Source of the DNA: Natranaerofaba carboxydovora
GTDB taxonomy: Bacteria; Bacillota; Natranaerobiia; Natranaerobiales; Natranaerofabaceae
Direction of reading: 5' to 3'
Assembly (NCBI RefSeq): GCF_022539405.1
Contig: NZ_CP054394.1
Span: forward strand, 994,501-1,058,500
Length of the DNA stretch: 64,000 nucleotides
The stretch's first letter is position 1. Every line of letters begins with the position of its first letter. Positions 1 through 64,000 of this stretch are shown here, piece after piece. The notes beneath the pieces are model-generated. The model saw only the letters and a program-made list of their open reading frames with translations, made no database searches and was not told where the DNA came from. The position numbers and the translations under genes are program-made.

Positions 1-1494
1 GTTATGGGGCATGTGGATCATGGAAAAACTAAAGTGTTAGACAATATTAGGAAAACGAATGTTCAAGAAAAAGAAGCTGGGGGAATAACTCAGCATATTG
101 GTGCTTATAGAGTGATTTATAATAATAAAACTATAACTTTTCTTGATACACCAGGCCACGAAGCGTTTACAGCTATGAGGGCAAGGGGAGCTGAAGTTAC
201 TGATATTGCTATAATTGTTGTAGCTGCTGACGATGGAGTAATGCCTCAAACAGTTGAAGCTATAAACCACGTAAAAGCTGCAGGAGTTCCCATGATAGTG
301 GCTATTAATAAAATAGATAAACATAACTCCAATCCTGACAAAGTCAAACAGGATTTAATGGAGCATGGTCTCGTTCCAGAAGAATGGGGAGGAGATACAA
401 TTTGTGTGTCCATAAGTGCTTTAAAAGGAGAAGGTTTAGACGAACTTTTAGAGATGATTGTTCTTGTTGCTGAAATGAATGAGCTAACAGCATATCCAGA
501 GAAAAAGGCCGAAGGTACGGTAATAGAAGCAGAGTTAGATAAAGGTAGGGGGCCTGTAGGAACTGTTCTGGTTAGGGATGGCACATTAAAAATTGGCGAT
601 TCATTTGTATGTGGTAATACCTATGGTAGAGTGAGAGCAATGGTTGATGATGAAGGCAAAAAAATAAAAGAAGCTGGTCCTTCAACTCCAGTAGAAATAC
701 AAGGTCTTGCAGATGTACCACAAGCAGGAGAAATTTTTAAGGCAGTTAAAAGTGAAAAGCTTGCCAGAAGCATATCTGCGAAAAGACAGGAAAAACAAAG
801 AGAGAAAGATCTTGCCAAAAATCAAAAAGTTTCACTGGATGACCTTTACTCGCAGATTCAAAAAGGTGAAGTAAAAGAGCTGAATATTATTATTAAAGGT
901 GATGTAAGGGGTTCAGTAGAAGCTCTAAGGAAAAGTTTGTTGAACTTAAATGATGAAATGGAAGAAGTGCAGTTAAAGGTGATTCATGGTGGTGTTGGAG
1001 CGATAACAGAAAGTGACATTATGCTTGCAAATGCTTCTGGTGCTATCGTGATTGGATTTAATGTAAGGCCAGAACCAAATAGTAAAAAACTAGCTGAAAA
1101 AGAAAACATAGACATTCAATTATATACAGTTATTTATGAGGCTATAGAAGATGTTAAATCTGCAATGGCTGGTATGTTAGATCCGGAGTATAAAGAAGAA
1201 AGTCTTGGAAGAATAGAAGTAAGAAAAGTATTTAAAGTTTCAGGTATTGGAAATATTGCAGGTTGTTATGTTCTAGAAGGTCTTGTAAATAACGACTCAA
1301 ATATAAGAGTAGTTAGGGACGGAATAGTGATTCAGGAAGATGAAATTGAAACGCTAAAACGATTCAAAGATGATGTAAAAGAAGTTAAAAAAGGATATGA
1401 ATGTGGAATACTTTTAAAAAGTTTTAGAGATGTTAAAGAAGGAGATATTTTAGAAGCATACAAATATAAAGAAGTTGCAAGAACACAAGGCTAA
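1..1494 (+). CDS. infB: Translation initiation factor IF-2, 3' part (5' end outside window)
   Basis: IF-2 is the GTPase that brings initiator fMet-tRNA to the 30S subunit. The frame is open from base 1 and the reading begins at the G1 loop (GHVDHGKT), so the N-terminal region lies outside the window. The G3 motif DTPGHEAF and G4 motif NKID are visible, followed by domain II and the C-terminal C1/C2 domains; 497 residues are present. rbfA starts 28 bp downstream, the usual bacterial order, so this is the middle of a nusA-infB-rbfA type operon. Identity is certain; only the start is missing. Confidence 0.98.
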
Positions 1495-1522
1495 AGAAAG
1501 AAAAAGAGGATGGTGAGTTTTT

Positions 1523-1909
1523 ATGGATTCATCCAGAAAAAATAGAATGCAAGAAGAAGTAAAAAAAACAGTGAGTGAGATAGTTCAAAAAGAAGCTAAA
1601 GATCCAGATATTGGTTTTGTAACAATAACTAATGTAGACCTTTCAGGTGATCTTAGACATGCGAAAGTTTATGTAAGTGTTTATGGTGATGAAGAGCAGC
1701 GTCAAAAAACTTTAGATGCTCTTGAAAGGGCAACCGGTTTTGTAAGAAGTGAACTTGGAAACAGAATGAGATTTAAACATGTACCGGAATTAATTTTTAA
1801 ATTTGATGCTTCTATAGAGCATGGTGATAATATTAATAAAATTTTGCGAGAACTTGATCTGGGAAAAGATGATAGGGAAACCGATGAAGAGGCTGATAAA
1901 GATGAGTAA
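1523..1909 (+). CDS. rbfA: Ribosome-binding factor A
   Basis: RbfA is a small KH-fold protein that binds the pre-30S subunit and helps mature the 5' end of 16S rRNA. At 128 residues it has the family's usual size. The N-terminal segment (SSRKNRMQEEVKKTVSEIV) and the FVTITNVDLSGDLRHAKVYV stretch are typical. The ATG follows a GAGGATGGTGAG ribosome site. The acidic C-terminus overlaps the start of nrnA by 8 bp (ATGAGTAA), which suggests translational coupling. Confidence 0.95.
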   Translation: MDSSRKNRMQEEVKKTVSEIVQKEAKDPDIGFVTITNVDLSGDLRHAKVYVSVYGDEEQRQKTLDALERATGFVRSELGNRMRFKHVPELIFKFDASIEHGDNINKILRELDLGKDDRETDEEADKDE

Positions 1910-2885
1910 ATCAGATGTTATATCGAAATTAAATGAGTTAGAAAAATTTGTGATCACATGTCATGTTAGTGCGGATGGTGATGCTATAGGCTCCGCAAAT
2001 GGTCTCGGGTTATTATTAGAAAAACTAGGCAAAGAAGTTTTGATAATATATCCTGAAGAAATACCTGAAAAGTATAAATTCTTGCCCAAACCTGAAAATA
2101 TAGAGATATTTGAAGAAAGCCAAAACAAAACAAAAAAGACCCAGGCACTAATAACTCTGGACTCAAGTGATAGAGATCGCGTTGAATTTGTTGCAGGTCA
2201 GGTGGATTATGATGTGTTGATAAATATAGATCATCATCCAACTAATACCATGTTTGGGCAGCTAAACTTGGTTGAACCTGATAAAGCTGCTACCTGTCAA
2301 GTTATTTTTGATCTGCTTGAGTCTTCAAAAGATAAATTGGATATAGATTTGGATAAAGATATAGCTACCAGCTTATATGCTGGAATACTCACAGATACTG
2401 GTTGCTTTAAGTTTGAAAATGCTGACCAAAAAGCTTTTGAAGCTGCAACCAGGCTCATAAGTTATGGTGTTGAGACACATGTGGTAGCCAGAGAAATATA
2501 TGAATCCATGTCGGTTAAAACTTTTTATTTCATTAGAGATTTACTTAATACTTTGAAGATAAGCGAAGATAACAAAATTTCCTGGCTTTCCTGCAGTAAA
2601 GATTTATTAGATAAATATGAAGCAGGAAGTGATGAACTTGAGGGAGTCATAAATTTTCCTAAAAGTTTAAAGCCTGTTGAATTTGCAGTCCTTTTTAAAG
2701 AAACAGAAGAAGGCTACACTAAAGTGGGAATGCGTTCTAACAGATATGATGTTGGGAAAATAGCCAGTGAATATCAAGGTGGAGGTCACAAAAGAGCCGC
2801 AGGTTGTCTCTTAAAACTTTCGTTAGGTGAAGCTAGAGATGAAATCATAGATCGCTTGAAAAGAGAACTAAAAGGGGGAAATTAG
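1902..2885 (+). CDS. nrnA: DHH-family bifunctional oligoribonuclease / PAP phosphatase
   Basis: NrnA degrades short oligonucleotides and 3'-phosphoadenosine 5'-phosphate using metal ions held by the DHH motif. Visible motifs are VSADGDAIGS near the N-terminus, NIDHHPTN with the DHH signature, and GGGHKRAAG in the DHHA1 domain. The protein has 327 residues, the normal length. A longer reading from 1821 is possible, but it would lie deep inside rbfA; ATG 1902 gives the conserved N-terminus and the short overlap with rbfA. Confidence 0.95.
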   Translation: MSKSDVISKLNELEKFVITCHVSADGDAIGSANGLGLLLEKLGKEVLIIYPEEIPEKYKFLPKPENIEIFEESQNKTKKTQALITLDSSDRDRVEFVAGQVDYDVLINIDHHPTNTMFGQLNLVEPDKAATCQVIFDLLESSKDKLDIDLDKDIATSLYAGILTDTGCFKFENADQKAFEAATRLISYGVETHVVAREIYESMSVKTFYFIRDLLNTLKISEDNKISWLSCSKDLLDKYEAGSDELEGVINFPKSLKPVEFAVLFKETEEGYTKVGMRSNRYDVGKIASEYQGGGHKRAAGCLLKLSLGEARDEIIDRLKRELKGGN

Positions 2886-2889
2886 GAAA

Positions 2890-3780
2890 TTGAAAGGGAT
2901 ATTAAATCTTTTAAAACCCCCGGGGTCAACTTCTCATGACATGGTAGACCAGGTGAGAAAAAAATTACAGATTAAAAAAATTGGACATACAGGGACATTA
3001 GACCCAGGAGCCTGTGGGGTTCTTCCCCTTATTATTGGCAAGGCAACAAAAATTAGTGATTATATTATTAGCCAGGATAAAGAATATATTTTCGAATTAA
3101 CCCTTGGGGTTAGTACCGATACTCTAGATGGTGAGGGAAATATACTAGAAGAAGTACCAGTTACAGAAAAGAATGAAAAACAGCTCCTTGATGGGTACCA
3201 AAAATTAATCGGATCAATGAAACAAGTACCTCCAATGTATTCTGCAATCAAAAGAGGTGGCAAAAAACTATATGAACTTGCTAGAAATGGCGAAACCGTA
3301 AACCGAGAACCCAGAGATGTAAGTATATATGATCTACAGTTAAAACATACTTATTTACATAAAAATAAGAAAAGGTTTTTATTTAAAGTGAACTGCTCTA
3401 AAGGTACATATATTAGAGTTTTGGCTGAGGACTTAGCTAAAATAGCTGGAACTATTGGATATATGTCTTTTCTACTGCGCACAAAGGCAGGCAACTTTAC
3501 CATAGATAATGCTATAAGATATGAAGAATTTATTGATGCAAGAGATGAAGACTTGTACAATTATATTGTTACTATGGACAAGGCTTTAGTTGAATTTCCA
3601 AGGGTTAAATTAAATGAAAAGAAAAGTAGGTTTTTTAGATCAGGAAATGCAGTTGATATAAGTATACCAGATACTATTGAACCTTCTTTATATAGAATTT
3701 ATGATGAAAATGAAGAATTCCTGGGACTTGGTAGGGAAATCTCACATGGAAAATTAAAACCAGAAAAAGTGCTAGTTTAG
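2890..3780 (+). CDS. truB: tRNA pseudouridine(55) synthase TruB
   Basis: TruB makes pseudouridine 55 in the T-loop of tRNAs. The motif GHTGTLDPGACGVLPL carries the catalytic Asp, and KGTYIRVLAEDL matches the family. A short PUA-like C-terminal part follows. The start is TTG at 2890, behind a purine-rich site (AAAGGGGGAAAT) at the end of nrnA; no ATG fits the conserved N-terminus ILNLLKPPGSTSHDMV. The protein has 296 residues. It is co-transcribed with nrnA (4 bp gap) and ribF. Confidence 0.96.
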   Translation: MKGILNLLKPPGSTSHDMVDQVRKKLQIKKIGHTGTLDPGACGVLPLIIGKATKISDYIISQDKEYIFELTLGVSTDTLDGEGNILEEVPVTEKNEKQLLDGYQKLIGSMKQVPPMYSAIKRGGKKLYELARNGETVNREPRDVSIYDLQLKHTYLHKNKKRFLFKVNCSKGTYIRVLAEDLAKIAGTIGYMSFLLRTKAGNFTIDNAIRYEEFIDARDEDLYNYIVTMDKALVEFPRVKLNEKKSRFFRSGNAVDISIPDTIEPSLYRIYDENEEFLGLGREISHGKLKPEKVLV

Positions 3781-3807
3781 TCAGCTAAATTAGAAATAGG
3801 TGATATT

Positions 3808-4743
3808 ATGAAAGTGATGAACTATGAAAACTATATTAAAGGAAAATATGAAAAGAAAACTTGGATAGCGCTAGGTAATTTTGATGGAGTTCATGTAGCA
3901 CATCAACAAATATTGAAAGATGCAGCTGCACATGCTAAAGAATATGGAACTATCCCGACTGTATTATTGTTTGAACCTCATCCCGAAATTTATTTTAAAG
4001 ATAGAAAAGATTTTTTACTAACAACTTTTGAAGAAAAAATAGAAAAGATAAGACAGTGTGGTATAGAGCTAGCTGTAGTTAAAGATTTTGAAACAGAGTT
4101 TGCAAAGAAATCACCTTTGGAGTTTGCTAAATGGATTAAAGAAAGCTTAAATGCAGCTGGAGTATCTATTGGCTATGATTATACTTTTGGTGCTAAAAAA
4201 CAGGGCAAAGCAGAAGATTTGATGGCTTATGGCAAGTCTTTGAATTTTTGGATATCAACTGTTCCTCCTGTAAAATCAGAAGATCAAATCCCAATTAGCA
4301 GCAGCTTATGCCGCGAGCTACTAAAAAACGGTAGACCAGATGAAGCATCTAAGTATTTAAATAGTCCCTATAATATAAGTGGGCCTGTTGTAAAAGGAGA
4401 CGGCAGGGGCAAGACCCTTGGTTTTCCAACTGCTAATATTGAACCTCCTGCTAATAAACTTTTACCATGTAGGGGAGTATATTTAGTAAAAGTAAGAAAA
4501 AATAACGAAAGTCATTGGGGAATATGTAATATAGGTCTAAGGCCTACATTTGACAAAAAGATCGATACGATAGAGATACATCTTTTGGATTTTGATGAAA
4601 TAATCTATGATTGCAGCCTTACTCTTTACTTTATAGAGTATATTAGACCAGAGAAGTATTTTGAAACCCCTGATGCATTAGCAATACAGATGGAAAAGGA
4701 CCTAAATGTAGCAAAAGATAAAATATCTAAATCTTTACATTGA
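3808..4743 (+). CDS. ribF: Bifunctional riboflavin kinase / FAD synthetase
   Basis: RibF turns riboflavin into FMN and then FAD. The N-terminal nucleotidyltransferase domain is marked by GNFDGVHVAHQ; the C-terminal flavokinase domain has GDGRGKTLGFPTANIEP and the GICNIGLRPTFD segment. The length of 311 residues is normal. The ATG follows AATAGGTGATATT. The truB-ribF-rpsO order is conserved in Firmicutes and the gene closes this operon section. Confidence 0.96.
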   Translation: MKVMNYENYIKGKYEKKTWIALGNFDGVHVAHQQILKDAAAHAKEYGTIPTVLLFEPHPEIYFKDRKDFLLTTFEEKIEKIRQCGIELAVVKDFETEFAKKSPLEFAKWIKESLNAAGVSIGYDYTFGAKKQGKAEDLMAYGKSLNFWISTVPPVKSEDQIPISSSLCRELLKNGRPDEASKYLNSPYNISGPVVKGDGRGKTLGFPTANIEPPANKLLPCRGVYLVKVRKNNESHWGICNIGLRPTFDKKIDTIEIHLLDFDEIIYDCSLTLYFIEYIRPEKYFETPDALAIQMEKDLNVAKDKISKSLH

Positions 4744-4765
4744 AGGTTATCTATGATAAACTTAT

Positions 4766-4824
4766 AACGTCAACCAGGGGCTAGGATCAGCGTTTCTCCG
4801 GCGTTGTTCTTGGCTTTTGGCGTT
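4766..4824 (+). promoter_or_regulatory. Structured 5' leader of rpsO, candidate S15 autoregulatory RNA
   Basis: The bases before rpsO fold on paper into three nested helices: AACGTCAA (4766-4773) with TTGGCGTT (4817-4824); CCAGG (4774-4778) with CTTGG (4809-4813); and CAGCG (4788-4792) with CGTTG (4802-4806). Many bacteria control rpsO by S15 binding to its own leader, with several unrelated leader folds known. The structure is seen by eye; the role is inferred from position. Confidence 0.5.
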
Positions 4825-4847
4825 TAAAAAAATAGGAGGTGAAATTT

Positions 4848-5117
4848 TTGGCTTTACCAACAGAAAAGAAACAAGAAATAATTGAGAAGTACAAGCTGCA
4901 TGATTCTGATACAGGATCACCAGAAGTACAAATTGCAATCCTAACTGAAAAAATCAACACTCTAAACGAGCATTTGAAGATTCACAAAAAGGATCATCAT
5001 TCAAGGCGAGGACTACTAAAAATGGTCGGTAAAAGAAGAAAGCTTCTTGACTATCTAAAAAGTTACTCGGTTGACCGTTATGTTGAAATCACCAAAAAAC
5101 TTGGTTTACGAAAATAA
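4848..5117 (+). CDS. rpsO: 30S ribosomal protein S15
   Basis: S15 binds the central domain of 16S rRNA early in 30S assembly. From TTG 4848 the protein has 89 residues, exactly the family length, and the standard start [17 protein letters not shown]; the motif [17 protein letters not shown] is diagnostic. GTG 4839 is in frame but lies within the SD (AGGAGGTG), so TTG 4848 is chosen. A strong terminator follows. Confidence 0.97.
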
Positions 5118-5137
5118 TTTAAGTGCAAACTAATTAA

Positions 5138-5165
5138 TAAAAGCGGGGTTTTCCCGCTTTTATTT
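5138..5165 (+). terminator. Rho-independent terminator after rpsO
   Basis: The stem AAAAGCGGG / CCCGCTTTT with a short T-rich loop and TTTT tail ends the infB-rpsO transcript 20 bp after the rpsO stop. Confidence 0.85.
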
Positions 5166-5186
5166 GAATTTACTATCAAAAAATTG

Positions 5187-5221
5187 CCCTGGTGCAAAAA
5201 GTCTATTTTTTGCATCAGAAT
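5187..5221. repeat. Short palindromic repeat, copy R1 (mini form)
   Basis: CTGGTGCAAAAAGTCTA is followed within a few bases by TTTTTTGCATCAG, making a near-perfect hairpin. It shares its ends with copies at 9406, 11234 and 17028, and lies between the rpsO terminator and pnp. Confidence 0.7.
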
Positions 5222-5260
5222 CAAAAATTAAGTTACCTAATAAAGGAGGGAAAATAACAT

Positions 5261-7402
5261 ATGCCTGAATATAGTATGGAATTGAATGGTAGAAAACTTC
5301 TGTTAGAAACAGGAAAGTTTGCCAAACAGGCTAATGGGGCTGTAACTGTTAGATATGGAAATACAGTAGTACTTGTTACTGCTACAGCTTCTGATGAACC
5401 ACGAGAGGGAATAGATTTTTTCCCATTGACAGTAGATTATGAAGAAAGGCTTTATGCTGTGGGAAAGATTCCGGGAGGATTCATCAAGCGCGAAGGTAGA
5501 CCTACAGATAAAGCAACTTTGGCAGCAAGATTAACAGATCGTCCTTTAAGGCCTCTTTTTCCAGATGGTTTTAGGAATGCGGTTCATATAGTTGTTACTG
5601 TACTTAGCGTAGACCAGGACTGCTCGCCAGAAATTGCTGGTATCATAGGGGCCTCTGCAGCCTTAACGATATCTGACATACCATTTCATGGACCTATTGC
5701 TGCAGTAAATGTAGGAAAAGATGAAAATGGACTTGTGATAAACCCACCATATGATGAAGAGGAAGAACATGACCTAGACCTGGTTGTTGCAGGGACTAAA
5801 GATGCCATAATGATGGTTGAAGCTGGTGCTAATGAAATCCCGAAGAATGAGATGATAGAAGCTATAATGACAGGCCATGAAGCCATAAAAAAAATAATTG
5901 AACTTCAAGTAGAGATGGCTAAAGATAACGCAGTAGAAAAGATGGAAGTTTATTTAGAACAACCAGAGGAAGAGCTGGTTAACAAAATTAACGAGTTTTG
6001 TTTGGATAGGATAAAAGAATCCTTAAATATAGTAGACAAAAAAGAAAGAGAAACAGCTGTAGATAAGGTTAAAGACGAAGTAATGGAGCATTTTATAGAA
6101 GAAGATTCTCCTTCTGAACATAGCAACAAGGTTAAAATGGCTTTTGAAAAGATTTTAAAGAACGAGATGCGAAGAATGATCATTCAGGAGAACTTGAGAG
6201 TAGATGGAAGACGCCAGGATGAGATAAGAGAGATTTCGTGTGAAGTTGACTTATTACCTAACACCCATGGATCAGGACTTTTCACCCGTGGGCAAACCCA
6301 GGTACTAGATGTTTGTACACTAGGAGCATTAGGTGATATGCAGATGCTAGATGGGCTTGACTTGGAAGAGTCTAAGAGATATATGCATCACTATAACTTT
6401 CCGCCCTTTAGTGTAGGCGAAGCAGGCTTTATGCGCGGCCCTAGTAGAAGAGAAATTGGGCATGGATTTTTGGCTGAGAGAGCTGTGTATCCAATGATCC
6501 CATCTCAGGAAAACTTCCCTTATACAATAAGGTTAGTTAGTGAAGTGTTAGAATCTAATGGATCAACATCTATGGGAAGTGTATGTGCAAGCTCATTATC
6601 GCTTATGGATGCAGGGGTTCCTATCAAGAGACCTGTATCAGGAATTGCAATGGGTTTAATCAAAGAAGATGATGAGATAGCTATTTTGAGTGATATTCAG
6701 GGGATTGAAGACTTTTTAGGAGATATGGACTTTAAGGTTGCTGGTACAGAAGAAGGCATTACCGCTCTTCAGATGGATATCAAGATTGAAGGTATTACCA
6801 GAGAAATATTAGAACAGGCGATAAATCGTGGCAGAGAAGGTTATCTTTACATCCTTGAAGAAATGAAAAAGGTTATAGCGGCGCCAAGAGATCAACTATC
6901 TCCTCAAGCACCTAGAGTTATAACAAAGCAGATCTCACCTGACAAAATAAGAGACGTAATTGGTCCGGGTGGAAAAATGATTAATAAGATTATAGATGAA
7001 ACAGGTGTAAAAATCGATATAGAACCTGATGGTAAGGTTTATATCTCGTCTGATGATGCTGAAAGTGCTGAGAAGGCACTTAAAACAATTGATCAGCTAA
7101 CTAAAGAAGCAAAGCCAGGAGATATCTTCTTAGGCAAGGTTAAAAGAACTGAAAATTACGGAGCCTTCGTAGAAATATTACCAGGTAAAGAAGGGTTAAT
7201 TCACATTTCAAAACTGGCTGAAGAAAGAGTAAATAAAACTGAAGATATAGTAAAAGTAGGAGATGAAGTTTTGGTCAAAGTGCTTAATATTGATGATAAA
7301 GGTAGAATAAATCTTTCTAGAAAAGATGCGATTGAAGAAAAGGATAAAGATATTGACAAAGATAAAAGTAAAGAAAAAGCAAAGTTTAAAAATAAGAGTT
7401 AG
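5261..7402 (+). CDS. pnp: Polyribonucleotide nucleotidyltransferase (PNPase)
   Basis: PNPase is a phosphate-dependent 3'-5' exoribonuclease and RNA tailing enzyme. Two RNase PH domains (about residues 1-230 and 310-550) flank a helical linker; a KH domain follows ([16 protein letters not shown]) and then an S1 domain ([20 protein letters not shown]). The last 25 residues are rich in Lys, Asp and Glu and probably disordered. The length of 713 is normal. The ATG follows AAAGGAGGGAAAATAACAT. It has its own terminator and lies between rpsO and ylxY, as in Bacillus. Confidence 0.97.
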
Positions 7403-7408
7403 TAAAAA

Positions 7409-7440
7409 AACATAAACCCTATGGTTTATGTTTTTTTTTG
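7409..7440 (+). terminator. Terminator after pnp
   Basis: The perfect stem ACATAAACC / GGTTTATGT with a 3-4 base loop is followed by nine T residues directly after the pnp stop. Confidence 0.9.
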
Positions 7441-7535
7441 TCATTTTATTTTTTTCTCATAACTTACTATATATTTAATAATTATACATTAGGGTTTTGT
7501 TTTTAATATACAAAAGAAATGAGGTCATAAAAGTT

Positions 7536-8531
7536 ATGAGAAAAAGAAAATTAATAATTGGTTTATTAATTTTAAAGCTGGCCTTGATTTTCTTTTTCAT
7601 GAATTTTGATAATAGCATTGAAAAAGATGATAATGCAATATCTCCAGGGGTAAAGTTAGAAAACGTCCCTCTCGAAAAAGAACTTGGTGTAAAACCTGAT
7701 GAAGACGAAACAAAAGAATTTATTAAAAACCATACAAAAGATTTGGAAATAGAACCTGAAAACGCTTATATAGACCCTTCTACAGGAGGGATAGTTCCAG
7801 GTACAACAGGTAAAGTGGTTGATACCGAAAAAACTTTAAATAATATTTATAAGGCAAAAAAAGGAGAAAATGTATCCCCCGTTTTTACCACTGTAGAACC
7901 TTCTGAAAATACCAATGATTTAACTCCCGCACCTATCTATCAGGGTAATCCCAATATTAAAAAAGTATCTTTTATATGCAACGTTGCCTGGGGTAGTGAA
8001 CATATCGATGAATTAATTGAAGTTTTGGATAAACATGAAGTGAAAATCTCATTTTTCTTAGAAGGCAGATGGGCCAAAAATAATCCGCAAAAGACTAAAT
8101 TTATCTTTGATAAAGGGCATGAAATAGGAAATCATGCATATAGCCACTATAATATGAGCACAATCGATAGGAACTTAATAAAAGAGGAGATTAATAAAAC
8201 CAGTGAAACTATAGAAAGCATTATTGATGAAGAAGTTAAACTTTTTGGACCTCCTGCAGGAGATTTTGATGATAGAGTTCTTGAAGTGGCTGATGATCTT
8301 GGTGTATATACTGTAATGTGGAGTCTCGATACGATTGACTGGATGGAGCCTGGAATTGATTATATGACTGACAAGATATTGGATGGTATTCATCCGGGAG
8401 CATTTATTTTGATGCACCCTACTGAAGATACAGTTACAGCTTTAGATGAAATTTTGTCAGGCTTAAAAGAAAAGTCATATAAAGTTGTTCCGGTATCAGA
8501 ACAGTTGGGGGTAGATATATATGAAAATTAG
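7536..8531 (+). CDS. ylxY: YlxY-like polysaccharide deacetylase-family protein with added N-terminal module
   Basis: This is a NodB-fold protein anchored by one N-terminal membrane helix (about residues 6-22). Motif 1 of active deacetylases (TFDDGP) is replaced by CNVAWG, as in the YlxY/PdaB group. NHAYSH, PPAGDF, DTIDW and LMHP correspond to motifs 2-5. Between the helix and the NodB domain, about residues 45-135 contain AYIDPSTGGIVPGTTG, which resembles the module in the next gene's product. ATG 7536 is chosen because GAGG lies 11 bp upstream; the in-frame start at 7497 has no such site. The position after pnp matches ylxY of Bacillus. Catalytic activity is doubtful. Confidence 0.85.
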   Translation: MRKRKLIIGLLILKLALIFFFMNFDNSIEKDDNAISPGVKLENVPLEKELGVKPDEDETKEFIKNHTKDLEIEPENAYIDPSTGGIVPGTTGKVVDTEKTLNNIYKAKKGENVSPVFTTVEPSENTNDLTPAPIYQGNPNIKKVSFICNVAWGSEHIDELIEVLDKHEVKISFFLEGRWAKNNPQKTKFIFDKGHEIGNHAYSHYNMSTIDRNLIKEEINKTSETIESIIDEEVKLFGPPAGDFDDRVLEVADDLGVYTVMWSLDTIDWMEPGIDYMTDKILDGIHPGAFILMHPTEDTVTALDEILSGLKEKSYKVVPVSEQLGVDIYEN

Positions 8532-9402
8532 GTTTATTTCAGTTTTACTTTCTAAAAAAAAGTTATTATTACTTCTTGTTTTTATTCTAATTGTTGGTTT
8601 AATGGTCAAATTAGATGGTATAGAAAAAATACAGCGTTCTATTTATGGGGTTGAAAGAGGGGTCTATCTTTATGATATAGAATTGGCAGGATTATTTGAA
8701 GAAGAAGTTGAAGAATTAGTAAGGGAACTGGCTAAAGAAGTGGATAAACCATACAGAGATGCATATATAGATGATGAAACCGGGGAAATAACCGATGAGA
8801 CGATCGGAGAAAAGGTATTGATCGGTAAGACAGTAGAAAATATCATGAATGCATCAAAAAACACAGAAGTTAAACTTGAAACAATGCCTCTATATCCTAG
8901 ACTATCTAGTAATATATTAGAATCAATCGAACATGAAATTTCAGGTTATTCTACAGGAATAGGTCCAGGAGGCGGTGCAGGTAGGGTTACTAATATTGAA
9001 GTGGCTACGAACGATGTAAATAATACTGTTATTTGGCCGGGAGAGGTATTTTCATTTAATGGGGAAACTCTACCAAGAACGTGGGAAGAAGGTTATCGCT
9101 TCGCTCCGATTATAGTTGGTGATTCTGTGGTAAATGGAATAGGCGGAGGAGTTTGTCAGGTTTCATCTACTTTATATAATGTTGTTCTCGAAGCTGGGCT
9201 TGAGGTGGTCGAGAGATATCCTCATGGTGAACCAGTTGATTATGTACCACCTGGAAGAGATGCTACAGTTGCAGGGGATTACTTAGATCTAAAGTTTAGA
9301 AATAATACCGAAAACTTTTTACTTATCAAAGGAGAGGCTAGTGGTGGAGTTGTTTCATTTACATTACTTGCAGACGACGAAGAATTATCATCGCTTAATT
9401 AG
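8521..9402 (+). CDS. VanW-family protein with YoaR-like N-terminal domain
   Basis: A membrane anchor (about residues 13-28) is followed by a module of about 100 residues (AYIDDETGEITDETIGEKV) of the type found before VanW domains in YoaR-like proteins. The VanW domain then follows, with WPGEVFSFN and NGIGGGVCQVSSTLYN. The cellular role of VanW domains is poorly known; cell-wall association is likely. It overlaps the preceding gene by 11 bp, so the two are translated together. It is not part of the Bacillus order. Confidence 0.88.
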   Translation: MKIRFISVLLSKKKLLLLLVFILIVGLMVKLDGIEKIQRSIYGVERGVYLYDIELAGLFEEEVEELVRELAKEVDKPYRDAYIDDETGEITDETIGEKVLIGKTVENIMNASKNTEVKLETMPLYPRLSSNILESIEHEISGYSTGIGPGGGAGRVTNIEVATNDVNNTVIWPGEVFSFNGETLPRTWEEGYRFAPIIVGDSVVNGIGGGVCQVSSTLYNVVLEAGLEVVERYPHGEPVDYVPPGRDATVAGDYLDLKFRNNTENFLLIKGEASGGVVSFTLLADDEELSSLN

Positions 9403-9405
9403 TTA

Positions 9406-9454
9406 TTCCGGTGCAAAAAGTCTATTCACATAATATAACTTTTTGCATCAGAAT
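9406..9454. repeat. Palindromic repeat, copy R2
   Basis: The left end CGGTGCAAAAAGTCTATTC and right end ACTTTTTGCATCAGAA form an inverted repeat around CACATAATATA. It begins 3 bp after the VanW stop and lies before the mlpA ribosome site. Confidence 0.8.
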
Positions 9455-9485
9455 CAAATACTTAGTTTATTAGGAGGCAATAAAA

Positions 9486-10742
9486 TTGTACTATTCGACC
9501 AATCTTGATAACAAAATAGAGGTTATCGCAGAGAAAGTAGAAAATATAAGGTCAATTTCTTTAGGGATATGGCTTAAGAGTGGTAGTAGATTTGAAAATC
9601 CTGATTTTAACGGTGTTTCTCATTTTATGGAGCATATGCTTTTTAAAGGAACAAAAAATAGGAGCCCGCAGGATATAGCAAATGAGATTGATGATATTGC
9701 GGGTGAGATGAATGCTTTTACAACAAGAGAGTACACCTGTGTGTACTTAAAGGTTATTGATGAGTATTTTGAAAAAGGATTAGAAATTGTTGCAGATGTT
9801 TTTTTTAACTCCGTTTTTCCAGAAGAAGAGATAGAAAAAGAAAGACAGGTAATATTAGAAGAAATAAAAATGTATAATGACAGTCCTGAAGATCAAGTAT
9901 ATGATCTAATGTTAGATTCTTGTTATGGAGGTCATCCACTGGCATTTAATGTTCTTGGAGATAAAAATACTATAAATAATATAGACAAAAACTTCTTAGT
10001 GGACTATTATATCAATGGCTTCTTGTCCCGTGATATTGTTATTTCTGTAGCAGGTAATATTGAGCCTCAGAAAGCTACTTCTATTATAAAAAAATATTTT
10101 GATAAGAAAAGGTTAAATGATGCTCATTTAAATGCTGGGAGTCCTGTATATCAAACTGATGATAAATACAAGTATAAGGATATTGAACAGGCTCACTACT
10201 GCCTTGCTCTTCCGGGAATTGCTTATAATGATGAAAAAATTTATCAGCTTAGTTTATTAAACAATATTTTAGGTGGTAGTATGAGCTCTAGACTTTTCCA
10301 AAATGTCAGGGAGCTAAAAGGACTTGCTTATTCTGTATATTCTTATCCTCTAGCTTTTCATGATACCGGTATATTAATTGTGTATGCCGGAGTTAGTCCT
10401 GAAAATATTGAACAAACTGGTGAAATAATTTGGGACAACCTAGAAGGTTTAGCAGGGCGAAGAGAAAATATGAATATTACTAGTAGAGAGCTTGAGAGAG
10501 CAAAAGCCCAGGTGAAGGGAAGTATTATTTTCAGTTTAGAGAGTACTAATTCTAGGATGATGAGACTTGGTTATTCAAAATTATTGAAGGGAAAAGTTTT
10601 TACGCCTGATGAAATTATTGAAAAAATTGATAAAATAAAACTTTCTGATCTAGAAAAATTAGCAGACCAATTATTTGTGCCAGGTAAATTATCGACTGCT
10701 TTAATTGGTCCGGTAAATAATGCTTACAATCCTGTAAAATAA
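9486..10742 (+). CDS. mlpA: M16-family zinc peptidase (MlpA/YmxG-like)
   Basis: This is a processing-protease-like zinc endopeptidase. The inverted zinc motif HFMEH gives ligands His46 and His50 with catalytic Glu49; the distal Glu lies in ERQVILEEI. The second half-domain carries GGSMSSRLFQNVRELKGLAYSV, typical of M16B proteins. The 418-residue length is normal. The start is TTG 9486 behind TTAGGAGGCAATAAAA. The gene follows ylxY in Bacillus too; dut comes next here. Confidence 0.93.
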   Translation: MYYSTNLDNKIEVIAEKVENIRSISLGIWLKSGSRFENPDFNGVSHFMEHMLFKGTKNRSPQDIANEIDDIAGEMNAFTTREYTCVYLKVIDEYFEKGLEIVADVFFNSVFPEEEIEKERQVILEEIKMYNDSPEDQVYDLMLDSCYGGHPLAFNVLGDKNTINNIDKNFLVDYYINGFLSRDIVISVAGNIEPQKATSIIKKYFDKKRLNDAHLNAGSPVYQTDDKYKYKDIEQAHYCLALPGIAYNDEKIYQLSLLNNILGGSMSSRLFQNVRELKGLAYSVYSYPLAFHDTGILIVYAGVSPENIEQTGEIIWDNLEGLAGRRENMNITSRELERAKAQVKGSIIFSLESTNSRMMRLGYSKLLKGKVFTPDEIIEKIDKIKLSDLEKLADQLFVPGKLSTALIGPVNNAYNPVK

Positions 10743-10766
10743 ACAAAATACTAGAGGTGATAAATA

Positions 10767-11234
10767 ATGGAGAAGTACAAGATGTTTATTTATAAAGAGG
10801 AGAGCGCAAATGATCTGCCACTTCCTCATTATAAAACTGATGGTGCTGCAGGAATGGATTTATATGCAGCTGTTGAAAAAGAGGGGTTGACTTTGAAACC
10901 TGGAGAGAGAATTTTAGTTCCAACGGGCATAAAAATACAATTAGAATCGGAACTAGAAGCCCAAATTAGGCCAAGAAGCGGGTTGGCAGTTAATTACGGG
11001 ATCACTCTTCTAAATAGCCCTGGTACGATAGATTCTGATTATAGAGGTGAAATAAAAGTCATTGTTATAAATCATGGTAGTGAAGAATTTAAAATTGAAA
11101 GAGGTATGAGAATTGCCCAACTGATTGTAAGTAAGGTTATTAAGCCTAATATCGAAATAGTAGAAGACGAAAAAGAATTAGAAAAAAGTGTTAGAGGAAA
11201 AGGTGGCTTTGGACATACTGGAGAAAAAAATTGA
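10767..11234 (+). CDS. dut: dUTP diphosphatase
   Basis: The trimeric dUTPase converts dUTP to dUMP. All five motifs are present: [34 protein letters not shown], and the C-terminal flap [10 protein letters not shown]. In the last motif His stands where Ser is usual (GFGSTG). The length of 155 residues is normal. The ATG follows AGAGGTGATAAATA. The stop codon touches the left end of repeat R3. Confidence 0.95.
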
Positions 11235-11454
11235 TTCTACTGCAAAAAGTCTATTCACATAAGTAAATTGCTTTTAATTGAAACATCTAAGATTCGTCAG
11301 CAGTCGAAATAAGGTTCCCTAATCAAAGAACTCGTCCTGAGTTCGATTAGCTAATGACATCCTGTCATTAGACCTTATTTCTCCTGCTTTCTCATCAAGA
11401 TGTATATTGCAATTAATAGCAAAACTTTGTTCATATGACTTTTTGCAGTAGAAT
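11234..11454. repeat. 221-bp inverted-repeat element with internal double hairpin, copy R3
   Basis: The ends ATTCTACTGCAAAAAGTC (from 11234) and GACTTTTTGCAGTAGAAT (to 11454) are perfect inverted repeats. Matching continues imperfectly inward for about 80 bases per side, including CTTTTAATTG with CAATTAATAG and AAATAAGGT with ACCTTATTT. The centre holds two hairpins: CTAATC...GATTAG enclosing GAACTC/GAGTTC (about 11319-11350), and TAATGACA/TGTCATTA (11352-11370). No ORF lies inside. It shares its ends with the other copies and looks like the full-length form of a MITE-like or RNA-forming element. Confidence 0.75.
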
Positions 11455-11487
11455 AAAAATTGAATTATGGCAGAAAAATCAATTATT

Positions 11488-11518
11488 AAATAAGAGTTAA
11501 TTAACTCTTATTTTTTTG
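11488..11518 (+). terminator. Terminator downstream of dut and repeat R3
   Basis: The perfect palindrome AATAAGAGTTAA / TTAACTCTTATT is followed by TTTTTTT. It closes transcripts from the dut side and separates them from ymxH. Confidence 0.8.
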
Positions 11519-11565
11519 GTTTATTTTGCATAAATTTTTATAGGATAGACAAAGGAGGGTATTAT

Positions 11566-11796
11566 ATGAAATTTGATAATTTAAGTAAAAAAGAGATTAT
11601 AAATTATAAAGATGGTTTAAAGCTTGGCCATCTTGGTGAAGCAGAGCTATTAATAGATCATAACACAGGTAAAATTAAAGCTCTGATTCTGCCAGAAAAA
11701 AAATTATCCATAAACAAAAAAAATAATCATGAAATTCCTTGGGATTCAGTAGTAAAGGTTGGTGTTGATATGGTTATAGTGGATTTAAATAGCTAA
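11566..11796 (+). CDS. ymxH: YlmC/YmxH-family PRC-barrel sporulation protein
   Basis: A 76-residue single PRC-barrel protein with the features LGHLGEAELLIDHNTGKIKALIL and IPWDSVVKVGVDMVIVDL. The YlmC/YmxH family is sporulation-linked in Firmicutes, but its biochemical role is unknown. The ATG follows AAAGGAGGGTATTAT. Its position between mlpA and the dpa genes matches Bacillus. Confidence 0.88.
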   Translation: MKFDNLSKKEIINYKDGLKLGHLGEAELLIDHNTGKIKALILPEKKLSINKKNNHEIPWDSVVKVGVDMVIVDLNS

Positions 11797-11894
11797 GTTA
11801 TAAAGCATAAATAAATTCTAAAGGGGAAAAATAGATATAGGTATTTTTAGAAAAATATCTCTATCAAATCATTGCTGTAAAAGGAGGTAGTAGT

Positions 11895-12395
11895 ATGAAC
11901 AGAACGGTTGTAGGAATATTTGCATCAAATGAAGAAGCTAAATCGGCTGTTAATAGTTTAAGGGAAAATGGTTTTGGTGATAATGAAATTTCACTTATAG
12001 CCAGAGATAATAGACAACAAGAGGGAGACCAAACAACTGATGCTGGTGCTAGTTATGATAATCAAAATTTAGGTGATGGCACAGCTACAGGAGGAGTGCT
12101 TGGAGGTCTTGCAGGTCTTCTTGCTGGAGTAGGAGCTCTAGTTATTCCTGGAATTGGTCCTATTATTGCTGCAGGTCCAATTGCTGGAGTTCTAACAGGC
12201 GCTGTCGCCGGTGGTATAGCTGGTGGTTTGATCGATTATGGAATTCCTGAAGAACAGGGCCAAATGTATGAATCAAGAGTTCGTGAAGGAGATGTTCTTC
12301 TTTTAATTGAAACAAGTGAGCAAAAAGCTGATGATGCTGAAAGAGTACTAAGACAAGAAAATGCAGATGAAGTAGAGTCTTATAACCAAGACTAA
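11895..12395 (+). CDS. General-stress-protein 17M-like protein with glycine-zipper core
   Basis: The N-terminal region (TVVGIFASNEEAKSAVNSL) and the C-terminal region (VREGDVLLLIETSEQKADD) match the YflT / general stress protein 17M domain. Between them, about residues 62-112 form a very Gly/Ala-rich hydrophobic segment (LGGLAGLLAGVGALVIPG) able to insert in a membrane. 166 residues; the start follows AAAGGAGGTAGTAGT. Function is unknown; a stress or envelope role is likely. It is an addition to the Bacillus gene order. Confidence 0.75.
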   Translation: MNRTVVGIFASNEEAKSAVNSLRENGFGDNEISLIARDNRQQEGDQTTDAGASYDNQNLGDGTATGGVLGGLAGLLAGVGALVIPGIGPIIAAGPIAGVLTGAVAGGIAGGLIDYGIPEEQGQMYESRVREGDVLLLIETSEQKADDAERVLRQENADEVESYNQD

Positions 12396-12418
12396 CTTCT
12401 AAAAAATTCATTTGAATT

Positions 12419-12450
12419 CAGCTGCCCTTTATGATGGGGCAGCTTTTTTT
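12419..12450 (+). terminator. Terminator after the stress-protein gene
   Basis: The stem AGCTGCCC / GGGGCAGCT is followed by TTTTTTT, about 25 bp after the stop. Confidence 0.88.
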
Positions 12451-12474
12451 ATGGCTAAATACATTTATTAATCG

Positions 12475-12503
12475 CACGAACTATTTAATAATCTCATAAC
12501 ATG
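12475..12503 (+). promoter_or_regulatory. Candidate mother-cell sigma (sigma-K/E type) promoter for dpaAB
   Basis: CACG and CATAACATG are separated by 16 bp, near the sigma-K pattern (mACm, N16-17, CATAnnnTA). It lies about 45 bp before dpaA. dpaAB is under mother-cell control in Bacillus, which makes this plausible; there is no consensus housekeeping promoter here. Confidence 0.35.
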
Positions 12504-12545
12504 TAATGTGAAAGAGATGATGTCTGTTAAAGGGAGGCAACATAA

Positions 12546-13430
12546 ATGGAGTTAAAAGATTATACAATTGCTCAGATAGGTGGTGACGAAAGAGAAGTAT
12601 TTTTGATCAATGATTTAGCGTCTAGGGGAGCAAATATATTGGCGGTGGGCTATGAAAAAGCTCGCCATAATATTGATGCAAAAGCTATTTATTCCCTAAA
12701 AGATTTAAATGAAAAAGTTAATGCTATTATATTGCCTTTCCCGGGGATTGATACCGATTGGAATGTAAAGGCCAAATTTACGAATAGAAAAATCAACTTA
12801 AAGGATGAATTGAACAATTTGGAAGAGATACCCCTTACAATAGTTGGTCATGCAAGTCAAGAACTTAAAACTTATTATGAAGAAAAAAATGCATTATTAA
12901 TTGAAATGGGTGAAAATGATGAGATAGCGATTCTTAATTCTATCCCCACCGCTGAAGGAGCTATCTCCTTAGCGATAGATAATACATCTTTTACTTTGGA
13001 TGACAGTCCTATGCTTGTTTTGGGATTTGGTAGATGTGGGATAACTCTTGTTAATAAACTAAAATCTCTAAATGCTGATGTAATGGTTGTAGCAAGGCGA
13101 CCGGCTGATCTTGCAAGGGCAAAAGAGATGGGAACAAAAGCAATGACTTTTGATCAGTATAGAAAAAACGAATTGGATGAATATCGCTTGATATTTAATA
13201 CAGTTCCAGAATTAGTAATAGATGAAAATATAGTTAACAGATTGCATCAAGATACAGTAATTATTGATATAGCCTCAGGTAAGGGTGGGGTAGATTTTGA
13301 AGCTTGTAATAGAAAACAAATAAACGCAATTTTAGCTAAAGGAATACCCGGGAAATATGCTCCAAAAAGTGCTGCAAATATCCTTGCACAGGTTTATCCT
13401 AAAATTTTAAAAAATTATCTGGGGAGGTGA
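12546..13430 (+). CDS. dpaA: Dipicolinate synthase subunit A
   Basis: With DpaB it oxidises dihydrodipicolinate to dipicolinic acid, the calcium-chelated solute of the spore core. 294 residues: an N-terminal family domain and a Rossmann NAD(P) domain with VLGFGRCGITLVNKL, then VVARRPADLARAKEMG. The ATG follows AAAGGGAGGCAACATAA. Its stop overlaps the dpaB ribosome site. Confidence 0.95.
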   Translation: MELKDYTIAQIGGDEREVFLINDLASRGANILAVGYEKARHNIDAKAIYSLKDLNEKVNAIILPFPGIDTDWNVKAKFTNRKINLKDELNNLEEIPLTIVGHASQELKTYYEEKNALLIEMGENDEIAILNSIPTAEGAISLAIDNTSFTLDDSPMLVLGFGRCGITLVNKLKSLNADVMVVARRPADLARAKEMGTKAMTFDQYRKNELDEYRLIFNTVPELVIDENIVNRLHQDTVIIDIASGKGGVDFEACNRKQINAILAKGIPGKYAPKSAANILAQVYPKILKNYLGR

Positions 13431-13435
13431 AAATA

Positions 13436-14029
13436 GTGGAACTTCAAAATATAAAAATAACGTTTTGTCTTACCGGCTCTCACTGTACTCTAGATGAGAT
13501 TTTGCCAGAATTAGAGAAAATAATTCAAGAAGGTGCTGAAGTTCAACCAGTAATATCTGAATCAGTTGATACCACAGATACTCGTTTTGGAGAAGCAGTT
13601 GAATGGAAACATAAACTTGTAAAAATGACAGGTAAAAAGCTTGCCAACTCAATAGTTTCTGCAGAGCCAATCGGACCAAGAGAATTAGCAGATGTTTTGG
13701 TAATTGCTCCTTGTACCGGAAATACTCTTGCTAAGCTTGCAAATGGAATCACAGATACACCTGTGACTATGGCAGCCAAAGCACAGTTGAGAAATCAAAA
13801 GCCGGTGATTATTGCTTTAGCTACAAACGATGCCCTTGGGTTAAATGGAAAGAATTTAGGCATTTTGGTTAATGCTAAGAATGTTTTTTTTGTACCATTT
13901 AGCCAAGATGAACCTTTTAGAAAACCTAACTCAGTAGTTTCAAATATGAAACTAATAATACCTACAATACTTCACGCTTTAGAAGGAAAACAGCTGCAGC
14001 CTGTTCTATTGTCTCCTGAGGAGGAGTAA
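13436..14029 (+). CDS. dpaB: Dipicolinate synthase subunit B (flavoprotein)
   Basis: A flavoprotein-fold subunit with FCLTGSHCTLDEI at the N-terminus, the FMN-site region VIAPCTGNTLAKLANGITD, and a C-terminus NVFFVPFSQDEPFRKPNS. GTG 13436 (197 residues) is preferred over GTG 13427 because the latter lies within the SD GGGGAGGTG. It runs with dpaA upstream and the aspartokinase 3 bp downstream. A divergent, shorter relative lies at 27016-27489. Confidence 0.93.
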   Translation: MELQNIKITFCLTGSHCTLDEILPELEKIIQEGAEVQPVISESVDTTDTRFGEAVEWKHKLVKMTGKKLANSIVSAEPIGPRELADVLVIAPCTGNTLAKLANGITDTPVTMAAKAQLRNQKPVIIALATNDALGLNGKNLGILVNAKNVFFVPFSQDEPFRKPNSVVSNMKLIIPTILHALEGKQLQPVLLSPEEE

Positions 14030-14032
14030 ACG

Positions 14033-15238
14033 ATGGAAATAATAGTTCAAAAATTTGGTGGGTCATCGGTTGAAAATAAATCTATGAGACAGCAAGTTAT
14101 TAATCATATAATAAATGCAAAAAAACAAGATAAAATTCCAGTAGTGGTTGTAAGCGCCATGGGGAGGCAAAATGAACCTTATTCAACAGATAAGTTGATT
14201 GAACTCATAAAAGGTGAAAATGAAAATGTATCAAAAAGAGAACTAGATCAAATTATGAGCTGTGGAGAGGTTATTTCTAGTGCAGTTCTGGCTGCAGGTC
14301 TACAAAAGTCAGGGTATAAAGCTGTATCACTCACAGGATATCAGGCTGGAATAAAAACAGATGGAAATTATGGGGAAGCCTTAATAAAAGATATAGATTC
14401 TGATTCGATCAAAAAATATTTGAAAGAAAATGAAGTTGTAGTAATCGCAGGGTTTCAAGGTGTTTCACCAGAAGGAGAAGTTAATACACTTGGGAGAGGA
14501 GGAAGCGATACAACTGCTGCAGCGCTTGGAGTTCATCTAGATGCAGAAATGGTTGAAGTCTATACTGATGTTGACGGGTTAATGACTGCTGATCCAAAAC
14601 TTGTGCCAAAGGCAAAGCCAATAGATAAAATAACTTTTTATGAAATTTTTCAAATGGCGAAAAATGGCGCCAAAATTGTTCATCCTGCTGCAATTGAATT
14701 TGCCATGAAGTATGAAATGCCTATTGTAATTAAAAATACAAGCTCAAAAGAAAGTGGGACCAGAGTAGTAAGTTCTATGGAGAGAATTAATGAAAATAGT
14801 GAAGATAAAGTAACTGGCATTATTCATACACCTGGTCTTGTAAAAGTTAAAGTCGCTTTAGATGAATCAAATTCCCAAAATGATAAAGTGAAATTATTTG
14901 AAATAATCTCAGAAACAGCGGTGCAGCTTGAAATGTTTAATATATTTGAATATGAAATAATTTTTGCTTTAAAAGAAAAATATCTCCAAGAATTGTTAAG
15001 TGAATTGCAATCTAGGGGACTTGGTAAAATAAATCATAGGAAAGGCTTAGCAAAGATAACCTTATTACATGCTGGCCTAGAAGAAGCTGCTAGTTTATCT
15101 GCTAAAGTATTGAAAATATTAAATGAAGAAAAAATCACTGTATTTCAAACTTCTGACTCTGATATAAGCATATCAGTGTTAACCTCAGAAGAAGTCCTAA
15201 ATAAAGCTGTAAATATATTACACGAAAAATTTTTATAA
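14033..15238 (+). CDS. dapG: Aspartokinase (DapG-type position)
   Basis: It phosphorylates aspartate, the first step toward diaminopimelate, lysine and dipicolinate. Kinase motifs are IIVQKFGGSSV, the CGEVISSAVLAAG segment, and GFQGVSPEGEVNTLGRGGSD with VYTDVDGLMTADP. Two C-terminal ACT domains are present (about residues 260-401). It starts 3 bp after dpaB, as dapG does in Bacillus, but the usual asd and dapA neighbours are absent here. dapB is found 12 kb away. Confidence 0.93.
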   Translation: MEIIVQKFGGSSVENKSMRQQVINHIINAKKQDKIPVVVVSAMGRQNEPYSTDKLIELIKGENENVSKRELDQIMSCGEVISSAVLAAGLQKSGYKAVSLTGYQAGIKTDGNYGEALIKDIDSDSIKKYLKENEVVVIAGFQGVSPEGEVNTLGRGGSDTTAAALGVHLDAEMVEVYTDVDGLMTADPKLVPKAKPIDKITFYEIFQMAKNGAKIVHPAAIEFAMKYEMPIVIKNTSSKESGTRVVSSMERINENSEDKVTGIIHTPGLVKVKVALDESNSQNDKVKLFEIISETAVQLEMFNIFEYEIIFALKEKYLQELLSELQSRGLGKINHRKGLAKITLLHAGLEEAASLSAKVLKILNEEKITVFQTSDSDISISVLTSEEVLNKAVNILHEKFL

Positions 15239-15245
15239 CTTTTTC

Positions 15246-15275
15246 AAAAGGTCGACAAATATCGGCCTTTTTTTC
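15246..15275 (+). terminator. Terminator after aspartokinase
   Basis: The stem AAAAGGTCGA / TCGGCCTTTT (one G-T pair) with a T-rich tail follows the stop by 8 bp. Confidence 0.8.
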
Positions 15276-15304
15276 TTGCTATATTGGCATTACTACGTTA
15301 TAAT
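15276..15304 (+). promoter_or_regulatory. Sigma-A-type promoter for rnjB
   Basis: TTGCTA, a 17-bp spacer and a perfect TATAAT lie directly after the dapG terminator, about 55 bp before the rnjB start. Confidence 0.6.
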
Positions 15305-15359
15305 TTATCGTAATGGTAAGAGACGGGTAATATATAAAAAAAGGAGGTGCTTTTTTCTT

Positions 15360-17024
15360 TTGTCTAGTTCCGAAAAATTACAAATAATCCCAATGGGTGG
15401 TTTGGGTGAGATCGGGAAAAACATGTTTGTTATCCGGTATGATAAGGAATTTATCATTATTGATGCGGGCTTAAAATTTCCTGAAGAGGAAATGCTGGGT
15501 GTGGATTTTGTCATACCTGATTTTAGTTACGTAATGGATAACAAGCAGCATCTTAAAGGGATCTTCTTGACTCATGGTCATGAAGACCATATCGGTGCGC
15601 TTCCCTATTTGCTTGAAAACATTGATGCACCGGTTTATGCAACTAAACTCACCCTTGGGTTAGTAGAAAGAAAGCTTAAAGAACATAGTAATTTAAAAAA
15701 AGCAAACTTAAAACAGTTAAACCCAAACAATAAAATGCCTATAGGACCTTTTGAAATGGAGTTTTTTAGAACGAATCATAGCATTCCTGATTCTATAGGT
15801 ATAATTATAGGTACACCAGAGGGTAAGATTGTACACAGTGGAGATTTTAAATTCGACCATACCCCTGTTAATGGCATGAAAGCTGATTTTGGCAAGCTAG
15901 CTAAATTAGGGGATGAGAATGTTCTTTGCTTAATTTCAGACAGTACAAATGCAGAGCATGAAGGTTTTACTTCTAGTGAAAGACAAGTAGGAGAAACATT
16001 TGATAATATATTTAGAGAAGCTCCCCAAAGGGTTATACTTGCAACTTTTGCATCTAACATTCACAGAATACAGCAAATTTTAAACTCCGCCAAAAAGTAT
16101 GGGCGAAAAGTAGGTATAGTTGGAAGAAGTATGAAAAATGTTGTAGATGTCGCAAGTGAGCTCAACTACTTAAAGAATACTGAAGTAATAGTGGAAAGTA
16201 TTGAAGAGTTGAATAATATGCCCTTTGATAAGACAGCTTTGATCACAACAGGAAGCCAAGGAGAACCTATGAGTGCTCTTACCAGAATTGCTTCAGATGA
16301 TCATTCTAAAATACAGATCAAGCCTCATGATACAGTGGTAATTGCGGCATCGCCAATACCCGGGAATGAAAAGCTTGTTTCAAGAAGTATAGACAATCTG
16401 TACAAAAGAGGAGCGGACGTAATTTATAAGTCTACCTCGGGAGTACACGTTTCTGGTCATGCAAGCCAAGAAGAGCTTAAGCTTCTCTTAAACCTTGTAA
16501 AACCAAGGTATCTTATACCTTTTCATGGTGAACATAGAATGATGGTTCATCATAAACAAATAGCTGAAAAGTTAGGTATGCCATCCAAAAATGTTTTTTT
16601 GGTTGACAATGGAACTGTAATTGAATTTAAAGACAAGAAAGGCAAAGTAAATGGAAAAGTTTCTGCAGGCAAGGTATTAGTTGATGGTTTAGGCGTTGGT
16701 GACGTTGGCAATATAGTTCTCAGAGACAGGAGACTTTTGAGCCAGGATGGGATTTTGATTGTCGTGCTTACCATAGACAAACAAAACCTTGAACTGGTGG
16801 CAGGTCCAGATATAATTTCAAGAGGATTTGTCTATGTTAGGGAATCAGAAGAACTTTTGGAAACCGCAAGAGAACACGTTATTGATGCTTTAAACAAAAT
16901 GTCAAAGAACAAGATGAGTGAATGGCAGGCTATTAAAAGTAATGTGAAGGATGTGCTTGGGAATTTCCTTTTTGAAAAAACTCGCAGACGCCCAATGATA
17001 TTACCAATAATAATGGAAATTTAA
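15360..17024 (+). CDS. rnjB: Ribonuclease J
   Basis: A metallo-beta-lactamase/beta-CASP nuclease that cuts RNA and degrades it 5' to 3'. Motifs: PMGGLGEIGKNMFV, the zinc motif THGHEDHIGALP, HSGDFKFDHTP, SDSTNAEHEG and SGHASQEEL. From TTG 15360 behind AAAGGAGGTGC it has 554 residues, the family length. Position before tepA in Bacillus identifies the RNase J2-like locus (rnjB/ymfA); RNase J1 function cannot be ruled out from sequence alone. Confidence 0.93.
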   Translation: MSSSEKLQIIPMGGLGEIGKNMFVIRYDKEFIIIDAGLKFPEEEMLGVDFVIPDFSYVMDNKQHLKGIFLTHGHEDHIGALPYLLENIDAPVYATKLTLGLVERKLKEHSNLKKANLKQLNPNNKMPIGPFEMEFFRTNHSIPDSIGIIIGTPEGKIVHSGDFKFDHTPVNGMKADFGKLAKLGDENVLCLISDSTNAEHEGFTSSERQVGETFDNIFREAPQRVILATFASNIHRIQQILNSAKKYGRKVGIVGRSMKNVVDVASELNYLKNTEVIVESIEELNNMPFDKTALITTGSQGEPMSALTRIASDDHSKIQIKPHDTVVIAASPIPGNEKLVSRSIDNLYKRGADVIYKSTSGVHVSGHASQEELKLLLNLVKPRYLIPFHGEHRMMVHHKQIAEKLGMPSKNVFLVDNGTVIEFKDKKGKVNGKVSAGKVLVDGLGVGDVGNIVLRDRRLLSQDGILIVVLTIDKQNLELVAGPDIISRGFVYVRESEELLETAREHVIDALNKMSKNKMSEWQAIKSNVKDVLGNFLFEKTRRRPMILPIIMEI

Positions 17025-17027
17025 TAA

Positions 17028-17066
17028 TTCTGGTGCAAAAAGTCTACTCAACTTTTTGCACCAGAA
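17028..17066. repeat. Palindromic repeat, copy R4 (mini form)
   Basis: TTCTGGTGCAAAAAGT and ACTTTTTGCACCAGAA form a perfect 16-bp stem with a 7-base loop, 3 bp after the rnjB stop. It is the cleanest short member of the family. Confidence 0.85.
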
Positions 17067-17096
17067 CCATATATGGGAGGTTAACTAAGCACAATA

Positions 17097-17130
17097 GCTG
17101 GTCTGATTTAAATAGACCAGTTTTTTTTAT
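17097..17130 (+). terminator. Terminator after rnjB
   Basis: The stem CTGGTCT / AGACCAG with a short AT loop is followed by eight T residues. The conserved backbone breaks here; tepA appears only at 36.5 kb. Confidence 0.85.
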
Positions 17131-17251
17131 GGATAACAATGCAGGGAATCAAGGACTATTCGAAGAAAAAGTACTAAAGGAAATGTAAGTATATTGAAAT
17201 TAAGACTAATAACTATCTATAATTAACTAAATTGAAAGGATGGATATAATC

Positions 17252-18430
17252 ATGCAGGATGTTATTATCGCTGAGGGAGTTAGAACACCTATCGGAGATT
17301 TTGGCGGGCAGTTTAAGGACCTTTTGGCGAATGATTTGGCAGTTATAACAATAAAGGAAGCTATGCAAAGATCTGATGTAAATTATGATGAAGTTGATGA
17401 AGTGATTCTGGGTAATTGTATACAGCGTACAGACGAGCCTAACCTTGGACGTACGGCTGCCCTAAAAGCAGGGCTTCCAAAGGAAACAACAGGTTTTACA
17501 ATACAAAGACAATGCAGTTCTGGTATGCAGGCAGCAGTATCAGCTTATCAAGAAATTTGCCTAGGTGATGCTGATATAGTGATTGCAGGTGGAGCGGAGT
17601 CTATGAGTAATGCATTATATGTTTTAAAGGGTGCACGTTTTGGTCAAAGAATGGGGCATGGGGGTCTTACAGATAGTTTACTTGAATTATTAACTGATCC
17701 TATCCATGATATTTTGATGGGTAAAACTGCAGAAAATTTGGCTGAAAAATATGATATTACTAGAGAAGAACAGGACGAAATATCTCTTAGAAGTCACAAA
17801 AATGCTAAAAAAGCAACTGAGAATGGGCATTTTGAAGAGGAAATAGTGCCTGTGCCGGTTCCTAAGAAAAAGGGAGAAGCTGAAACGATAAATAAAGACG
17901 AACATGTTCGTCCTGATTTAACCCTTGACAAATTAGCCAAATTACCTCCAGTGTTTAAAAAAGATGGGACAGTAACAGCAGGTAATGCTTCAGGAGTAAA
18001 TGATGGTGCAACTTCACTTGTAATGATGAGTGAAAATAAGGCAAAAGAAAAAAATATAAAGCCTCTTGGTAGGATAGTAAGTTATGCCTGGGCCGGAGTA
18101 GAACCTGATTTGATGGGATATGGTCCGGTACCTGCGACCAAAAAGGCATTAGAAAAAGCTGGACTATCATTAGATGATATTGAACTTATTGAAGTTAATG
18201 AGGCTTTTGCGGCACAGTATTTAGCCTGTGAAAAGCTTTTAGAGTTAGACAGGAATATAGTAAATGTAAACGGTAGTGGGGTTAGTCTTGGCCACCCTGT
18301 TGGAAGTACTGGTGCAAGAATTATACTCACACTTTTAAAAGAAATGCATAGAAGACAAAACAAATACGGTTTAGCAACATTGTGTGTTGGTGGAGGAATG
18401 GGTATGGCTGTAGTAGTAGAGAAATTGTAA
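17252..18430 (+). CDS. Thiolase (acetyl-CoA C-acetyltransferase type)
   Basis: It condenses or cleaves acyl-CoA and acetyl-CoA. The nucleophilic Cys lies in QRQCSSGMQAA, the catalytic His in NGSGVSLGHPVGSTGARI, and the second Cys in LCVGGGMGMAVVVE. 392 residues, normal length. ATG 17252 is chosen because GAAAGGA lies 11 bp upstream, while ATG 17240 abuts that site. No acyl-CoA pathway genes are adjacent; an acyl-CoA dehydrogenase and a MaoC hydratase lie at 57.8-59.7 kb. Confidence 0.93.
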   Translation: MQDVIIAEGVRTPIGDFGGQFKDLLANDLAVITIKEAMQRSDVNYDEVDEVILGNCIQRTDEPNLGRTAALKAGLPKETTGFTIQRQCSSGMQAAVSAYQEICLGDADIVIAGGAESMSNALYVLKGARFGQRMGHGGLTDSLLELLTDPIHDILMGKTAENLAEKYDITREEQDEISLRSHKNAKKATENGHFEEEIVPVPVPKKKGEAETINKDEHVRPDLTLDKLAKLPPVFKKDGTVTAGNASGVNDGATSLVMMSENKAKEKNIKPLGRIVSYAWAGVEPDLMGYGPVPATKKALEKAGLSLDDIELIEVNEAFAAQYLACEKLLELDRNIVNVNGSGVSLGHPVGSTGARIILTLLKEMHRRQNKYGLATLCVGGGMGMAVVVEKL

Positions 18431-18439
18431 GGAGGACTT

Positions 18440-19246
18440 ATGAAACAACCTATCAAAAGATCAGAGCTTAGAATCACTCTCGGAAAATGCTATTATAAAT
18501 TTAAAAGATATTTACAATGGTGTTTTAGTGGTGAAAGATGGGCTAAAACCTATAATAATGAAGTCTTAAGCGAAAAGGTGTTTGAACATCAAACACCTTT
18601 ACTTCGAAAACTTAAAAATGTTGATATGTGGATGCAGTACAATAAAGTGGAAAATCTAAAGATTGCAACCCAAAAAATTAATAAAATTGTTATTAACCCC
18701 GGGGAAACTTTTTCTTTTTGGCGCTTGATAGGAAAACCGTCTAAAAGAAATGGTTATCGTACAGGTATGGTATTGTCTTATGGTCAAATTATTGAGGGAA
18801 TAGGGGGAGGACTATGTCAATTATCTAATTTAATTTACTGGATGACTCTTCATACTCCCTTGACCATTAAAGAAAGATATCGCCATACCTATGATGTTTT
18901 TCCTGATGCTAATAGAGTTTTGCCATTTGGAAGTGGTGCTACCTGTTCTTATAACTATATTGATCTGCAGATATGTAATGAAACAGATCAGTCATATCAA
19001 TTAATAGTTTATTTGACAGATGATTATTTAGTTGGAGAATGGAGGAGCGAAACTGAGCCGTGTCACTCTTATGAAGTATACGAAAAGGATCACTGGATTA
19101 CACACGAATACTGGGGTGGCTATGTAAGGCATAATATAATTCATAGGAAGGTTTACAATCTTCAAGGAGAATTAATTGACGATGAATATGTGACAGAAAA
19201 TCATGCAATTATGATGTATCAGCCATATTTGGAATCTGGTTATTGA
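18440..19246 (+). CDS. VanW-family protein (VanB-type VanW-like, no membrane anchor)
   Basis: 268 residues, with NPGETFSFWRLIGKPSKRNG and EGIGGGLCQLSNLIYWM marking the VanW domain. It lacks the membrane helix and N-terminal module of the other VanW protein at 8521 and resembles the stand-alone VanW of vancomycin-resistance clusters. No van ligase or regulator genes are nearby, so resistance is not implied. It starts 9 bp after the thiolase (AAGGAGGACTT). Its 3' end overlaps an M23-peptidase remnant on the other strand. Confidence 0.88.
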   Translation: MKQPIKRSELRITLGKCYYKFKRYLQWCFSGERWAKTYNNEVLSEKVFEHQTPLLRKLKNVDMWMQYNKVENLKIATQKINKIVINPGETFSFWRLIGKPSKRNGYRTGMVLSYGQIIEGIGGGLCQLSNLIYWMTLHTPLTIKERYRHTYDVFPDANRVLPFGSGATCSYNYIDLQICNETDQSYQLIVYLTDDYLVGEWRSETEPCHSYEVYEKDHWITHEYWGGYVRHNIIHRKVYNLQGELIDDEYVTENHAIMMYQPYLESGY

Positions 19247-19355
19247 ATAATTTGTTTGGGTCAACAGAGTTCCAGCTATCATCAACCTCATCGTATATCA
19301 ATATTTCAAAGTGTAGGTGGGGCCCTGTTGACCATCCTTTACTACCATCACTTCC
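19209..19355 (-). pseudogene. C-terminal remnant of an M23 (LytM-type) peptidase
   Basis: Reading the minus strand from 19355 gives SKGWSTGPHLHFEI, the HxH zinc/active-site motif of M23 peptidases, followed by the usual ending NSVDPNKLF and a stop at 19209-19211. A stop lies in frame at 19356-19358 and no start or upstream domain is present, so only about 48 codons survive. It overlaps the 3' end of the VanW gene by 38 bp. The rest was probably deleted by a rearrangement. Confidence 0.7.
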
Positions 19356-19458
19356 TTAAAGGTATAAAAACAAATTACCTGTTAATTTGTATTCTATAAA
19401 GTTTATTTTTAATGCATAAAAGTTTACAATTTATAAAAATGAACCAAGGAGGGTTATA

Positions 19459-20268
19459 ATGCCTTTTTTTGTTACGGATGATAGGGTGAGTATTTATTAT
19501 GAGGACAAAGGTGAGGGTAAGCCGGTGGTATTATTACATGGTTGGTCAGGAAGTAGGCTGCACTATGGATTTACAGCTCCAGCTTTAAGATCGAAATTTA
19601 GAGTTATCACATATGACCATAGGGGGCATGGAGCTTCAGATAGGCCAGAACAGGGTTTGACACTCAATAGATTTGCAAAAGATTTGGAACAGTTACTTGA
19701 TTATCTAGGGCTTTATGATGTAACAATGGTTGGATGGTCTATGGGGGCTCATGTTCTTTTTGAATATGTCAAAAACTTTGGGACAAAGCGGCTAGAAAAA
19801 GCTGTAGTAGTTGACATGTCTCCAAAATTGATTAATGATGATGAGTGGAAACTTGGTTTATATCACGGAAAATTTGATCATGATGATAACTTAAATGTCC
19901 TAAGTACAATGTGTGAAGATTGGGAAATATTTGCTGAAGAATTTCTTAAGAATGTGGCGCCTGGACTTAGTGAAGAAGAATTTAAAATTTCTTTGAAAGA
20001 GACAAGGACAAATACACCCCATGTTATGTATGCAATGTGGATTGCTATGACAAGTGCTGATTATAGAGATGATCTAGCAAAAATAGATGTTCCAACCCTT
20101 GTTATTTATGGTGATGAGAGTACTTTATACTCCAAAGAAACAGCAGAATATATAATTGAGAAGATTCCTAAAGCTAAGATTGATAAGTTTAAAAACTGTA
20201 CGCATATGCTAGTTTTAGAAGCCCCAGAAAAGTTTAATAAAACAATTGAAGAATTTGTTTTAGAATAA
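19459..20268 (+). CDS. Alpha/beta hydrolase
   Basis: A hydrolase-fold enzyme with oxyanion region LLHGWSGSR, nucleophile Ser in GWSMGAH, acid Asp in IYGDEST and catalytic His in CTHMLVLEAPE. The substrate is unknown; it resembles esterases and peroxidase-like hydrolases. 269 residues; ATG behind AAGGAGGGTTATA. It is a stand-alone gene followed by half of a palindromic repeat and a strong terminator. Confidence 0.88.
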   Translation: MPFFVTDDRVSIYYEDKGEGKPVVLLHGWSGSRLHYGFTAPALRSKFRVITYDHRGHGASDRPEQGLTLNRFAKDLEQLLDYLGLYDVTMVGWSMGAHVLFEYVKNFGTKRLEKAVVVDMSPKLINDDEWKLGLYHGKFDHDDNLNVLSTMCEDWEIFAEEFLKNVAPGLSEEEFKISLKETRTNTPHVMYAMWIAMTSADYRDDLAKIDVPTLVIYGDESTLYSKETAEYIIEKIPKAKIDKFKNCTHMLVLEAPEKFNKTIEEFVLE

Positions 20269-20270
20269 TG

Positions 20271-20300
20271 ATCCTACTGCAAAAAGTCTAGTCACATAAT
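20271..20300. repeat. Palindromic repeat, copy R5 (left half only)
   Basis: CCTACTGCAAAAAGTCTAG followed by TCACATAAT matches the left end of R2 and R3. No matching right end follows. It lies 2 bp after the hydrolase stop. Confidence 0.65.
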
Positions 20301-20311
20301 TATAGTTGAGT

Positions 20312-20367
20312 AAGTAAAGTTAAAAAAATAAGCTCACAGAAATGAGCTTATTTTTTTAACTTTACTT
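20312..20367. terminator. Long bidirectional terminator
   Basis: A perfect 25-bp stem from AAGTAAAGTTAAAAAA to its complement, closing on TAAGCTCA / TGAGCTTA with a 6-base loop. The A/T blocks within each arm supply a U-tract in both directions, so it serves the hydrolase (+) and the small membrane gene (-). Confidence 0.85.
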
Positions 20368-20560
20368 ATTTTTCATCGATATAATTTTCTACCTCATCAT
20401 CATCTTCTTTATCAACCAAAGTCCAATCAGGACACCCTGAAAGCTTTTCTCCTGGATTTTTTTCAGAGACGTTCTGACATGTGTTGAAGTGAAATTTTAA
20501 TCTAAGGACTAGGAAAATTATTATTACAAGTAAAGGAATAGCTAAAAATACTATATACAT
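20366..20560 (-). CDS. Small single-pass membrane protein, unknown
   Basis: 64 residues: a hydrophobic helix (about residues 2-20), a basic stretch, then a polar tail with two Cys (NTCQNV and SGCPDW) and an acidic end (KEDDDEVENYIDEK). No family is recognised. A good SD (AAGGAGGTGA, 20590-20599) lies 30 nt before the ATG, and the spacer contains a perfect hairpin (20568-20586). The strong SD and the shared terminator support it as a real gene. Confidence 0.55.
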   Translation of the reverse strand: MYIVFLAIPLLVIIIFLVLRLKFHFNTCQNVSEKNPGEKLSGCPDWTLVDKEDDDEVENYIDEK

Positions 20561-20599
20561 AATTATCCCTGATATATTATATCAGGTTTTCACCTCCTT

Positions 20600-20976
20600 G
20601 CTGAAATTAAATAAAAATATTACACCTCTTTTATAATATTACTTCAAAGTTGAATTGTCAATAAATAGTTGATTTATAAATCCATCTTGATTAAATTAAT
20701 ATTTGAATAATTAAAGAATAAAAAATTAAATAAAATTAATTTTAACTTATTGCATGATAAAAAAGCCATATGTTACTCTGTAGCCAGAATATAAGCCATA
20801 TAGAACTGTTGATAAAAAATAAACATGCATAGCTAGCGTATACGCTTATATACAATAGTATAAAAAATATTGCTATCAAATAACTAGGACTCCCTTATAA
20901 GAATTATAGATTTTTGATCAGGTAATAAATTAAATATTAAATATTATAAAAAATATAGCGAAAGGGGGAGTAAACA
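20600..20976. other. AT-rich intergenic region
   Basis: About 375 bp between divergent genes. It is very AT-rich and must hold promoters for both directions, but I see no ORF with a ribosome site, no repeat copy and no clear RNA fold. Confidence 0.5.
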
Positions 20977-21891
20977 ATGATGAATCAAAGACAGGGAATC
21001 ATTGTAACTTCAATTGCAGCAGCAGGTTTTGGATCTACTACAATATTTGCCCAACTAGCTTATAATTATGGTGCTAATGTAATTACACTACTAACTTTTC
21101 GTTTTGGTATTGCCGGTATTTTGTTTCTTCTGGCATTATACTTAACAAGAACTCCCTGGAATCTTAAATTAAATCAACTATTAAATTTAATAGGTCTTGG
21201 CGTTATAGGTTATGCCTTTTTTACCACTTTGTACTTTTATGGTGTCTCATTAATTCCTGCTTCTCTAGCGGGTTTTTTACTTTCTATTTATCCTATCGTG
21301 GTTTGTGTGGTTGCATATTTGCTTGGTGATGAGATAATGACTCCATCAAAAGTTTTTGCACTTTTGACATCAAAGGGCGGCTTATTATTTGTGCTTGGGC
21401 CGGCTTTTGAAGATGCAGATCCTATTGGAATAGTTGCAGTATTATTAGCTGCCGGTATGTATTCCTTATATATAGTGGGAAGTAATAGAATGTTAAAAAG
21501 CGTACATTGGCTGCCTGGTTCTGCAGTTATTACGATTTCTTCGGGTGTTAGTTATTTGACCGGTGGTCTAATAACAAATCAATTAAGTTTATCAATCAGC
21601 AGAGAAGTTATCTATAGTGGCATTGGCCTTGCTGTTTTATCCACATTTTTAGCAATAGGTGGTTTTTATCTTGGATTAAGTGTAATAGGACCTGCGAAGG
21701 CATCGATTGTAAGTACGTTAGAACCTGTAGTAACAGCATTTTTAGCTGCACTGATATTTAATGAAAGGCTGACAATAGGACAGTTTATCGGAGGAAGTTT
21801 TATAATACTTGCAATAATAATTCTACAGAGAGCAAGAGAAGAAAGACATCTAAAAAAGGACACACCTGCAACAAAAGGGCCATATAATTAA
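20977..21891 (+). CDS. EamA/DMT-family transporter
   Basis: Ten hydrophobic segments in two five-helix EamA repeats, ending with a short basic tail (QRAREERHLKK). The second repeat carries GPAKASIVSTLEPVVTAFLA, typical of the family. Such proteins export amino acids or other metabolites; the substrate here is unknown. 304 residues; the ATG follows AAAGGGGGAGTAAACA. A second ATG 3 bp later is also possible. Confidence 0.9.
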   Translation: MMNQRQGIIVTSIAAAGFGSTTIFAQLAYNYGANVITLLTFRFGIAGILFLLALYLTRTPWNLKLNQLLNLIGLGVIGYAFFTTLYFYGVSLIPASLAGFLLSIYPIVVCVVAYLLGDEIMTPSKVFALLTSKGGLLFVLGPAFEDADPIGIVAVLLAAGMYSLYIVGSNRMLKSVHWLPGSAVITISSGVSYLTGGLITNQLSLSISREVIYSGIGLAVLSTFLAIGGFYLGLSVIGPAKASIVSTLEPVVTAFLAALIFNERLTIGQFIGGSFIILAIIILQRAREERHLKKDTPATKGPYN

Positions 21892-21899
21892 TAAAGATA

Positions 21900-21943
21900 A
21901 AAAGTCAGCTTCCAAGCTTAAATTATGGGAGCTGACTTTAGTT
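21900..21943. terminator. Shared terminator between convergent genes
   Basis: AAAGTCAGCTTCC and GGGAGCTGACTTT form a 13-bp stem. Reading leftward on the minus strand the stem is followed by CTTTTTATCTTT, so it is best as the terminator of the 21965-22429 gene; it may also stop the EamA transcript. Confidence 0.65.
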
Positions 21944-21964
21944 TAAATTTAGTTTATATATTAT

Positions 21965-22429
21965 TTAATTATCAATATTTATAAGTTCTAGCTCTCTTAC
22001 AATTATATTTGTGGTTTTTTCTGCTATTTCCCCGGTAAAGGAAATACATTGTTCCATATGTTCCCCAGTAGAAAGATCCATATCTTTAGTGAGAATACGA
22101 CAGCAAAGATGTTTATGATTGTCTTTGAAGCTTTGCTGTAGTTCATTTGCTAGCTCAAGGGTTCTATTCACATTAGGATCACTTTTTTTTGTTCTACCAA
22201 AAAAATATCCAAGCATCATAACCCCGCCAGAGACAGCTCCACATACACATCTAGATGTTCCAATCCCTACAGGAAACCCGGACGCCATTGCAATCGCATC
22301 ATCAGCTAGATCAAGTTCAATGTTTTCTTTGATTGAGCACACTATTGCCTCCGAGCAATAAAATTCTCCATGCCTGTACATATTTTCAGCATCTTGTTTT
22401 ATCTTTTCGATACTTATTTCATGTTTCAT
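21965..22429 (-). CDS. C_GCAxxG_C_C-family cysteine-rich redox protein
   Basis: 154 residues with the spaced cysteines of this family: FYCSEAI, RCVCGAVSGGVMMLG, HLCCRIL and a final Cys (MEQCISF). These proteins are thought to be redox-active or metal-binding; the role is unknown. The minus-strand ATG follows AAGGAGGACTTCC. It is a single gene with its own terminator. Confidence 0.85.
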   Translation of the reverse strand: MKHEISIEKIKQDAENMYRHGEFYCSEAIVCSIKENIELDLADDAIAMASGFPVGIGTSRCVCGAVSGGVMMLGYFFGRTKKSDPNVNRTLELANELQQSFKDNHKHLCCRILTKDMDLSTGEHMEQCISFTGEIAEKTTNIIVRELELINIDN

Positions 22430-22651
22430 GGAAGTCCTCCTTAATTACTAGGATTTATTTTTAAAATAGTGTTATACTTTGTTTAGAGTAACACAATCTA
22501 TAAGGTTTGATAAATTTGATTTTTCGATGCAAATCTCTAAAAATATAATTATTATCTATAGAAAGATGCTTAGTAAAGGATAGCAACTTTTCCTTGTAGA
22601 ATATAATTTATAGAGGTAGAAAAATAAAACTATAGAGGTGAGAGCTAAAAC

Positions 22652-22972
22652 ATGAAACAACCAAGTGCAATATCTTTAGCTTTAGAATTTGTCAGGGTTT
22701 TGTTTATCTTTATATTGGGGATCTCGTTATTGTTTGCTTTGGAAACTTGGTTCTATAATTTGATTAATGTAAGTATTTCAGAATATGCTTGGATGCCTGG
22801 AACTGCTAATATATTACTAATCTTAGTTTTTTATAGGAATGTACTTCAATTTAGAGGTTGGTTCAAAAGTAAACAAAGCAAAAAACTAAGTAAGCTTCAC
22901 ACTAAAATTCTTTTGAGTATTGCTTTTGTACTGCTTATACTTCCTGTGGTCATTCACTATTCACCTTTATAA
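22652..22972 (+). CDS. Hypothetical three-helix membrane protein
   Basis: 106 residues with hydrophobic segments at about 10-30, 50-62 and 86-103 and a basic loop (KSKQSKKLSKLHTK) between the last two. No family recognised. The ATG follows AGAGGTGAGAGCTAAAAC. It lies 49 bp before the DUF418 gene and is probably co-transcribed with it. Confidence 0.65.
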   Translation: MKQPSAISLALEFVRVLFIFILGISLLFALETWFYNLINVSISEYAWMPGTANILLILVFYRNVLQFRGWFKSKQSKKLSKLHTKILLSIAFVLLILPVVIHYSPL

Positions 22973-23021
22973 ATGAGATACCACCTATAATATAGACATA
23001 TGAAAGTTAGGAGGTTCTTTA

Positions 23022-24275
23022 ATGAATAATAATAAGGTACTACACACTCCAATAAGTGAAAAGAAAAGGATTAAAGACATTGATATTATTAGAGGTTTTG
23101 CTTTGTTCGGGGTACTTTTAGTTAATGTTTTTTATTTTAACACAACTTTTACCGCAACACTTGTAGGTCAGGTTCCCCTGCTTAATCCACTAGAATTAAG
23201 TCCTGGCTTGGACCAGATTACAGCAACATTAGTTAGCTTTTTTGCAGAAGGGAAATTTTATACTATCTTTTCTTTTCTGTTTGGGCTTGGGTTTTACATT
23301 TTTATAAGTAGAGCCGAGGACAAAGGATTAGAGTCAAAGCCATTATTCAAAAGAAGGATGTTTTCGTTATTTATCTTTGGTCTATTGAATTTGATCTTAG
23401 TATGGTGGGGCGATATACTTCATGTTTACGCACTTGGTGGTTTTATACTTGTTTTATTTAAAGATAAGCCTGTGAAGGTTTTAAGACGCTGGGTACTAAT
23501 ACTACTTACATTTTCTATAATAGCTTCTTCCTTAATGTTTTCTGCTTCCCCTATGGCTTTTCAAGCAATGGACACTAGTAGTTATATGGTTTCTCCCCAA
23601 ATGGTGGAGCAATCTTTTGAAGTATTTAGAAATGGTAATTACCTGGAGATTATAGGCTTTAGAATTACAAATGAACTGCCATTTTTGCTGTTCTATTTTA
23701 TCTTTATAATCCCAAAAACCCTTGCAATGTTTTTGATTGGTATGATAGCTGGGAAGATGAATATTTTTGAAAATATTAAAGATAATTTAGCTTTAATAAA
23801 TAAAATCTGGAAAGTTACTGGAATAGTTGGGGGAGTCTCATTAATAGCTATGCTGTTATCAGGATATCCTGTTCTGGGTCTAAATGGGACGGGTCTATCT
23901 CCTGTTTATGCATTTTTCTTTGAAGTAGGCACTGTTTCTATATCACTATTTTATATAACTTCTTTGATTAAGCTTCTTAGAAAGAGTATGTTTGCCAAAG
24001 TCCTTTATCCTCTTCAATCAGTTGGTAGAATGGCACTTACAAATTATCTGGTTCAGTGCATAGTGTGCTCACTGGTGTTTTATGGGCACGGTTTAGGTTA
24101 TATAGGTAATATGAGTGTCTTTACAGGTGTTATTTTTACTATAGCTTTCTTTGTTCTTCAAATGGTCATAAGTAGTGTTTGGCTTAAGTATTACAAATTT
24201 GGTCCTTTTGAATGGATCTGGAGAAAATACACTTATGGTAAGGCGAAGGAGATAAAAAGTGGTTTGCAGGTATAG
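23022..24275 (+). CDS. DUF418 membrane protein (YeiB-like)
   Basis: 417 residues, polytopic. The N-terminus RIKDIDIIRGFALFGVLLVN is the hallmark of DUF418/YeiB proteins, and the C-terminal part has RMALTNYLVQCIVCSLVFYG and FGPFEWIWRKYTYGK. The fold is related to membrane acyltransferases; no substrate is known. The ATG follows TTAGGAGGTTCTTTA. Confidence 0.9.
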   Translation: MNNNKVLHTPISEKKRIKDIDIIRGFALFGVLLVNVFYFNTTFTATLVGQVPLLNPLELSPGLDQITATLVSFFAEGKFYTIFSFLFGLGFYIFISRAEDKGLESKPLFKRRMFSLFIFGLLNLILVWWGDILHVYALGGFILVLFKDKPVKVLRRWVLILLTFSIIASSLMFSASPMAFQAMDTSSYMVSPQMVEQSFEVFRNGNYLEIIGFRITNELPFLLFYFIFIIPKTLAMFLIGMIAGKMNIFENIKDNLALINKIWKVTGIVGGVSLIAMLLSGYPVLGLNGTGLSPVYAFFFEVGTVSISLFYITSLIKLLRKSMFAKVLYPLQSVGRMALTNYLVQCIVCSLVFYGHGLGYIGNMSVFTGVIFTIAFFVLQMVISSVWLKYYKFGPFEWIWRKYTYGKAKEIKSGLQV

Positions 24276-24331
24276 ATGACAATATCAAAGAATTAATAGT
24301 TATTAAGTGGATTAAGGAGGGAAGATTACTG

Positions 24332-25600
24332 ATGAGTAACAACAAACCTATGCACGCTATAGAAAAAATTCTTGCTAAACATGCTGGAAAAGAAACAGTA
24401 AGTACAGGTGAGATTATCAACTGTGAAGTTGATGTTGCAGAAGTAAATGATTTGTACTTACAGACAATAAGATCTTTTTACGAAATAGGTGGCAAAAAAG
24501 TTAAACACCCGGATAGAATTGCTTTTGTTATGGATCACTATGCTCCGGCTCCGACAATACAATCTGCAGACAACCAAAAAGCTATGAGAGAATTTGTTTG
24601 GGATCAGGATATAAAGCATTTATTTGAGATTAATGAGGGGGTTTGTCACCAGGTTTTGATTGAAGCAGGATTAATACAGCCTGGCAAAATTATAGTTGAG
24701 ACAGATTCCCATACTACTATAATGGGTGCTTTTGGTGCAGTTGGTACGGGTGTTGGGGCAACTGATATGGCAAGCATAATGCTTACTGGAGAGTTATGGT
24801 TTAGAGTACCGGAGATTATAAAGATAAACATAGATGGGAATTTAAAAGACGGTGTTATGGCAAAGGATATAATTTTAAATATACTCGGTGAGCTAAAACA
24901 AAATATAGCAGTTTACAAAGGGGTCGAATTTTCTGGGGAGGCTGTCAAATCATTAACTCTTGCCGAAAGAATGGTCCTTTGCAATATGGCTGTTGAGATG
25001 GGAGCTAAGACAAGCTATATTGAGCCCGATGAGAAAGTTTTTGACTATGTTAAATCAAAGACGGAAGAGCCTTTTACAGTGTTTGAGACAGATAGCGGTT
25101 ATGAATACAATGAAGAATACAACTTTAGCGTGGATGAGCTTACCCCACAAGCAGCATTTCCTGGCAGTATTGATGATGTTCACCCTATAAATAACTGCGA
25201 AGGGGAAAAGGTGGATCAAGTCCTTATCGGAACCTGCACAGGTGGGCGTGTAGAGGATTTTGAAATAGCAGCAAAAATTATAGGTGATAAGAAAATCGAT
25301 CCTAAATGTAGATTAGTTGCTGTGCCTGCTTCTAAAGGAGTTTTGTTGGAGATCACGAGAAAAGGAATTTTGGAAAAACTTACCGAGGCAGGTGCTGCTA
25401 TTGTTACACCTGGCTGTGGGCCGTGCCTTGGAGCCCATGAAGGAGTGTTAGCTCCTGGTGAAGTTTGTACATCAACAAGCAGTAGGAATTTCCCCGGTCG
25501 TATGGGAAGTAGAGATGCAAGGATTTATTCTGTTTCACCGGCAACAGCTGCAACAACTGCCCTTAACGGGAAGATAACAGACCCAAGAAATGTAATTTAA
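24332..25600 (+). CDS. Aconitase-superfamily hydro-lyase large subunit (LeuC/homoaconitase/dimethylmalate dehydratase type)
   Basis: 422 residues, the compact archaeal-type large subunit. [4Fe-4S] ligands lie in GTCTGGR and GCGPCLGAHEG; ETDSHTTIMGAFGAVGTGVG and SSRNFPGRMGS are substrate-loop motifs. The enzyme isomerises or (de)hydrates a 2-hydroxy di- or tricarboxylate. The neighbours include no leuA, leuB or lysine-pathway genes, so 3-isopropylmalate is not the obvious substrate; homoaconitate or 2,3-dimethylmalate are alternatives. It works with the small subunit at 25659. Confidence 0.88.
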   Translation: MSNNKPMHAIEKILAKHAGKETVSTGEIINCEVDVAEVNDLYLQTIRSFYEIGGKKVKHPDRIAFVMDHYAPAPTIQSADNQKAMREFVWDQDIKHLFEINEGVCHQVLIEAGLIQPGKIIVETDSHTTIMGAFGAVGTGVGATDMASIMLTGELWFRVPEIIKINIDGNLKDGVMAKDIILNILGELKQNIAVYKGVEFSGEAVKSLTLAERMVLCNMAVEMGAKTSYIEPDEKVFDYVKSKTEEPFTVFETDSGYEYNEEYNFSVDELTPQAAFPGSIDDVHPINNCEGEKVDQVLIGTCTGGRVEDFEIAAKIIGDKKIDPKCRLVAVPASKGVLLEITRKGILEKLTEAGAAIVTPGCGPCLGAHEGVLAPGEVCTSTSSRNFPGRMGSRDARIYSVSPATAATTALNGKITDPRNVI

Positions 25601-25613
25601 ACCTTATAATTAA

Positions 25614-25628
25614 TATTTGCACCAGAAG
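25614..25628. repeat. Palindromic repeat, copy R6 (right-end fragment)
   Basis: TTTGCACCAGAAGAA matches the right end of copy R4. It lies in the 58-bp gap between the two hydro-lyase subunit genes. It is short, so chance similarity is possible. Confidence 0.35.
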
Positions 25629-25658
25629 AATATTTTATTTACGAAAGGATGATAATTC

Positions 25659-26162
25659 ATGGAAGAAGTTATCCGCAGCAAAGCATATAAGTTTGGTGAT
25701 AACATAGATACTGACCAGATTTATCCAGGTCGTTATCTTGAGCTTACCGACGCAGAGGATGTGGCAGCTCATGCTATGGAAGGTGTAGACCCTGATTTTG
25801 TTTCCAGGTTTAAACCTGGTGGTATTATTGTAGCAGGAGAAAATTTTGGCTGTGGTTCAAGTAGAGAGCATGCTGCAATTACTTTAAAACATAGTGGCGT
25901 TAGCTTGATTATAGCAGAATCTGCGGCCAGAATTTTTTATAGAAACTGTATTAACCTTGGGATGCCTGTTATGATATGCAAAGGTATAAGTAAAGAAACA
26001 AATGAGGGCGATAAATTAGAAGTTAACATAACAGAAGGTAAAGTCAAAAATCTTACTCAAAATAAAGAACTGCAAGGTGAGCCTTTATCTGATTATGTTT
26101 TGAAAATTTTATCTAAAGGTGGTATAAAGCCACTTTTAAAAGAGCAGTACGGTGATGATTGA
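25659..26162 (+). CDS. Aconitase-superfamily hydro-lyase small subunit (LeuD-like)
   Basis: 167 residues, the swivel domain that completes the active site. The segment [16 protein letters not shown] contains the specificity loop YLEL, and [12 protein letters not shown] is the conserved core. In archaeal relatives this loop distinguishes isopropylmalate from homoaconitate enzymes; YLEL is neither of the forms I recall for those two, so the substrate is left open. The start follows GAAAGGATGATAATTC. Confidence 0.88.
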
Positions 26163-26223
26163 ATTGCTAAACTAAGCCTTAGTTTGACCAGCTAATTGAG
26201 GAACTCTGGAGGTGCCATGTGAT

Positions 26224-27015
26224 TTGATAACAGATAAGCTGAATATTGAAGTAGATGGATTGAATATAGTCGGCTGGACGTACAAAAAAGAAGAAAAAGC
26301 TGCTTCAAATAAAAAAGATCCTCTTTTAATCATCTGTCACGGCATTCCTGGACAAAAAAAGCCAATATTTAATCAGGATAGTGAGGGTGATGGAGGTTAT
26401 CCTGCTTTAGCGAAGCAATGTGTAGAAGCTGGGTTTTCGGTTTTTCATTTTAACTTTCGAGGAACCGAGGAAAGTGAAGGAAATTTTGATCTAAAAGGTT
26501 GGGTAAGGGATTTGAGAGCAGTAATTGATTATCTTGACAATAGTTATCCCGGCGGAACTGGTGAAAACGGAGTTTATCTTTGGGGTTTTAGTGCAGGTGC
26601 GGCGGTCAGCTCATATATAGCCTCTGAAGATTCTAGAATAAAAGGGCTTGTCCTAGCTGCATGTCCTGCTGATTTTGAGGAACTTTTCTTAGAGTCTAAA
26701 TTAGATGATGTAATAAAAGAGTTTAGAGATAGAGGGATATTAAGGGATTTAGAATTTCCTTCTGATTCAAAGGGATGGCTACAAGATATTCATGACATAA
26801 AGCCAATTAAGTACATTGCTAAAGTTACCCCAACCCCTATACTTATAGTTCATGGCGACGAGGACGAGTTAATCTCCTACCAAAAAGCGTATGATATTTA
26901 CAAAAAAGCACTGGAACCTAAAGAAATCAAAATAATACCCGGTGCAAAACATCAGCTCAGAAAAGACGAAAGAGCAGTAAAAACTTGCATTGAATGGCTT
27001 AGTCAGATGGCTTAG
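26224..27015 (+). CDS. Alpha/beta hydrolase
   Basis: 263 residues. ICHGIPGQKK is the oxyanion region, WGFSAGAAVSS holds the nucleophile Ser, VHGDEDELI the Asp and GAKHQL the His. It resembles acyl-peptidase or esterase-type hydrolases; the substrate is unknown. TTG 26224 is chosen, as GTG 26212 overlaps the SD GGAGGTG. It lies 61 bp after the hydro-lyase small subunit and may share its transcript. Confidence 0.85.
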   Translation: MITDKLNIEVDGLNIVGWTYKKEEKAASNKKDPLLIICHGIPGQKKPIFNQDSEGDGGYPALAKQCVEAGFSVFHFNFRGTEESEGNFDLKGWVRDLRAVIDYLDNSYPGGTGENGVYLWGFSAGAAVSSYIASEDSRIKGLVLAACPADFEELFLESKLDDVIKEFRDRGILRDLEFPSDSKGWLQDIHDIKPIKYIAKVTPTPILIVHGDEDELISYQKAYDIYKKALEPKEIKIIPGAKHQLRKDERAVKTCIEWLSQMA

Positions 27016-27489
27016 TCAGAGGTTATGATTTTCTAAAAAAACTGGCTTGATTTGTTCGTTTTTGAGTGCAGCACTACATGTTTTACTTATAAGATCTAGT
27101 CTACTTTGAAACATTTTAGCTTCTCTATCGTTTATGCCAAAAGGAACAAAAAATATTCCTTGCTGGTCAATTAATTCAGTAAAATATTTTAGCAGATTAA
27201 AGTGTTCTTTAGTGCTAGAATTCATAGCAAAAACTAAGGGGATTTTTCCAGGATTAATGGGCGGTTTATCAGATATAAATGATTTTAGCATTTCTTCTGT
27301 TGGTGAAAAAACAACCAGAAGATTTAGTAAACTTAAATATTCTTTTTTAAAATCAAATGTATTTTCCCTGGGCAGTATTATTACTTCTGCTCCTTTACTA
27401 ATCAAGCTATCAATTTGCTTTAGTATTGTTGATTCTTTAAGTTGAAAAGTAAATAAGCTTATGCCTAACCTTCTTTCTTTTAACGACAT
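27016..27489 (-). CDS. Divergent, shortened DpaB-like protein
   Basis: 157 residues. The C-terminus GIFFVPFGINDREAKMFQS and NEQIKPVFLE parallels DpaB (NVFFVPFSQDEPFRKPNS and GKQLQPVLL), and the N-terminus ILKQIDSLISKGAEVIILP parallels ILPELEKIIQEGAEVQPVI. The middle with the FMN-site motif of DpaB is replaced by a shorter stretch (LLVVFSPTEEMLKSF), so flavin binding is uncertain. It follows dapB on the same strand. The ATG has an excellent SD (AAGGAGGTGCTTTT) that can be paired in a hairpin. The similarity was judged by eye. Confidence 0.65.
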   Translation of the reverse strand: MSLKERRLGISLFTFQLKESTILKQIDSLISKGAEVIILPRENTFDFKKEYLSLLNLLVVFSPTEEMLKSFISDKPPINPGKIPLVFAMNSSTKEHFNLLKYFTELIDQQGIFFVPFGINDREAKMFQSRLDLISKTCSAALKNEQIKPVFLENHNL

Positions 27490-27490
27490 A

Positions 27491-27547
27491 AAAGCACCTC
27501 CTTCGGTGTCATATATAAATATGCTTTTTACCGACAGAAGGTGCTTT
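27491..27547 (-). promoter_or_regulatory. Hairpin that can mask the SD of the DpaB-like gene
   Basis: In a minus-strand transcript from dapB, AAAGCACCTTC pairs with GGAGGTGCTTT, the SD of the DpaB-like gene (9 bp plus a 5-bp inner helix ACCGA/TCGGT). There is no U-tract after the stem, so it is unlikely to be a plain terminator for dapB. Its role is inferred. Confidence 0.45.
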
Positions 27548-27582
27548 ATGTAATTGGGATACTTAATTGATTTTTAATTATT

Positions 27583-28380
27583 CTACTCAAGTAGATTTTC
27601 TAAACCAAAGACAAGTCCCTTAGTTTCCATTACTTTGTTAACAGCAAATACTACACCGGGCATAAAAGAATTTCGGTGAAAAGAGTCGTGTTTTATTGTT
27701 AGAGTTTGACCTGTGCTACCAAAAATAACTTCTTGATGAGCGATAGGACCGGTTAAACGAATGCTATGGATGTGGACATCTTTTTCTACGCCACCTCTTG
27801 CCCCATCTAACTTCATTAGGTCTTCTCTTTCTGGGGGCTTTTCTTTACGACCTTTATCTATAAGTTCTGCTGTTTTCAAGGCAGTGCCTGAAGGAGCATC
27901 AATCTTTTTGTCATGATGAGTTTCAACGATTTCTGCCTGGGAGAAATATTTTGCTGCTTCTGCAGCAAACTTCATCATCAAAACAGCTCCAAGGGCAAAG
28001 TTAGGTGCAATAACAGCACTAAGATTTTGCCTGTCTACAATCTCCTTAACATGAGAAACATCCTCTTCAGTAAAGCCGGTAGTACCAACTACCGGGCGTA
28101 CACCACAATTTAAGGCAGTTTCTATGTTATCTACTGCACTCATAGGTGTTGTAAAATCTACCATTACATCAGCATTTTTAGATGACAAATTTTCTTCTGT
28201 AAGCTTTTCGATAAATACATTAAGCTCTTCTTCGCCTAGAATTTTACCTATATCTTCGCCTTCGCCATGTCTGTCAAAAGCGGCTATAAGCTTTAGATTA
28301 TCTTCACTAAGAACAGTGCGGCATACTTCCTGCCCCATCCGGCCATTAGCTCCGCTTACGGCAACCTTGATTTCTTCCAT
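27583..28380 (-). CDS. dapB: 4-hydroxy-tetrahydrodipicolinate reductase
   Basis: DapB reduces the DapA product on the way to diaminopimelate and lysine. 265 residues: the nucleotide motif VAVSGANGRMGQEV, VGTTGFTEED, and the substrate loop ETHHDKKIDAPSGTALKTAE. ATG 28380 has GAGAGGTGAAAACA before it; the GTG nine bases upstream lies within that site. It lies apart from dapG, with a DpaB-like gene downstream. A TTGACA box lies at 28461-28466 (minus strand), 17 bp before a weak -10. Confidence 0.95.
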   Translation of the reverse strand: MEEIKVAVSGANGRMGQEVCRTVLSEDNLKLIAAFDRHGEGEDIGKILGEEELNVFIEKLTEENLSSKNADVMVDFTTPMSAVDNIETALNCGVRPVVGTTGFTEEDVSHVKEIVDRQNLSAVIAPNFALGAVLMMKFAAEAAKYFSQAEIVETHHDKKIDAPSGTALKTAELIDKGRKEKPPEREDLMKLDGARGGVEKDVHIHSIRLTGPIAHQEVIFGSTGQTLTIKHDSFHRNSFMPGVVFAVNKVMETKGLVFGLENLLE

Positions 28381-28576
28381 TGTTTTCACCTCTCGTAGAC
28401 TATAGATTATTTCTATGAAACTTTATGGTTTAAGATTATTTTGGACTAATCAGTAAAATATGTCAAGTTAAGCTTTTTTACTTCTTTTACTATAAATATC
28501 ATTTTTGTAGCCAAGTATACTGGGAACAAAATTGCTTAGTAGTTACAATTTTGCTTACAAATTTTGCTTAGCAGTC

Positions 28577-28605
28577 TTGACACAATTATAAATATAAACT
28601 AATAT
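28577..28605 (+). promoter_or_regulatory. Sigma-A-type promoter of the riboswitch-transporter operon
   Basis: TTGACA, exactly 17 bp, then TAATAT, about 35 bp before the aptamer. Three TTGCTTA words at 28532, 28551 and 28564 precede it and could be protein-binding sites. Confidence 0.65.
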
Positions 28606-28636
28606 TTAAATATACAACAATTAAATATAATTTTTA

Positions 28637-28807
28637 ATAACTAGGTCCCTGCTTGTTATATGGGGTTAAATTGGAAGTCGGTGAAAAGCCGGCGCGGTCC
28701 CGCCACTGTGATGGGGAGGTTATTTTCACTTTTAGCCACTGGAGTTAGTAACTCTGGGAAGGCGAAGATAACCTATGAACCTAAGCCAGGACACCTGCCT
28801 AGTTATG
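28637..28807 (+). promoter_or_regulatory. Cobalamin riboswitch aptamer
   Basis: The core GGTGAAAAGCCGGCGCGGTC, CCGCCACTGTGATGGGG and the B12 box AAGCCAGGACACCTGCC are all present in order. The closing stem ATAACTAGG / CCTAGTTAT joins the ends. It is a full-length class-I-like adenosylcobalamin aptamer. Downstream expression-platform bases (28808-28880) include CTACG/CGTAG and lead to a terminator before the ABC transporter gene. Confidence 0.93.
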
Positions 28808-28880
28808 CTTCACCTAAGAACTACGAGAGATAGGGAGGTGAGCCCGTAGGATGTGAAATTTTATCAATTGGTCCTGCCGT

Positions 28881-28912
28881 AAAACTCCCATTTCGTAAGG
28901 GAGTTTTTTTAA
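28881..28912 (+). terminator. Riboswitch-controlled terminator
   Basis: The stem AAAACTCCC / GGGAGTTTT with a T-run lies between the cobalamin aptamer and the transporter start, as expected for a switch that stops transcription when B12 is plentiful. Confidence 0.85.
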
Positions 28913-28960
28913 TGGCTGGAATTACTTTATAGGTCTGGTAAAAGGGGAGAGTTTTACTTA

Positions 28961-30673
28961 ATGCTTACAATAAATGATCTTTCAATTAAATATTTATTTG
29001 ATGATAACGAGATCAAAGCAGTTAATAAAGTTACATTTAGTTTAGAACCTGGTGAAAGTGTTGGTATTATCGGAGAAACAGGCAGCGGAAAAAGTACCCT
29101 TGCTCATAGTCTATTGGATCTTATTTCGGCACCCCACGAAAAGCAGGGCGAAATAATAATAGACCAAAAGAACATTTTTGACTTACCTGCTAAAGAAATA
29201 AACGAGCTACGCTGGAGTACTGCAGCAATAGTATTTCAAAACTCCCTTGAAGTTCTAAATCCGGTTATGAAAATAGGAGATCAAGTTATAGAGCCGCTTC
29301 GAAAGAAATCTAGCTTATCTAAAGCTGAAGAAGAAAAAGAACTGCTAAAACTCTTCGATATGGTAGACCTAGATATAAAGTGGAAAGATGCATATCCACA
29401 TCAATTATCCGGTGGTATGAGGCAAAGGATGCTCTTAGCAATGGCTCTTTCATGCAAACCAAAACTATTAATATTAGATGAGCCTACAAGTTCTCTTGAT
29501 GCAATTTCGAGAGAGAAACTTCAAAACCTTTTGAAAAACTTGCAAAATGAATTAGGTTTTTCAATGTTAGTTATATCTCATGAGATAGGTACTATTACAA
29601 AACTAACAGATAAACTTATGATTATGTATCAGGGAGAAATGGTGGAAAAAGGTGTTACAGATGAAATACTAGATTATCCAGCCCATCCATATTCTAGAGG
29701 TTTAATTAATTCCTCTGTTGAGGTTTTTCCCTATAAAGATCTATGGGGAATACCTGGAGAGCCAGAGATAGGTGTGAAAGTATCTAAAAAAGAAAAGTGT
29801 CTTTTTTCTTCTAGGTGTACTCAGATGATTGAAAAATGTAAGAACGAAAGACCAACACATCAAAAAATTTCATTAAACCGTGAGGTTTTATGTCATCAAG
29901 GTGGGATAACAGACGTTTTAAAGGCAAAAGAACTTTGGAAATCTTTTGAACTTGGAAATAGTAGTGTAAGTGCAGTAGCAGGAGTAGATATATCATTAAA
30001 GCATGGAGAAACAGCAGCTCTTCTAGGACCCTCTGGTTCTGGCAAATCTACCCTTGCACACCTTTTGTGTGGCTTTATCCCTCATGATGAGGGGAAGATT
30101 GAATTTTTAAATAAAGAAGTAAATGGCAACTGGGTGGTCAAAGAAGAAGGTGGAATACAATTAATTCTTCAGGACCCTTATAGTTCAATAAGTCATCGTT
30201 TAACCGTATATGAAGCAGTTACAGAACCTTTGTATATTAACAAAATAGGTGATCCAACTGAGAGAACAGACCGATGTAAAAAAGTTTTATCCTCTGTACA
30301 ACTACCTAGTGATGATGAATTTTTAGACAGATGGTGTTCTTCGTTAAGCGGTGGCCAAAGACAGCGTCTTGCAATAGCTAGAGGGCTGATAATGAAGCCT
30401 AAAGTATTGATTGCAGATGAGATAACTTCTATGCTTGATGTTTCTACCCAGGCTAATATTATGAGACTGTTAAAGGGGCTTCAAAATAAGGAAGGGTTTA
30501 GCCTCTTGTATATAACCCATGACCTACAGCTTGCAAGAAAAGTTGCAGAAAAGATTTATGTCTTAGATGAGGGTAAGGTAATAGAAGAAGGTTCTGCGAC
30601 AAAAGTATTTGAAAATACAAGCTGTTGTAAAACTAAAGAATTTATTGAAGCTGGACTTTTAGAAATTAGTTAG
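28961..30673 (+). CDS. Opp/Dpp-type ABC transporter, fused double ATPase
   Basis: 570 residues joining two ATPase domains, like OppD and OppF in one chain. Walker A is GETGSGKST in the first and GPSGSGKST in the second; signatures are LSGGMRQRM and LSGGQRQRL; Walker B ends LLILDEPTS and VLIADEITS. The linker (CLFSSRCTQMIEKC) is the Cys-bearing Opp-family tail of the first domain. It powers uptake with the binding protein and permeases that follow. Control by a cobalamin riboswitch suggests a corrinoid, cobalt or cobalt-chelate substrate rather than ordinary peptides; this is inference. Confidence 0.9.
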   Translation: MLTINDLSIKYLFDDNEIKAVNKVTFSLEPGESVGIIGETGSGKSTLAHSLLDLISAPHEKQGEIIIDQKNIFDLPAKEINELRWSTAAIVFQNSLEVLNPVMKIGDQVIEPLRKKSSLSKAEEEKELLKLFDMVDLDIKWKDAYPHQLSGGMRQRMLLAMALSCKPKLLILDEPTSSLDAISREKLQNLLKNLQNELGFSMLVISHEIGTITKLTDKLMIMYQGEMVEKGVTDEILDYPAHPYSRGLINSSVEVFPYKDLWGIPGEPEIGVKVSKKEKCLFSSRCTQMIEKCKNERPTHQKISLNREVLCHQGGITDVLKAKELWKSFELGNSSVSAVAGVDISLKHGETAALLGPSGSGKSTLAHLLCGFIPHDEGKIEFLNKEVNGNWVVKEEGGIQLILQDPYSSISHRLTVYEAVTEPLYINKIGDPTERTDRCKKVLSSVQLPSDDEFLDRWCSSLSGGQRQRLAIARGLIMKPKVLIADEITSMLDVSTQANIMRLLKGLQNKEGFSLLYITHDLQLARKVAEKIYVLDEGKVIEEGSATKVFENTSCCKTKEFIEAGLLEIS

Positions 30674-30763
30674 TATATGACTAGTCATGATTTTAATATG
30701 TAAAAAAGAAGGGGAAGCAGGAGAACCGTCCCTGAAAAAAGGAAAAAGAGGAGGAAAAACATT

Positions 30764-32410
30764 ATGAAAAAGCTTACAACTTTTATTTCAATTATATTAA
30801 TTATTTCCATTTATGTGTTGGTCTTTGCCGGTTGTGGTGGAACAGAAACCGGTGAAAAAAAGCAACCAGAAGAAGCAGCTAAAGGTGAAGCTGATCAAGA
30901 GAAAAGTGATGATGAAGTAGTAGTACGTCTTGATACTAATGATGAAGGTTATCCTCAGCCATTTACCCATCATGCACGAGGACCCGGAAGAAGCAAGATG
31001 AGGCTAATCTTTGATTCTTTACTTGAAAGAGGGGAAAACGGGCATATCCCCTGGCTAGCAAAAGATTGGGAAGTGTCTGAAGATGGAACTGAGTACACAT
31101 TTTATATAAGAGAAGGGATAGAATGGCAGGACGGAGAGGAGTTAACTGCAGAGGATGTGGCTTTTTCCTTTGAATATTACCAAGATCATCCACCTGTGGA
31201 TATAAGTGAACCTGTTGTTTTCGATATTTTAGAAGATATTGAAGTACTAGATGATTACAAAGTAAAGATGACTACAGAGAGGGCACATGCTCCTTATGTA
31301 TTAGAAGCTGGCGAGATGAGGATAATTCCTAAGCACATCTGGGAAGATATTGATGACCCTCAGCAGTTTACTGATGAAGAAGCTGTGATAGGAAGTGGTC
31401 CCTACAAGTTAAAAGAATACAATGAAGAACATAGTACTTATGAATTTGAAGCTAACCCTGACTTTTGGGGACCTAAACAAAAAGTGGATGTTCTTCAATA
31501 TAGGCCTGTAAGTGATGAAGTAATGGCACTTGAAAATAATGATATCGACCAAGCTGAAATACCTGAAGATGTGTTACAGCGCTTTGAAGATGATCCTACT
31601 TATGAAATAGCTGAAAGACCTGGAGTATGGGCATACAGGCTCAGAATAAACTTTGATAATGTCTCCTGGTTAAACGAACAAAAAGCAAGACAAGCCCTTG
31701 CTTATGCTATAGACCGAGAAAATATAATAAACACAGTTGCAAGGGGAGCTGGTATCCCGGGGAATATGGGGTTATTGCCTCCTGATCATCATATGCATAA
31801 TCCTGACGTGCCAGAATATGAGCATGACCCAGATAAGGCCAGAGAGCTTATGGAAAAAGCAGATGTCATAGATAATAATGAGGAAGTTTCCGTTGAAATT
31901 ATTGTAGGAGATGATCAAGAAGAAGTAAGGATGGCTGAGCTTTTGAGACAAGACTTGAGAGAAATTGGAATTGATCTAGAGATAAATTCCATGGATTCTC
32001 AAGCACGAGACTCCCAATCAAAAGAAGGAAATTATGAGTTAGCTATTATGGGCCATGGTGGCTGGGGGGATGACCCAGAGAATTATTTTAGTATAAGGTT
32101 TGATGATGCCAAGGAAGGTACAGGGATATATGGTGGAATTCCTGGCTACGAAAATGAAGATGTAGACTTAATAAGAGAAAAACAACGTGAAGAGCTTGAT
32201 GAAGAAAAACGAGAAGAACTTATCAAACAAGTTCAGGAAATTTGGGCAGAAGATATCCCTGAGATACCTCTCTACTATGTTACAGGTCATTATGTGTACA
32301 ACAAGGATGTATACGATAATTGGACTTTTGTTTATAACCATCATTCTATTGATCAACACAAGATAACTTACTTAGATAGAGACGATGAAATATTTGAAGA
32401 AGATAAGTGA
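30764..32410 (+). CDS. Family 5 solute-binding lipoprotein
   Basis: 548 residues with a lipoprotein signal peptide whose lipobox is VFAGC (Cys at about residue 24), followed by an acidic linker. The SBP_bac_5 core has RLIFDSLLERGENGHIPWLA, EGIEWQDGEELTAEDVAFSF and RQALAYAIDRENIINTVARG. The family binds peptides, nickel, heme or other ligands. The mature protein is strongly acidic. It is the receptor for the riboswitch-controlled transporter. ATG behind AGAGGAGGAAAAACATT. Confidence 0.92.
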   Translation: MKKLTTFISIILIISIYVLVFAGCGGTETGEKKQPEEAAKGEADQEKSDDEVVVRLDTNDEGYPQPFTHHARGPGRSKMRLIFDSLLERGENGHIPWLAKDWEVSEDGTEYTFYIREGIEWQDGEELTAEDVAFSFEYYQDHPPVDISEPVVFDILEDIEVLDDYKVKMTTERAHAPYVLEAGEMRIIPKHIWEDIDDPQQFTDEEAVIGSGPYKLKEYNEEHSTYEFEANPDFWGPKQKVDVLQYRPVSDEVMALENNDIDQAEIPEDVLQRFEDDPTYEIAERPGVWAYRLRINFDNVSWLNEQKARQALAYAIDRENIINTVARGAGIPGNMGLLPPDHHMHNPDVPEYEHDPDKARELMEKADVIDNNEEVSVEIIVGDDQEEVRMAELLRQDLREIGIDLEINSMDSQARDSQSKEGNYELAIMGHGGWGDDPENYFSIRFDDAKEGTGIYGGIPGYENEDVDLIREKQREELDEEKREELIKQVQEIWAEDIPEIPLYYVTGHYVYNKDVYDNWTFVYNHHSIDQHKITYLDRDDEIFEEDK

Positions 32411-32427
32411 GAGTAAGGAGAGTTATT

Positions 32428-33477
32428 ATGACATCAACTAGAAGTAAAAGGATTAAAACCATACTAGGTTATTTGATTACTTTTTTACTCCTTATCACCA
32501 TAAATTTTTCATTACCCAGGCTTATGCCTGGGGATCCTTTTATACATGCCGGTGGAGAAGCGGGAGAGGTTATAACCTTTTACTCGGAGGATCAGATAGA
32601 ATATTTAAGGGAGTATTATGGTTTGGATGAACCTGTACACAGGCAGTATTTTTCTTATCTAGGCGATACTTTAACTGGTAATTTAGGCTTTAGCTATTAT
32701 TATAATCAAGATGTAAGTCAAATTATTTTAAAAAGACTGCCCTGGACAATGCTTTTGGTAATTTTTTCTACTGCTTTAAGCATAATTTTAGGAATTATTC
32801 TTGGAAGTTACTCAGCAGAAAAAAGAGGCGGATGGCAAGATAGAGCCGTTTATTTGGTGATGATAGTATTTTCAGAAATTCCTGCCTTTTTAATAGGAAT
32901 ATTTTTACTTGTTATTTTAGGAGCCTCTCTTGGATTATTCCCTCTTTCAGGAGGGGTGACTCATTTTACTGTGCATGAATCTATCTGGAGTCAGATAATA
33001 GATATATTGTACCATTCTGCCCTTCCCATTATGACTTTGACATTAAGTCGTGTAGGAGGTATGTATCTTCTAGTTCGAAATAGCATGACAACTGTACTAT
33101 CAAAGGATTACATAAAAACAGCAAAAGCAAAAGGGCTTAAAAAATTTAGGATAAAATATGTTCACGGTCTAAGAAATGCTATCCTTCCCCTTATCACAAG
33201 GGTTTGTCTTCAGATGGGTGGTATAATCGGAGGAGCGGTGCTTGCAGAGAATGTTTTCTCATATCCTGGACTTGGTACTATAATGACAGAAGCAGTTTTT
33301 GTCAGGGATTATCCTTTGCTGCAGGGAATTTTTTTGGTGATGGCACTGACTGTAATGGGGGCTAATGTTCTTGCAGATGTGCTTTATCAAAGACTTGATC
33401 CAAGGACCAAAGCTCCTGTGATTAATCCTAAGAAGACATCTGTATGTGAAACTACAGCAGAAAAAGAATTCAACTAA
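32428..33477 (+). CDS. Opp/Dpp-type ABC permease (OppB-like)
   Basis: 349 residues. The first helix ends FSLPRLMPGDPF, the standard OppB start; the EAA loop is in KTAKAKGLKKFRIKYVHGLR, and the end VLADVLYQRLDPRTK is typical. ATG 32428 fits the SD TAAGGAGAG; a start at 32407 would overlap the preceding gene without a site. It forms a channel with the 33509 product. Confidence 0.92.
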   Translation: MTSTRSKRIKTILGYLITFLLLITINFSLPRLMPGDPFIHAGGEAGEVITFYSEDQIEYLREYYGLDEPVHRQYFSYLGDTLTGNLGFSYYYNQDVSQIILKRLPWTMLLVIFSTALSIILGIILGSYSAEKRGGWQDRAVYLVMIVFSEIPAFLIGIFLLVILGASLGLFPLSGGVTHFTVHESIWSQIIDILYHSALPIMTLTLSRVGGMYLLVRNSMTTVLSKDYIKTAKAKGLKKFRIKYVHGLRNAILPLITRVCLQMGGIIGGAVLAENVFSYPGLGTIMTEAVFVRDYPLLQGIFLVMALTVMGANVLADVLYQRLDPRTKAPVINPKKTSVCETTAEKEFN

Positions 33478-33508
33478 AAGAATTTGTATGGTTTGGTAGG
33501 TGAGAGGA

Positions 33509-34348
33509 TTGGAAAAACTTAAAGAGTGGTGGGGGTTTTTTAGTTTTTTAGGAAAAACTGCTGTAATTATATTATTACTTATAATTGTTATGGGGACATT
33601 AGCCCCGTATCTTTCCGCTTTTCCTCATGATGTAAGTTCAGGACCTCCTTTGGAGCCACCTGGTGGAGAGCATTTCCTTGGGACAGATGAACTAGGTGTA
33701 GACCTGTGGGCAATGATAACCTACGGCGCAAGGGTTAGTATTATTGTAGGTCTTGGTACGGCACTTTTGGCAGGGCTTGGCGGCGGTATTATTGGAATTA
33801 TTGCAGGATACAAGGGTGGATGGTTTGATAAGATCGTGATGAGACTAGTTGATGTAATGATAGCTCTTCCTGACCTTCCAGCCATGATAGTGATAGCGGG
33901 TTTTTTTGGCTCTAGCCTTACTAATATAATTATAGTTTTATCACTTTTTTCCTGGTCAAGGCCTGCACGAATTGCCAGATCTCAAGCCCTTTCCCTTAAA
34001 GAACAACCGTATTTGAAAATGGCATCTTTTTATGGTGGGAGTACTTTTTATCTATTGTACAAGCATTTTGTTCCAGAACTTTTTCCTATATTATCAGTCA
34101 GTATGATAAGACTTGCGAGCAGAGCAATAATCACTGAGGCTTCTCTTGCTTTTATTGGGCTTGGTGATCCAACTTCTAGAAGCTGGGGACTTATATTAAA
34201 CCATGCACTTAACTTTAGCGGGATATATTTTACTCCTTATTGGAAATGGTGGTTATTATATCCATGGCTTGCCCTTACTTTACTTGTTGTTGCTTTGGCT
34301 TTAGTTGGTAGGGATTTAGAAAGAATTGCAGATCCTCGGATGAAATAA
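33509..34348 (+). CDS. Opp/Dpp-type ABC permease (OppC-like)
   Basis: 279 residues. HFLGTDELGVDLWAMITYGA is the OppC hallmark, followed by DIMIALPDLP-like VDVMIALPDLPA and the EAA-loop region. The end VGRDLERIADPRMK is standard. TTG 33509 is chosen, with AGGTGAG upstream; GTG 33500 lies in that site. This is the last gene of the riboswitch operon. Confidence 0.92.
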   Translation: MEKLKEWWGFFSFLGKTAVIILLLIIVMGTLAPYLSAFPHDVSSGPPLEPPGGEHFLGTDELGVDLWAMITYGARVSIIVGLGTALLAGLGGGIIGIIAGYKGGWFDKIVMRLVDVMIALPDLPAMIVIAGFFGSSLTNIIIVLSLFSWSRPARIARSQALSLKEQPYLKMASFYGGSTFYLLYKHFVPELFPILSVSMIRLASRAIITEASLAFIGLGDPTSRSWGLILNHALNFSGIYFTPYWKWWLLYPWLALTLLVVALALVGRDLERIADPRMK

Positions 34349-34475
34349 AAGTATAGTATAAACAAGGAAAACTAAGCTTAATTTTAAATAATTAATGAAA
34401 TGTTTCTCTGTTTATAATATAATGTTACTGAATGTGTAGATTTTTAGCATCTAACGAACAGAAGGAGAGTTAAGT

Positions 34476-34847
34476 TTGAAATTTCTTATAATAGAAGACT
34501 CTATGCTATACCAAAAATTCATAGTAAAAAAATTAAAAGAAAACTTTACAGATGCTGTGTATTTGACTGCAAATAGTGGTGAAGAAGGTTATCAAAAATA
34601 TTTAGAGGAAAAACCTGATTTTGTGCTTCTTGATTTATTACTCCCGGACAAGAAAGGTCAGGATGTATTAAAATCTATATATGAATATAATCCTAACGTA
34701 AAGGTAATAGTTATTTCGGCTGATGTTCAAAATATGGTGCGTAAGGAAGTCGAATCTATTGGAATCTTGAACTTTTTTAATAAACCTCTGACAGATGATA
34801 AGGTAGAGGATTTAGTGAAGATAATTGAGGAGAATTATGATGCTTAG
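34476..34847 (+). CDS. CheY-like single-domain response regulator
   Basis: 123 residues, receiver domain only. The acidic pair IIEDSM, phosphoacceptor Asp in VLLDLLLPD, switch Ser in VISAD and Lys in FNKPL are intact. TTG start behind AGAAGGAGAGTTAAG. Its end overlaps the start of the CheC-like gene. No histidine kinase is nearby. Confidence 0.92.
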   Translation: MKFLIIEDSMLYQKFIVKKLKENFTDAVYLTANSGEEGYQKYLEEKPDFVLLDLLLPDKKGQDVLKSIYEYNPNVKVIVISADVQNMVRKEVESIGILNFFNKPLTDDKVEDLVKIIEENYDA

Positions 34848-35484
34848 CTCTATACAGGAAGATGCACTAAAAGAATTTATGAATATATATATTGGACAGG
34901 CTTCAAGCCTTCTCTCAGATATTACAGGGGAAAAAATTGAACTAAAAATACCCGAAATCAAACTTTTAAATTTCCCTCCCGGGAAAAAGCCTGATATAGG
35001 TTCCCTAAATATTCTCCCAAAAGGCGATATAATATCTTCAAGTCTATCTTTTGGTGATGAATTAAAAGGTAAAGCCAGGTTGGTCTTTCCTGCCGACAAA
35101 ACGAGAACCCTAGTTAATTTGTGTTTGGGAGAAGATGCTTTACCTGACGAAGAGGAGTTTGATTTAGAGAATCTAACAGATATTGATTCAGATGCAATGA
35201 GAGAGCTAGGTAATATAGTTTTGAATTCTATAATGGGAGGACTGGCTAACTTAACAGGTATTTGTTTGAATTATTCAATACCAGAAATAGAAGTGCTTTA
35301 CTTCCCAAAAGTAGAAGCAGAGGAGATTAGCTTAGAAGATAATTTATATGTATTGATCATAAAAAATACTTTTAGTTTTTCAAACACTGAAGTAGAAGGT
35401 GCGATTTTGGTAGCACTTAGTATAGATTCTGTCAACTGGCTTATAAAAAAAATAGATGAAGAGATTGTGAGGATGTATGAATAA
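34840..35484 (+). CDS. CheC-family phosphatase
   Basis: 214 residues. Two CheC helices are visible, each with the E-x-x-N pattern: ALKEFMNIYIGQASSLL near the N-terminus and AMRELGNIVLNSIMGGL near residue 125. Such proteins dephosphorylate CheY-type receivers, here probably the upstream regulator. ATG 34840 has GAGGAG seven bases upstream; ATG 34837 is also possible. It overlaps the previous gene by 8 bp. Confidence 0.85.
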   Translation: MLSSIQEDALKEFMNIYIGQASSLLSDITGEKIELKIPEIKLLNFPPGKKPDIGSLNILPKGDIISSSLSFGDELKGKARLVFPADKTRTLVNLCLGEDALPDEEEFDLENLTDIDSDAMRELGNIVLNSIMGGLANLTGICLNYSIPEIEVLYFPKVEAEEISLEDNLYVLIIKNTFSFSNTEVEGAILVALSIDSVNWLIKKIDEEIVRMYE

Positions 35485-36427
35485 TATAGATGAAAAAATT
35501 ATTGACAACTTAAATTTGGGGATCATAGTCTTAGATGAAGAATTGAATGTAGTTAAATGGAATAACTGGATGGAGAATTTGACAGGTAACAAAAAAGACA
35601 GTGTAATTAATAAAAAATTAACCAGCTTATATCCTTTGTTTGAAAAGAATATTTATAAACAGTTTATTTTTAATGCTTTAAATAATGGCCAAAAAATGTT
35701 TTGTTCTGCGGCTCTTCATCCGGTGTTTTTTCCGCCTACAAATAATAAAAATAAAATCCAACAAAACCTTCATATTGAGCCATTTAGCTATGATGATAAA
35801 ACCTTTGTATTATTACAAGTTTTTGATGCTACTCACCACCGCAAAAAACTTTCTTATTTGCAGAGTTCTTTAAAAGAAATGGCTAGTTTTAAAGAAAAAG
35901 CAAAGCTAGATGGTTTAACCAAACTACCCAATAGAGGTTACTTTTTAGAACAACTTGAAAATATTATAAAGAATTATAATTATAAAGAAACTGATTATGA
36001 AACGAAAAAATTAACTCTTTTATTTATAGATTTGGACTCTTTTAAAGAAATAAATGACTCGATTGGTCATGTGTATGGGGATAATTTATTAAAAACTGTT
36101 GCTAAAAGGATAAAATCTGTTATTAAAGAAACTGATTTATCTGCGAGGTATGGTGGAGATGAATTTGTTATATTACTTAAAAATATTGGATCGCTGAAAG
36201 AAATAACAAGTGTAGCTAATAGGATTCTTGGAGTTGTTGAAGAGCCTATAAAGCTTTCTGGACAGGAGATATATTTTAGTATAAGTTTAAGCATAGGGGT
36301 GGCATTATATCCAACTGATAGCGATAGCTTAGAAAAACTTATCGAGAAAGCAGATAAAGCTATGTATGAAGCTAAGAGACTTGGAGGTAACAGGTGCGTT
36401 TTTTATAGTGACATAAAAGAGAATTAA
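35477..36427 (+). CDS. PAS-GGDEF diguanylate cyclase
   Basis: 316 residues: a PAS domain (about 8-115), a short coiled linker, then GGDEF with DGLTKLPNRGYF, FIDLDSFKEIND and the intact active site YGGDEF. It should make cyclic di-GMP. No RxxD inhibitory site is evident before the active site (ETDLSARYGGDEF). It overlaps cheC by 8 bp, so receiver, phosphatase and cyclase form one operon. Confidence 0.92.
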   Translation: MNNIDEKIIDNLNLGIIVLDEELNVVKWNNWMENLTGNKKDSVINKKLTSLYPLFEKNIYKQFIFNALNNGQKMFCSAALHPVFFPPTNNKNKIQQNLHIEPFSYDDKTFVLLQVFDATHHRKKLSYLQSSLKEMASFKEKAKLDGLTKLPNRGYFLEQLENIIKNYNYKETDYETKKLTLLFIDLDSFKEINDSIGHVYGDNLLKTVAKRIKSVIKETDLSARYGGDEFVILLKNIGSLKEITSVANRILGVVEEPIKLSGQEIYFSISLSIGVALYPTDSDSLEKLIEKADKAMYEAKRLGGNRCVFYSDIKEN

Positions 36428-36464
36428 ACCAAGGACTTTATGATGAGTCCTTGGTTTTTTTTAT
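36428..36464 (+). terminator. Terminator after the GGDEF gene
   Basis: ACCAAGGACT / AGTCCTTGGT with an 8-base loop and eight T residues. Confidence 0.92.
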
Positions 36465-36553
36465 AAAAATAATAACCTATCTATTTCTGAAAATGTATAT
36501 GTATCAAAATTCTTTGGAATAATAGCAGGAGAATGATAAAGGGAGTGACAATT

Positions 36554-37522
36554 ATGGAGCAAAACAGTTATGATGCTAAAAAATCAACAAAACGAGAATC
36601 TGTAAGAAGGAGTAGACAAAAAGACATGACTGATAACCTTAAACAATATGGCCAGGTACAAATTCCTCAACCAGCGAATCATATTCATTCTCTTGTTATT
36701 GTAGGTCAAATTGAAGGTCATATGACTCTACCACCACAAAACAAGACAACTAAATATGAACATATTCTACCACAGCTAATTGCAGCTGAGCAAAACCCAA
36801 ATATTAAAGGTGTATTAATTCTGTTAAATACAGTTGGTGGAGATGTTGAAGCAGGTCTTGCTATTGCAGAGATGATTGAGAGTATGTCTAAACCATCAGT
36901 TAGTGTAGTTCTAGGTGGTGGACATAGTATCGGGGCGCCAATTGCTGTGGCGACTAACCACTCTTATATTGTTGAAACTGCAACGATGACAATCCATCCA
37001 ATAAGACTTACTGGACAGGTACTTGGAGTGCCACAGACATATGAGTACCTTGACAAGATGCAGGAAAGAGTAATTAGTTTTATCACAAAAAACACTAGTA
37101 TATCTTCTCAGGAATTAAGAAAATTAATGTTTAATTCTGGTCAGCTAGCAAGGGATATAGGAACACTTTTAATTGGAAGAGACGCTGTATTACATAATTT
37201 GATAGACGAAGTAGGAGGGATAGGCCAGGCTGTATTAAAACTAGAAGAATTCATTAAGCAAAAAGAATCTGGTTATCAAGATAACAGACAACAGAATATA
37301 AACCAGCCAAATTTGAGATATCCTCAGCAGAACAATCCAAATTCAGGCAACTCTTTTTTTGATGATCCATTTAATAGAAACCCCCAGAACCCATCAGATT
37401 ATGGTAATCCTTATCAAAGGCAAAGTGGACCAGATGAAAACAAAGATAATAAAGGAGACGACAACTCCACAAATAATAACACAGGCAATGATAACAATCA
37501 TTCTAGGGGGGATAATACTTGA
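36554..37522 (+). CDS. tepA: TepA/YmfB ClpP-like protease
   Basis: 322 residues. The ClpP-like core has [20 protein letters not shown], nucleophile Ser in [11 protein letters not shown] and catalytic His in MTIHPIR. About 75 C-terminal residues are rich in Asn, Gln, Asp and Gly and likely disordered. TepA is linked to protein translocation and sporulation in Bacillus. ATG 36554 is preceded by AAAGGGAGTGACAATT. The backbone order resumes here after the first insert. Confidence 0.9.
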
Positions 37523-37749
37523 GCTTACTATATACATCTGTTCCCCTAGATCAGGTCTTTGAGGATAGGACAAAAGAAGAGCCAACGTATGAAGAGATTC
37601 AACTTGAAGGTAAAACTTTAATAGTTGAACCTACAGGTCCTTATGAAGGGAAATTGGTAAGACTTATTAGCAGCAATGCTGACGATTACCTTGACCCTAA
37701 CTATCAACCTGGAAGTGTTATAAAATATTCGCCTTCTTTAGAAAGTTGA
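37519..37749 (+). CDS. ylzJ: YlzJ-like small protein
   Basis: 76 residues with [14 protein letters not shown] and [20 protein letters not shown], matching the YlzJ-like family. Function unknown. TTG start overlaps the tepA stop by 4 bp. In Bacillus spoIIIE follows; here 23 kb intervene. Confidence 0.85.
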
Positions 37750-37770
37750 TATTAAAAACAACAGAAAATA

Positions 37771-37828
37771 TAATGCCCGTGAAAATGCTCACGTTGTAGT
37801 GGCATTTTTCACGGGCATTTTTTATTGT
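37771..37828 (+). terminator. Terminator after ylzJ
   Basis: AATGCCCGTGAAAATGC pairs with GCATTTTTCACGGGCATT, followed by TTTTATTG. The left arm and loop also contain GTGA-N6-TCAC (37779-37792). Confidence 0.9.
37779..37792. promoter_or_regulatory. Possible activator site GTGA-N6-TCAC (within terminator)
   Basis: GTGAAAATGCTCAC fits the site seen upstream of both sigma-54 promoters. It lies within a terminator hairpin, so it may be coincidental. Confidence 0.3.
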
Positions 37829-37865
37829 TTAGAACAGGTTTTTTTTAGATAATTCAAATAAAACC

Positions 37866-37879
37866 GTGATTTTTTTCAC
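37866..37879. promoter_or_regulatory. Candidate upstream activator site of the glycyl-radical operon
   Basis: CCGTGATTTTTTTCACC contains GTGA-N6-TCAC, about 100 bp before the -24/-12 promoter, the usual distance for a sigma-54 enhancer. Confidence 0.5.
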
Positions 37880-37962
37880 CACTCTATAAGTTACATTTTT
37901 GATTTTAAATATTTAATGCAATTATAACAGATGTTTTAGAAATTTTATATTATTTTGTTATA

Positions 37963-37979
37963 TTGGTACAAAAATTGCG
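37963..37979 (+). promoter_or_regulatory. Sigma-54 (-24/-12) promoter of the glycyl-radical operon
   Basis: TTGGTACAAAAATTGCG has GG and GC separated by exactly ten bases and fits TGGYRY-N4/5-TTGC. It lies about 42 bp before the dehydratase start. A sigma-54 activator gene lies at 41484-43199. Confidence 0.75.
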
Positions 37980-38020
37980 ACTATATATATGTAAATTCCC
38001 ATTGAGGAGGAATGATTTTA

Positions 38021-40414
38021 ATGCATGACAAAAATTTGTTAGGTTATGTGGGCGATCTTCCAGAAATAACGCCACGTATTAAAAAATTGACCAATGATAT
38101 TTTAAACGCTGTTCCAGAAATTGATCCTGAACGGGCTAGACTTTTGACCCAATCATATAAAGAAACAGAAGCTTTACCCATGGTAATTAGGAGAGCTAAA
38201 GCCTTAGAAAAAATTTTGAACGAGATGACTATTGTTATTAGAGACGATGAATTAATAGTGGGCAATCAAACTACAAAACCAAGAAGCAGTCCGGTATTTC
38301 CTGAGTTTTCAAATAAGTGGCTCATGGAAGAGTTTGATAGACTTCCTAAACGCTTAGGTGATGCTTTTAAAATTTCTGAAGAAACCAAGGATGAATTAAA
38401 AGAAATTTTTAATTATTGGGACGGAAAAACTTCTAATGAATTAGCTGCATCTTTGATGAGTAAAGAAGCTGAACAAGCTCAAGATGCTGGTGTTTTCACA
38501 GTAGGTAATTACTTTTTTGGCGGAGTAGGTCACACAACTGTTGATTATGAAGAAGTATTGACATATGGATTTAAAGGGATAATTGAAAAAGCAAAAACAG
38601 AAAAAGATAATTTAAATGTAGCTAAACCCGAAGATATTGAAAAAGAGCATTTTTTAAATGCAGTAATAATTACTTTAAAAGCAGCTATTAATTTTGCTAA
38701 AAGATTTTCAAAAGAAGCTAAAAAGCTAGCTAAAGAATGTGAGGACAAAACAAGAAAAGATGAATTGCACAAAATTGCTGAAGTTTGTGATAAAGTTCCT
38801 GAATATCCAGCAGGAAGCTTTCATGAAGCCTTACAATCGTTTTGGTTCGTACAATTAATAATTCAGTTAGAGTCTAGTGGACACTCCATTTCTCCGGGGA
38901 GATTTGATCAATATATTTTTCCATATTTAAAAAACGATATAGAGAAGGACGATCTTACTCTTAAAAAAGCTCAAGAGATATTAGACGCTCTTTGGGTTAA
39001 ATTTAATGACATTAATAAAGTTAGAGATGAAGGGTCTACTAAAGCATTTGGCGGTTATCCGATGTTTCAAAATCTTATTGTAGGTGGTCAAACCCCTGAT
39101 GGACTAGATGCTAGCAACCTATTATCTTTTATGTGTTTAGAAGCTACAACTCATATAAAAATGCCACAACCCTCAATTTCAGTACGTATCTGGGATAAAA
39201 GCCTTGAAGAATTAACTGAAAAAACAGTCGAAGTAACTAAGTTGGGTCTGGGTATGCCTGCATACTATAATGATGAAGTTATAATACCTTCCCTTGTAAA
39301 TCGTGGTCTGACTTTAGAAGATGCTCGTGATTATTGCATTATTGGTTGTGTTGAACCTCAAAAAGGTGGCAAAACCGAGGGTTGGCATGATTCAGCTTTC
39401 TTTAATATGGCTAAAGTACTGGAACTTACTATAAATAATGGTGTTGAGAATGGCAAACAATTAGGGCCAAAAACTGGAGAATTTACCTCTTTTAATTCTT
39501 TTGAAGAATTTAAACTTGCCTTTGAAAGACAGATGGAATATTTCGTAGCCCTGCTAGTTAATGCAATAAATTCAGTGGATATAGCTCATATGAAAAGAGC
39601 GCCGTTACCATTCTTGTCAAGTATTATTCAAAACTGTATTGAAAAAGGAAAAACAGTACAGGAAGGTGGAGCTTATTACAATTTCACAGGCCCACAAGGG
39701 GTAGGAGTTGCGAACGTTGGAGATTCATTTGCTGTCATAGAAAAGCTTGTTTTTAATGAGCAAAAGCTTAGCCTTGAAGAACTTAAGAAAGCGTTAGACA
39801 ATAATTTTGAAGATGAAGATTTAAGACAAAAGCTTTTAAATGAAGTAGCGAAATATGGTAATGATATTGAGGAAGTGGACATGCTAACTAGAGAGGGCGC
39901 GTTAATCTATTGTAAAGAAGTAGAAAAACATACCAACCCAAGAGGAGGGATATACCAACCAGGTTTGTATCCCGTATCAGCTAATGTACCTTTAGGAGCT
40001 GCAACTGGTGCAACCCCCGAGGGAAGAAAAGCTAGAACTCCCCTCGCAGATGGAGTTTCACCTGTATCAGGTATGGATCGAAATGGGCCTACGGCTGCAA
40101 TTAACTCTGTAGCAAAACTTGACCATCATATAGCATCAAATGGAACTTTGTTAAACCAGAAGTTTCACCCTTCTTCCCTTGAAGGTGAAAGTGGCCAAAG
40201 AAATCTTGCTGCATTAATAAATGGCTTCTTTGATCAAAAAGGTTTACACATCCAAAACAATGTTATAGACAAAGAAACTTTAATAAAAGCTCAGAAAAAT
40301 CCTGACAAATATTCTAGCCTTGTGGTAAGGGTAGCAGGTTATAGTGCATATTTCACTTCTTTAGATAAGTCGCTACAAGATGATATTATTAACAGAACTG
40401 AGCAGAACTTTTAA
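38021..40414 (+). CDS. Glycyl-radical B12-independent diol (glycerol/1,2-propanediol) dehydratase
   Basis: 797 residues of the pyruvate formate-lyase family. The thiyl Cys is residue 443 in IIGCVEPQ, the Glu two residues on is the general base, and GKTEGWHDSAFFN follows as in glycerol and propanediol dehydratases. The radical Gly is residue 773 in RVAGYSA. These features favour diol dehydration over choline lyase or formate-lyase activity, but substrate needs testing. The ATG at 38021 has GAGGAGGAATGATTTTA before it; the in-frame ATG 38012 abuts the SD. Its activase follows. Confidence 0.88.
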   Translation: MHDKNLLGYVGDLPEITPRIKKLTNDILNAVPEIDPERARLLTQSYKETEALPMVIRRAKALEKILNEMTIVIRDDELIVGNQTTKPRSSPVFPEFSNKWLMEEFDRLPKRLGDAFKISEETKDELKEIFNYWDGKTSNELAASLMSKEAEQAQDAGVFTVGNYFFGGVGHTTVDYEEVLTYGFKGIIEKAKTEKDNLNVAKPEDIEKEHFLNAVIITLKAAINFAKRFSKEAKKLAKECEDKTRKDELHKIAEVCDKVPEYPAGSFHEALQSFWFVQLIIQLESSGHSISPGRFDQYIFPYLKNDIEKDDLTLKKAQEILDALWVKFNDINKVRDEGSTKAFGGYPMFQNLIVGGQTPDGLDASNLLSFMCLEATTHIKMPQPSISVRIWDKSLEELTEKTVEVTKLGLGMPAYYNDEVIIPSLVNRGLTLEDARDYCIIGCVEPQKGGKTEGWHDSAFFNMAKVLELTINNGVENGKQLGPKTGEFTSFNSFEEFKLAFERQMEYFVALLVNAINSVDIAHMKRAPLPFLSSIIQNCIEKGKTVQEGGAYYNFTGPQGVGVANVGDSFAVIEKLVFNEQKLSLEELKKALDNNFEDEDLRQKLLNEVAKYGNDIEEVDMLTREGALIYCKEVEKHTNPRGGIYQPGLYPVSANVPLGAATGATPEGRKARTPLADGVSPVSGMDRNGPTAAINSVAKLDHHIASNGTLLNQKFHPSSLEGESGQRNLAALINGFFDQKGLHIQNNVIDKETLIKAQKNPDKYSSLVVRVAGYSAYFTSLDKSLQDDIINRTEQNF

Positions 40415-40433
40415 ACTAAAATTAAATCTATAA

Positions 40434-40457
40434 AAGAGGCCCTTTTAATTGGGCCTC
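40434..40457 (+). other. Intercistronic hairpin between dehydratase and activase
   Basis: AGAGGCCC / GGGCCTCT with an 8-base loop and no U-tract. It probably stabilises or tunes the two-gene mRNA rather than ending it. Confidence 0.6.
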
Positions 40458-40490
40458 TAACAAAATTGTCATATAGGGAGGGGCTTTTCT

Positions 40491-41456
40491 ATCATTACTA
40501 ATAATTCTATTAATTATAAAGGCTCGGCAGACAGAGGAATGGTTTTCGATATTCAAAGATTTTCTGTACATGATGGTCCAGGTATTCGTACCGTTATTTT
40601 TTTAAAAGGATGTCCGTTATCTTGCTCATGGTGCAGCAACCCAGAATCGCAGCAATATGAACAAGAGATAATGTTTAACCCAAGCCTTTGTATTGAATGT
40701 AAAAAGTGTGTTGGCGCTTGTTCAGTTAAAGCTATTAGTTATGATACAGTAACTAGAATAGATCGTGATAGCTGTGTGAACTGTAAAAATTGTGTTGAAG
40801 TATGCAATAGCAGAGCTTTAGAACTTGCAGGTTATGAAGCTACAGTAGAGGAGCTACTTAAAGAAATAGCTAAAGATAAAATTTATTATAAACGTTCAAA
40901 GGGTGGAATTACCCTTTCTGGAGGTGAACCGCTTTACCAGAGCGATTTTGCTATTAACTTGTTAAATGCATGCAAAAGTAAAGGTTGGCATACTGCGCTG
41001 GAAACTTCTGGATTTGTGTCTCAGAGCTCGTTAAAAGAAGCCATTAACTTTTTGGATTTATTATTATTTGATATTAAATCCATGGATTCAACAAAAATTA
41101 AAGAGGAACTTAATGTTTCTAATCAAATAATTTTGGATAATGTCCAATTAGCAGCAAGGAAAGATGTTCCTATTATCATAAGAAAAGCAATCATACCAGG
41201 GTTTAATGACAATGAAAAGGATGTTAAGTCTACTGCTAAGTTTGCTAGGTGGCTCGGAAAGAATGTAAAAGGGATAGATTTACTACCTTATCATAGACTT
41301 GGTGAAAACAAATATAGATATTTAGGGAAAAAGTACCTGTTAGAAGGGGCAAAACCACCTTCTAATGATAAGATGCAAACTTTTAAAAAAATAATTGAAG
41401 AAGAAAGAGTTCCTGTAACTATAGGTGGTAGTGGTGGTTTTTATTTGGAGTTATAA
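40491..41456 (+). CDS. Glycyl-radical enzyme activating protein (radical SAM)
   Basis: It makes the Gly radical on the dehydratase. Motifs: the SAM cluster CPLSCSWCSNPE, then two ferredoxin-type clusters CIECKKCVGAC and CVNCKNCVEVC, and GGITLSGGEPLYQ. The first ATG (40539) begins at MVFDIQRFSVHDGPGIR, has GAGGA directly against it, and cuts off residues normally present. The frame is open upstream to ATC 40491 or ATT 40494, behind GGGAGGGG at 40476-40483. I therefore extend to 40491 (321 residues) and regard a non-ATG start as likely. Confidence 0.85.
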   Translation: MITNNSINYKGSADRGMVFDIQRFSVHDGPGIRTVIFLKGCPLSCSWCSNPESQQYEQEIMFNPSLCIECKKCVGACSVKAISYDTVTRIDRDSCVNCKNCVEVCNSRALELAGYEATVEELLKEIAKDKIYYKRSKGGITLSGGEPLYQSDFAINLLNACKSKGWHTALETSGFVSQSSLKEAINFLDLLLFDIKSMDSTKIKEELNVSNQIILDNVQLAARKDVPIIIRKAIIPGFNDNEKDVKSTAKFARWLGKNVKGIDLLPYHRLGENKYRYLGKKYLLEGAKPPSNDKMQTFKKIIEEERVPVTIGGSGGFYLEL

Positions 41457-41483
41457 CTACATTGAACTATAGATTTGTTGTAG

Positions 41484-43199
41484 TTATTTTAAACTATATT
41501 TACCCATTTTCTTCGATAAAGTTGTCCTATCAATATTTAGTTTTCTAGCAGCGTCAGATAGACTGCTGCTATTTTGGATAGCTTGTTTTATTAACCTAAT
41601 TTCATATTTTCGCACCTCATCTTTTAAACTTTTAAATTCATTACTATCCTTGCCTTCTAAAGCATTTTTTAATTCCAAAGGCACATCATGAAGTTTTACT
41701 AGTTCTTTTTCGCTTAAAAGTATAAGTCTTTCAATAGTGTTTTCAAGTTCTCTAACATTACCAGGCCAGTCATAATTGTAAAATAAATCTAAAACCTCTC
41801 TAGATATTGTTTTGTTTAAACCATGTTTATTATTGTATTTATCTAAGAAATGTAGGGTTAAAGGGAGGATATCCTCCTTTCTGTCTCTCAAAGGTGGGAT
41901 TTTTATAGGTATAACATTCAGTCTGTAGAATAAATCATCCCTAAATCTGTTTTCATCGGCTAACTTTTTTAAATCTTTGTTAGTGGAAGCAATAACACGC
42001 ACATTGATCTGACGTGGAGTGTCACTTCCTATTCTATTAACTTCTTTTTCCTGTAAAACTCTCAAAATTTTAACCTGAAGGTGAAAAGGTATTTCACTTA
42101 TTTCATCTAATAAAATAGTTCCTTCATGAGCAAGTTCAAAATAACCAGCTTTCCCCTTTTTTAACGCACCAGTGAAAGAGCCGGATTCGTATCCAAACAG
42201 TTCTGACTCTATTAGTGATTCCGGTATAGCACCACAATTAACCCTAATATAAGGCTTGTCTTTTCTATTGCTTATTTCATGTAACATTTTTGCGAAAACT
42301 TCTTTTCCAGTTCCTGACTCACCTGTCAATAATACTGTAGAATTAGTATTTGCAATTCTTGAAATGATTTCCATGGTTTTATTAAAAGCCTTACTTTTAC
42401 CAATAGCCTTTGCTTTGGCATTTTTAATTGATCTTAGCCTGTCAACTTCAGAACTAAACTTAATTGTTTTTTCATGTTCTTTTTCTAATTCTTTTTTGTA
42501 ATAACTTAATTCTGTGATATCTCTCACGTTTGTTACTACTTGAGTTATATTTCCTTTTGAATCAAAGATCGGGTTGCCTGTTACAATAACTTCCTTGCCT
42601 GTTTTTTCGATTTTTTGCATTATAGTTTTGGTTTTTTTTTCTTTCAAAGCAAGCAAAGAAACTGATTCACTGATATATCCTGCCTTCACTAAATCTTCCA
42701 TGTGTTTTCCTATAACTTCAAAGCCTTTTAGACCGGTGATTTTCTCATATCCCTCATTTACATATACTGTATACCCGTTTGCATCGGTAATATAAATTCC
42801 GTCGTATGAAGCCCTTAAAATGTCTGCAAGCATTTGATTCCACTCTAAATGTTTTTGTATATGGGATATGTCTTGAAACACTGAAACAGCACCGATGATT
42901 TTACCATCATTTTCAATTAAACTTTGATTAGACATTATTTCTTTTTCGCCAATCTTTATTCTTTCGCCAAGGTAATCAGTACCTTCTTCTAGTCTTTTGA
43001 GTAATGTGGAATAAGGCATAACTTCATTAATTTTTTTTTCTATAGCTTTTTCTTGTTTAATTTGAAGTATATTTTCGGCACCTTCATTGAAAAAAATTAT
43101 TGTGCCTTCACAGTTAATTACCAGTACACCATTATATATGCTATCTAAGATATTTTTATATAATTTATTGTTATTTTGCCTATAATTACTGTCACTCAT
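41484..43199 (-). CDS. PAS-PAS-AAA-Fis sigma-54-dependent activator
   Basis: 571 residues: two PAS domains (about 12-110 and 125-230), a coiled linker, an AAA+ domain (about 265-500) with Walker A GESGTGKE, loop SGSFTGA (Ser in place of the usual Ala in GAFTGA) and Walker B ILLDEISEI, and a Fis-type HTH at the end (LSDAARKLNIDRTTLSKKM). It should drive the two -24/-12 promoters on either side. The PAS domains presumably sense substrate, aldehyde or redox state. Minus-strand ATG behind GGGGAGGGGCAAAA. Confidence 0.92.
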   Translation of the reverse strand: MSDSNYRQNNNKLYKNILDSIYNGVLVINCEGTIIFFNEGAENILQIKQEKAIEKKINEVMPYSTLLKRLEEGTDYLGERIKIGEKEIMSNQSLIENDGKIIGAVSVFQDISHIQKHLEWNQMLADILRASYDGIYITDANGYTVYVNEGYEKITGLKGFEVIGKHMEDLVKAGYISESVSLLALKEKKTKTIMQKIEKTGKEVIVTGNPIFDSKGNITQVVTNVRDITELSYYKKELEKEHEKTIKFSSEVDRLRSIKNAKAKAIGKSKAFNKTMEIISRIANTNSTVLLTGESGTGKEVFAKMLHEISNRKDKPYIRVNCGAIPESLIESELFGYESGSFTGALKKGKAGYFELAHEGTILLDEISEIPFHLQVKILRVLQEKEVNRIGSDTPRQINVRVIASTNKDLKKLADENRFRDDLFYRLNVIPIKIPPLRDRKEDILPLTLHFLDKYNNKHGLNKTISREVLDLFYNYDWPGNVRELENTIERLILLSEKELVKLHDVPLELKNALEGKDSNEFKSLKDEVRKYEIRLIKQAIQNSSSLSDAARKLNIDRTTLSKKMGKYSLK

Positions 43200-43346
43200 T
43201 TTTGCCCCTCCCCTGATATTAATGGGTATTTTCGGACGATATGCTAGTAAATGTTAAAGAAATCACTAATGAATGTAATATAACAGCGGGTGATTTACCA
43301 TGCGATATTAGTATAGCATAGACATATGATTTTAACAACATAGACC

Positions 43347-43379
43347 GTGACATATTTCACTTATAGTGAAATATGTCAC
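43347..43379. promoter_or_regulatory. Double activator site, perfect palindrome
   Basis: GTGACATATTTCAC and GTGAAATATGTCAC stand five bases apart and together form a perfect inverted repeat extending to ACCGTGA...TCACGGT (43344-43382). It lies between the activator gene (-) and the alcohol dehydrogenase operon (+), so it could serve both. Confidence 0.6.
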
Positions 43380-43439
43380 GGTTGAAATATTTAGGCAATT
43401 AACACAGAAGGGGTTAACGATTGCGGGGGGTTGTGGTGC

Positions 43440-43453
43440 GTGACAATATTCAC
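43440..43453. promoter_or_regulatory. Third activator site upstream of the alcohol dehydrogenase
   Basis: GTGACAATATTCAC followed by GG, with the same GTGA-N6-TCAC pattern, 144 bp before the -24/-12 promoter. Confidence 0.5.
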
Positions 43454-43596
43454 GGTTTATAAATCAAATTAAAATAAATGACATCTAACATGGATAGTTG
43501 CGATATAAAAATACCTATAAAAATAACTCAAAGGATCCGCTTATAAAGATCTTTGTAAAATCTAAAAGTCTAAATTATTGTATAAAAGAAACTGAA

Positions 43597-43612
43597 TGGC
43601 ATGGTTTTTGCA
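43597..43612 (+). promoter_or_regulatory. Sigma-54 (-24/-12) promoter of the B12-arm operon
   Basis: TGGCATGGTTTTTGCA has GG and GC ten bases apart, matching the consensus closely, about 86 bp before the alcohol dehydrogenase start. Confidence 0.78.
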
Positions 43613-43697
43613 AGTTAAATAATTAGTAGAATTGTTGGAATTTTAATTAACTTTATTATGTTAAAAATTTTGATGCAAGTGAAAGGATGGAATAGCG

Positions 43698-44834
43698 ATG
43701 AATAATTTTACCTGGCTTTCACCAACACAAATTATATTCGGAAATGATTCCATTAAATCATTAGAAGAAGTAATTCAAAAATATAAAGCAAAAAACGTCT
43801 CAATAATTACCGACCAAGGAATAATGGGAACTGATATACTAGAGAAGGTCAAAAAAGTTATAGGGAAAGATATTGAGACAAACGTTTTCTGTGAGCTTGA
43901 TGGGGAACCTGATACTGACGATTTGAAAAAATGTAAACAACACGTCATTGAAAATCAAAGCGATGTATTAATAGGCCTCGGGGGTGGGAGTTCGATTGAT
44001 GTGGCTAAAGCTGTTTCAGTTCTAGTGACTAATGAATCAATTGGTTTAGACCAAAATAATGAAATAGAGAACTTAGGACTTCCTACTATAATGATACCTA
44101 CTACAGCTGGCACAGGAGCAGAGCTTACCAAGATATCCATCTTCTCAGGAGATAAGGTCAAATTAAGGTTAGTCCATGATTATCTATATCCAAATGTGGC
44201 TATCTGTGATCCTAAAATGACCCTTAGTATGCCAGGCAGTATAACTACATCTACAGGTATGGATGCACTTACCCATGCTATTGAAGCTTACACCTCAGTT
44301 AAAGCCAACTATCTCACCGATATAATAGCCTTTGAAGCAATCAAAAAAATCTATTTTAATATACGCACAGCTTATGCAAAAGGAGAAAATATTATAGCCA
44401 GGGAGAATATGTTAGCAGGTAGCTTACTTGCTGGGATGGCTTTTTCAAATGCAGGGGTTGGTGCAGTGCATGCTATGGCATATCCGATAGGAGGGAGCTA
44501 TCACATACCTCATGGTATAGCCAACTCTCTTTTGCTGCCTCACGTACTTGAGGCAAACTTTAATGGAATTGTTGAAAAGCTGGCAGTAATAGGAAAAACC
44601 TGGGGATTAAGAGGTGATTATACCCAAATAGATATAGCAAATAAAACCGTTGAATTAATTAAAAATCTGTCAACGTCACTGGATATACCCCAGCGTTTAA
44701 GAGACTTTGATATTCCTGAAGCAGAACTGCCTGAACTAGCTAAGGCTGCATCAGAAATTACCGGCCTTATGCAAAATAATCCAAGTAATTTGTCGCAGGC
44801 AGACTTACTAAAGGTTTACAAAAATGCCTATTAA
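43698..44834 (+). CDS. Iron-containing alcohol dehydrogenase (1,3-propanediol/1-propanol type)
   Basis: 378 residues. The NAD-site motif is IGLGGGSSIDVAKA; metal ligands lie in TGMDALTHAIEAY and AVHAMAYPIGGSYHIPHGIAN. In this locus it should reduce the aldehyde from the dehydratases to 1,3-propanediol or 1-propanol and recycle NADH. It is the first gene after the second sigma-54 promoter. The ATG follows GAAAGGATGGAATAGCG. Confidence 0.92.
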   Translation: MNNFTWLSPTQIIFGNDSIKSLEEVIQKYKAKNVSIITDQGIMGTDILEKVKKVIGKDIETNVFCELDGEPDTDDLKKCKQHVIENQSDVLIGLGGGSSIDVAKAVSVLVTNESIGLDQNNEIENLGLPTIMIPTTAGTGAELTKISIFSGDKVKLRLVHDYLYPNVAICDPKMTLSMPGSITTSTGMDALTHAIEAYTSVKANYLTDIIAFEAIKKIYFNIRTAYAKGENIIARENMLAGSLLAGMAFSNAGVGAVHAMAYPIGGSYHIPHGIANSLLLPHVLEANFNGIVEKLAVIGKTWGLRGDYTQIDIANKTVELIKNLSTSLDIPQRLRDFDIPEAELPELAKAASEITGLMQNNPSNLSQADLLKVYKNAY

Positions 44835-44869
44835 CAGGCAATAATTGAATTCTGGGAGGAGGAAAGGAA

Positions 44870-46606
44870 ATGAGTGAAAAGATTGTTAGAATTAATATGT
44901 CTAATTTAGAGGTAACTGAAGAAAAAGCAGATGAAAAGTACAAGCTTTTAGGGGGGCGGGCATTAACATCTACGGTGATAAAAGAAGAAGTGCCGGCTGA
45001 TTGTAATCCTTTACGGAAAAATAACAAAATTATAATAGCTCCGGGACTTCTTACAGGCACAAGTGCTCCTGCTTCTGGCAGGTTATCAATTGGAGGGAAA
45101 AGCCCTCTTACAGGAACAATAAAAGAAGCTAATGCCGGAGGTATCTGCAGCCAAAAGCTTGCAAGATTAGGAATCAAAGCTTTGATTTTAGAAGGTCAAC
45201 CAAAAGAAGATAAAATATACACGATAAAAGTAACTAAAGACTCAATTGACCTTGAAGAAAAATATAACTTTAAAAACTTGGGTGTATATCAATTAATGGA
45301 TGATGTAAAAGAGACTTATGGCGACAAAGTAGGAATGCTTGCCATAGGTCCAGCAGGTGAGATGCTAATGCAGACTGCTGGAATTACTAATAATGATATG
45401 GATAACGAGCCAAGCAGATATGCTGCAAGAGGTGGTCTTGGAGCAGTTATGGGTTCTAAAGGTGTCAAAGCAATAATCATTGATGATACCGACGCACCTA
45501 AAGTAGAAGTTAAAGATGAAAAAACATTCAAACAGGCTAGGAAAAAACTTCAAGAAGCTATTAAGAACCACCCGGTAACAAGTGGTGCTCTGCCATCTTA
45601 TGGTACTGCCGGAACAGTTGATCCGATAAATGAATCAGGTGGACTCCCAACAGAAAATTTTAAATTTGGCCAATTTGAAGGCGCTTCTAATGTGTCAGGG
45701 GCAAAGATGGCTGAAATAGTTGAACAGCGTGGTGGTAAAGGCAAGATGGGACATGCCTGCCATCCTGGCTGTACTATTAGGTGTTCAAATATTTATCCAG
45801 ATAAAGACGGCAACGTACTATGCTCACCGCTTGAATATGAGACTGATTGGGCTCTTGGTCCAAATCTAAAAATTGATGACTTAGACATCATAGCAAAACT
45901 AAACCGCATCTGTAATGACGTTGGAATAGATACCATAGAAACTGGTTGTACAATTGGAGTTTTGATGGAAGCAGGTGTTTTAAGTTTTGGAGATGGCGAA
46001 GGGGCAATAAAAGCTTTGGAGGAAGTAGGTAAAGGCACACCTCTAGGTAGGATAATCGGCATGGGAGCAGTTGGCGCAGGAAACGCTTACGGTATAACCA
46101 GAGTACCAAGTGTTAAAGGGCAGGGTATGCCTGCTTATGACCCAAGAGCAATGAAAGGTATTGGTGTAACTTATGCTACAGGTGCCATGGGAGCAGACCA
46201 TACTTTCGGTTATACAATAGCTCCAGAAATATTTAAATGTGGAGGAGATCTTGATCCATTATCAACAGAAGGGAAAGTAGAAGCTTCTAGAGATACTCAG
46301 AAATTATCTGCTTTTATAGATAGTGTAGGCCTATGTTTGTTTGTAACTTTTGCTACCAGCGATGACAAAAATGGCGAAGAAGGGATCTACGAAATGATCA
46401 ATGCCATGTATGGAAGCGACTTAGACACAGAAAAAGCAATGGAATATGGAAGAGACGTTTTAAAACTAGAAAGAGAATTTAACAAGGAGGCTGGCTTTAC
46501 ACCAGTTCATGACAGGCTGCCTGAATTTATGTATGATGAAGAGCTTCCACCTCACAATGAAGTTTATAATATTCCCGGTGATGATCTAGACAAAGTTCAT
46601 CAGTAA
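44870..46606 (+). CDS. Aldehyde:ferredoxin oxidoreductase (tungsten-type)
   Basis: 578 residues. It has the tungstopterin region GGRALTS and SIGGKSPLTGTIKEANAGG, the AARGGLGAVMGSKG motif and cluster Cys in ACHPGCTIRC with the distal Cys in GLCLFVTF. The family oxidises aldehydes to acids with ferredoxin. Beside diol dehydratases it could oxidise 3-hydroxypropanal or propanal, balancing the alcohol dehydrogenase. This would replace the CoA-linked route of classical Pdu clusters. Confidence 0.9.
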   Translation: MSEKIVRINMSNLEVTEEKADEKYKLLGGRALTSTVIKEEVPADCNPLRKNNKIIIAPGLLTGTSAPASGRLSIGGKSPLTGTIKEANAGGICSQKLARLGIKALILEGQPKEDKIYTIKVTKDSIDLEEKYNFKNLGVYQLMDDVKETYGDKVGMLAIGPAGEMLMQTAGITNNDMDNEPSRYAARGGLGAVMGSKGVKAIIIDDTDAPKVEVKDEKTFKQARKKLQEAIKNHPVTSGALPSYGTAGTVDPINESGGLPTENFKFGQFEGASNVSGAKMAEIVEQRGGKGKMGHACHPGCTIRCSNIYPDKDGNVLCSPLEYETDWALGPNLKIDDLDIIAKLNRICNDVGIDTIETGCTIGVLMEAGVLSFGDGEGAIKALEEVGKGTPLGRIIGMGAVGAGNAYGITRVPSVKGQGMPAYDPRAMKGIGVTYATGAMGADHTFGYTIAPEIFKCGGDLDPLSTEGKVEASRDTQKLSAFIDSVGLCLFVTFATSDDKNGEEGIYEMINAMYGSDLDTEKAMEYGRDVLKLEREFNKEAGFTPVHDRLPEFMYDEELPPHNEVYNIPGDDLDKVHQ

Positions 46607-46780
46607 TAAGATTGACCGGGAAAATAAAAAATAAAAGTACATTACCAGTCATCTATTTGATTAGTTTTTGATTAGTTTGATTCTAAAAATATTGGAGGTG
46701 GTAACTTATCAATAATTCTTTCTAACAATATTGTTACTAAGATGATCTTAAAAAGAAAAATTTACGAGGAGGGAAATTTG

Positions 46781-48451
46781 ATGGCAAAAAGTTTGAGATA
46801 CAAATTTTATGATACTCAAAGACAGCTGGCTTTGGATGGCCTTGCCCAGGAAATGCCCGAAAAAGGGCTAATTGCAATGGATGGACCTAACGATCCAGAT
46901 CCAAGTCTGAAAATTGAGAATGGCGTAGTAGTAGAAATGGACGGCAAGAAAAGAGAAGAATTTGATATGATTGATCTATTCATAGCTGATTACGCAATCG
47001 ATCAAAGTATAGCTGAAGAAGTAATGGAAATGGATTCTTTAGAAATATCGAGATGGCTTGTTGACATTAACGTACCTCGTCAAGAAATTATAAATTATGT
47101 TTATGGTATGACTCCAGCTAAAGCCAATGAAGTATTAAATAACCTTGATGTGGTTGAGATGATCATGGCTGGTCATAAGATGAGAGCAAGGAAGACACCA
47201 TCTATCCAGTCCCATATAACAAATAGAAAAGATGATCCGTTGCAACTAGCAGTAGATGCAGCTAGTGCCGGGCAGCACGGGTTTACTGAGTTAGAGACTA
47301 CTGTAGGTATGGGTAAGTTTGCTCCAAGTAATGCATTAGCTATTTTAATAGGTTCTCAAGTTGGAAGACCTGGTACCCTTACTCAGTGTGCTGTTGAAGA
47401 ATCACTAGAGCTAACCCTTGGTATGAGGGGGCTTACTTCTTATGCTGAGACTGTATCAAATTATGGAACTGAAAGAGTTTTCGTAGATGGTGATGATACT
47501 CCATGGTCAAAGGCTTTTCTAGGGGCTTCTTATGCCTCAAGAGGGCTTAAGCTTCGCTTCACTTCAGGTACTGGTGCAGAATGTGTGATGGGCTACTCAG
47601 AAGGAAAATCAATGCTTTATCTAGAGATTCGCTGTATTATGATGACTAGAGCTACAGGTATACAGGGGATCCAAAATGGTGGTATCAGTTGTGTATGTAT
47701 GGCTGGTTCTGTTGCAGGTGGGTTTAGGGCTTTGATGGCAGAGAACTTATTTACGATGATGAATGACCTAGAAGTTGTATCCGGGAATGACTATCAGGTA
47801 TCAAATTCAGATATGAGACGTACTGCTAGATTACTTCCACAGTTCCTGGCAGGGACAGACTTTATTTTCTCAGGTTATTCATTCATGCCAGCTTATGACG
47901 ACATGTTTACTTCTTCAAGTTGGAACGGTGAAGATTTGGATGAGTATATAACTATGCAAAGGGACTTGAGGGTTGATGGTGGAGTTAAGCCTGTAGATGA
48001 GGATGAGTTCATAGCTCTGAGAAGAAAAGCGGGTAAAGTTATTAAAGATGTATGTGATGAATTAGGTCTGCCGCCTTTCACAGATGAAGCCATTGAAAAA
48101 TGTGCCATAGCTTTTGGTTCAAAAGAGACAGCTCCAAGAGAAGCAACAGATAATATTAAAGCTGCAGACATTATTATGGACCAAAAAATCACTGGACTTG
48201 ACATTGTTAAAGCACTAGCAAAACGAGGTCATGAAGATGTTGCAAATAACGTTCTAAACATGCTTAAACAGCGTATTTCCGGGGATTATCTACAGACATC
48301 AGCTATATTAGACGAAAACTTTGAACCAAGAACAGCTGTTAATGATGCTAACGACTATCAAGGACCTGGAACGGGCTATAGAGTAGAAGGCAAAAAATGG
48401 GATGAGATTAAAAATATTAGACAGGCATTAAAGGCTGAAGATCTGTTTTAG
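46781..48451 (+). CDS. pduC: B12-dependent diol/glycerol dehydratase large subunit
   Basis: 556 residues, the usual length. Motifs include AVDAASAGQHGFTELETTVG, MGYSEGKSMLYLEIRC and GIQGIQNGGISCV around the diol and potassium site. It converts 1,2-propanediol or glycerol to propanal or 3-hydroxypropanal using adenosylcobalamin. ATG 46781 follows CGAGGAGGGAAATTTG; the ATG at 46742 has no such site. The 174-bp leader contains an unused SD and a possible pseudoknot. Confidence 0.95.
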   Translation: MAKSLRYKFYDTQRQLALDGLAQEMPEKGLIAMDGPNDPDPSLKIENGVVVEMDGKKREEFDMIDLFIADYAIDQSIAEEVMEMDSLEISRWLVDINVPRQEIINYVYGMTPAKANEVLNNLDVVEMIMAGHKMRARKTPSIQSHITNRKDDPLQLAVDAASAGQHGFTELETTVGMGKFAPSNALAILIGSQVGRPGTLTQCAVEESLELTLGMRGLTSYAETVSNYGTERVFVDGDDTPWSKAFLGASYASRGLKLRFTSGTGAECVMGYSEGKSMLYLEIRCIMMTRATGIQGIQNGGISCVCMAGSVAGGFRALMAENLFTMMNDLEVVSGNDYQVSNSDMRRTARLLPQFLAGTDFIFSGYSFMPAYDDMFTSSSWNGEDLDEYITMQRDLRVDGGVKPVDEDEFIALRRKAGKVIKDVCDELGLPPFTDEAIEKCAIAFGSKETAPREATDNIKAADIIMDQKITGLDIVKALAKRGHEDVANNVLNMLKQRISGDYLQTSAILDENFEPRTAVNDANDYQGPGTGYRVEGKKWDEIKNIRQALKAEDLF

Positions 48452-48481
48452 TTTTCAAAATAAACGAGGAGGTGTAAGGAT

Positions 48482-49144
48482 ATGTGGCGTGAGGAAATTA
48501 GAGAGGAATACAAATGGAGGGCACACTTCCCATCTTCAATTCCGGCTAAATCAGCAATGTTTGACAAAGCAGAAGATGCTAAACAGCTTGACTTAAAAGT
48601 AAAAGAGCTAGGCAAAGCAGAAAAAGGAACAAAATCAGACGAGGTTGTTATTGGAATTAGTCCGGCATTTGGAGATAAACTATCTAAAAGTATTAAGGAT
48701 GTGCCTCATGGAACTATAGTGAGAGAAATAATAGCTGGATTAGAAGAAGAGGGAGTTAGTTATAGAGTGGTAAGGGTTCAATATTCTGCAGACTTAGGAG
48801 TTATTGGTAATGAAGCGGCAAAAGTTAGTGGCTCAGGTTTTTCGATAGGTATTTTGACTAAAGGGACATGTCTAATACACAACAAAGATCAGCCACCACT
48901 CGGTCCAATAGAGTTATATTCTGTTAGTCCACTTTTAACACTGCAAAATTATAGAGATATTGCTAGAAATGCAGGAAAATATGCTAAAGAGGAAACTCCA
49001 AGTCCAGTAATACAGCCATATGACGGTGAAGCAATCGGTGCATCTTTTATGGGCAAAGCTGCTGTTATACACTTGACAGAAGCAGAATATGTGGACTTAG
49101 ACGGTGATGTTATAGAATGTGAAATCGAATTTGAAGAAAAGTAA
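48482..49144 (+). CDS. pduD: B12-dependent diol dehydratase medium subunit
   Basis: 220 residues. EVVIGISPAFGDKL, YRVVRVQYSADLGVIGNEAAK and SGSGFSIGILTKGTCLIH match the cobalamin-binding medium subunit. The N-terminus (WREEIREEYKWRAHF) was compared by eye with microcompartment-targeting peptides and is not clearly one. ATG behind GAGGAGGTGTAAGGAT. Confidence 0.94.
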   Translation: MWREEIREEYKWRAHFPSSIPAKSAMFDKAEDAKQLDLKVKELGKAEKGTKSDEVVIGISPAFGDKLSKSIKDVPHGTIVREIIAGLEEEGVSYRVVRVQYSADLGVIGNEAAKVSGSGFSIGILTKGTCLIHNKDQPPLGPIELYSVSPLLTLQNYRDIARNAGKYAKEETPSPVIQPYDGEAIGASFMGKAAVIHLTEAEYVDLDGDVIECEIEFEEK

Positions 49145-49169
49145 ATTAAATGTACAGGGGGGTAAAAAA

Positions 49170-49589
49170 ATGCCAAAGCTAGATCCGAAAAAGGATTTCC
49201 CATTGGGTACAAAAAGAAAAGATTTGGTTACAACTCCATCAGGGAGCGGTATAGATGAGATAACACTTCAAGCTGTGCTAGAAGGTAAGATTAAATTTGA
49301 GGATCTTAGAATAACGCCTGAAACTCTTGAATACCAAGCACAAGTAGCTGAAGCCTGTAACAGAAAGTGGTTTGCAGAGAACCTAAGAAGAGCTGCAGAG
49401 CTGACGAAACTTCCAGATGAGCGCTTGTTAGAAATATATGAAGCACTTCGTCCTTACAGGTCTACTAAAGAAGAGTTAATTGAAATAGCAAAAGAACTTG
49501 AAGAAAAATATGAGGCAAATAATAATGCAAGTCTGATACGCCAGGCAGCTGAGGTTTATGAAACAAGAAAGTTATTAAAGAGAAGATAA
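49170..49589 (+). CDS. pduE: B12-dependent diol dehydratase small subunit
   Basis: 139 residues. DFPLGTKRKDLVTTPSGSGI near the N-terminus and EALRPYRSTKEELIEIA near the end are diagnostic. ATG 49170 follows CAGGGGGGTAAAAAA; the longer in-frame reading from 49119 would overlap pduD. It completes the C-D-E trio. Confidence 0.94.
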   Translation: MPKLDPKKDFPLGTKRKDLVTTPSGSGIDEITLQAVLEGKIKFEDLRITPETLEYQAQVAEACNRKWFAENLRRAAELTKLPDERLLEIYEALRPYRSTKEELIEIAKELEEKYEANNNASLIRQAAEVYETRKLLKRR

Positions 49590-49598
49590 AGTAAAAAA

Positions 49599-49640
49599 CT
49601 GCTAGAAAGATAAGCCTAAAATGGCTACTCTTTCTAGCAG
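49599..49640 (+). other. Intercistronic hairpin after pduE
   Basis: CTGCTAGAAAGA pairs with TCTTTCTAGCAG, enclosing AGCC/GGCT. There is no U-tract, so it more likely sets mRNA ratios (strong CDE, weaker downstream genes) than ends transcription. Confidence 0.65.
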
Positions 49641-49698
49641 AAACTAAAATAGGAAACGAGAGAATACTAATATATCATTAACCAGGGGGGAAATCAAG

Positions 49699-50307
49699 AT
49701 TGTTGATCAACTTTCCTACAAAAGTTTTCCAAAAGGACATCAGGGATTAAAGCAAGTATATTACGGATATGGTAAAGGAAAAACAACTGCAGCTCTTGGA
49801 TCTTTATTAAGAGCATCAGGGCGCGGATATAAATCTTGTATAATTCAATTTCTAAAAAGCAGCCGTTTTTATGGCGAAATAAAATCCTTGAATAATTTAG
49901 GTGTTGATATCTATCAATATGGGAGACAATGCAGGTACGATACTCTCATAACTCAGGACGAGATGAAATGTGTTGGATGTGGAGAATGTTTTGTAAGCAG
50001 TGAAAATTGTACTGATGAAGATAAAAAAGTTTTTGATATGGGACTAAAAAGAGCTATGAAATTTTTGGAATCAGAAGAATATTTTTTACTTGTATTAGAT
50101 GAAATACTAGATCTTGTTCAGTTGAAAATTTTATCAGTGGGAGAGATCAAATCATTAATCTCAATCAAAACAAATACAGAACTGATTATGACAGGTCATG
50201 ATGTTCCGGATGAAATTACTGAAGATGTTGACCTAATAACCGAGATGAAATCAGTAAAACATCCATTTGAAAAAGGCATAGAAGCTAGAAGGGGAATAGA
50301 ATTCTAA
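49699..50307 (+). CDS. cobO: CobO/BtuR-type cob(I)alamin adenosyltransferase, probable ATT start
   Basis: It makes adenosylcobalamin, the cofactor of PduCDE. The P-loop YGYGKGKTTAALGSL, LVLDEILDLV and C-terminal GIEARRGIEF identify the CobA/BtuR family. The P-loop lies before the first usual start codon in this frame (TTG 49888), so translation must begin upstream. The only candidate near an SD (AGGGGGG, 49684-49690) is ATT 49699, giving 202 residues. A Cys cluster (CVGCGECFVSSENC, about residues 94-107) sits in the middle, possibly a metal site. Confidence 0.85.
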   Translation: MVDQLSYKSFPKGHQGLKQVYYGYGKGKTTAALGSLLRASGRGYKSCIIQFLKSSRFYGEIKSLNNLGVDIYQYGRQCRYDTLITQDEMKCVGCGECFVSSENCTDEDKKVFDMGLKRAMKFLESEEYFLLVLDEILDLVQLKILSVGEIKSLISIKTNTELIMTGHDVPDEITEDVDLITEMKSVKHPFEKGIEARRGIEF

Positions 50308-50345
50308 AATGTATCAAACTATTTAATTGGGGAGGGAAAGCAATA

Positions 50346-51185
50346 ATGAATGATAAAGGTTTAATGCGTGAGTGTATTGCCGAGTTTATTGGGACCGCTA
50401 TACTTTTGGCATTTGGAAGCTCTGCAGTTATTACCTGGATGATACTTGGTGAAGTAGGAACCTACTGGGAGATGTCCCTGATATGGGGTCTCGCAGTGGC
50501 CTTTGCAGTCTATACATGCGGTGGGGTGTCAGGTGCTCATATTAATCCAGCAGTAACTGTTCCCCTTGCAATATTTAATAAATTTCCCTGGAAGAAAGTT
50601 CCTTATTACATTGTGTCTCAGGTTGCAGGTGCCTTTGCAGGGGCTGCATTTACTTTTAGCATGTACTTTCACATTGTTGCAGATCATGAAGCGCAAAACA
50701 ATATAGTTAGAGGTGGGCCAGAAAGCGTCGAAACTGCCTCTATCTGGTCAACTTATAATCACGCTGGTGCAAGCTTTATGCATGCAATTTGGATAGAAGT
50801 TCTTTTAACAATGATATTAGTTTTTGTTATTTTTGCGGTAATAGATACTTTAAACATTTCAGCACCTCAAGGTGGTCATGCAGCAATTATAATCGGTTTA
50901 ACAGTTGCAGCTATTGGTGGTGCCTGGGGTCCACTAACTGGATTTGCAATTAACCCTGCAAGAGACCTTGGACCAAAGATTTTTAAATTCTTTGCAGGCT
51001 GGGGTGAAGTTGCCCTGCCAGGGCCAGATTTTTATTTTATAGTACCAATAATTGGGCCTATCATTGGTGGGATTTTAGGGGCTTTTATTTGGACATGCAT
51101 ATTAAAGCCATATTTCTTGACAGATGCAGAGACAGCTCCAGAAGAAGCAGTTGAGGATATTGATAAAGAAGGTGAATTAACTTAA
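50346..51185 (+). CDS. glpF: Glycerol facilitator (aquaglyceroporin)
   Basis: 279 residues, six helices plus two half-helices with NPA boxes GAHINPAVT and GFAINPARDLGPK. The Asp after the second NPAR marks glycerol-type channels. The C-terminal tail is acidic (EEAVEDIDKEGEL). It would admit glycerol or propanediol for the dehydratases in this operon. The ATG follows GGGGAGGGAAAGCAATA. Confidence 0.94.
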   Translation: MNDKGLMRECIAEFIGTAILLAFGSSAVITWMILGEVGTYWEMSLIWGLAVAFAVYTCGGVSGAHINPAVTVPLAIFNKFPWKKVPYYIVSQVAGAFAGAAFTFSMYFHIVADHEAQNNIVRGGPESVETASIWSTYNHAGASFMHAIWIEVLLTMILVFVIFAVIDTLNISAPQGGHAAIIIGLTVAAIGGAWGPLTGFAINPARDLGPKIFKFFAGWGEVALPGPDFYFIVPIIGPIIGGILGAFIWTCILKPYFLTDAETAPEEAVEDIDKEGELT

Positions 51186-51237
51186 AGATTGTTTAAATAA
51201 TATTTGACTTGAAATTCTGATTTAAGAGGTGAGAATT

Positions 51238-51636
51238 TTGGATATTACTGCTGAAAAAGCGTTTGAAATTATAGAAAAGGCAAGTAAAAAAGCCAAAGAA
51301 ATAAATGTCCCAATGGTTATCGCTGTAGTTGATAGCGCAGGGCATCTAAAGGCTTTTAAAAGAATGGACGATGCAATCCTTGCTAGCATTGATATAGCAG
51401 CAAATAAAGCATTCACAGCAGCTGCATGCAAAGCAAAGACAGAAGACCTAAGTGAGTTAGCAAACCCGGGTGGCGAGTTATTTGGGATTAATACAACCAA
51501 CAATGGTAGAATTGTAACTTTTGGTGGAGGAATCCCTTTGGCAAAAGACGGTGAAATTATTGGTGCAATAGGAGTTAGTGGTGGCTCTGTAGAAGAGGAT
51601 GTTACAGTTGCAAAAGCGGGAGTTGAAGCTTTGTAA
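51238..51636 (+). CDS. GlcG/HbpS-family protein (PduO C-terminal-like domain)
   Basis: 132 residues. MVIAVVDSAGHLKAFKRMDD, FGGGIPLAKDGEIIGAIGVSGG and the rest match the GlcG/HbpS (DUF336) fold, which binds heme in some members and forms the C-terminal domain of PduO. Its neighbours suggest a role in cobalamin or dehydratase maintenance. TTG 51238 is chosen; GTG 51229 is within the SD AAGAGGTGAG. Confidence 0.88.
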   Translation: MDITAEKAFEIIEKASKKAKEINVPMVIAVVDSAGHLKAFKRMDDAILASIDIAANKAFTAAACKAKTEDLSELANPGGELFGINTTNNGRIVTFGGGIPLAKDGEIIGAIGVSGGSVEEDVTVAKAGVEAL

Positions 51637-51641
51637 GAAAA

Positions 51642-51673
51642 TACCTGCGGCGTTTGTTGTGCCGCAGGTTTTA
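51642..51673 (+). terminator. Weak terminator or attenuator before pduG
   Basis: ACCTGCGGC / GCCGCAGGT with a 9-base loop and a TTTTAAC tail. The tail is short, so partial read-through into the reactivase genes is likely. Confidence 0.55.
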
Positions 51674-51700
51674 ACAAGTAAGCATTAGGAGGGTCCGGCT

Positions 51701-53581
51701 ATGGTTTTGGTTGCAGGAATAGATATAGGAAATGAAAGTACCGAAATTGCCCTTGCTAAAATCGAAAAGAACAATGTTGAATTTTTGGCTTCACACCTAG
51801 TACCTACGACAGGAATTAAGGGTACTACACAAAACATAAAGGGTATAGTTAAAGGGATAAACGAAATATCTCAAAAAGCCAAAATAGAACCAGGTTCTAT
51901 AGATGTTATTAGGTTAAATGAAGCAGCTCCTGTTATCGGTGATGTTGCTATGGAGACAATAACCGAAACAATTGTTACTGAATCCACTATGATAGGACAT
52001 GATCCATCTACTCCTGGTGGAGAAGGCATGGCTGTCGGTCAAACTATTTTTATTGACAAGCTTGACTTAGAATCAAATTTAGAAGAATTAGAAGACAACT
52101 ATATTGTACTAATACCAGAAAACTATGACTTTGAGGATGCTGCAGCGATTATTAATAAAGCTATAGAATCAGGAGTTGCTGTAGAAGGTGCTGTTGTCCA
52201 AAAAGATGATGGAGTGTTGATTTGGAATAGGTTAAACAAAAAGATTCCAATTGTTGATGAAGTACGTGAAATTCATAAAGTTCCAGTTGATATGCTTGCA
52301 GCAGTTGAGGTAGGTTCTCAAGGGTCAAATATTAAACAGCTTTGTAACCCTTATGGAATAGCTACTATATTTTCCTTAACACCTGAGGAAACAAAACAGG
52401 TTGTGCCGGTAGCTAAGGCCTTAATAGGTAATCGCTCTGCCGTGGTTATCAGAACACCTAAAGGTGGTGTGGAAACTAGAGTAATCCCTGCTGGAAGCAT
52501 GGAGTTAAAAGGAGAGAACTTTGATCGGGAAATCCAATTAGATGCTGGTGCCAAGAAGATAATGACAGAGGTTAACAGGGTAAAACCCCTAAAAGATGTT
52601 GTTGGTGAAAGTGGTACAAATGTAGGTGGAATGCTTGATCAAATTAGAAGTACTATGCATGATTTGAGCGGAGTTCCATTAGAAGAGGTAAAAATAAAAG
52701 ATATACTTGCCGTGGATACTGCAGTTCCACAAAAAGTAAAAGGAGCAGTGGCTGATCAGTTTTATATGGAGAATGCAGTGGCTCTAGCTGCAATGGTGAG
52801 AACTTCAAAACTTCCTATGAAAGATATTGCAGATGAACTGTACAAAGAGATAGGAGTTAAGGTAGAACTAGGCGGCGTAGAAGCAGAGATGGCAATCCTT
52901 GGTTCGCTAACTACTCCCGGGGTAAGTTTACCCCTTGCAATACTCGACCTTGGTGCAGGTTCTACAGATGCTGCCTATTATCTTGAATCCAAAAAAGAAA
53001 AGCCAATAATTGCAGAACATGTGGCTGGAGCAGGTAGAATGGTGACTATGCTAATAGATCGCGAACTAGGTTTAAAAAATACTGACCTTGCAGAAAAAGT
53101 TAAAAAATATCCTGCGGCCAAAGTTGAAACCTTATTTACAATAAGACTTGAAGATGGGACGGTAAAGTTTTTTGATGATCCACTTCCAGGTACTTTGTTT
53201 AGTAGAGTAGTGGTAAATACACCTGAAGGGTTTGAAGAAGTCCCAGGTGCGAAAAGCATCGAGGAAGTAAGGAACGTAAGACGAGAGGCCAAAAAGAAAG
53301 TTTTTGAAGAGAATACTATTAGGGCTCTTGAAGATGTGATTCCTACTGGAAGTGTTAGGGACTTAAACTCTGTGGTTTTAGTAGGTGGCTCTTCTCTTGA
53401 CTTCGAGATTCCTCAAATAATAACTGCTCTGTTATCCGAATATGGTGTTGTTTCTGGTGCTGCTAATATAAGAGGGTATCTTGGACCCAGAAACGCTGTT
53501 GCTACAGGTCTTGTGATGTCTTTTGCGATGGAACAGCTAGAGGAAAATGATTGGAGGAGCCTAAAATGGAACAATATTTAA
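51701..53581 (+). CDS. pduG: Diol dehydratase reactivase, large subunit
   Basis: 626 residues of the DdrA/PduG family. VAGIDIGNESTEIALA is the actin-like ATPase phosphate loop; ILDLGAGSTDAAYY is the second; LVGGSSLDFEIPQ closes the site. It exchanges damaged cobalamin from PduCDE at the cost of ATP. ATG behind TTAGGAGGGTCCGGCT. It overlaps pduH by 16 bp. Confidence 0.95.
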   Translation: MVLVAGIDIGNESTEIALAKIEKNNVEFLASHLVPTTGIKGTTQNIKGIVKGINEISQKAKIEPGSIDVIRLNEAAPVIGDVAMETITETIVTESTMIGHDPSTPGGEGMAVGQTIFIDKLDLESNLEELEDNYIVLIPENYDFEDAAAIINKAIESGVAVEGAVVQKDDGVLIWNRLNKKIPIVDEVREIHKVPVDMLAAVEVGSQGSNIKQLCNPYGIATIFSLTPEETKQVVPVAKALIGNRSAVVIRTPKGGVETRVIPAGSMELKGENFDREIQLDAGAKKIMTEVNRVKPLKDVVGESGTNVGGMLDQIRSTMHDLSGVPLEEVKIKDILAVDTAVPQKVKGAVADQFYMENAVALAAMVRTSKLPMKDIADELYKEIGVKVELGGVEAEMAILGSLTTPGVSLPLAILDLGAGSTDAAYYLESKKEKPIIAEHVAGAGRMVTMLIDRELGLKNTDLAEKVKKYPAAKVETLFTIRLEDGTVKFFDDPLPGTLFSRVVVNTPEGFEEVPGAKSIEEVRNVRREAKKKVFEENTIRALEDVIPTGSVRDLNSVVLVGGSSLDFEIPQIITALLSEYGVVSGAANIRGYLGPRNAVATGLVMSFAMEQLEENDWRSLKWNNI

Positions 53582-53997
53582 CCCTAAAAGTGTCGGGAGA
53601 AAGAGAATACAAAAAAGAAGTTACTGGCGGTATATTTATCCTTGTTTATATAGATCCTTCCTGGCAAGATACAGAATTTGTTGAAAGTATTCTCTTCGGT
53701 ATAGAAGAAGAGCAAGTAAAAGCTAAAGTTTTCTTTGGGGAAGGTGATGGTTTGGATTTGGCCAGTAAGGCTGCAGTTGAGTCGAGTGCCAGAGTAGGTA
53801 TTGGCCTTGGGAAAGATGGGACTGTAGCACTTCATCATGAGAAACTCCCTTTAGAAAAACCTATTCAATCATATAAGTTTACAACGGATCCAGAAAAAGA
53901 TGTAGAACAGCACGATAAAATATGTGAAAAATTAAAGATAATTGGTACAAACTCAGCAAGACTTGTCAAAAAAGTACCCTTAAAAACTTTTAATTGA
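53566..53997 (+). CDS. pduH: Diol dehydratase reactivase, small subunit
   Basis: 143 residues. EGDGLDLASKAAVESSARVGIG is typical of DdrB/PduH, which resembles the medium dehydratase subunit and swaps with it during reactivation. ATG 53566 fits the SD TTGGAGGAGC; the TTG at 53551 is part of that site. This is the last recognisable gene of the diol locus. Confidence 0.92.
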   Translation: MEQYLTLKVSGEREYKKEVTGGIFILVYIDPSWQDTEFVESILFGIEEEQVKAKVFFGEGDGLDLASKAAVESSARVGIGLGKDGTVALHHEKLPLEKPIQSYKFTTDPEKDVEQHDKICEKLKIIGTNSARLVKKVPLKTFN

Positions 53998-54011
53998 TAG
54001 GAGTAATATTT

Positions 54012-54584
54012 TTGACTACTATTATAATAGCTGTAGCGGTAAGTATAGATAGCTTATGGGTTGGAATGAGTTATGGTTTGAAAAAGAGCTATTTTTCAGT
54101 TATTAGTATTTTGCTGATTGGATTATGTTCTGGGATATTGATGCTACTGCCAATGATTATCTTAGATTTCTTTTCAATATTGTTTGTTGATAATTACGCT
54201 GAACTAATTAGCGGGATTATGTTGGTGGCGATTGGCATATGGAAAATATTTCAGGATTATTATTACTTTAGTCAATTGTCATCTAAAAGTATCAATATTT
54301 ATTCGAGGAGCATAAGTAATTATGGCAAGTACTATGTCAGCCTAAAAGAATCTCTAGTAGTAGGGATTGCTGTGGGACTTGACGCATTTGGAGTAGGAGT
54401 TGCAATAGGACTTATTGATTTGACCTTTTTAGTAATCCCACTAGTTATATTTAGCTGCATTTTATTTTTTGTCTTTGGTCTATATATTGGTAATAAAATT
54501 AACCTAGAAAAATTAACCTTTAAGGGCATTTATTTAATACCAGGACTATTACTGATAGGCCTTGGTGTTATGAGGTTTTTTTAG
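54012..54584 (+). CDS. ytaF: YtaF/MntP-like membrane protein
   Basis: 190 residues, six hydrophobic segments, in two repeats starting AVAVSIDSLWVGMSYGLKKS and VVGIAVGLDAFGVGVAIGL; the Asp in each is the family mark of MntP/YtaF (manganese efflux and sporulation membrane proteins). TTG 54012 has ATAGGAG eight bases upstream. It lies 14 bp after pduH, perhaps by read-through only. Confidence 0.82.
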   Translation: MTTIIIAVAVSIDSLWVGMSYGLKKSYFSVISILLIGLCSGILMLLPMIILDFFSILFVDNYAELISGIMLVAIGIWKIFQDYYYFSQLSSKSINIYSRSISNYGKYYVSLKESLVVGIAVGLDAFGVGVAIGLIDLTFLVIPLVIFSCILFFVFGLYIGNKINLEKLTFKGIYLIPGLLLIGLGVMRFF

Positions 54585-54684
54585 AATACATTAGGGAGGG
54601 AAGTTTTTATTTGAAGGAAAATGATTTAGTTTGTCAAAGTATTTCTTTACTAGGCTATTAAAGTTTAAAATGGAGGCTATTTCA

Positions 54685-55695
54685 ATGGCTCGTGACCAGG
54701 TAGGTATTTATAATATAGGCTGTTATATTCCATCTAATGTTCAAACCAGCGAGGAGATTTCAAAAAAATCCGGAATTTCAGTAGAAGTTTTGGAAGAAAA
54801 ATACGGAATAAAGAAAAAGCCTAAAGCTGGTGAAAATGAACACTTATCTGATATGGCTATAGAAGCTTCTAAAAATGCTCTGGTAGATTTTGACCCCCTC
54901 GAGCTTGACATGATAATTTACTGTGGCACTGGTTATAAAGACTATAAAATCTGGCCGCTTGCCACAAAAATTCAGTATGAGTTAGGCGCTTTAAATGCTT
55001 TTTCTTTTGAAGTAAATGCCTTTTGTGTCGGGGGAGTTATGTCTTTGCAATTAGCTAAAAGTATGATGCTTCAACAAGGTCTAAATAATGTGTTGATTGT
55101 AACAGCTGCCAGAGAGCTTGACCTTGTAGATTATAATAACAGAGAAACAAGTTTTTTATTTAATTTCAGTGATGGTGCTGTAGCGGCTTTGATAAGAAGA
55201 GGATATAGTAATAATCTTGTACTAGAATCTTCTGTTATATCTGATGGTTCTTTTAGCGATAATATCAAAGTAAAAGGTGGCGGCTCAAAACACCCATTAC
55301 CTAAAAAAGACGAGCTGAATTATTTTGAAGTGGAAAACTTTGATCATATGAAAGAAAGACTAGACACTACCAGCCCGCATAATTTTATTAAAGTGATAAA
55401 AGAAAGTGTGGCAAAAAGTGGGTATAAACCAGAAGAGATAGATTTTTTGGCTCCCCTTCATATGAAAAGGTCTTTTCATAAAAAAATGCTTAAAAACCTT
55501 AATCTTTCTCAAAGTCAATCTTTTTATCTTGAAAACTACGGTCACTTACAGGCCGGGGATACTTTTTTAGTTGTAAAAAAAGCAGAAGAGAAAAACTTAA
55601 TAAAAAGTGGTGACTTGATAGTTATGGTTAGTGCTGGAACTGGATATACCTGGGGAGCAACGACAGTAAAATGGGATGGATTAAGAGAAAAATAA
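54685..55695 (+). CDS. KAS III / HMG-CoA synthase-like thiolase-fold protein with altered active site
   Basis: 336 residues. The nucleophile position is Cys114 (NAFCVGGV) and His259 (APLHM) matches the KAS III His. Where KAS III has Asn in YGNTS, this protein has YGHLQAGD, with His287. A different condensing or acyl-transfer activity is possible. ATG 54685 is preceded by TGGAGGCTATTTCA; an in-frame reading from 54631 is less likely. No acyl carrier gene is nearby. Confidence 0.78.
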   Translation: MARDQVGIYNIGCYIPSNVQTSEEISKKSGISVEVLEEKYGIKKKPKAGENEHLSDMAIEASKNALVDFDPLELDMIIYCGTGYKDYKIWPLATKIQYELGALNAFSFEVNAFCVGGVMSLQLAKSMMLQQGLNNVLIVTAARELDLVDYNNRETSFLFNFSDGAVAALIRRGYSNNLVLESSVISDGSFSDNIKVKGGGSKHPLPKKDELNYFEVENFDHMKERLDTTSPHNFIKVIKESVAKSGYKPEEIDFLAPLHMKRSFHKKMLKNLNLSQSQSFYLENYGHLQAGDTFLVVKKAEEKNLIKSGDLIVMVSAGTGYTWGATTVKWDGLREK

Positions 55696-55710
55696 AAAGG
55701 ATTATGTTAG

Positions 55711-55748
55711 TAAAATCCCTGGCTATTTCAATTATCCAGGGATTTTAT
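55711..55748. terminator. Bidirectional terminator
   Basis: TAAAATCCCTGG / CCAGGGATTTTA, a perfect 12-bp stem between convergent genes. Confidence 0.85.
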
Positions 55749-55754
55749 CAAACT

Positions 55755-55784
55755 TATGTGAATAGACTTTATGAGCCTGAATCA
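55755..55784. repeat. Palindromic repeat, copy R7 (degenerate, reversed)
   Basis: The minus strand reads TTCAGGCTCATAAAGTC then TATTCACATAAG, matching the left end of R2 and R3 with a few changes. It lies at the end of the DUF169 gene, whose last bases it overlaps slightly. Confidence 0.6.
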
Positions 55785-56567
55785 ATCTTTCATATTAAAT
55801 TTTTCTTCTAGCTCTTTGTATTTATCTGGAAAATCAGGTTTGCTAAATAAACCATAAAACGGTGTTGGCACTCTTGCTATTCCATTTTGATGAGTCTTAA
55901 TTAGGCCGTCTATGGTATCGTCTATTTTATCTTTTGGTATTGAGAAGCAAAGCTCTTCATCTGTAGTGTGAGCAAAAATTCTCTCGCCACCACCGGGTAT
56001 AGTAACTTTACACTCCTTGGTTTGATAAGGTATCAAAATTGAACTTCCACAGGCACCCCTGCCGGAAAAAGAAGAATCGATTTTGCCGCCGCTGTGAAAT
56101 AAAGATCCCTGAACAAGCCGTGTTATTTGGGCAGCATTTCCATAAACAACAATTACATCTGGATCAAAATCTGCTTTTTCTAAAGGAGCCATAGTTATAG
56201 ATTTTATACTATCTTTTTCTGCCCTTGGTGTGATTTCCTGTGTTTTTTGCCCTGCTTCTTTTGAACTAGTGTAATAAGGATAAACCACTTCTCCATTTTT
56301 AACCATCTCAGGTTCTTCTTCATGACCGAAGATCATTATTGCTATAGCACAAGCATGATCGTCTTTACTGAATCCAACTCTCCAGCCAATTCTTCTTGCA
56401 ATAGACATTCCCTGGCATAGTGCAACCCTATGTCCTATATGTTTTCCTGGATGTTTAGTTTTAGGAGGGAAATCGTCTTCTGCTTGTGAGATTTTGACGG
56501 CAACAGGAAAGGTTGCTGGCCTCAGATACGAATTTAAAGCATCATTAACTTGCTTTAAATCTGTCAA
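55782..56567 (-). CDS. DUF169 family protein
   Basis: 261 residues. FPVAVKI near the N-terminus, HRVALCQGMSIARR and the Cys-containing SGRGACGSSILIPYQTKEC match DUF169, a family of unknown function common in anaerobes and often next to metal or redox genes. TTG 56567 is chosen behind TGGGGTG; GTG 56576 lies in that site. Confidence 0.85.
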   Translation of the reverse strand: MTDLKQVNDALNSYLRPATFPVAVKISQAEDDFPPKTKHPGKHIGHRVALCQGMSIARRIGWRVGFSKDDHACAIAIMIFGHEEEPEMVKNGEVVYPYYTSSKEAGQKTQEITPRAEKDSIKSITMAPLEKADFDPDVIVVYGNAAQITRLVQGSLFHSGGKIDSSFSGRGACGSSILIPYQTKECKVTIPGGGERIFAHTTDEELCFSIPKDKIDDTIDGLIKTHQNGIARVPTPFYGLFSKPDFPDKYKELEEKFNMKD

Positions 56568-56727
56568 TAAAATCACCCCATTTTAAATTTTGGTTCTACT
56601 AAAAAAGTCGTCAAAAAAAATCAGTAAAATAAATTTGAAATATTTAAAATAATCAAAAAATTTACTAGTGAAAGTATTCTATAAATGATAAAAAACTCCT
56701 TTTAATTTTTTGACGTTAAATTATTTT

Positions 56728-57339
56728 TTAGAAAGTGTTTTCAGGTGATATACCATATTTTATAAACTTCATCACATCTTCAAAAATTTCCTCGGGGATA
56801 CCTCTGTTCTCCTCATCCTGCCACATTAACCATCTAAAGCCGATAAAATTTGAAATACCAATAATACAATATGCTATAACCTCTGGATCAAGATCTTTAA
56901 TTTCGTGCTTATTAATAGCTTCTTCTAAAGCTTTTTTATAAGAATCTACAAACATTTTATAATAATTAATAAATAAGTTATAGTCCACAAACTGAGATTC
57001 AAATACAATTTTGTATAACTCGGGATTTTTCCTTACGTAGTCAAAATATACTCTTAAACCAATCTCTTCGGCCTCAATTCTGTCTTTGGAATTAAGCAGT
57101 TCGTCGGAAATATTTTGTCTTAAATCTTTATTTAAATATTGTATAAGGGCTTCCAAAATAGCTCTTTTGCTCTCAAAATATATATAAAAAGTTCCATGTC
57201 CTACTTCAGCTTCTTTTGTTATGTCGCTTATAGAAGTTTGGTAATATCCTTTTTTCCCAAACACTTTTTTGGCCGAGTAAAGAAGTTTTTCTCTTGTTTT
57301 TTGACCTTTTTTAGTTTTTGGTATTTTTTCTTCGGACAT
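56728..57339 (-). CDS. TetR/AcrR-family regulator
   Basis: 203 residues. The N-terminal HTH runs TREKLLYSAKKVFGKKGYY to EVGHGTFYIYFESK. The C-terminal ligand domain resembles regulators of fatty-acid genes, but this is not specific. A longer reading to 57450 lacks a ribosome site; ATG 57339 follows AGAGGTGATTTTTCAA. It faces the acyl-CoA dehydrogenase, with a 31-bp operator between. Confidence 0.9.
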   Translation of the reverse strand: MSEEKIPKTKKGQKTREKLLYSAKKVFGKKGYYQTSISDITKEAEVGHGTFYIYFESKRAILEALIQYLNKDLRQNISDELLNSKDRIEAEEIGLRVYFDYVRKNPELYKIVFESQFVDYNLFINYYKMFVDSYKKALEEAINKHEIKDLDPEVIAYCIIGISNFIGFRWLMWQDEENRGIPEEIFEDVMKFIKYGISPENTF

Positions 57340-57430
57340 TTGAAAAATCACCTCTTCTGCCCAACAACATTCTGAAAATTTATAAAATAAACAAAAATTA
57401 GTCTTGCAAAAATTTTGATTTTTATTTATA

Positions 57431-57461
57431 ATTTCTGACAAGTGATTCACATGTCAGAAAT
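57431..57461. promoter_or_regulatory. 31-bp palindrome, probable TetR operator
   Basis: ATTTCTGACA on the left and TGTCAGAAAT on the right, with GTGA/TCAC inside; 14 of 15 pairs match around the central T. Its place between the regulator and the acyl-CoA dehydrogenase fits an operator. Confidence 0.7.
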
Positions 57462-57820
57462 TATAAAGGAGGTGGCAAATTTTTTCAAGTAGTAACGAAT
57501 TGTTTATGTCGAATATGTCGAAGTAATTATTAATTAATGCAAGCCACAATAGATAAGAATGGACTGTGTGAGATAAAAGATTGGGAAAAAGATATAATCA
57601 TTTTCGGAGGACAAGGCTAAAAAAGTGTAGACAAGCCTTCGGAAGATGAGTTTAAGAATTCTGCAAAAAAAAATATAGCTAACTATATATAAATGACCGA
57701 CTATTTTTTAGTTTGTGGATAGCCTTCTAACTACTGCTACAGGAAAAGTCCAAATAAGTTTGAACTTAGAAGACAGCAAGGCTAAATTATTCAAACAAAT
57801 TATTTCGGAGGTGTATAAAA
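57462..57820. other. Intergenic region with an orphan ribosome site
   Basis: About 360 bp. AAAGGAGGTGG at 57466-57476 has no normal ORF; an ATT-started 15-codon frame or a 27-codon ATG frame at 57538 are the only readings. AGCCTTCTAA and TTAGAAG...AAGGCT could form a loose hairpin before the dehydrogenase. No family is recognised. Confidence 0.4.
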
Positions 57821-58963
57821 ATGGATTTTAACTTAAGCGACGAGCATAAAATGATGAGAAAATTAGTAAGGGAGTTTGCCGAAGGGGAAGTTGCTCCAAC
57901 TGCTGGGGAAAGGGATGAAGAAGAAAGGTTTGACAGATCATTATTTGAAAGTATGGCTGAAATAGGTCTTACCGGTATCCCCTGGCCAGAAGAATATGGT
58001 GGAGCAGAATCTGATTATGTAAGCTATGCTATAGCGATAGAAGAACTTTCAAGAGTATGTGGCTCTACAGGAGTTACTTTGTCTGCTCATGTTTCCCTTG
58101 GTAGTTTTCCAATTTATAAGTTTGGGAATGAAGAGCAAAAAGAAAGGTTTTTAAAACCTATGGCTCTAGGAGAAAAACTAGGTGCGTATGGGCTGACTGA
58201 AAATGGTGCAGGAAGTGATGCTGCTAGTTTGAAAACTACAGCAGTAAAAGATGGCAATGAATACGTGTTAAATGGAACTAAAATTTTTATAACTAACGGA
58301 GAAGAAGCAGATATTTATATAGTTTTTGCTGTAACTGATAAAGAAAAGGGACATAAGGGAATAAGTGCTTTTATTGTTGAAAAAGGAACTCCTGGATTTA
58401 GCTTTGGGAAAGAAGAAGAAAAACTAGGAATTAGAGCATCTAAGACTACAGAGCTTGTTTTTGAAGATTGTAGGGTGCCGGAAGAAAACTTGCTTGGTAA
58501 GGAAGGAGAAGGCTTTAAGATTGCAATGCAGACTCTTGATGGTGGCAGAAATGGTATTGCGGCACAAGCCCTTGGGCTTGCTCAAGGGGCGTATGAAGCT
58601 GCAGTTTCGTATTCTAAGGAAAGAGAGCAGTTTGGAAAGCCTATAAGCAAATTTCAAGCTATCTCCTTTATGTTAAGTGATATGGCGACAAAGATAGAGG
58701 CATCGAGACTTTTGACCTATAAAGCTGCGTATCTAGAGAGCATAGGAGACCCGGAGTTTCCTAAGTACTCTGCAATGTCAAAACTATATGCGGCAGAAAC
58801 TGCTATGGAAGTTACAACAAATGCAGTGCAGGTACTTGGTGGCTATGGATATACAAGAGAGTATCCTGTAGAAAGAATGATGCGTGATGCCAAGATTACA
58901 GAAATTTATGAAGGTACAAGTGAAGTTCAAAGAATGGTTATATCAAGGTATATAACCCAGTAA
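57821..58963 (+). CDS. Short-chain acyl-CoA dehydrogenase
   Basis: 380 residues of the butyryl-CoA dehydrogenase type. [20 protein letters not shown] is the FAD/acyl site; the catalytic Glu lies in [20 protein letters not shown]. No etfA/etfB genes are adjacent, although they often are in clostridia. ATG behind CGGAGGTGTATAAAA. Probably repressed by the divergent TetR protein. Confidence 0.93.
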
Positions 58964-59006
58964 AATAATTTAGAGAATAGCAGCCTTATTCATAACCCCA
59001 ATTTAG

Positions 59007-59056
59007 TTAAGCCTGGTACGGTATTATAATATTTAATATCGCTGCCAGGCTTTTAA
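59007..59056 (+). terminator. Terminator after acyl-CoA dehydrogenase
   Basis: AAGCCTGG / CCAGGCTT with an AT-rich loop and a TTTTAAAT tail, about 45 bp after the stop. Confidence 0.7.
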
Positions 59057-59210
59057 ATATAGATCAAAATAATTCATTGCTGATACTTTTATTAAAGACA
59101 TCTGTCTGCTATCATAAGTGGGAGCTTTTAATTTGCGGGATTTTTCGCAAAATCTTGCGACACGTTGGTAGCAAGCAGGTGCCCATAAAAGGTGAGGTGA
59201 GGTGGATACT

Positions 59211-59651
59211 ATGGAAAATTACAGTATCAAGGAAAAATTAAAAAGAGGTTTAGAAGTTAATGATTGTTTTACTATTAAAAGGACTTTTGACGAAAAGGAT
59301 ATGATAGCTTTTGGAAATATTTCAAGGGATTACAATCCGGTGCACTATAATGAAAAATTTGCTAAAAAGAAAAACTTTAAAGATAGAATTTGTCACGGTT
59401 TATTAGTAGGCAGCATGGTAACAGAGATTGGAGGAGAGCTTGGGTGGCTTGCAACAGAGATGAATTTTGAATTTTTAAAACCTGTTTACTTTGGAGATAC
59501 GATAACTTGTATTTTTACTATTGAGGATATAGACGATAGCAGGAGGTCTAGGGCTAAAGTAGTTTTTAGAAATCAAAGAGATGAAATAGTACTTAAATGC
59601 TACTTAAAGGGCATTGTTCCAAATGATACCGAAATAGACTTGATGACTTAA
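59211..59651 (+). CDS. MaoC-like (R)-specific enoyl-CoA hydratase
   Basis: 146 residues, a single hotdog domain. The hydratase motif is SRDYNPVHYNEKFAKKKNF, with catalytic Asp and His, and ICHGLLVGSMV follows. ATG 59211 follows AGGTGAGGTGAGGTGG; GTG 59202 is inside that run. With the dehydrogenase before it and the thiolase at 17 kb it could serve acyl-CoA metabolism; this is inference. Confidence 0.87.
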   Translation: MENYSIKEKLKRGLEVNDCFTIKRTFDEKDMIAFGNISRDYNPVHYNEKFAKKKNFKDRICHGLLVGSMVTEIGGELGWLATEMNFEFLKPVYFGDTITCIFTIEDIDDSRRSRAKVVFRNQRDEIVLKCYLKGIVPNDTEIDLMT

Positions 59652-59743
59652 ATAATAAGGTGGTCTAATTTACAATCCCATTTTAATATAGTTGTTATTG
59701 GGAGACTAAAATGTACTTATAAAATTTATTTAAGGTGTTTTTA

Positions 59744-60643
59744 ATGAATTTAATTTTTGCACTGGTTGGTTTTTTAACATTTATTTTTGGGATTGTATAT
59801 TTATCTGACAAGTTTAAGCCAAGTAGTTTATCTACGGCAGCGATTAACAGTCCACCACCTGTATTATTTTTAACCGGAACTTTTTTGACTGCACTGTGTC
59901 AAAGCAGCAGTGCTACAGGTATTATAGTGCTTTTGCTACTTGACAAAAGAGTACTTTCTCTAAAGCAGACAGCCATGTTTTTGGTTGGAGGAAATTTAGG
60001 GACCACAATAAGCGGGCAGATTTATTCAATACCTACAGATGAGCTTGTGACTCCACTCATTTTACTTACTGTCTTGACTGGAGTATTAGCAAAAAAAATA
60101 AAAAAACTAACTTCTACTTTTAACTTGTTAGTGTCCTTTAGCTGTATATTTTTTGGTCTTAATATGTTAAAAAACACTGCTGAATATTATTCAGATACTT
60201 TGATAGATTTATTTCAACTTATTGATTCTGGTTTTGGTGCTTTTATGTTTGGTTGTTTAACAAGTGCAGTATTTCAATCTAGTAGTCTAGTAATAGGAAT
60301 TTTAGTGGTGCTTATAGAAGAAAGTATCCTGACGCTTCAAGAATCACTTCTTGCTGCATTTGGTGTTAATGTAGGAACCTGCAGCACTCTTTTGTTGGTT
60401 AGCACAGGCCTTGGTGTAGATGGCAAAAGAGGCGCTGTGTTTCACTTCATCTTTAATATAATGGGTGTAGTTATTTTTGTCATCATACTGCCTTATTTTT
60501 CAGTAATTGTAGAAATCACTGCTGTTACTCCAGGTAGGGTTTTGGCTAATGCCCATACTCTATTTAATCTAATGACAGCTCTAATGTTAGTTCCTTTATG
60601 GAATCAGATGGAGAAAATAGTTTATTTGGTTTATCCTAAATAA
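59744..60643 (+). CDS. Na+/Pi cotransporter family protein
   Basis: 299 residues in two inverted halves, each with the QSSS motif (LCQSSSATGIIVLL and VFQSSSLVIGILVV) and GGNLGTTISG / GVNVGTCSTLL. The PhoU-like C-terminal domain of longer family members is absent. ATG 59744 behind TTAAGGTGTTTTTA. Substrate probably phosphate, but not shown. Confidence 0.86.
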   Translation: MNLIFALVGFLTFIFGIVYLSDKFKPSSLSTAAINSPPPVLFLTGTFLTALCQSSSATGIIVLLLLDKRVLSLKQTAMFLVGGNLGTTISGQIYSIPTDELVTPLILLTVLTGVLAKKIKKLTSTFNLLVSFSCIFFGLNMLKNTAEYYSDTLIDLFQLIDSGFGAFMFGCLTSAVFQSSSLVIGILVVLIEESILTLQESLLAAFGVNVGTCSTLLLVSTGLGVDGKRGAVFHFIFNIMGVVIFVIILPYFSVIVEITAVTPGRVLANAHTLFNLMTALMLVPLWNQMEKIVYLVYPK

Positions 60644-60760
60644 TTATTTTAGCCCTTGATTGTTTGTAGAAAGTTTTTGTATGATATAATGAGTATGCTT
60701 AAGTGAGTAACCCTTAAGGTTATCTAAGATCATGTAATTACCTAGAGGTGAGTAAACTAA

Positions 60761-63304
60761 ATGGCTGCAAAAATTAAATCTAAGCAAAAAAAGAGAAATA
60801 ACAAAGACAGGAAAACAGAAAATGTTGAAATAAAAGGTGTAGGGATAATAGTACTGGCACTTATCTCATTTTCTAGTATATTTTTAACAGAGCAGACGGG
60901 CTTTTTGGGTGGCATGCTTAAGCAGGTCTTAACCCTAATGGCTGGTGATAAAGCTTGGGTAATACCGCTTTTTTTAATAGTAATTGGAGGGTTTGCTTTA
61001 GTTAAAAGAAATATGGACATGAGTAGTAGATTTATAGGTTTTGGTATTATTTTGTCTTTAATAATAATTGGTAGTCATCTTGAAATTATTTTGAAAAGTG
61101 ACTTTATGTCCAGGGGAGAAATAATTAGCGAAAGTTGGGGTCTAATTGTCCAAAGAGAGGGTGGAGGAATAATTGGTGGTGTATTTTCCACTTTATTTTT
61201 GTTAACCCTGGGTGAAATAGGCACACTAATAATTCTTGCTTCAGGCGGATTTTTGTCTTTTCTACTTTTGACAAATACTACTTTTGAGCAGTTAGGGGAT
61301 TATACCAAGCGCTTTTTGTTTGCAAGTTGGTACAAGCTGCAAAGCCTAAAAAACAGTTTATTATATCTAAAAACATTATTAACTGAGAGAAGGGCAAATA
61401 ATGAAACTGAAAGTAGAGAAGAACTCACAAATGATACACCTGCTAAAGAAAAGTATGACGACAACGTCATAGAGATGGAAAACTATAAAAAAGACCAGGG
61501 TGGATTAGAGGAGAACCTTGAAGAAGATAACGAAAAAGCTGAAGATAATGATACAGAAATACATACTGAAGTTCCCGTATATGATTTTGAAGCTATTAAA
61601 GGTAAAAACAGCGAAAAGAAGGAAAATAACGAAGATAACAAGGAAGATAAAAGCGAAAGTTTTCAAACAGTGTATTCATTAAACAATGAAAATAGTGATA
61701 AGGATGAATTTGATGATTATAAACTTCCTGATCTAGAACTTTTAAAACAGTTTCCAAAAACCGTTTCTGAAATGTCAAATAAAAAAGATTTAAATGATAA
61801 AGCTCAATTATTAGTTAAAACGCTAGAATCTTTTGGTGTAAAAGCCAAAGTATCAAAAATTCAAAGAGGCCCTACTGTTAACAGGTATGAGCTGCAACCG
61901 GCTCCAGGAATTAAGGTGAGCAAAATAGTTAACCTTGCTGATGACATAGCTCTGAGTTTGGCAGCTTCAGATATAAGGATAGAAGCTCCAATTCCCGGGA
62001 AATCTGCCGTTGGTGTTGAGGTTCCTAACGATGTAGTTTCTGTTGTTTATATTAGAGACGTATTAGAAAGTGAAAAATTCCAGGAATCAATGTCTGCTCT
62101 TACACTGGCTATAGGAAAAGATATAACGGGAGAGCCAGTGGTCGTAGACCTTTCAAAGATGCCTCATCTTCTTATTGCAGGGGCCACTGGAGCTGGTAAG
62201 AGTGTATGTATCAATACATTGATTACAAGTATTTTATACAAAGCTAAACCTGATGAAGTAAAGTTCTTACTAGTTGACCCTAAAGTGGTTGAGCTAAAAT
62301 CTTTTGATGGTCTGCCTCATTTGATAGCACCAGTTGTCACTGACCCCAAACAAGCAGCTTCTGCTTTAAAAAACATTGTGAAAGAGATGGAAGCTAGATA
62401 TAGGTTATTTGCAGAAGCTGATGTTAGAGATATAAAAGGATATAACAAAAAACTTTCCCAGCAGGGAGAAAAAGAATTGCCCTATATAGTTGTTATCATA
62501 GATGAGCTTGCTGACTTGATGATGGTTGCCCCTACAGAAGTAGAAGATGCAATTTTTAGACTTGCTCAAATGTCAAGAGCTGCCGGGATTCATCTTATTG
62601 TAGCTACGCAGCGACCATCTGTTGACGTTATTACTGGAGTAATTAAGTCTAATATAACTTCTAGAATTGCTTTTGCTGTATCGTCTCAAACAGATTCTAG
62701 GACAATCTTAGATAGCTCTGGTGCTGAGAAACTTCTAGGTGAAGGTGATATGCTCTATAGTCCTGTTAACAGTAATAAGGCAATTAGGATACAGGGAGCG
62801 TTTATTTCTGACGATGAAGTTTCAATTCTAGCAGACAAGATTAAAGAACAGGCATCTCCTGAGTATAAAGAAGAGCTAATAGAAAACGGCAATGATGAGA
62901 ACGAAAGTGTAGACAACTCTCAAAATGATGAGGACGAGTTACTAGAAGATGCTATTAAACTTGTATTAGAAACAAAACAGGCATCTATATCTTTGATTCA
63001 AAGAAGGTTTAGAGTTGGTTATACCAGGGCTGCTAGACTAATAGATGAGATGGAAAAAAGAGGGGTTGTAGGTGGGTTTGAAGGCAGTAAACCAAGGAAA
63101 ATTTTACTTAGTAAAGAGCAGATCAACAATTATATTGAAGAAAGGGAAAAAGAGGAAAGTGATTTAAACACTAATAATAAAAATGATGATGAAAAATCAA
63201 ATAATAACAAGAAGAATCAAAGTAAACATGATACGCACATTACAGAAAAAGAAAATTATGAGAAGAAGGATTCTGACAATGATGGTGAAAATAAAAGTAG
63301 ATAA
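60761..63304 (+). CDS. ftsK: DNA translocase FtsK/SpoIIIE
   Basis: 847 residues: four or so N-terminal membrane helices (about residues 27-180), an acidic linker (about 210-325) rich in Asp, Glu, Asn and Lys, the motor with Walker A GATGAGKSVCINT and Walker B VVIIDELADLMM, and a gamma winged helix (RVGYTRAARLIDEMEKRGVV). A second acidic, Asn-rich tail of about 50 residues follows the gamma domain, which is unusual because gamma normally ends the protein. It pumps chromosome DNA into the forespore or across the septum. The backbone order resumes here. Confidence 0.95.
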   Translation: MAAKIKSKQKKRNNKDRKTENVEIKGVGIIVLALISFSSIFLTEQTGFLGGMLKQVLTLMAGDKAWVIPLFLIVIGGFALVKRNMDMSSRFIGFGIILSLIIIGSHLEIILKSDFMSRGEIISESWGLIVQREGGGIIGGVFSTLFLLTLGEIGTLIILASGGFLSFLLLTNTTFEQLGDYTKRFLFASWYKLQSLKNSLLYLKTLLTERRANNETESREELTNDTPAKEKYDDNVIEMENYKKDQGGLEENLEEDNEKAEDNDTEIHTEVPVYDFEAIKGKNSEKKENNEDNKEDKSESFQTVYSLNNENSDKDEFDDYKLPDLELLKQFPKTVSEMSNKKDLNDKAQLLVKTLESFGVKAKVSKIQRGPTVNRYELQPAPGIKVSKIVNLADDIALSLAASDIRIEAPIPGKSAVGVEVPNDVVSVVYIRDVLESEKFQESMSALTLAIGKDITGEPVVVDLSKMPHLLIAGATGAGKSVCINTLITSILYKAKPDEVKFLLVDPKVVELKSFDGLPHLIAPVVTDPKQAASALKNIVKEMEARYRLFAEADVRDIKGYNKKLSQQGEKELPYIVVIIDELADLMMVAPTEVEDAIFRLAQMSRAAGIHLIVATQRPSVDVITGVIKSNITSRIAFAVSSQTDSRTILDSSGAEKLLGEGDMLYSPVNSNKAIRIQGAFISDDEVSILADKIKEQASPEYKEELIENGNDENESVDNSQNDEDELLEDAIKLVLETKQASISLIQRRFRVGYTRAARLIDEMEKRGVVGGFEGSKPRKILLSKEQINNYIEEREKEESDLNTNNKNDDEKSNNNKKNQSKHDTHITEKENYEKKDSDNDGENKSR

Positions 63305-63423
63305 TATTTTGTGTATGTGAAGGATATTTACTGTAAATAAAGAAGTGTAAACAATGTTATGAATTTTAGCGAAAAACATTAATGGTTTTAGCCTTTTTCA
63401 CCTGAGAGGAGGCAGGCTATATT

Positions 63424-64000
63424 ATGAGTGATGAAAATGTAGATCGTTTAGGATCTAAGCTAAAACAGGCCCGAGAAAATATGGGGTATTCTATAGAAGA
63501 CATACAGAAGATTACAAAGCTAAGGGCAAAATATATTAAAGCAATTGAATCTAATGACTTTTCTGTTTTTTCAGGAGATGTTTATGCAAAGGGTTCAATA
63601 AGAAATTACGCGGATATTGTAGGGCTTGATCATGAAGAGCTGTGGGAGGAATATGAACTTTATTTTAAAATGGATGAAGATGAACAAGAAGAGCCTGAAT
63701 CAACAGCTGATAAAGACAAGAAGGAGAGACCAGGGCAGCCTCAAAAACCCCAAAAAGAAAAAAAGGAAAAATCTATTCCTATAGAACAGATTAGCGATAA
63801 TCCAATTATTAGCTCAGGGATTAAAAAAGGTCTAGTGGCTGTAATTTTATTGGTTGTTATAGTAGGTGGTATTTGGAGTGGTTATAATTTTATAATGTCC
63901 ATAGACTTAAATGGTGATGATAATGATTATATTGTAGAGAACGATAAGGATAAAGAAGAATTAGAAGATAAAGAAGACAAAGAGACGGAAAATGATGAGA
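63424..64000 (+). CDS. rodZ: RodZ/YmfM-like HTH membrane protein, 5' part (runs off window)
   Basis: The first 192 codons are present. An N-terminal HTH_25 domain (LGSKLKQARENMGYSIEDIQ to YAKGSIRNYADIVGLD) is followed by a charged linker, one membrane helix (GLVAVILLVVIVGGIWSGYN) and the start of an acidic outer region. RodZ links MreB to the wall machinery. ATG behind GAGAGGAGGCAGGCTATATT. A gene of this type lies downstream of spoIIIE in Bacillus too. Confidence 0.88.
   Translation, partial: MSDENVDRLGSKLKQARENMGYSIEDIQKITKLRAKYIKAIESNDFSVFSGDVYAKGSIRNYADIVGLDHEELWEEYELYFKMDEDEQEEPESTADKDKKERPGQPQKPQKEKKEKSIPIEQISDNPIISSGIKKGLVAVILLVVIVGGIWSGYNFIMSIDLNGDDNDYIVENDKDKEELEDKEDKETENDE

Follow-up and report, generated by a model that had tools for sequence, protein, structure and literature searches.

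A cobalamin riboswitch precedes an Opp/Dpp/Nik-type ABC importer operon whose cargo may be a cobalt complex

Results

The window analyzed here is a 64-kb stretch of DNA in which a cobalamin riboswitch is followed by four co-directional importer genes (Table 1). All of the proteins named in the initial annotation are present: a fused double ATPase, a family 5 binding lipoprotein, and two permeases. Together they provide an Opp/Dpp/Nik-type set of an SBP_bac_5 protein, two BPD_transp_1 permeases, and two Opp-type NBDs. The ATPase has two Walker A motifs (38 and 356), two LSGG motifs (149 and 462), DEPTS/DEITS, and H-loops at 205 and 518. Each half carries a complete set of Walker A, signature, Walker B, and H-loop, and an oligo_HPY C-terminal region sits between the two halves. 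An AlphaFold2 model of the binding protein, built from four sequences, had a pLDDT of 49.9. The sequence GAGAACCGTCCCTG, located between the ATPase and SBP genes, was considered as a dispersed repeat and rejected because it occurs only once in the genome. Because the neighboring dapB-like gene upstream is transcribed divergently, the importer operon is the only one that the riboswitch can serve.

Table 1. Features of the importer operon and its leader (positions in the 64-kb window).
Feature	Position	Strand	Basis
Sigma-70-like promoter, TTGACA-17-TAATAT (plausible)	28577-28605	+	10/12 matches
Class-I cobalamin riboswitch aptamer (RF00174)	28626-28816	+	Rfam: 112.9 bits, E 1.6e-27
P13-like anti-antiterminator hairpin (predicted)	28807-28843; arms 28807-28815/28836-28843	+	Folding; ligand-bound OFF state
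Antiterminator (predicted)	28822-28897; pairs 28822-28828/28891-28897 and 28833-28837/28885-28889	+	Folding; ligand-free ON state
Intrinsic terminator (predicted)	28881-28910; stem 28881-28889/28899-28907, then U-run	+	Folding
Fused double Opp/Dpp-type ATPase, 570 aa	28961-30673	+	Sequence motifs
SBP_bac_5 substrate-binding lipoprotein, 548 aa, pI about 4.3	30764-32410	+	Lipobox VFAGC
OppB/DppB/NikB-type permease	about 32428-33477; alternative GTG start 32407	+	BPD_transp_1
OppC/DppC/NikC-type permease	33500-34348	+	BPD_transp_1

The aptamer matches RF00174 over its full length (positions 1-189 of 189; 112.9 bits, gathering score 31.5), as initially annotated, and it is the only Rfam match within the window. 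A consensus promoter had also been proposed. A promoter-like site does lie 20 nt upstream of the aptamer, and it is plausible as a promoter by position only; similar sites occur 2.4 times per shuffled sequence, so the match is not significant by itself. The proposed terminator platform was borne out by folding as a three-part attenuator. The predicted fold of 28800-28915 is OFF-like, with a P13-type hairpin and a terminator with a 9-nt loop (-29.2 kcal/mol), and blocking the 3' arm of the terminator causes the antiterminator to form (-22.2 kcal/mol). The predicted antiterminator and terminator are mutually exclusive. The loop CUACGA..GGAU.GGGAGG and the CUCCC/GGGAG terminator are retained in two paralogous leaders of this genome, one of which also shows a C-G to U-A compensatory change in P13. 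Most other cobalamin riboswitches that were checked are also followed by a terminator. The leader has the architecture of a transcriptional OFF switch; by analogy with the riboswitch family, it would bind adenosylcobalamin and repress the operon.

The source genome has nine cobalamin riboswitches. Their targets include a cbiM/cbi operon, cobT, and an ECF module followed by a UbiD-family gene. With one riboswitch on the cbiM/cbi genes and another on cobT, a corrinoid regulon exists in this organism. Several other targets have no evident B12 role. Two paralogues of the window riboswitch, 75-76% identical to it, are located before a pssA-like gene and a flippase-like gene. A riboswitch-controlled ECF system is at locus L016 of the genome, which encodes only two SBP_bac_5 proteins. 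A search for FecCD permeases (PF01032) found none across the source genome, whereas the same search was positive in 13 of 14 control genomes. The genome therefore has no BtuFCD, and the window importer itself, with BPD_transp_1 rather than FecCD permeases, was rejected as a BtuFCD corrinoid importer.

Membership in known importer families was evaluated by profile and residue comparisons. A profile search of solved structures ranked the Listeria protein Lmo0135 and DppA first. The best named NCBIfam matches of the binding protein and permeases are nickel/cobalt families, all far below cut-off. The NikA model TIGR02294 scored 165.9 bits against a cut-off of 393, and assignment to the NikABCDE nickel importer was rejected on this score and on the absence of the NikA ligand residues. 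The CntABCDF metallophore importer was likewise rejected (CntA model NF047575, 123 bits against a cut-off of 800). In alignments to E. coli references, NikA residues W100, R137, W398, and H416, which we take to be the metal-chelate ligands, are not conserved in the clade of the window protein. Asp408 of DppA, which presumably forms a salt bridge with the peptide alpha-amine, corresponds to W434 in the window protein and to W, L, I, or F across most of the clade; membership among Dpp/Opp peptide importers was rejected on this replacement. The clade has its own features, including a pocket loop GHGG-W/L (H431 in 38 of 59 sequences) and an N-terminal signature D-W-G-Y/F-P-x-P-Y/F-x-H-Y-x-R-G-P-G (R72 in 54 of 59).

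Aligned seed sequences were used to search 398 genomes of the phylum, and the binding-protein clade was present in 49 of them. A single-protein scan of genome contigs found distant relatives only. In a maximum-likelihood tree of 69 rows, the clade is monophyletic with support of 99/96 (100/99 without one outlier), and E. coli DppA, OppA, and GsiB are apart from it. In the gene-tree comparison with NikA proposed in the initial annotation, NikA attaches outside the clade and is the reference nearest to it, with long branches leaving its position uncertain. Most clade loci encode two permeases and a fused double ATPase. Recurrent neighbors are FmdE, TrmO_N, a class I methyltransferase, and CbiM/CbiN or AOR. 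At one locus (L093 of genome G096), the clade operon has as its neighbor an ECF module with a DUF4430 protein and a surface protein of the SLH/alpha-toroid type, which may resemble the two transcobalamin domains.

Linkage to riboswitches was evaluated by profile search of the fetched loci, with Rfam counts from the 49 clade genomes (286 riboswitches in about 138 Mb). Six clade operons, each from a different family, are led by a riboswitch. Besides the window, these have the order riboswitch-methyltransferase-SBP (L053 and L133), riboswitch-FmdE-SBP (L103), or riboswitch-SBP (L120 and L122). L058, with the order riboswitch-cbiM-cbiN-DUF3842-SBP, is outside this count. Within 1.5 kb and on the right strand, the six leaders at 58 loci compare with about 0.09 expected (P about 7e-10, assuming independence and even riboswitch density). 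The window itself was chosen for its riboswitch; without it five leaders remain, still far above chance. As a small control, none of six paralogous non-clade SBPs from five operons in the fetched loci had a riboswitch leader. About 50 of the 58 clade members lack such a leader, and the riboswitch-led members fall in both main branches of the tree, indicating repeated gain or loss of the leader. Six genomes have CbiM no more than 8 kb from a clade SBP, against an expectation of 0.68 (P about 8e-5). At 15 kb the number rises to nine genomes, three of them from one genus, against an expectation of 1.23 (P about 6e-6).

Discussion

Cobalt transporters are among the common targets of cobalamin riboswitches (Sun et al., 2013; PMC3766115). 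In Clostridium tetani and Desulfitobacterium hafniense, a B12 riboswitch lies upstream of NikABCDE-family operons (Zhang et al., 2009; PMC2667541), and the passage of that paper citing Rodionov (2006) gives their interpretation as cobalt-specific. Like the window operon, they place a cobalamin riboswitch before a Nik/Opp-family ABC importer; in the window, however, the ATPases are fused and the binding protein lacks the tested E. coli NikA residues. A cobalamin riboswitch of Sporomusa ovata, upstream of a gene named nikA, was described as promiscuous for corrinoids and was studied in a Bacillus subtilis reporter assay that covered the switch alone (Kennedy et al., 2022; PMC9600662). Because of these three reports, this type of arrangement is already known and is not without precedent: a B12 switch before an Opp/Nik-type importer is rarely seen but already reported.

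Better-known importers share some of these properties. E. coli NikABCDE belongs to the same ABC importer superfamily and has the same subunit set, but it is a NikR-regulated nickel importer with separate NikD and NikE, whereas the window ATPases are fused. E. coli DppABCDF and OppABCDF share fold and gene set, and DppA is among the closest solved sequences; it differs in having Asp408 where the window clade has a hydrophobic residue. CbiMNQO is a cobalt uptake system controlled by a cobalamin riboswitch and adjoins clade operons in several relatives, but it is an ECF-type system without a soluble binding protein.

The aptamer, the attenuator, and the divergent upstream gene support the initial proposal that a cobalamin riboswitch controls an Opp/Dpp/Nik-type importer. 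The operon encodes a real importer that is probably functional and B12-repressed. At low levels of adenosylcobalamin (or a related corrinoid), the antiterminator would form and the four genes would be transcribed; at high levels, the aptamer would fold together with the P13 hairpin, releasing the terminator and turning the operon off. The importer is complete: it is a type-I system of the Opp/Dpp/Nik family, and its binding protein belongs to a distinct subfamily.

Cobalt, a cobalt chelate, or a corrinoid had been suggested as cargo. The missing peptide-binding Asp, the B12-switch and CbiM neighbors, and the lack of BtuC-type permeases support that range. Our best guess, with moderate confidence, is a cobalt complex (Co2+ bound by a small chelator). 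The importer could then supplement the riboswitch-controlled CbiM cobalt transporter with a high-affinity route, and the cobalt would feed the organism's own B12 synthesis. This reading is favored by the aptamer and attenuator, the corrinoid regulon, the well-supported SBP clade, the riboswitch/CbiM linkage, the absence of the peptide-amine Asp, and the C. tetani and D. hafniense precedent (PMC2667541). Against it, the E. coli NikA metal-chelate residues are absent, and many neighbors (FmdE, TrmO_N, class I methyltransferase, and AOR) are not cobalt-specific pointers. A second cobalt system may also be redundant because a CbiM-type transporter is already under its own riboswitch. In addition, most clade members lack a riboswitch leader, and those leaders that exist occur in several separate branches, so they may be a matter of local regulation and not a clade property.

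The main rival, which we consider somewhat unlikely, is a corrinoid importer that takes up cobinamide, cobamides, or another tetrapyrrole as a substitute for BtuFCD. It agrees with the B12 riboswitch as operon leader, the lack of FecCD permeases in this genome compared to their presence in nearly all controls, and the position of the L093 operon beside an ECF module with proteins that may resemble transcobalamin domains; the glycine-rich GHGG loop could perhaps hold a larger ligand. However, the riboswitch-controlled ECF system at L016 could itself be the corrinoid importer, and linkage to CbiM is commoner than linkage to corrinoid importers. We know of no Opp-type transporter that is a shown corrinoid carrier. 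A broader proposal is unlikely: that Gram-positive anaerobes, having lost BtuFCD, import cobinamide or cobamides through this Opp/Nik-type subfamily, which would add a third kind of corrinoid importer to BtuFCD and ECF systems.

An ordinary oligopeptide or dipeptide importer, with a riboswitch duplicated before an operon without a cobalt or corrinoid role, would match the overall family, which consists of peptide transporters. The two paralogous copies before genes with no obvious B12 role suggest, at their level of identity, that this riboswitch copy spreads. This explanation is improbable given the absence of the peptide-amine Asp and the recurrence of riboswitch and CbiM linkage in unrelated families. 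Uptake of nickel or another metal chelate under B12 control, with cobalt and nickel sharing a chelator or a demand, draws on the best named NCBIfam matches (far below cut-off as they are) and on NikA as the nearest-attaching reference; it is likewise improbable, because the NikA residues are not kept and the operon is led by a B12 switch.

Genes for a B12-dependent diol dehydratase are located 12-15 kb downstream of the operon, separated from it by unrelated genes, and the importer had been proposed to feed this diol locus. In the neighborhoods of the clade loci, no diol dehydratase, GRE, or reactivase homologues were found beside clade SBPs. The specific link is unsupported since it is conserved in no clade relative, and the two loci are related by co-location only.

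A genome without any FecCD permease nonetheless carries a B12-regulated importer. The clade comprises about 60 importers, recognizable by the HY-x-RGPG and GHGG signature, whose cargo can be assigned by test. Seven of them are tied to cobalamin riboswitches, and identifying the ligand of one would extend an assignment of cobalt-chelate or corrinoid uptake to many anaerobes.

Cobalamin riboswitches elsewhere in the genome and at related importer loci

Cobalamin riboswitches of Natranaerofaba carboxydovora also stand outside the importer operon (table). Those at L001 and L002 are each ~76% identical to the riboswitch of the window; because of this likeness, the sequences suggest that one riboswitch copy has spread recently, reaching genes (pssA-like and flippase-like) that have no obvious B12 role. 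The riboswitch at L003/L012 has a convergent chemoreceptor-like gene as its downstream neighbour, and it is possibly an orphan or an antisense RNA. At L016, a UbiD-family gene comes after the ECF importer, and the genes of this locus possibly combine corrinoid uptake with lower-ligand chemistry.

Coordinates of cobalamin riboswitches and associated features
Feature	Location	Strand	Description
Riboswitch, L001	G000:C1:1930776		Precedes pssA-like phosphatidyltransferase gene
Riboswitch, L002	G000:C1:3251834		Precedes TIGR00374 flippase-like gene
Riboswitch, L003/L012	G000:C1:20336-20528	-	Strong match, 125 bits
Chemoreceptor-like gene, L003/L012	G000:C1:18131-20119	+	Convergent
Riboswitch, L004/L013	G000:C1:2111146		Precedes ferredoxin and aldehyde:ferredoxin oxidoreductase genes
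Locus L016	G000:C1:1415370-1421376		Two riboswitches, ahead of UbiX-like flavoprotein and ECF importer
ECF module with DUF4430 protein; SLH and alpha-toroid surface protein	L093 (G096), 9833-16153		Adjoins clade operon
Diol region	Window, 38012-53581		See text

In other genomes carrying the binding-protein clade of the window importer, locus L120 (G298) packs five cobalamin riboswitches into 17 kb, with separate ones ahead of the clade binding protein, CbiO, CbiM, and others. The ECF, DUF4430, and SLH/alpha-toroid genes beside the clade operon of L093 may serve corrinoid binding at the cell surface. Across many clade loci, genes for FmdE (PF02663), TrmO_N (PF01980), and class I SAM methyltransferases repeatedly adjoin the importers, and these neighbours may be tied to a metal chelator.

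Judging from its open reading frames, a single region of the window encodes a glycyl-radical diol dehydratase and its activase, an iron alcohol dehydrogenase, and an AOR. Subunits of B12-dependent diol dehydratase are encoded there too, as is a reactivase.

Follow-up and report, generated by a model that had tools for sequence, protein, structure and literature searches.

A Natranaerofaba carboxydovora locus with genes for B12-independent and B12-dependent dehydratases and without microcompartment shell genes

Microcompartments are usually explained as protection from the aldehyde that diol dehydratases produce. In Natranaerofaba carboxydovora a glycyl-radical dehydratase with its activase and a full B12-dependent PduCDE/PduGH set are encoded in one 16-kb stretch, which raises the questions of whether the two enzymes would be used in turn or together and of how their aldehyde would be handled. 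With a naturally shell-free locus that has two possible routes to an aldehyde and an aldehyde:ferredoxin oxidoreductase (AOR) family gene, one could test directly whether a shell is replaceable by rapid oxidation to the free acid. Such a locus could also serve as a small gene set for making 1,3-propanediol or 3-hydroxypropionate. We analysed the locus within a 64-kb stretch of DNA (the window) and against the whole genome, which consists of one contig of 3.26 Mb.

Two dehydratases in one locus

The first-pass annotation had described both dehydratase chemistries side by side, and this was borne out: every gene that it named has an open frame at its place, according to the ORF list and profile matches. 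It had omitted three genes, namely those for a sigma-54 activator, an iron-containing alcohol dehydrogenase and, just before pduC, an AOR-family protein. The genes of the locus are as follows.

38012-40414, plus strand: glycyl-radical diol/glycerol dehydratase (B12-independent), 800 aa; TIGR01774, 1r8w
40539-41456, plus strand: radical-SAM activase of the glycyl-radical enzyme; TIGR02494 (367 bits, above cut-off)
41484-43199, minus strand: sigma-54 enhancer-binding activator with two PAS stretches; PF00158, PF00989, PF02954
43698-44834, plus strand: iron-containing alcohol dehydrogenase, proposed to reduce aldehyde; PF00465, PF25137
44870-46606, plus strand: aldehyde:ferredoxin oxidoreductase family (a tungsten enzyme family); PF02730 and PF01314, above cut-off
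46742-48451, plus strand: PduC/DhaB1, large subunit of the B12-dependent dehydratase; NF011979 (864 bits, above cut-off), PF02286 (867 bits)
48482-49144, plus strand: PduD, medium subunit; PF02288 (90 bits, above cut-off)
49119-49589, plus strand: PduE, small subunit; NF011972 (211 bits, above cut-off), PF02287 (198 bits)
49699-50307, plus strand: CobO-type corrinoid adenosyltransferase; PF02572 on the part from 49888
50346-51185, plus strand: glycerol-facilitator-type channel (MIP); PF00230
51229-51636, plus strand: GlcG/HbpS-like protein; PF03928
51701-53581, plus strand: PduG, reactivase alpha; TIGR04491 (884 bits), PF08841, PF18427
53551-53997, plus strand: PduH, reactivase beta; PF02288 (77 bits)

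The glycyl-radical enzyme scored 879 bits against TIGR01774, above the cut-off, and its best PDB match was the B12-independent glycerol dehydratase 1r8w (1087 bits), followed by 9rco ('Glycyl radical protein', 1008 bits). For the alignment we used the positions that we take to be the radical glycine, the Cys-x-Glu motif and the diol-binding His/His/Ser/Asp residues. Glycerol-dehydratase positions H164, H281, S282, C433, E435, D447 and G763 are kept as H174, H291, S292, C446, E448, D460 and G776, and the position of Y339 is occupied by F. Since seven of the eight checked positions are thus kept, a non-diol substrate is unlikely. Assignment as HypD, CutC or sulfopropanediol dehydratase was rejected, with no NCBIfam equivalog cut-off reached and 1r8w as the nearest PDB entry.

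For the B12-dependent enzyme all five dehydratase and reactivase subunits (large, medium, small and the reactivase pair) lay above Pfam cut-offs; PduD scored 214 bits against NF011616, under the cut-off of 248. PduE probably starts at the ATG at 49170, and PduG is the sole TIGR04491 match in the genome. The active-site residues of PduC are largely kept in an alignment to reference enzymes, from which it differs at two positions near the active site (V301 and Q337). The genome holds a second locus with a glycyl-radical enzyme and PduCDE. PduC of the window is nearest to a glycerol rather than a diol dehydratase structure, which we rejected as evidence on the substrate because PduC of the second locus and a BMC-linked PduC rank identically. 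The CobO-type gene carries the P-loop GYGKGKTT in frame upstream of any ATG, GTG or TTG, and this reading frame makes an ATT start at 49699, and with it a full-length gene, probable.

Shell genes, encapsulation signals and CoA-acylating dehydrogenases

Searches of the whole genome gave no match to either PF00936 (BMC domain) or PF03319 (EutN/CcmL), in agreement with the earlier claim that shell genes are absent; as controls, each of the two profiles was matched in two of 14 genomes. This absence had also been presented as unusual, which holds for our sample of the phylum, where 26 of 29 pduC-bearing genomes have BMC genes, but is overstated in general, as B12-dependent dehydratase operons with no adjoining shell genes are known outside the phylum.

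No encapsulation-peptide pattern was found in PduD or PduE of the window, and altogether in none of the six PduD/PduE proteins from three loci (the window, L009 and L017) of the two genomes without BMC matches. In five BMC-linked loci, 8 of 10 PduD/PduE proteins showed the pattern when read from ATG, and all ten did so when the remaining two were read as the longest frame. The glycyl-radical enzyme of the window aligns with 5i2a such that residues 599-601 stand against chain residues 591-643, i.e. an insertion of approximately 50 residues in 5i2a is missing. Catalysis in the open cytoplasm, as the first-pass annotation had suggested, would fit PduD and PduE proteins of this kind.

The further claim, that the 16 kb hold no CoA-acylating aldehyde dehydrogenase, was borne out; for the whole genome it holds for the PduP/EutE type only. 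Among ORFs of at least 80 aa in the 16-kb locus we found neither this enzyme nor a BMC domain, and the genome-wide PF00171 search did not reveal a PduP/EutE-type gene. It returned two genes. One is a 417-aa ORF downstream of a glutamate-kinase-like ORF, which we read as ProA. The other encodes 513 aa at 234 kb, 0.8 Mb from the locus, next to two iron-containing alcohol dehydrogenases and one AOR paralogue, and matches TIGR01722 (CoA-acylating methylmalonate-semialdehyde dehydrogenase) with 586 bits against a cut-off of 448.5. The genome is therefore without a PduP/EutE type, yet not without any CoA-acylating dehydrogenase, and the methylmalonate-semialdehyde type might stand in for PduP, an option not foreseen in the test that the first-pass annotation proposed.

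Upstream sites of the two operons

The activator gene is located between the glycyl-radical operon and the operon that extends from the iron-containing alcohol dehydrogenase gene to pduH. Upstream of both operons we identified copies of a palindrome, CCGTGA-N6-TCAC (exact matches counted), together with sigma-54-like -24/-12 sites.

37777-37792, plus strand: second palindrome copy before the glycyl-radical enzyme gene; overlaps a strong terminator-like hairpin
37864-37879, plus strand: palindromic site, starting 100 bases 5' of the start of the promoter-like site of the glycyl-radical enzyme gene
37964-37979, plus strand: sigma-54-like -24/-12 site before the glycyl-radical enzyme gene; 9 of 12 consensus bases
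43345-43360, plus strand: palindromic site, forming a perfect inverted pair with the next one
43366-43381, minus strand: palindromic site, partner of the preceding one in that pair
43440-43455, minus strand: palindromic site
43597-43612, plus strand: sigma-54-like -24/-12 site before the iron-containing alcohol dehydrogenase gene; 11 of 12 consensus bases

The five exact matches in the window compare with a mean of 0.01 over 100 shuffles. Genome-wide there are seven (three for the reversed-pattern control), of which five lie in the upstream regions of the two operons and the other two inside ORFs. The copy at 37777-37792 may not be an activator site, because of the overlapping hairpin; for the inverted pair (43344-43382) a terminator-like hairpin is scored as well, on the minus strand. 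With a criterion of at least 9 of 12 consensus bases, obligatory GG and GC, and a distance of at most 250 bases 5' of an ORF, sigma-54-like sites precede only 2 of 50 window ORFs of at least 150 aa, namely the opening gene of each operon; 11 sites with at least 9 of 12 bases occur across the 64 kb on both strands. For none of the 25 NCBIfam families listed did the activator reach the cut-off; against DhaR, which is a sigma-54 activator, it scored 245 bits (cut-off 551). The common palindrome and the sigma-54-like promoters suggest that one regulator probably induces both dehydratases together, so that B12-dependent and B12-independent enzymes of the same function would seem to be co-induced here rather than alternated.

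The first-pass annotation had instead proposed a switch, in which a shortage of cobamide would favour the glycyl-radical enzyme and an ample supply PduCDE. Both enzymes could plausibly yield the same product, and the cell does sense cobamide, as a cobalamin riboswitch, the sole one in the 64 kb, is present at 28626-28816. However, this riboswitch fronts an ABC transporter gene 9 kb upstream of the locus, and none was detected at either dehydratase operon (Rfam, gathering score, 64-kb window). The genome also encodes CbiC and neighbouring cobamide-synthesis genes and, with palindrome and promoter type common to both operons, a transcriptional B12 switch finds no support; a post-transcriptional preference, with PduCDE idle when its cofactor is missing, is possible. 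Altogether we regard switching by B12 supply as very unlikely.

Co-induction could also serve a division of labour, in which the two enzymes act on different diols, e.g. glycerol versus 1,2-propanediol or ethylene glycol. Unrelated enzymes behind common upstream sites would fit this, and the glycyl-radical enzyme of the second locus, with 979 bits against a sulfopropanediol dehydratase cut-off of 1000, indicates that one of other specificity may be paired with PduCDE there. In the window, however, most of the checked residues are conserved in both the glycyl-radical enzyme and PduC relative to reference dehydratases, whose substrate range covers glycerol as well as 1,2-propanediol, and the sequence holds nothing that would separate the two enzymes in this respect. 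Different substrates for the two are thus rather unlikely in our estimation.

Aldehyde disposal and comparison with known systems

The iron-containing alcohol dehydrogenase reached no curated (NCBIfam) cut-off, and its best PDB matches were a methanol dehydrogenase (8zrl, 221 bits) and, second by 2 bits, a 1,3-propanediol oxidoreductase (3bfj, 219 bits). On the same strand, 35 bases 3' of this gene and 135 bases 5' of the pduC ORF, lies the AOR-family gene. Its product also reached no NCBIfam cut-off and matched 9mqx (312 bits) and 1aor (281 bits). Of the residues that we checked, presumably Glu313, His448 and the cluster ligand Cys494 in Pyrococcus furiosus AOR numbering, the equivalents are kept as E324, H444 and C489. 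The cluster motif is CxxxCxxxC compared to CxxCxxxC in the P. furiosus enzyme, with Cys288 aligned to Gly, and the protein also differs at E332, D338 and H383. The CxxxCxxxC pattern is shared by proteins of L006-L008, the paralogue at 238 kb and a protein of genome G110; we know of no characterised family member from this subgroup. In named collections relatives of the window AOR were found in the stretches L006-L008, where the AOR itself is the only protein matching the window locus, and in the Acetoanaerobium record NZ_CP154629.1, in a stretch that carries no annotation. At the window locus a member of a tungsten enzyme family is placed where it could oxidise the aldehyde. There is precedent for tungsten enzymes oxidising propionaldehyde in the accessible part of PMC9424855.

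On balance we consider it probable that the locus is one shell-free regulon for diol or glycerol fermentation, with two operons flanking the activator gene and CoA-free dismutation of the aldehyde. We infer the substrates and the part played by the AOR-family protein as follows. In the presence of a diol or glycerol, the activator would bind the CCGTGA-N6-TCAC sites and fire both sigma-54 promoters, and the glycyl-radical dehydratase would be made together with the B12-dependent dehydratase, its reactivase and the adenosyltransferase. Both would release free aldehyde into the cytoplasm (glycerol giving 3-hydroxypropionaldehyde, or 1,2-propanediol giving propionaldehyde), of which the alcohol dehydrogenase would reduce one part to alcohol and the AOR oxidise another part to the acid, reducing ferredoxin. 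If the dehydrogenase at 234 kb takes this aldehyde, the AOR would not be the sole oxidative route. A bolder version, which we put forward tentatively and with some doubt, is that two unrelated radical dehydratases are by design run simultaneously under a single sigma-54 regulon, that a tungsten AOR and the iron-containing alcohol dehydrogenase replace microcompartment and PduP, and that the reduced ferredoxin from this dismutation could feed low-potential electrons to the activase and the corrinoid adenosyltransferase.

Alternatively, an ordinary shell-free dha-type operon might have landed by chance beside a glycyl-radical operon, with an AOR unrelated to diols and any oxidation of the aldehyde left to a different enzyme, for example the TIGR01722-type dehydrogenase. 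B12-dependent dehydratase operons without annotated shell genes do occur elsewhere, the segment between tepA and nptA-ftsK in which the locus lies is missing from both relatives of the same order, and with 12 AOR-family matches in the genome an AOR beside pduC could be chance. Among 34 pduC places, one has an AOR within 5 kb (approximately 0.67 expected). This alternative sits poorly with an AOR gene so close to both its neighbours on one strand, and with the common palindromes, which tie the two operons together and of which the genome-wide search found no copy near the 234-kb gene; we hold it to be unlikely. A recurrent pairing of glycyl-radical enzymes with AORs was rejected: for 33 glycyl-radical matches of at least 500 bits in 29 genomes (17 weaker matches left out), an AOR lay within 5 kb in 2 cases compared to 1.14 expected by random placement, and within 20 kb in 10 cases, with an expectation of 3.7 computed for 34 instead of 33 enzymes. 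The two close cases (G110 and G167) give no support, because their glycyl-radical enzymes lack the full set of diol residues.

Dha operons without shells are ordinary. The dha regulon of Klebsiella and Citrobacter (dhaBCE-dhaFG-dhaT) shares with the window the three-subunit B12-dependent dehydratase and reactivase pair, but only the window has an AOR in the operon and a glycyl-radical dehydratase operon with the same regulator sites; in the 16 kb none of the ORFs was recognised as DhaK- or DhaD-like. Plasmid stretches of Natronorubrum and Cetobacterium have similar dehydratase/reactivase sets with a 'heme-binding protein' gene beside the large subunit and, in Cetobacterium, an iron-containing alcohol dehydrogenase, and no shell gene is annotated there in the PLSDB tables, which are incomplete. 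Clostridium butyricum (dhaB1-dhaB2-dhaT) has a glycyl-radical enzyme and activase as in the window, and its enzyme is the closest among those with a solved structure, with identity at 282 of 467 residues in the compared alignment rows; to our knowledge its regulon includes no B12 enzyme. According to the available passages of PMC4777399, which do not mention microcompartments, the C. butyricum glycerol dehydratase is the B12-independent form and Ilyobacter polytropus has both dehydratase types in one genome, at separate places (ORFs 0052-0060 versus 1290-1294 and 2347-2351) unlike the single locus of the window. The PDU and GRM3-5 microcompartments use the same dehydratase families, but the genome gave no match for BMC genes or a PduP/EutE-type gene, PduD and PduE of the window lack the encapsulation-peptide pattern, and its glycyl-radical enzyme lacks the insertion seen in 5i2a; according to the portion of PMC6325248 at hand, GRM3-5 enzymes carry an insertion of approximately 60 residues that is predicted to act in encapsulation as the signal.

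AOR-family enzymes acting with alcohol dehydrogenases between acid, aldehyde and alcohol are described, in the accessible parts of PMC12096430, PMC10816221 and PMC12727526, from P. furiosus, Clostridium autoethanogenum and Thermoanaerobacter X514, where the aldehyde source is not a diol dehydratase as proposed here. A literature text search, with subscription papers mostly outside its reach, gave no paper joining aldehyde ferredoxin oxidoreductase with diol dehydratase; ferredoxin oxidoreductase with propanediol dehydratase and tungsten; reuterin with tungsten and oxidoreductase; or DhaR with sigma-54 and glycerol dehydratase. Two papers, PMC12096430 and PMC11365079, contain both aldehyde ferredoxin oxidoreductase and glycerol dehydratase; in the available text of the former, glycerol dehydratases appear as a mechanistic comparison only, besides a reference title. 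Among the other 28 pduC-bearing genomes of our sample, many of them fragmentary, none had an AOR within 5 kb or a glycyl-radical enzyme within 20 kb of pduC. Genomes with both dehydratase types, as in Ilyobacter, and shell-less dha-type operons were already known; new are the probable pairing of both dehydratases in a single regulon and the AOR as a possible CoA-free sink for their aldehyde.

Gene content and genomic setting of the dehydratase locus

The genome of Natranaerofaba carboxydovora, described as a haloalkaliphilic CO-using acetogen (PMC11332174), is a single contig of 3,264,732 bases, of which the window covers bases 994501-1058500. At 38012-53997 two plus-strand operons, with limits judged from gene spacing, flank a minus-strand regulator gene. 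A second pair of dehydratases is encoded elsewhere in the genome, in stretch L009.

First operon, plus strand: glycyl-radical dehydratase (GRE), activase
Second operon, plus strand: iron alcohol dehydrogenase (Fe-ADH), member of the aldehyde:ferredoxin oxidoreductase family (AOR), PduC, PduD, PduE, CobO-type adenosyltransferase, glycerol-facilitator-type channel, GlcG/HbpS-like protein, PduG, PduH
L009 (G000:C1:292000-311900), 1334-12155, 293-304 kb of the genome: GRE and activase, PocR-type sensor kinase and response regulator, glycerol-dehydrogenase-family gene, PduCDE, GlcG

The first-pass annotation had named its genes correctly but omitted the regulator, the Fe-ADH and the AOR; the gene content it reported, with B12-dependent and B12-independent dehydratases in one shell-free locus, was confirmed. 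The CobO gene is listed from TTG 49888, that is, without its first ~50 residues. The frame stays open further upstream and takes in the P-loop GYGKGKTT, which no ATG, GTG or TTG precedes. The gene is thus probably complete (49699-50307), with ATT 49699, 8 bases past AGGGGGG, as a possible start codon. The protein also carries an unusual cysteine stretch, KCVGCGECF.

No reactivase was seen in the L009 stretch and PduG occurs only once in the genome, so that PduGH of the window may serve both PduCDE sets. The GRE of L009 scored 979 bits for (2S)-3-sulfopropanediol dehydratase (cut-off 1000) and is near HpfG, yet it keeps the same seven residues as the GRE of the window (see below).

In two genomes of the same order, nptA and ftsK come soon after tepA: the gap is 296 bases in G001 and 2.5 kb, with a reverse-transcriptase-like ORF (labelled by inspection), in G002, whereas 22.2 kb separate tepA from nptA in the window (37523-59734). 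Because this gap is short in both relatives and PduC was found in neither, the locus forms part of a segment that they lack, inside a housekeeping block. The segment also carries MntP-, KAS III-, DUF169- and acyl-CoA-dehydrogenase-family genes, and TetR- and MaoC-like ORFs (labelled by inspection). A further block of ~19.5 kb between rnj and tepA (17025-36532) is likewise missing from both relatives, and the region looks like an insertion hotspot.

Enzymes, shell genes and a candidate pathway

The best structure matches of the GRE were 1r8w (B12-independent glycerol dehydratase, 1087 bits) and 9rco ('Glycyl radical protein', 1008 bits), with the rest lower. At the positions we presume to be important from the C. 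butyricum structure, the equivalents of His164, His281, Ser282, Cys433, Glu435, Asp447 and Gly763 are kept and Tyr339 is Phe. PduC, in what we take to be the residue numbering of Klebsiella glycerol dehydratase, keeps Gln142, His144, Glu171, Glu222, Gln297, Asp336 and Ser363, with Val301 replaced by Ile and Gln337 by Tyr. Compared with the P. furiosus enzyme, the AOR keeps Glu313, His448 and Cys494, and Glu332, Asp338 and His383 are changed. Its remaining cluster cysteines form CxxxCxxxC, a pattern common to the AOR relatives in three stretches from named collections (L006-L008), a paralogue at 238 kb of the same genome and one protein of G110. We regard it as a member of a subgroup without assigned substrate. 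Judged by sequence, both dehydratases and the AOR look intact. In structure ranking of the Fe-ADH, methanol dehydrogenase and 1,3-propanediol oxidoreductase were about level.

A whole-genome profile search gave no match to PF00936 or PF03319 anywhere, which bears out the earlier remark on missing shell genes; the lack of a shell alone does not make the locus a new kind. The encapsulation-peptide pattern was found in none of six PduD/PduE proteins from the window, L009 and G288, another genome without matches to microcompartment shell domains (BMC), as against eight of ten, read from ATG, from five BMC-linked loci; in the remaining two of the ten, PduD of L012 and PduE of L020, it appears in the longest frame. 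Aligned to 5i2a, presumably a microcompartment enzyme, the GRE of the window does not have the insertion of that structure. Such an insertion has been described as a predicted encapsulation signal (PMC6325248).

For the genome as a whole, absence of a CoA-acylating aldehyde dehydrogenase held in part. Neither of the two PF00171 genes of the genome is of PduP/EutE type, one being a ProA-like ORF, but the other, at 234 kb, scored 586 bits to TIGR01722 (CoA-acylating methylmalonate-semialdehyde dehydrogenase), above cut-off, and could in principle take propionaldehyde. It belongs to a cluster (L032, G000:C1:230000-244000, 3962-9838) with two Fe-ADHs and an AOR 53% identical to that of the window, an ADH-AOR pairing without dehydratase. 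Two further AOR-family matches (G000:C1:1865297 and 2212884) have equal scores of 281.9 bits and are probably a recent duplicate.

Beyond gene content, we infer the whole pathway from sequence. A diol would enter through the glycerol-facilitator-type channel and be dehydrated to the aldehyde by either dehydratase; the Fe-ADH would reduce part of the aldehyde to the alcohol, and the AOR would oxidise the other part to the acid with ferredoxin as acceptor. Oxidation of propionaldehyde by a tungsten enzyme of the AOR family, and its tungsten dependence in E. limosum, are described in PMC9424855.

Shared putative regulatory sites and cobamide supply

The window contains five copies of the palindrome CCGTGA-N6-TCAC (mean of 0.01 in 100 shuffles). 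All of them sit in two upstream regions, two copies 5′ of the GRE gene and three 5′ of the Fe-ADH gene. The whole genome contains seven exact matches, versus three for the reversed-pattern control; the two outside the locus sit within ORFs, and none is near the 234-kb dehydrogenase gene. Sigma-54-like sites (at least 9 of 12 consensus bases, within 250 bases upstream) precede only the GRE and the Fe-ADH among 50 window ORFs of at least 150 aa; the whole window holds 11 such sites on both strands. Two observations count against regulator sites: the copy at 37777 belongs to a terminator-like hairpin (z = -7.2), and the pair at 43344-43382, a perfect inverted pair with 17-base arms and five bases between, also scores as a minus-strand terminator-like hairpin, with a poor T tail. 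Without the 37777 copy, the palindrome at 37864 remains, 100 bases 5′ of the promoter-like site of the GRE.

The only cobalamin riboswitch found in the window (28626-28816, 113 bits) lies 5′ of an oligopeptide-type ABC transporter gene (28961-30673), followed by binding protein and permease-like ORFs; these genes may serve to import corrinoids or cobalt. The genome encodes CbiC, and five scanned neighbours include CbiJ, three tetrapyrrole methylases and a CobB/CobQ-type protein, so that endogenous cobamide synthesis is likely. Riboswitch placement, own cobamide supply and the shared putative sites, through which one regulator may control both operons, together argue for co-expression of the two dehydratases. 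The proposed switching between them by B12 supply was therefore not supported; a preference following cofactor supply without transcriptional control is possible. What makes the locus of interest is the putative shared regulon and the AOR.

Comparison with other genomes and known systems

PduC was found in 29 of 398 sampled genomes of the phylum, this one included. BMC matches occur in 26 of the 29, the exceptions being the present genome, G080, where the PduC match is partial, and G288, where the contig is only 8.7 kb. Many sampled genomes are in many contigs, so that neighbours may be missed in the following counts: a GRE of at least 500 bits lies within 20 kb at two of 34 PduC places, both in this genome (G249 has one at 26.6 kb, beyond the limit), and an AOR at two of 34, at 0.24 kb in the window and 15.6 kb in G175. 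In L036 (G110:C88) and L040 (G167:C35), the genes for GRE and activase adjoin AOR genes in the same orientation; these GREs are without part of the diol-binding residues and hence probably act on something else.

Both chemistries coexist with shells in G361: one of its contigs carries BMC genes and, next to them, a diol-type GRE 69% identical to that of the window, and a second contig has a B12 Pdu operon accompanied by BMC genes. On the former (L034, G361:C108:1-12136) an EutE-like dehydrogenase follows the GRE (575 bits to TIGR02518, cut-off 620). By eye an N-terminus in this entry (GRE / EutE-like dehydrogenase) resembles an encapsulation peptide; the pattern search gave no match. One BMC protein is identical at 99 of 102 residues to its counterpart on the contig with the B12 Pdu operon (L033, G361:C107).

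Beyond the sampled genomes, Natronorubrum and Cetobacterium plasmids carry, like the window, PduCDE-PduGH sets with no annotated shell genes in the stretch. Ilyobacter polytropus is described as having both dehydratase types at different places (PMC4777399), whereas the window holds both in one locus.
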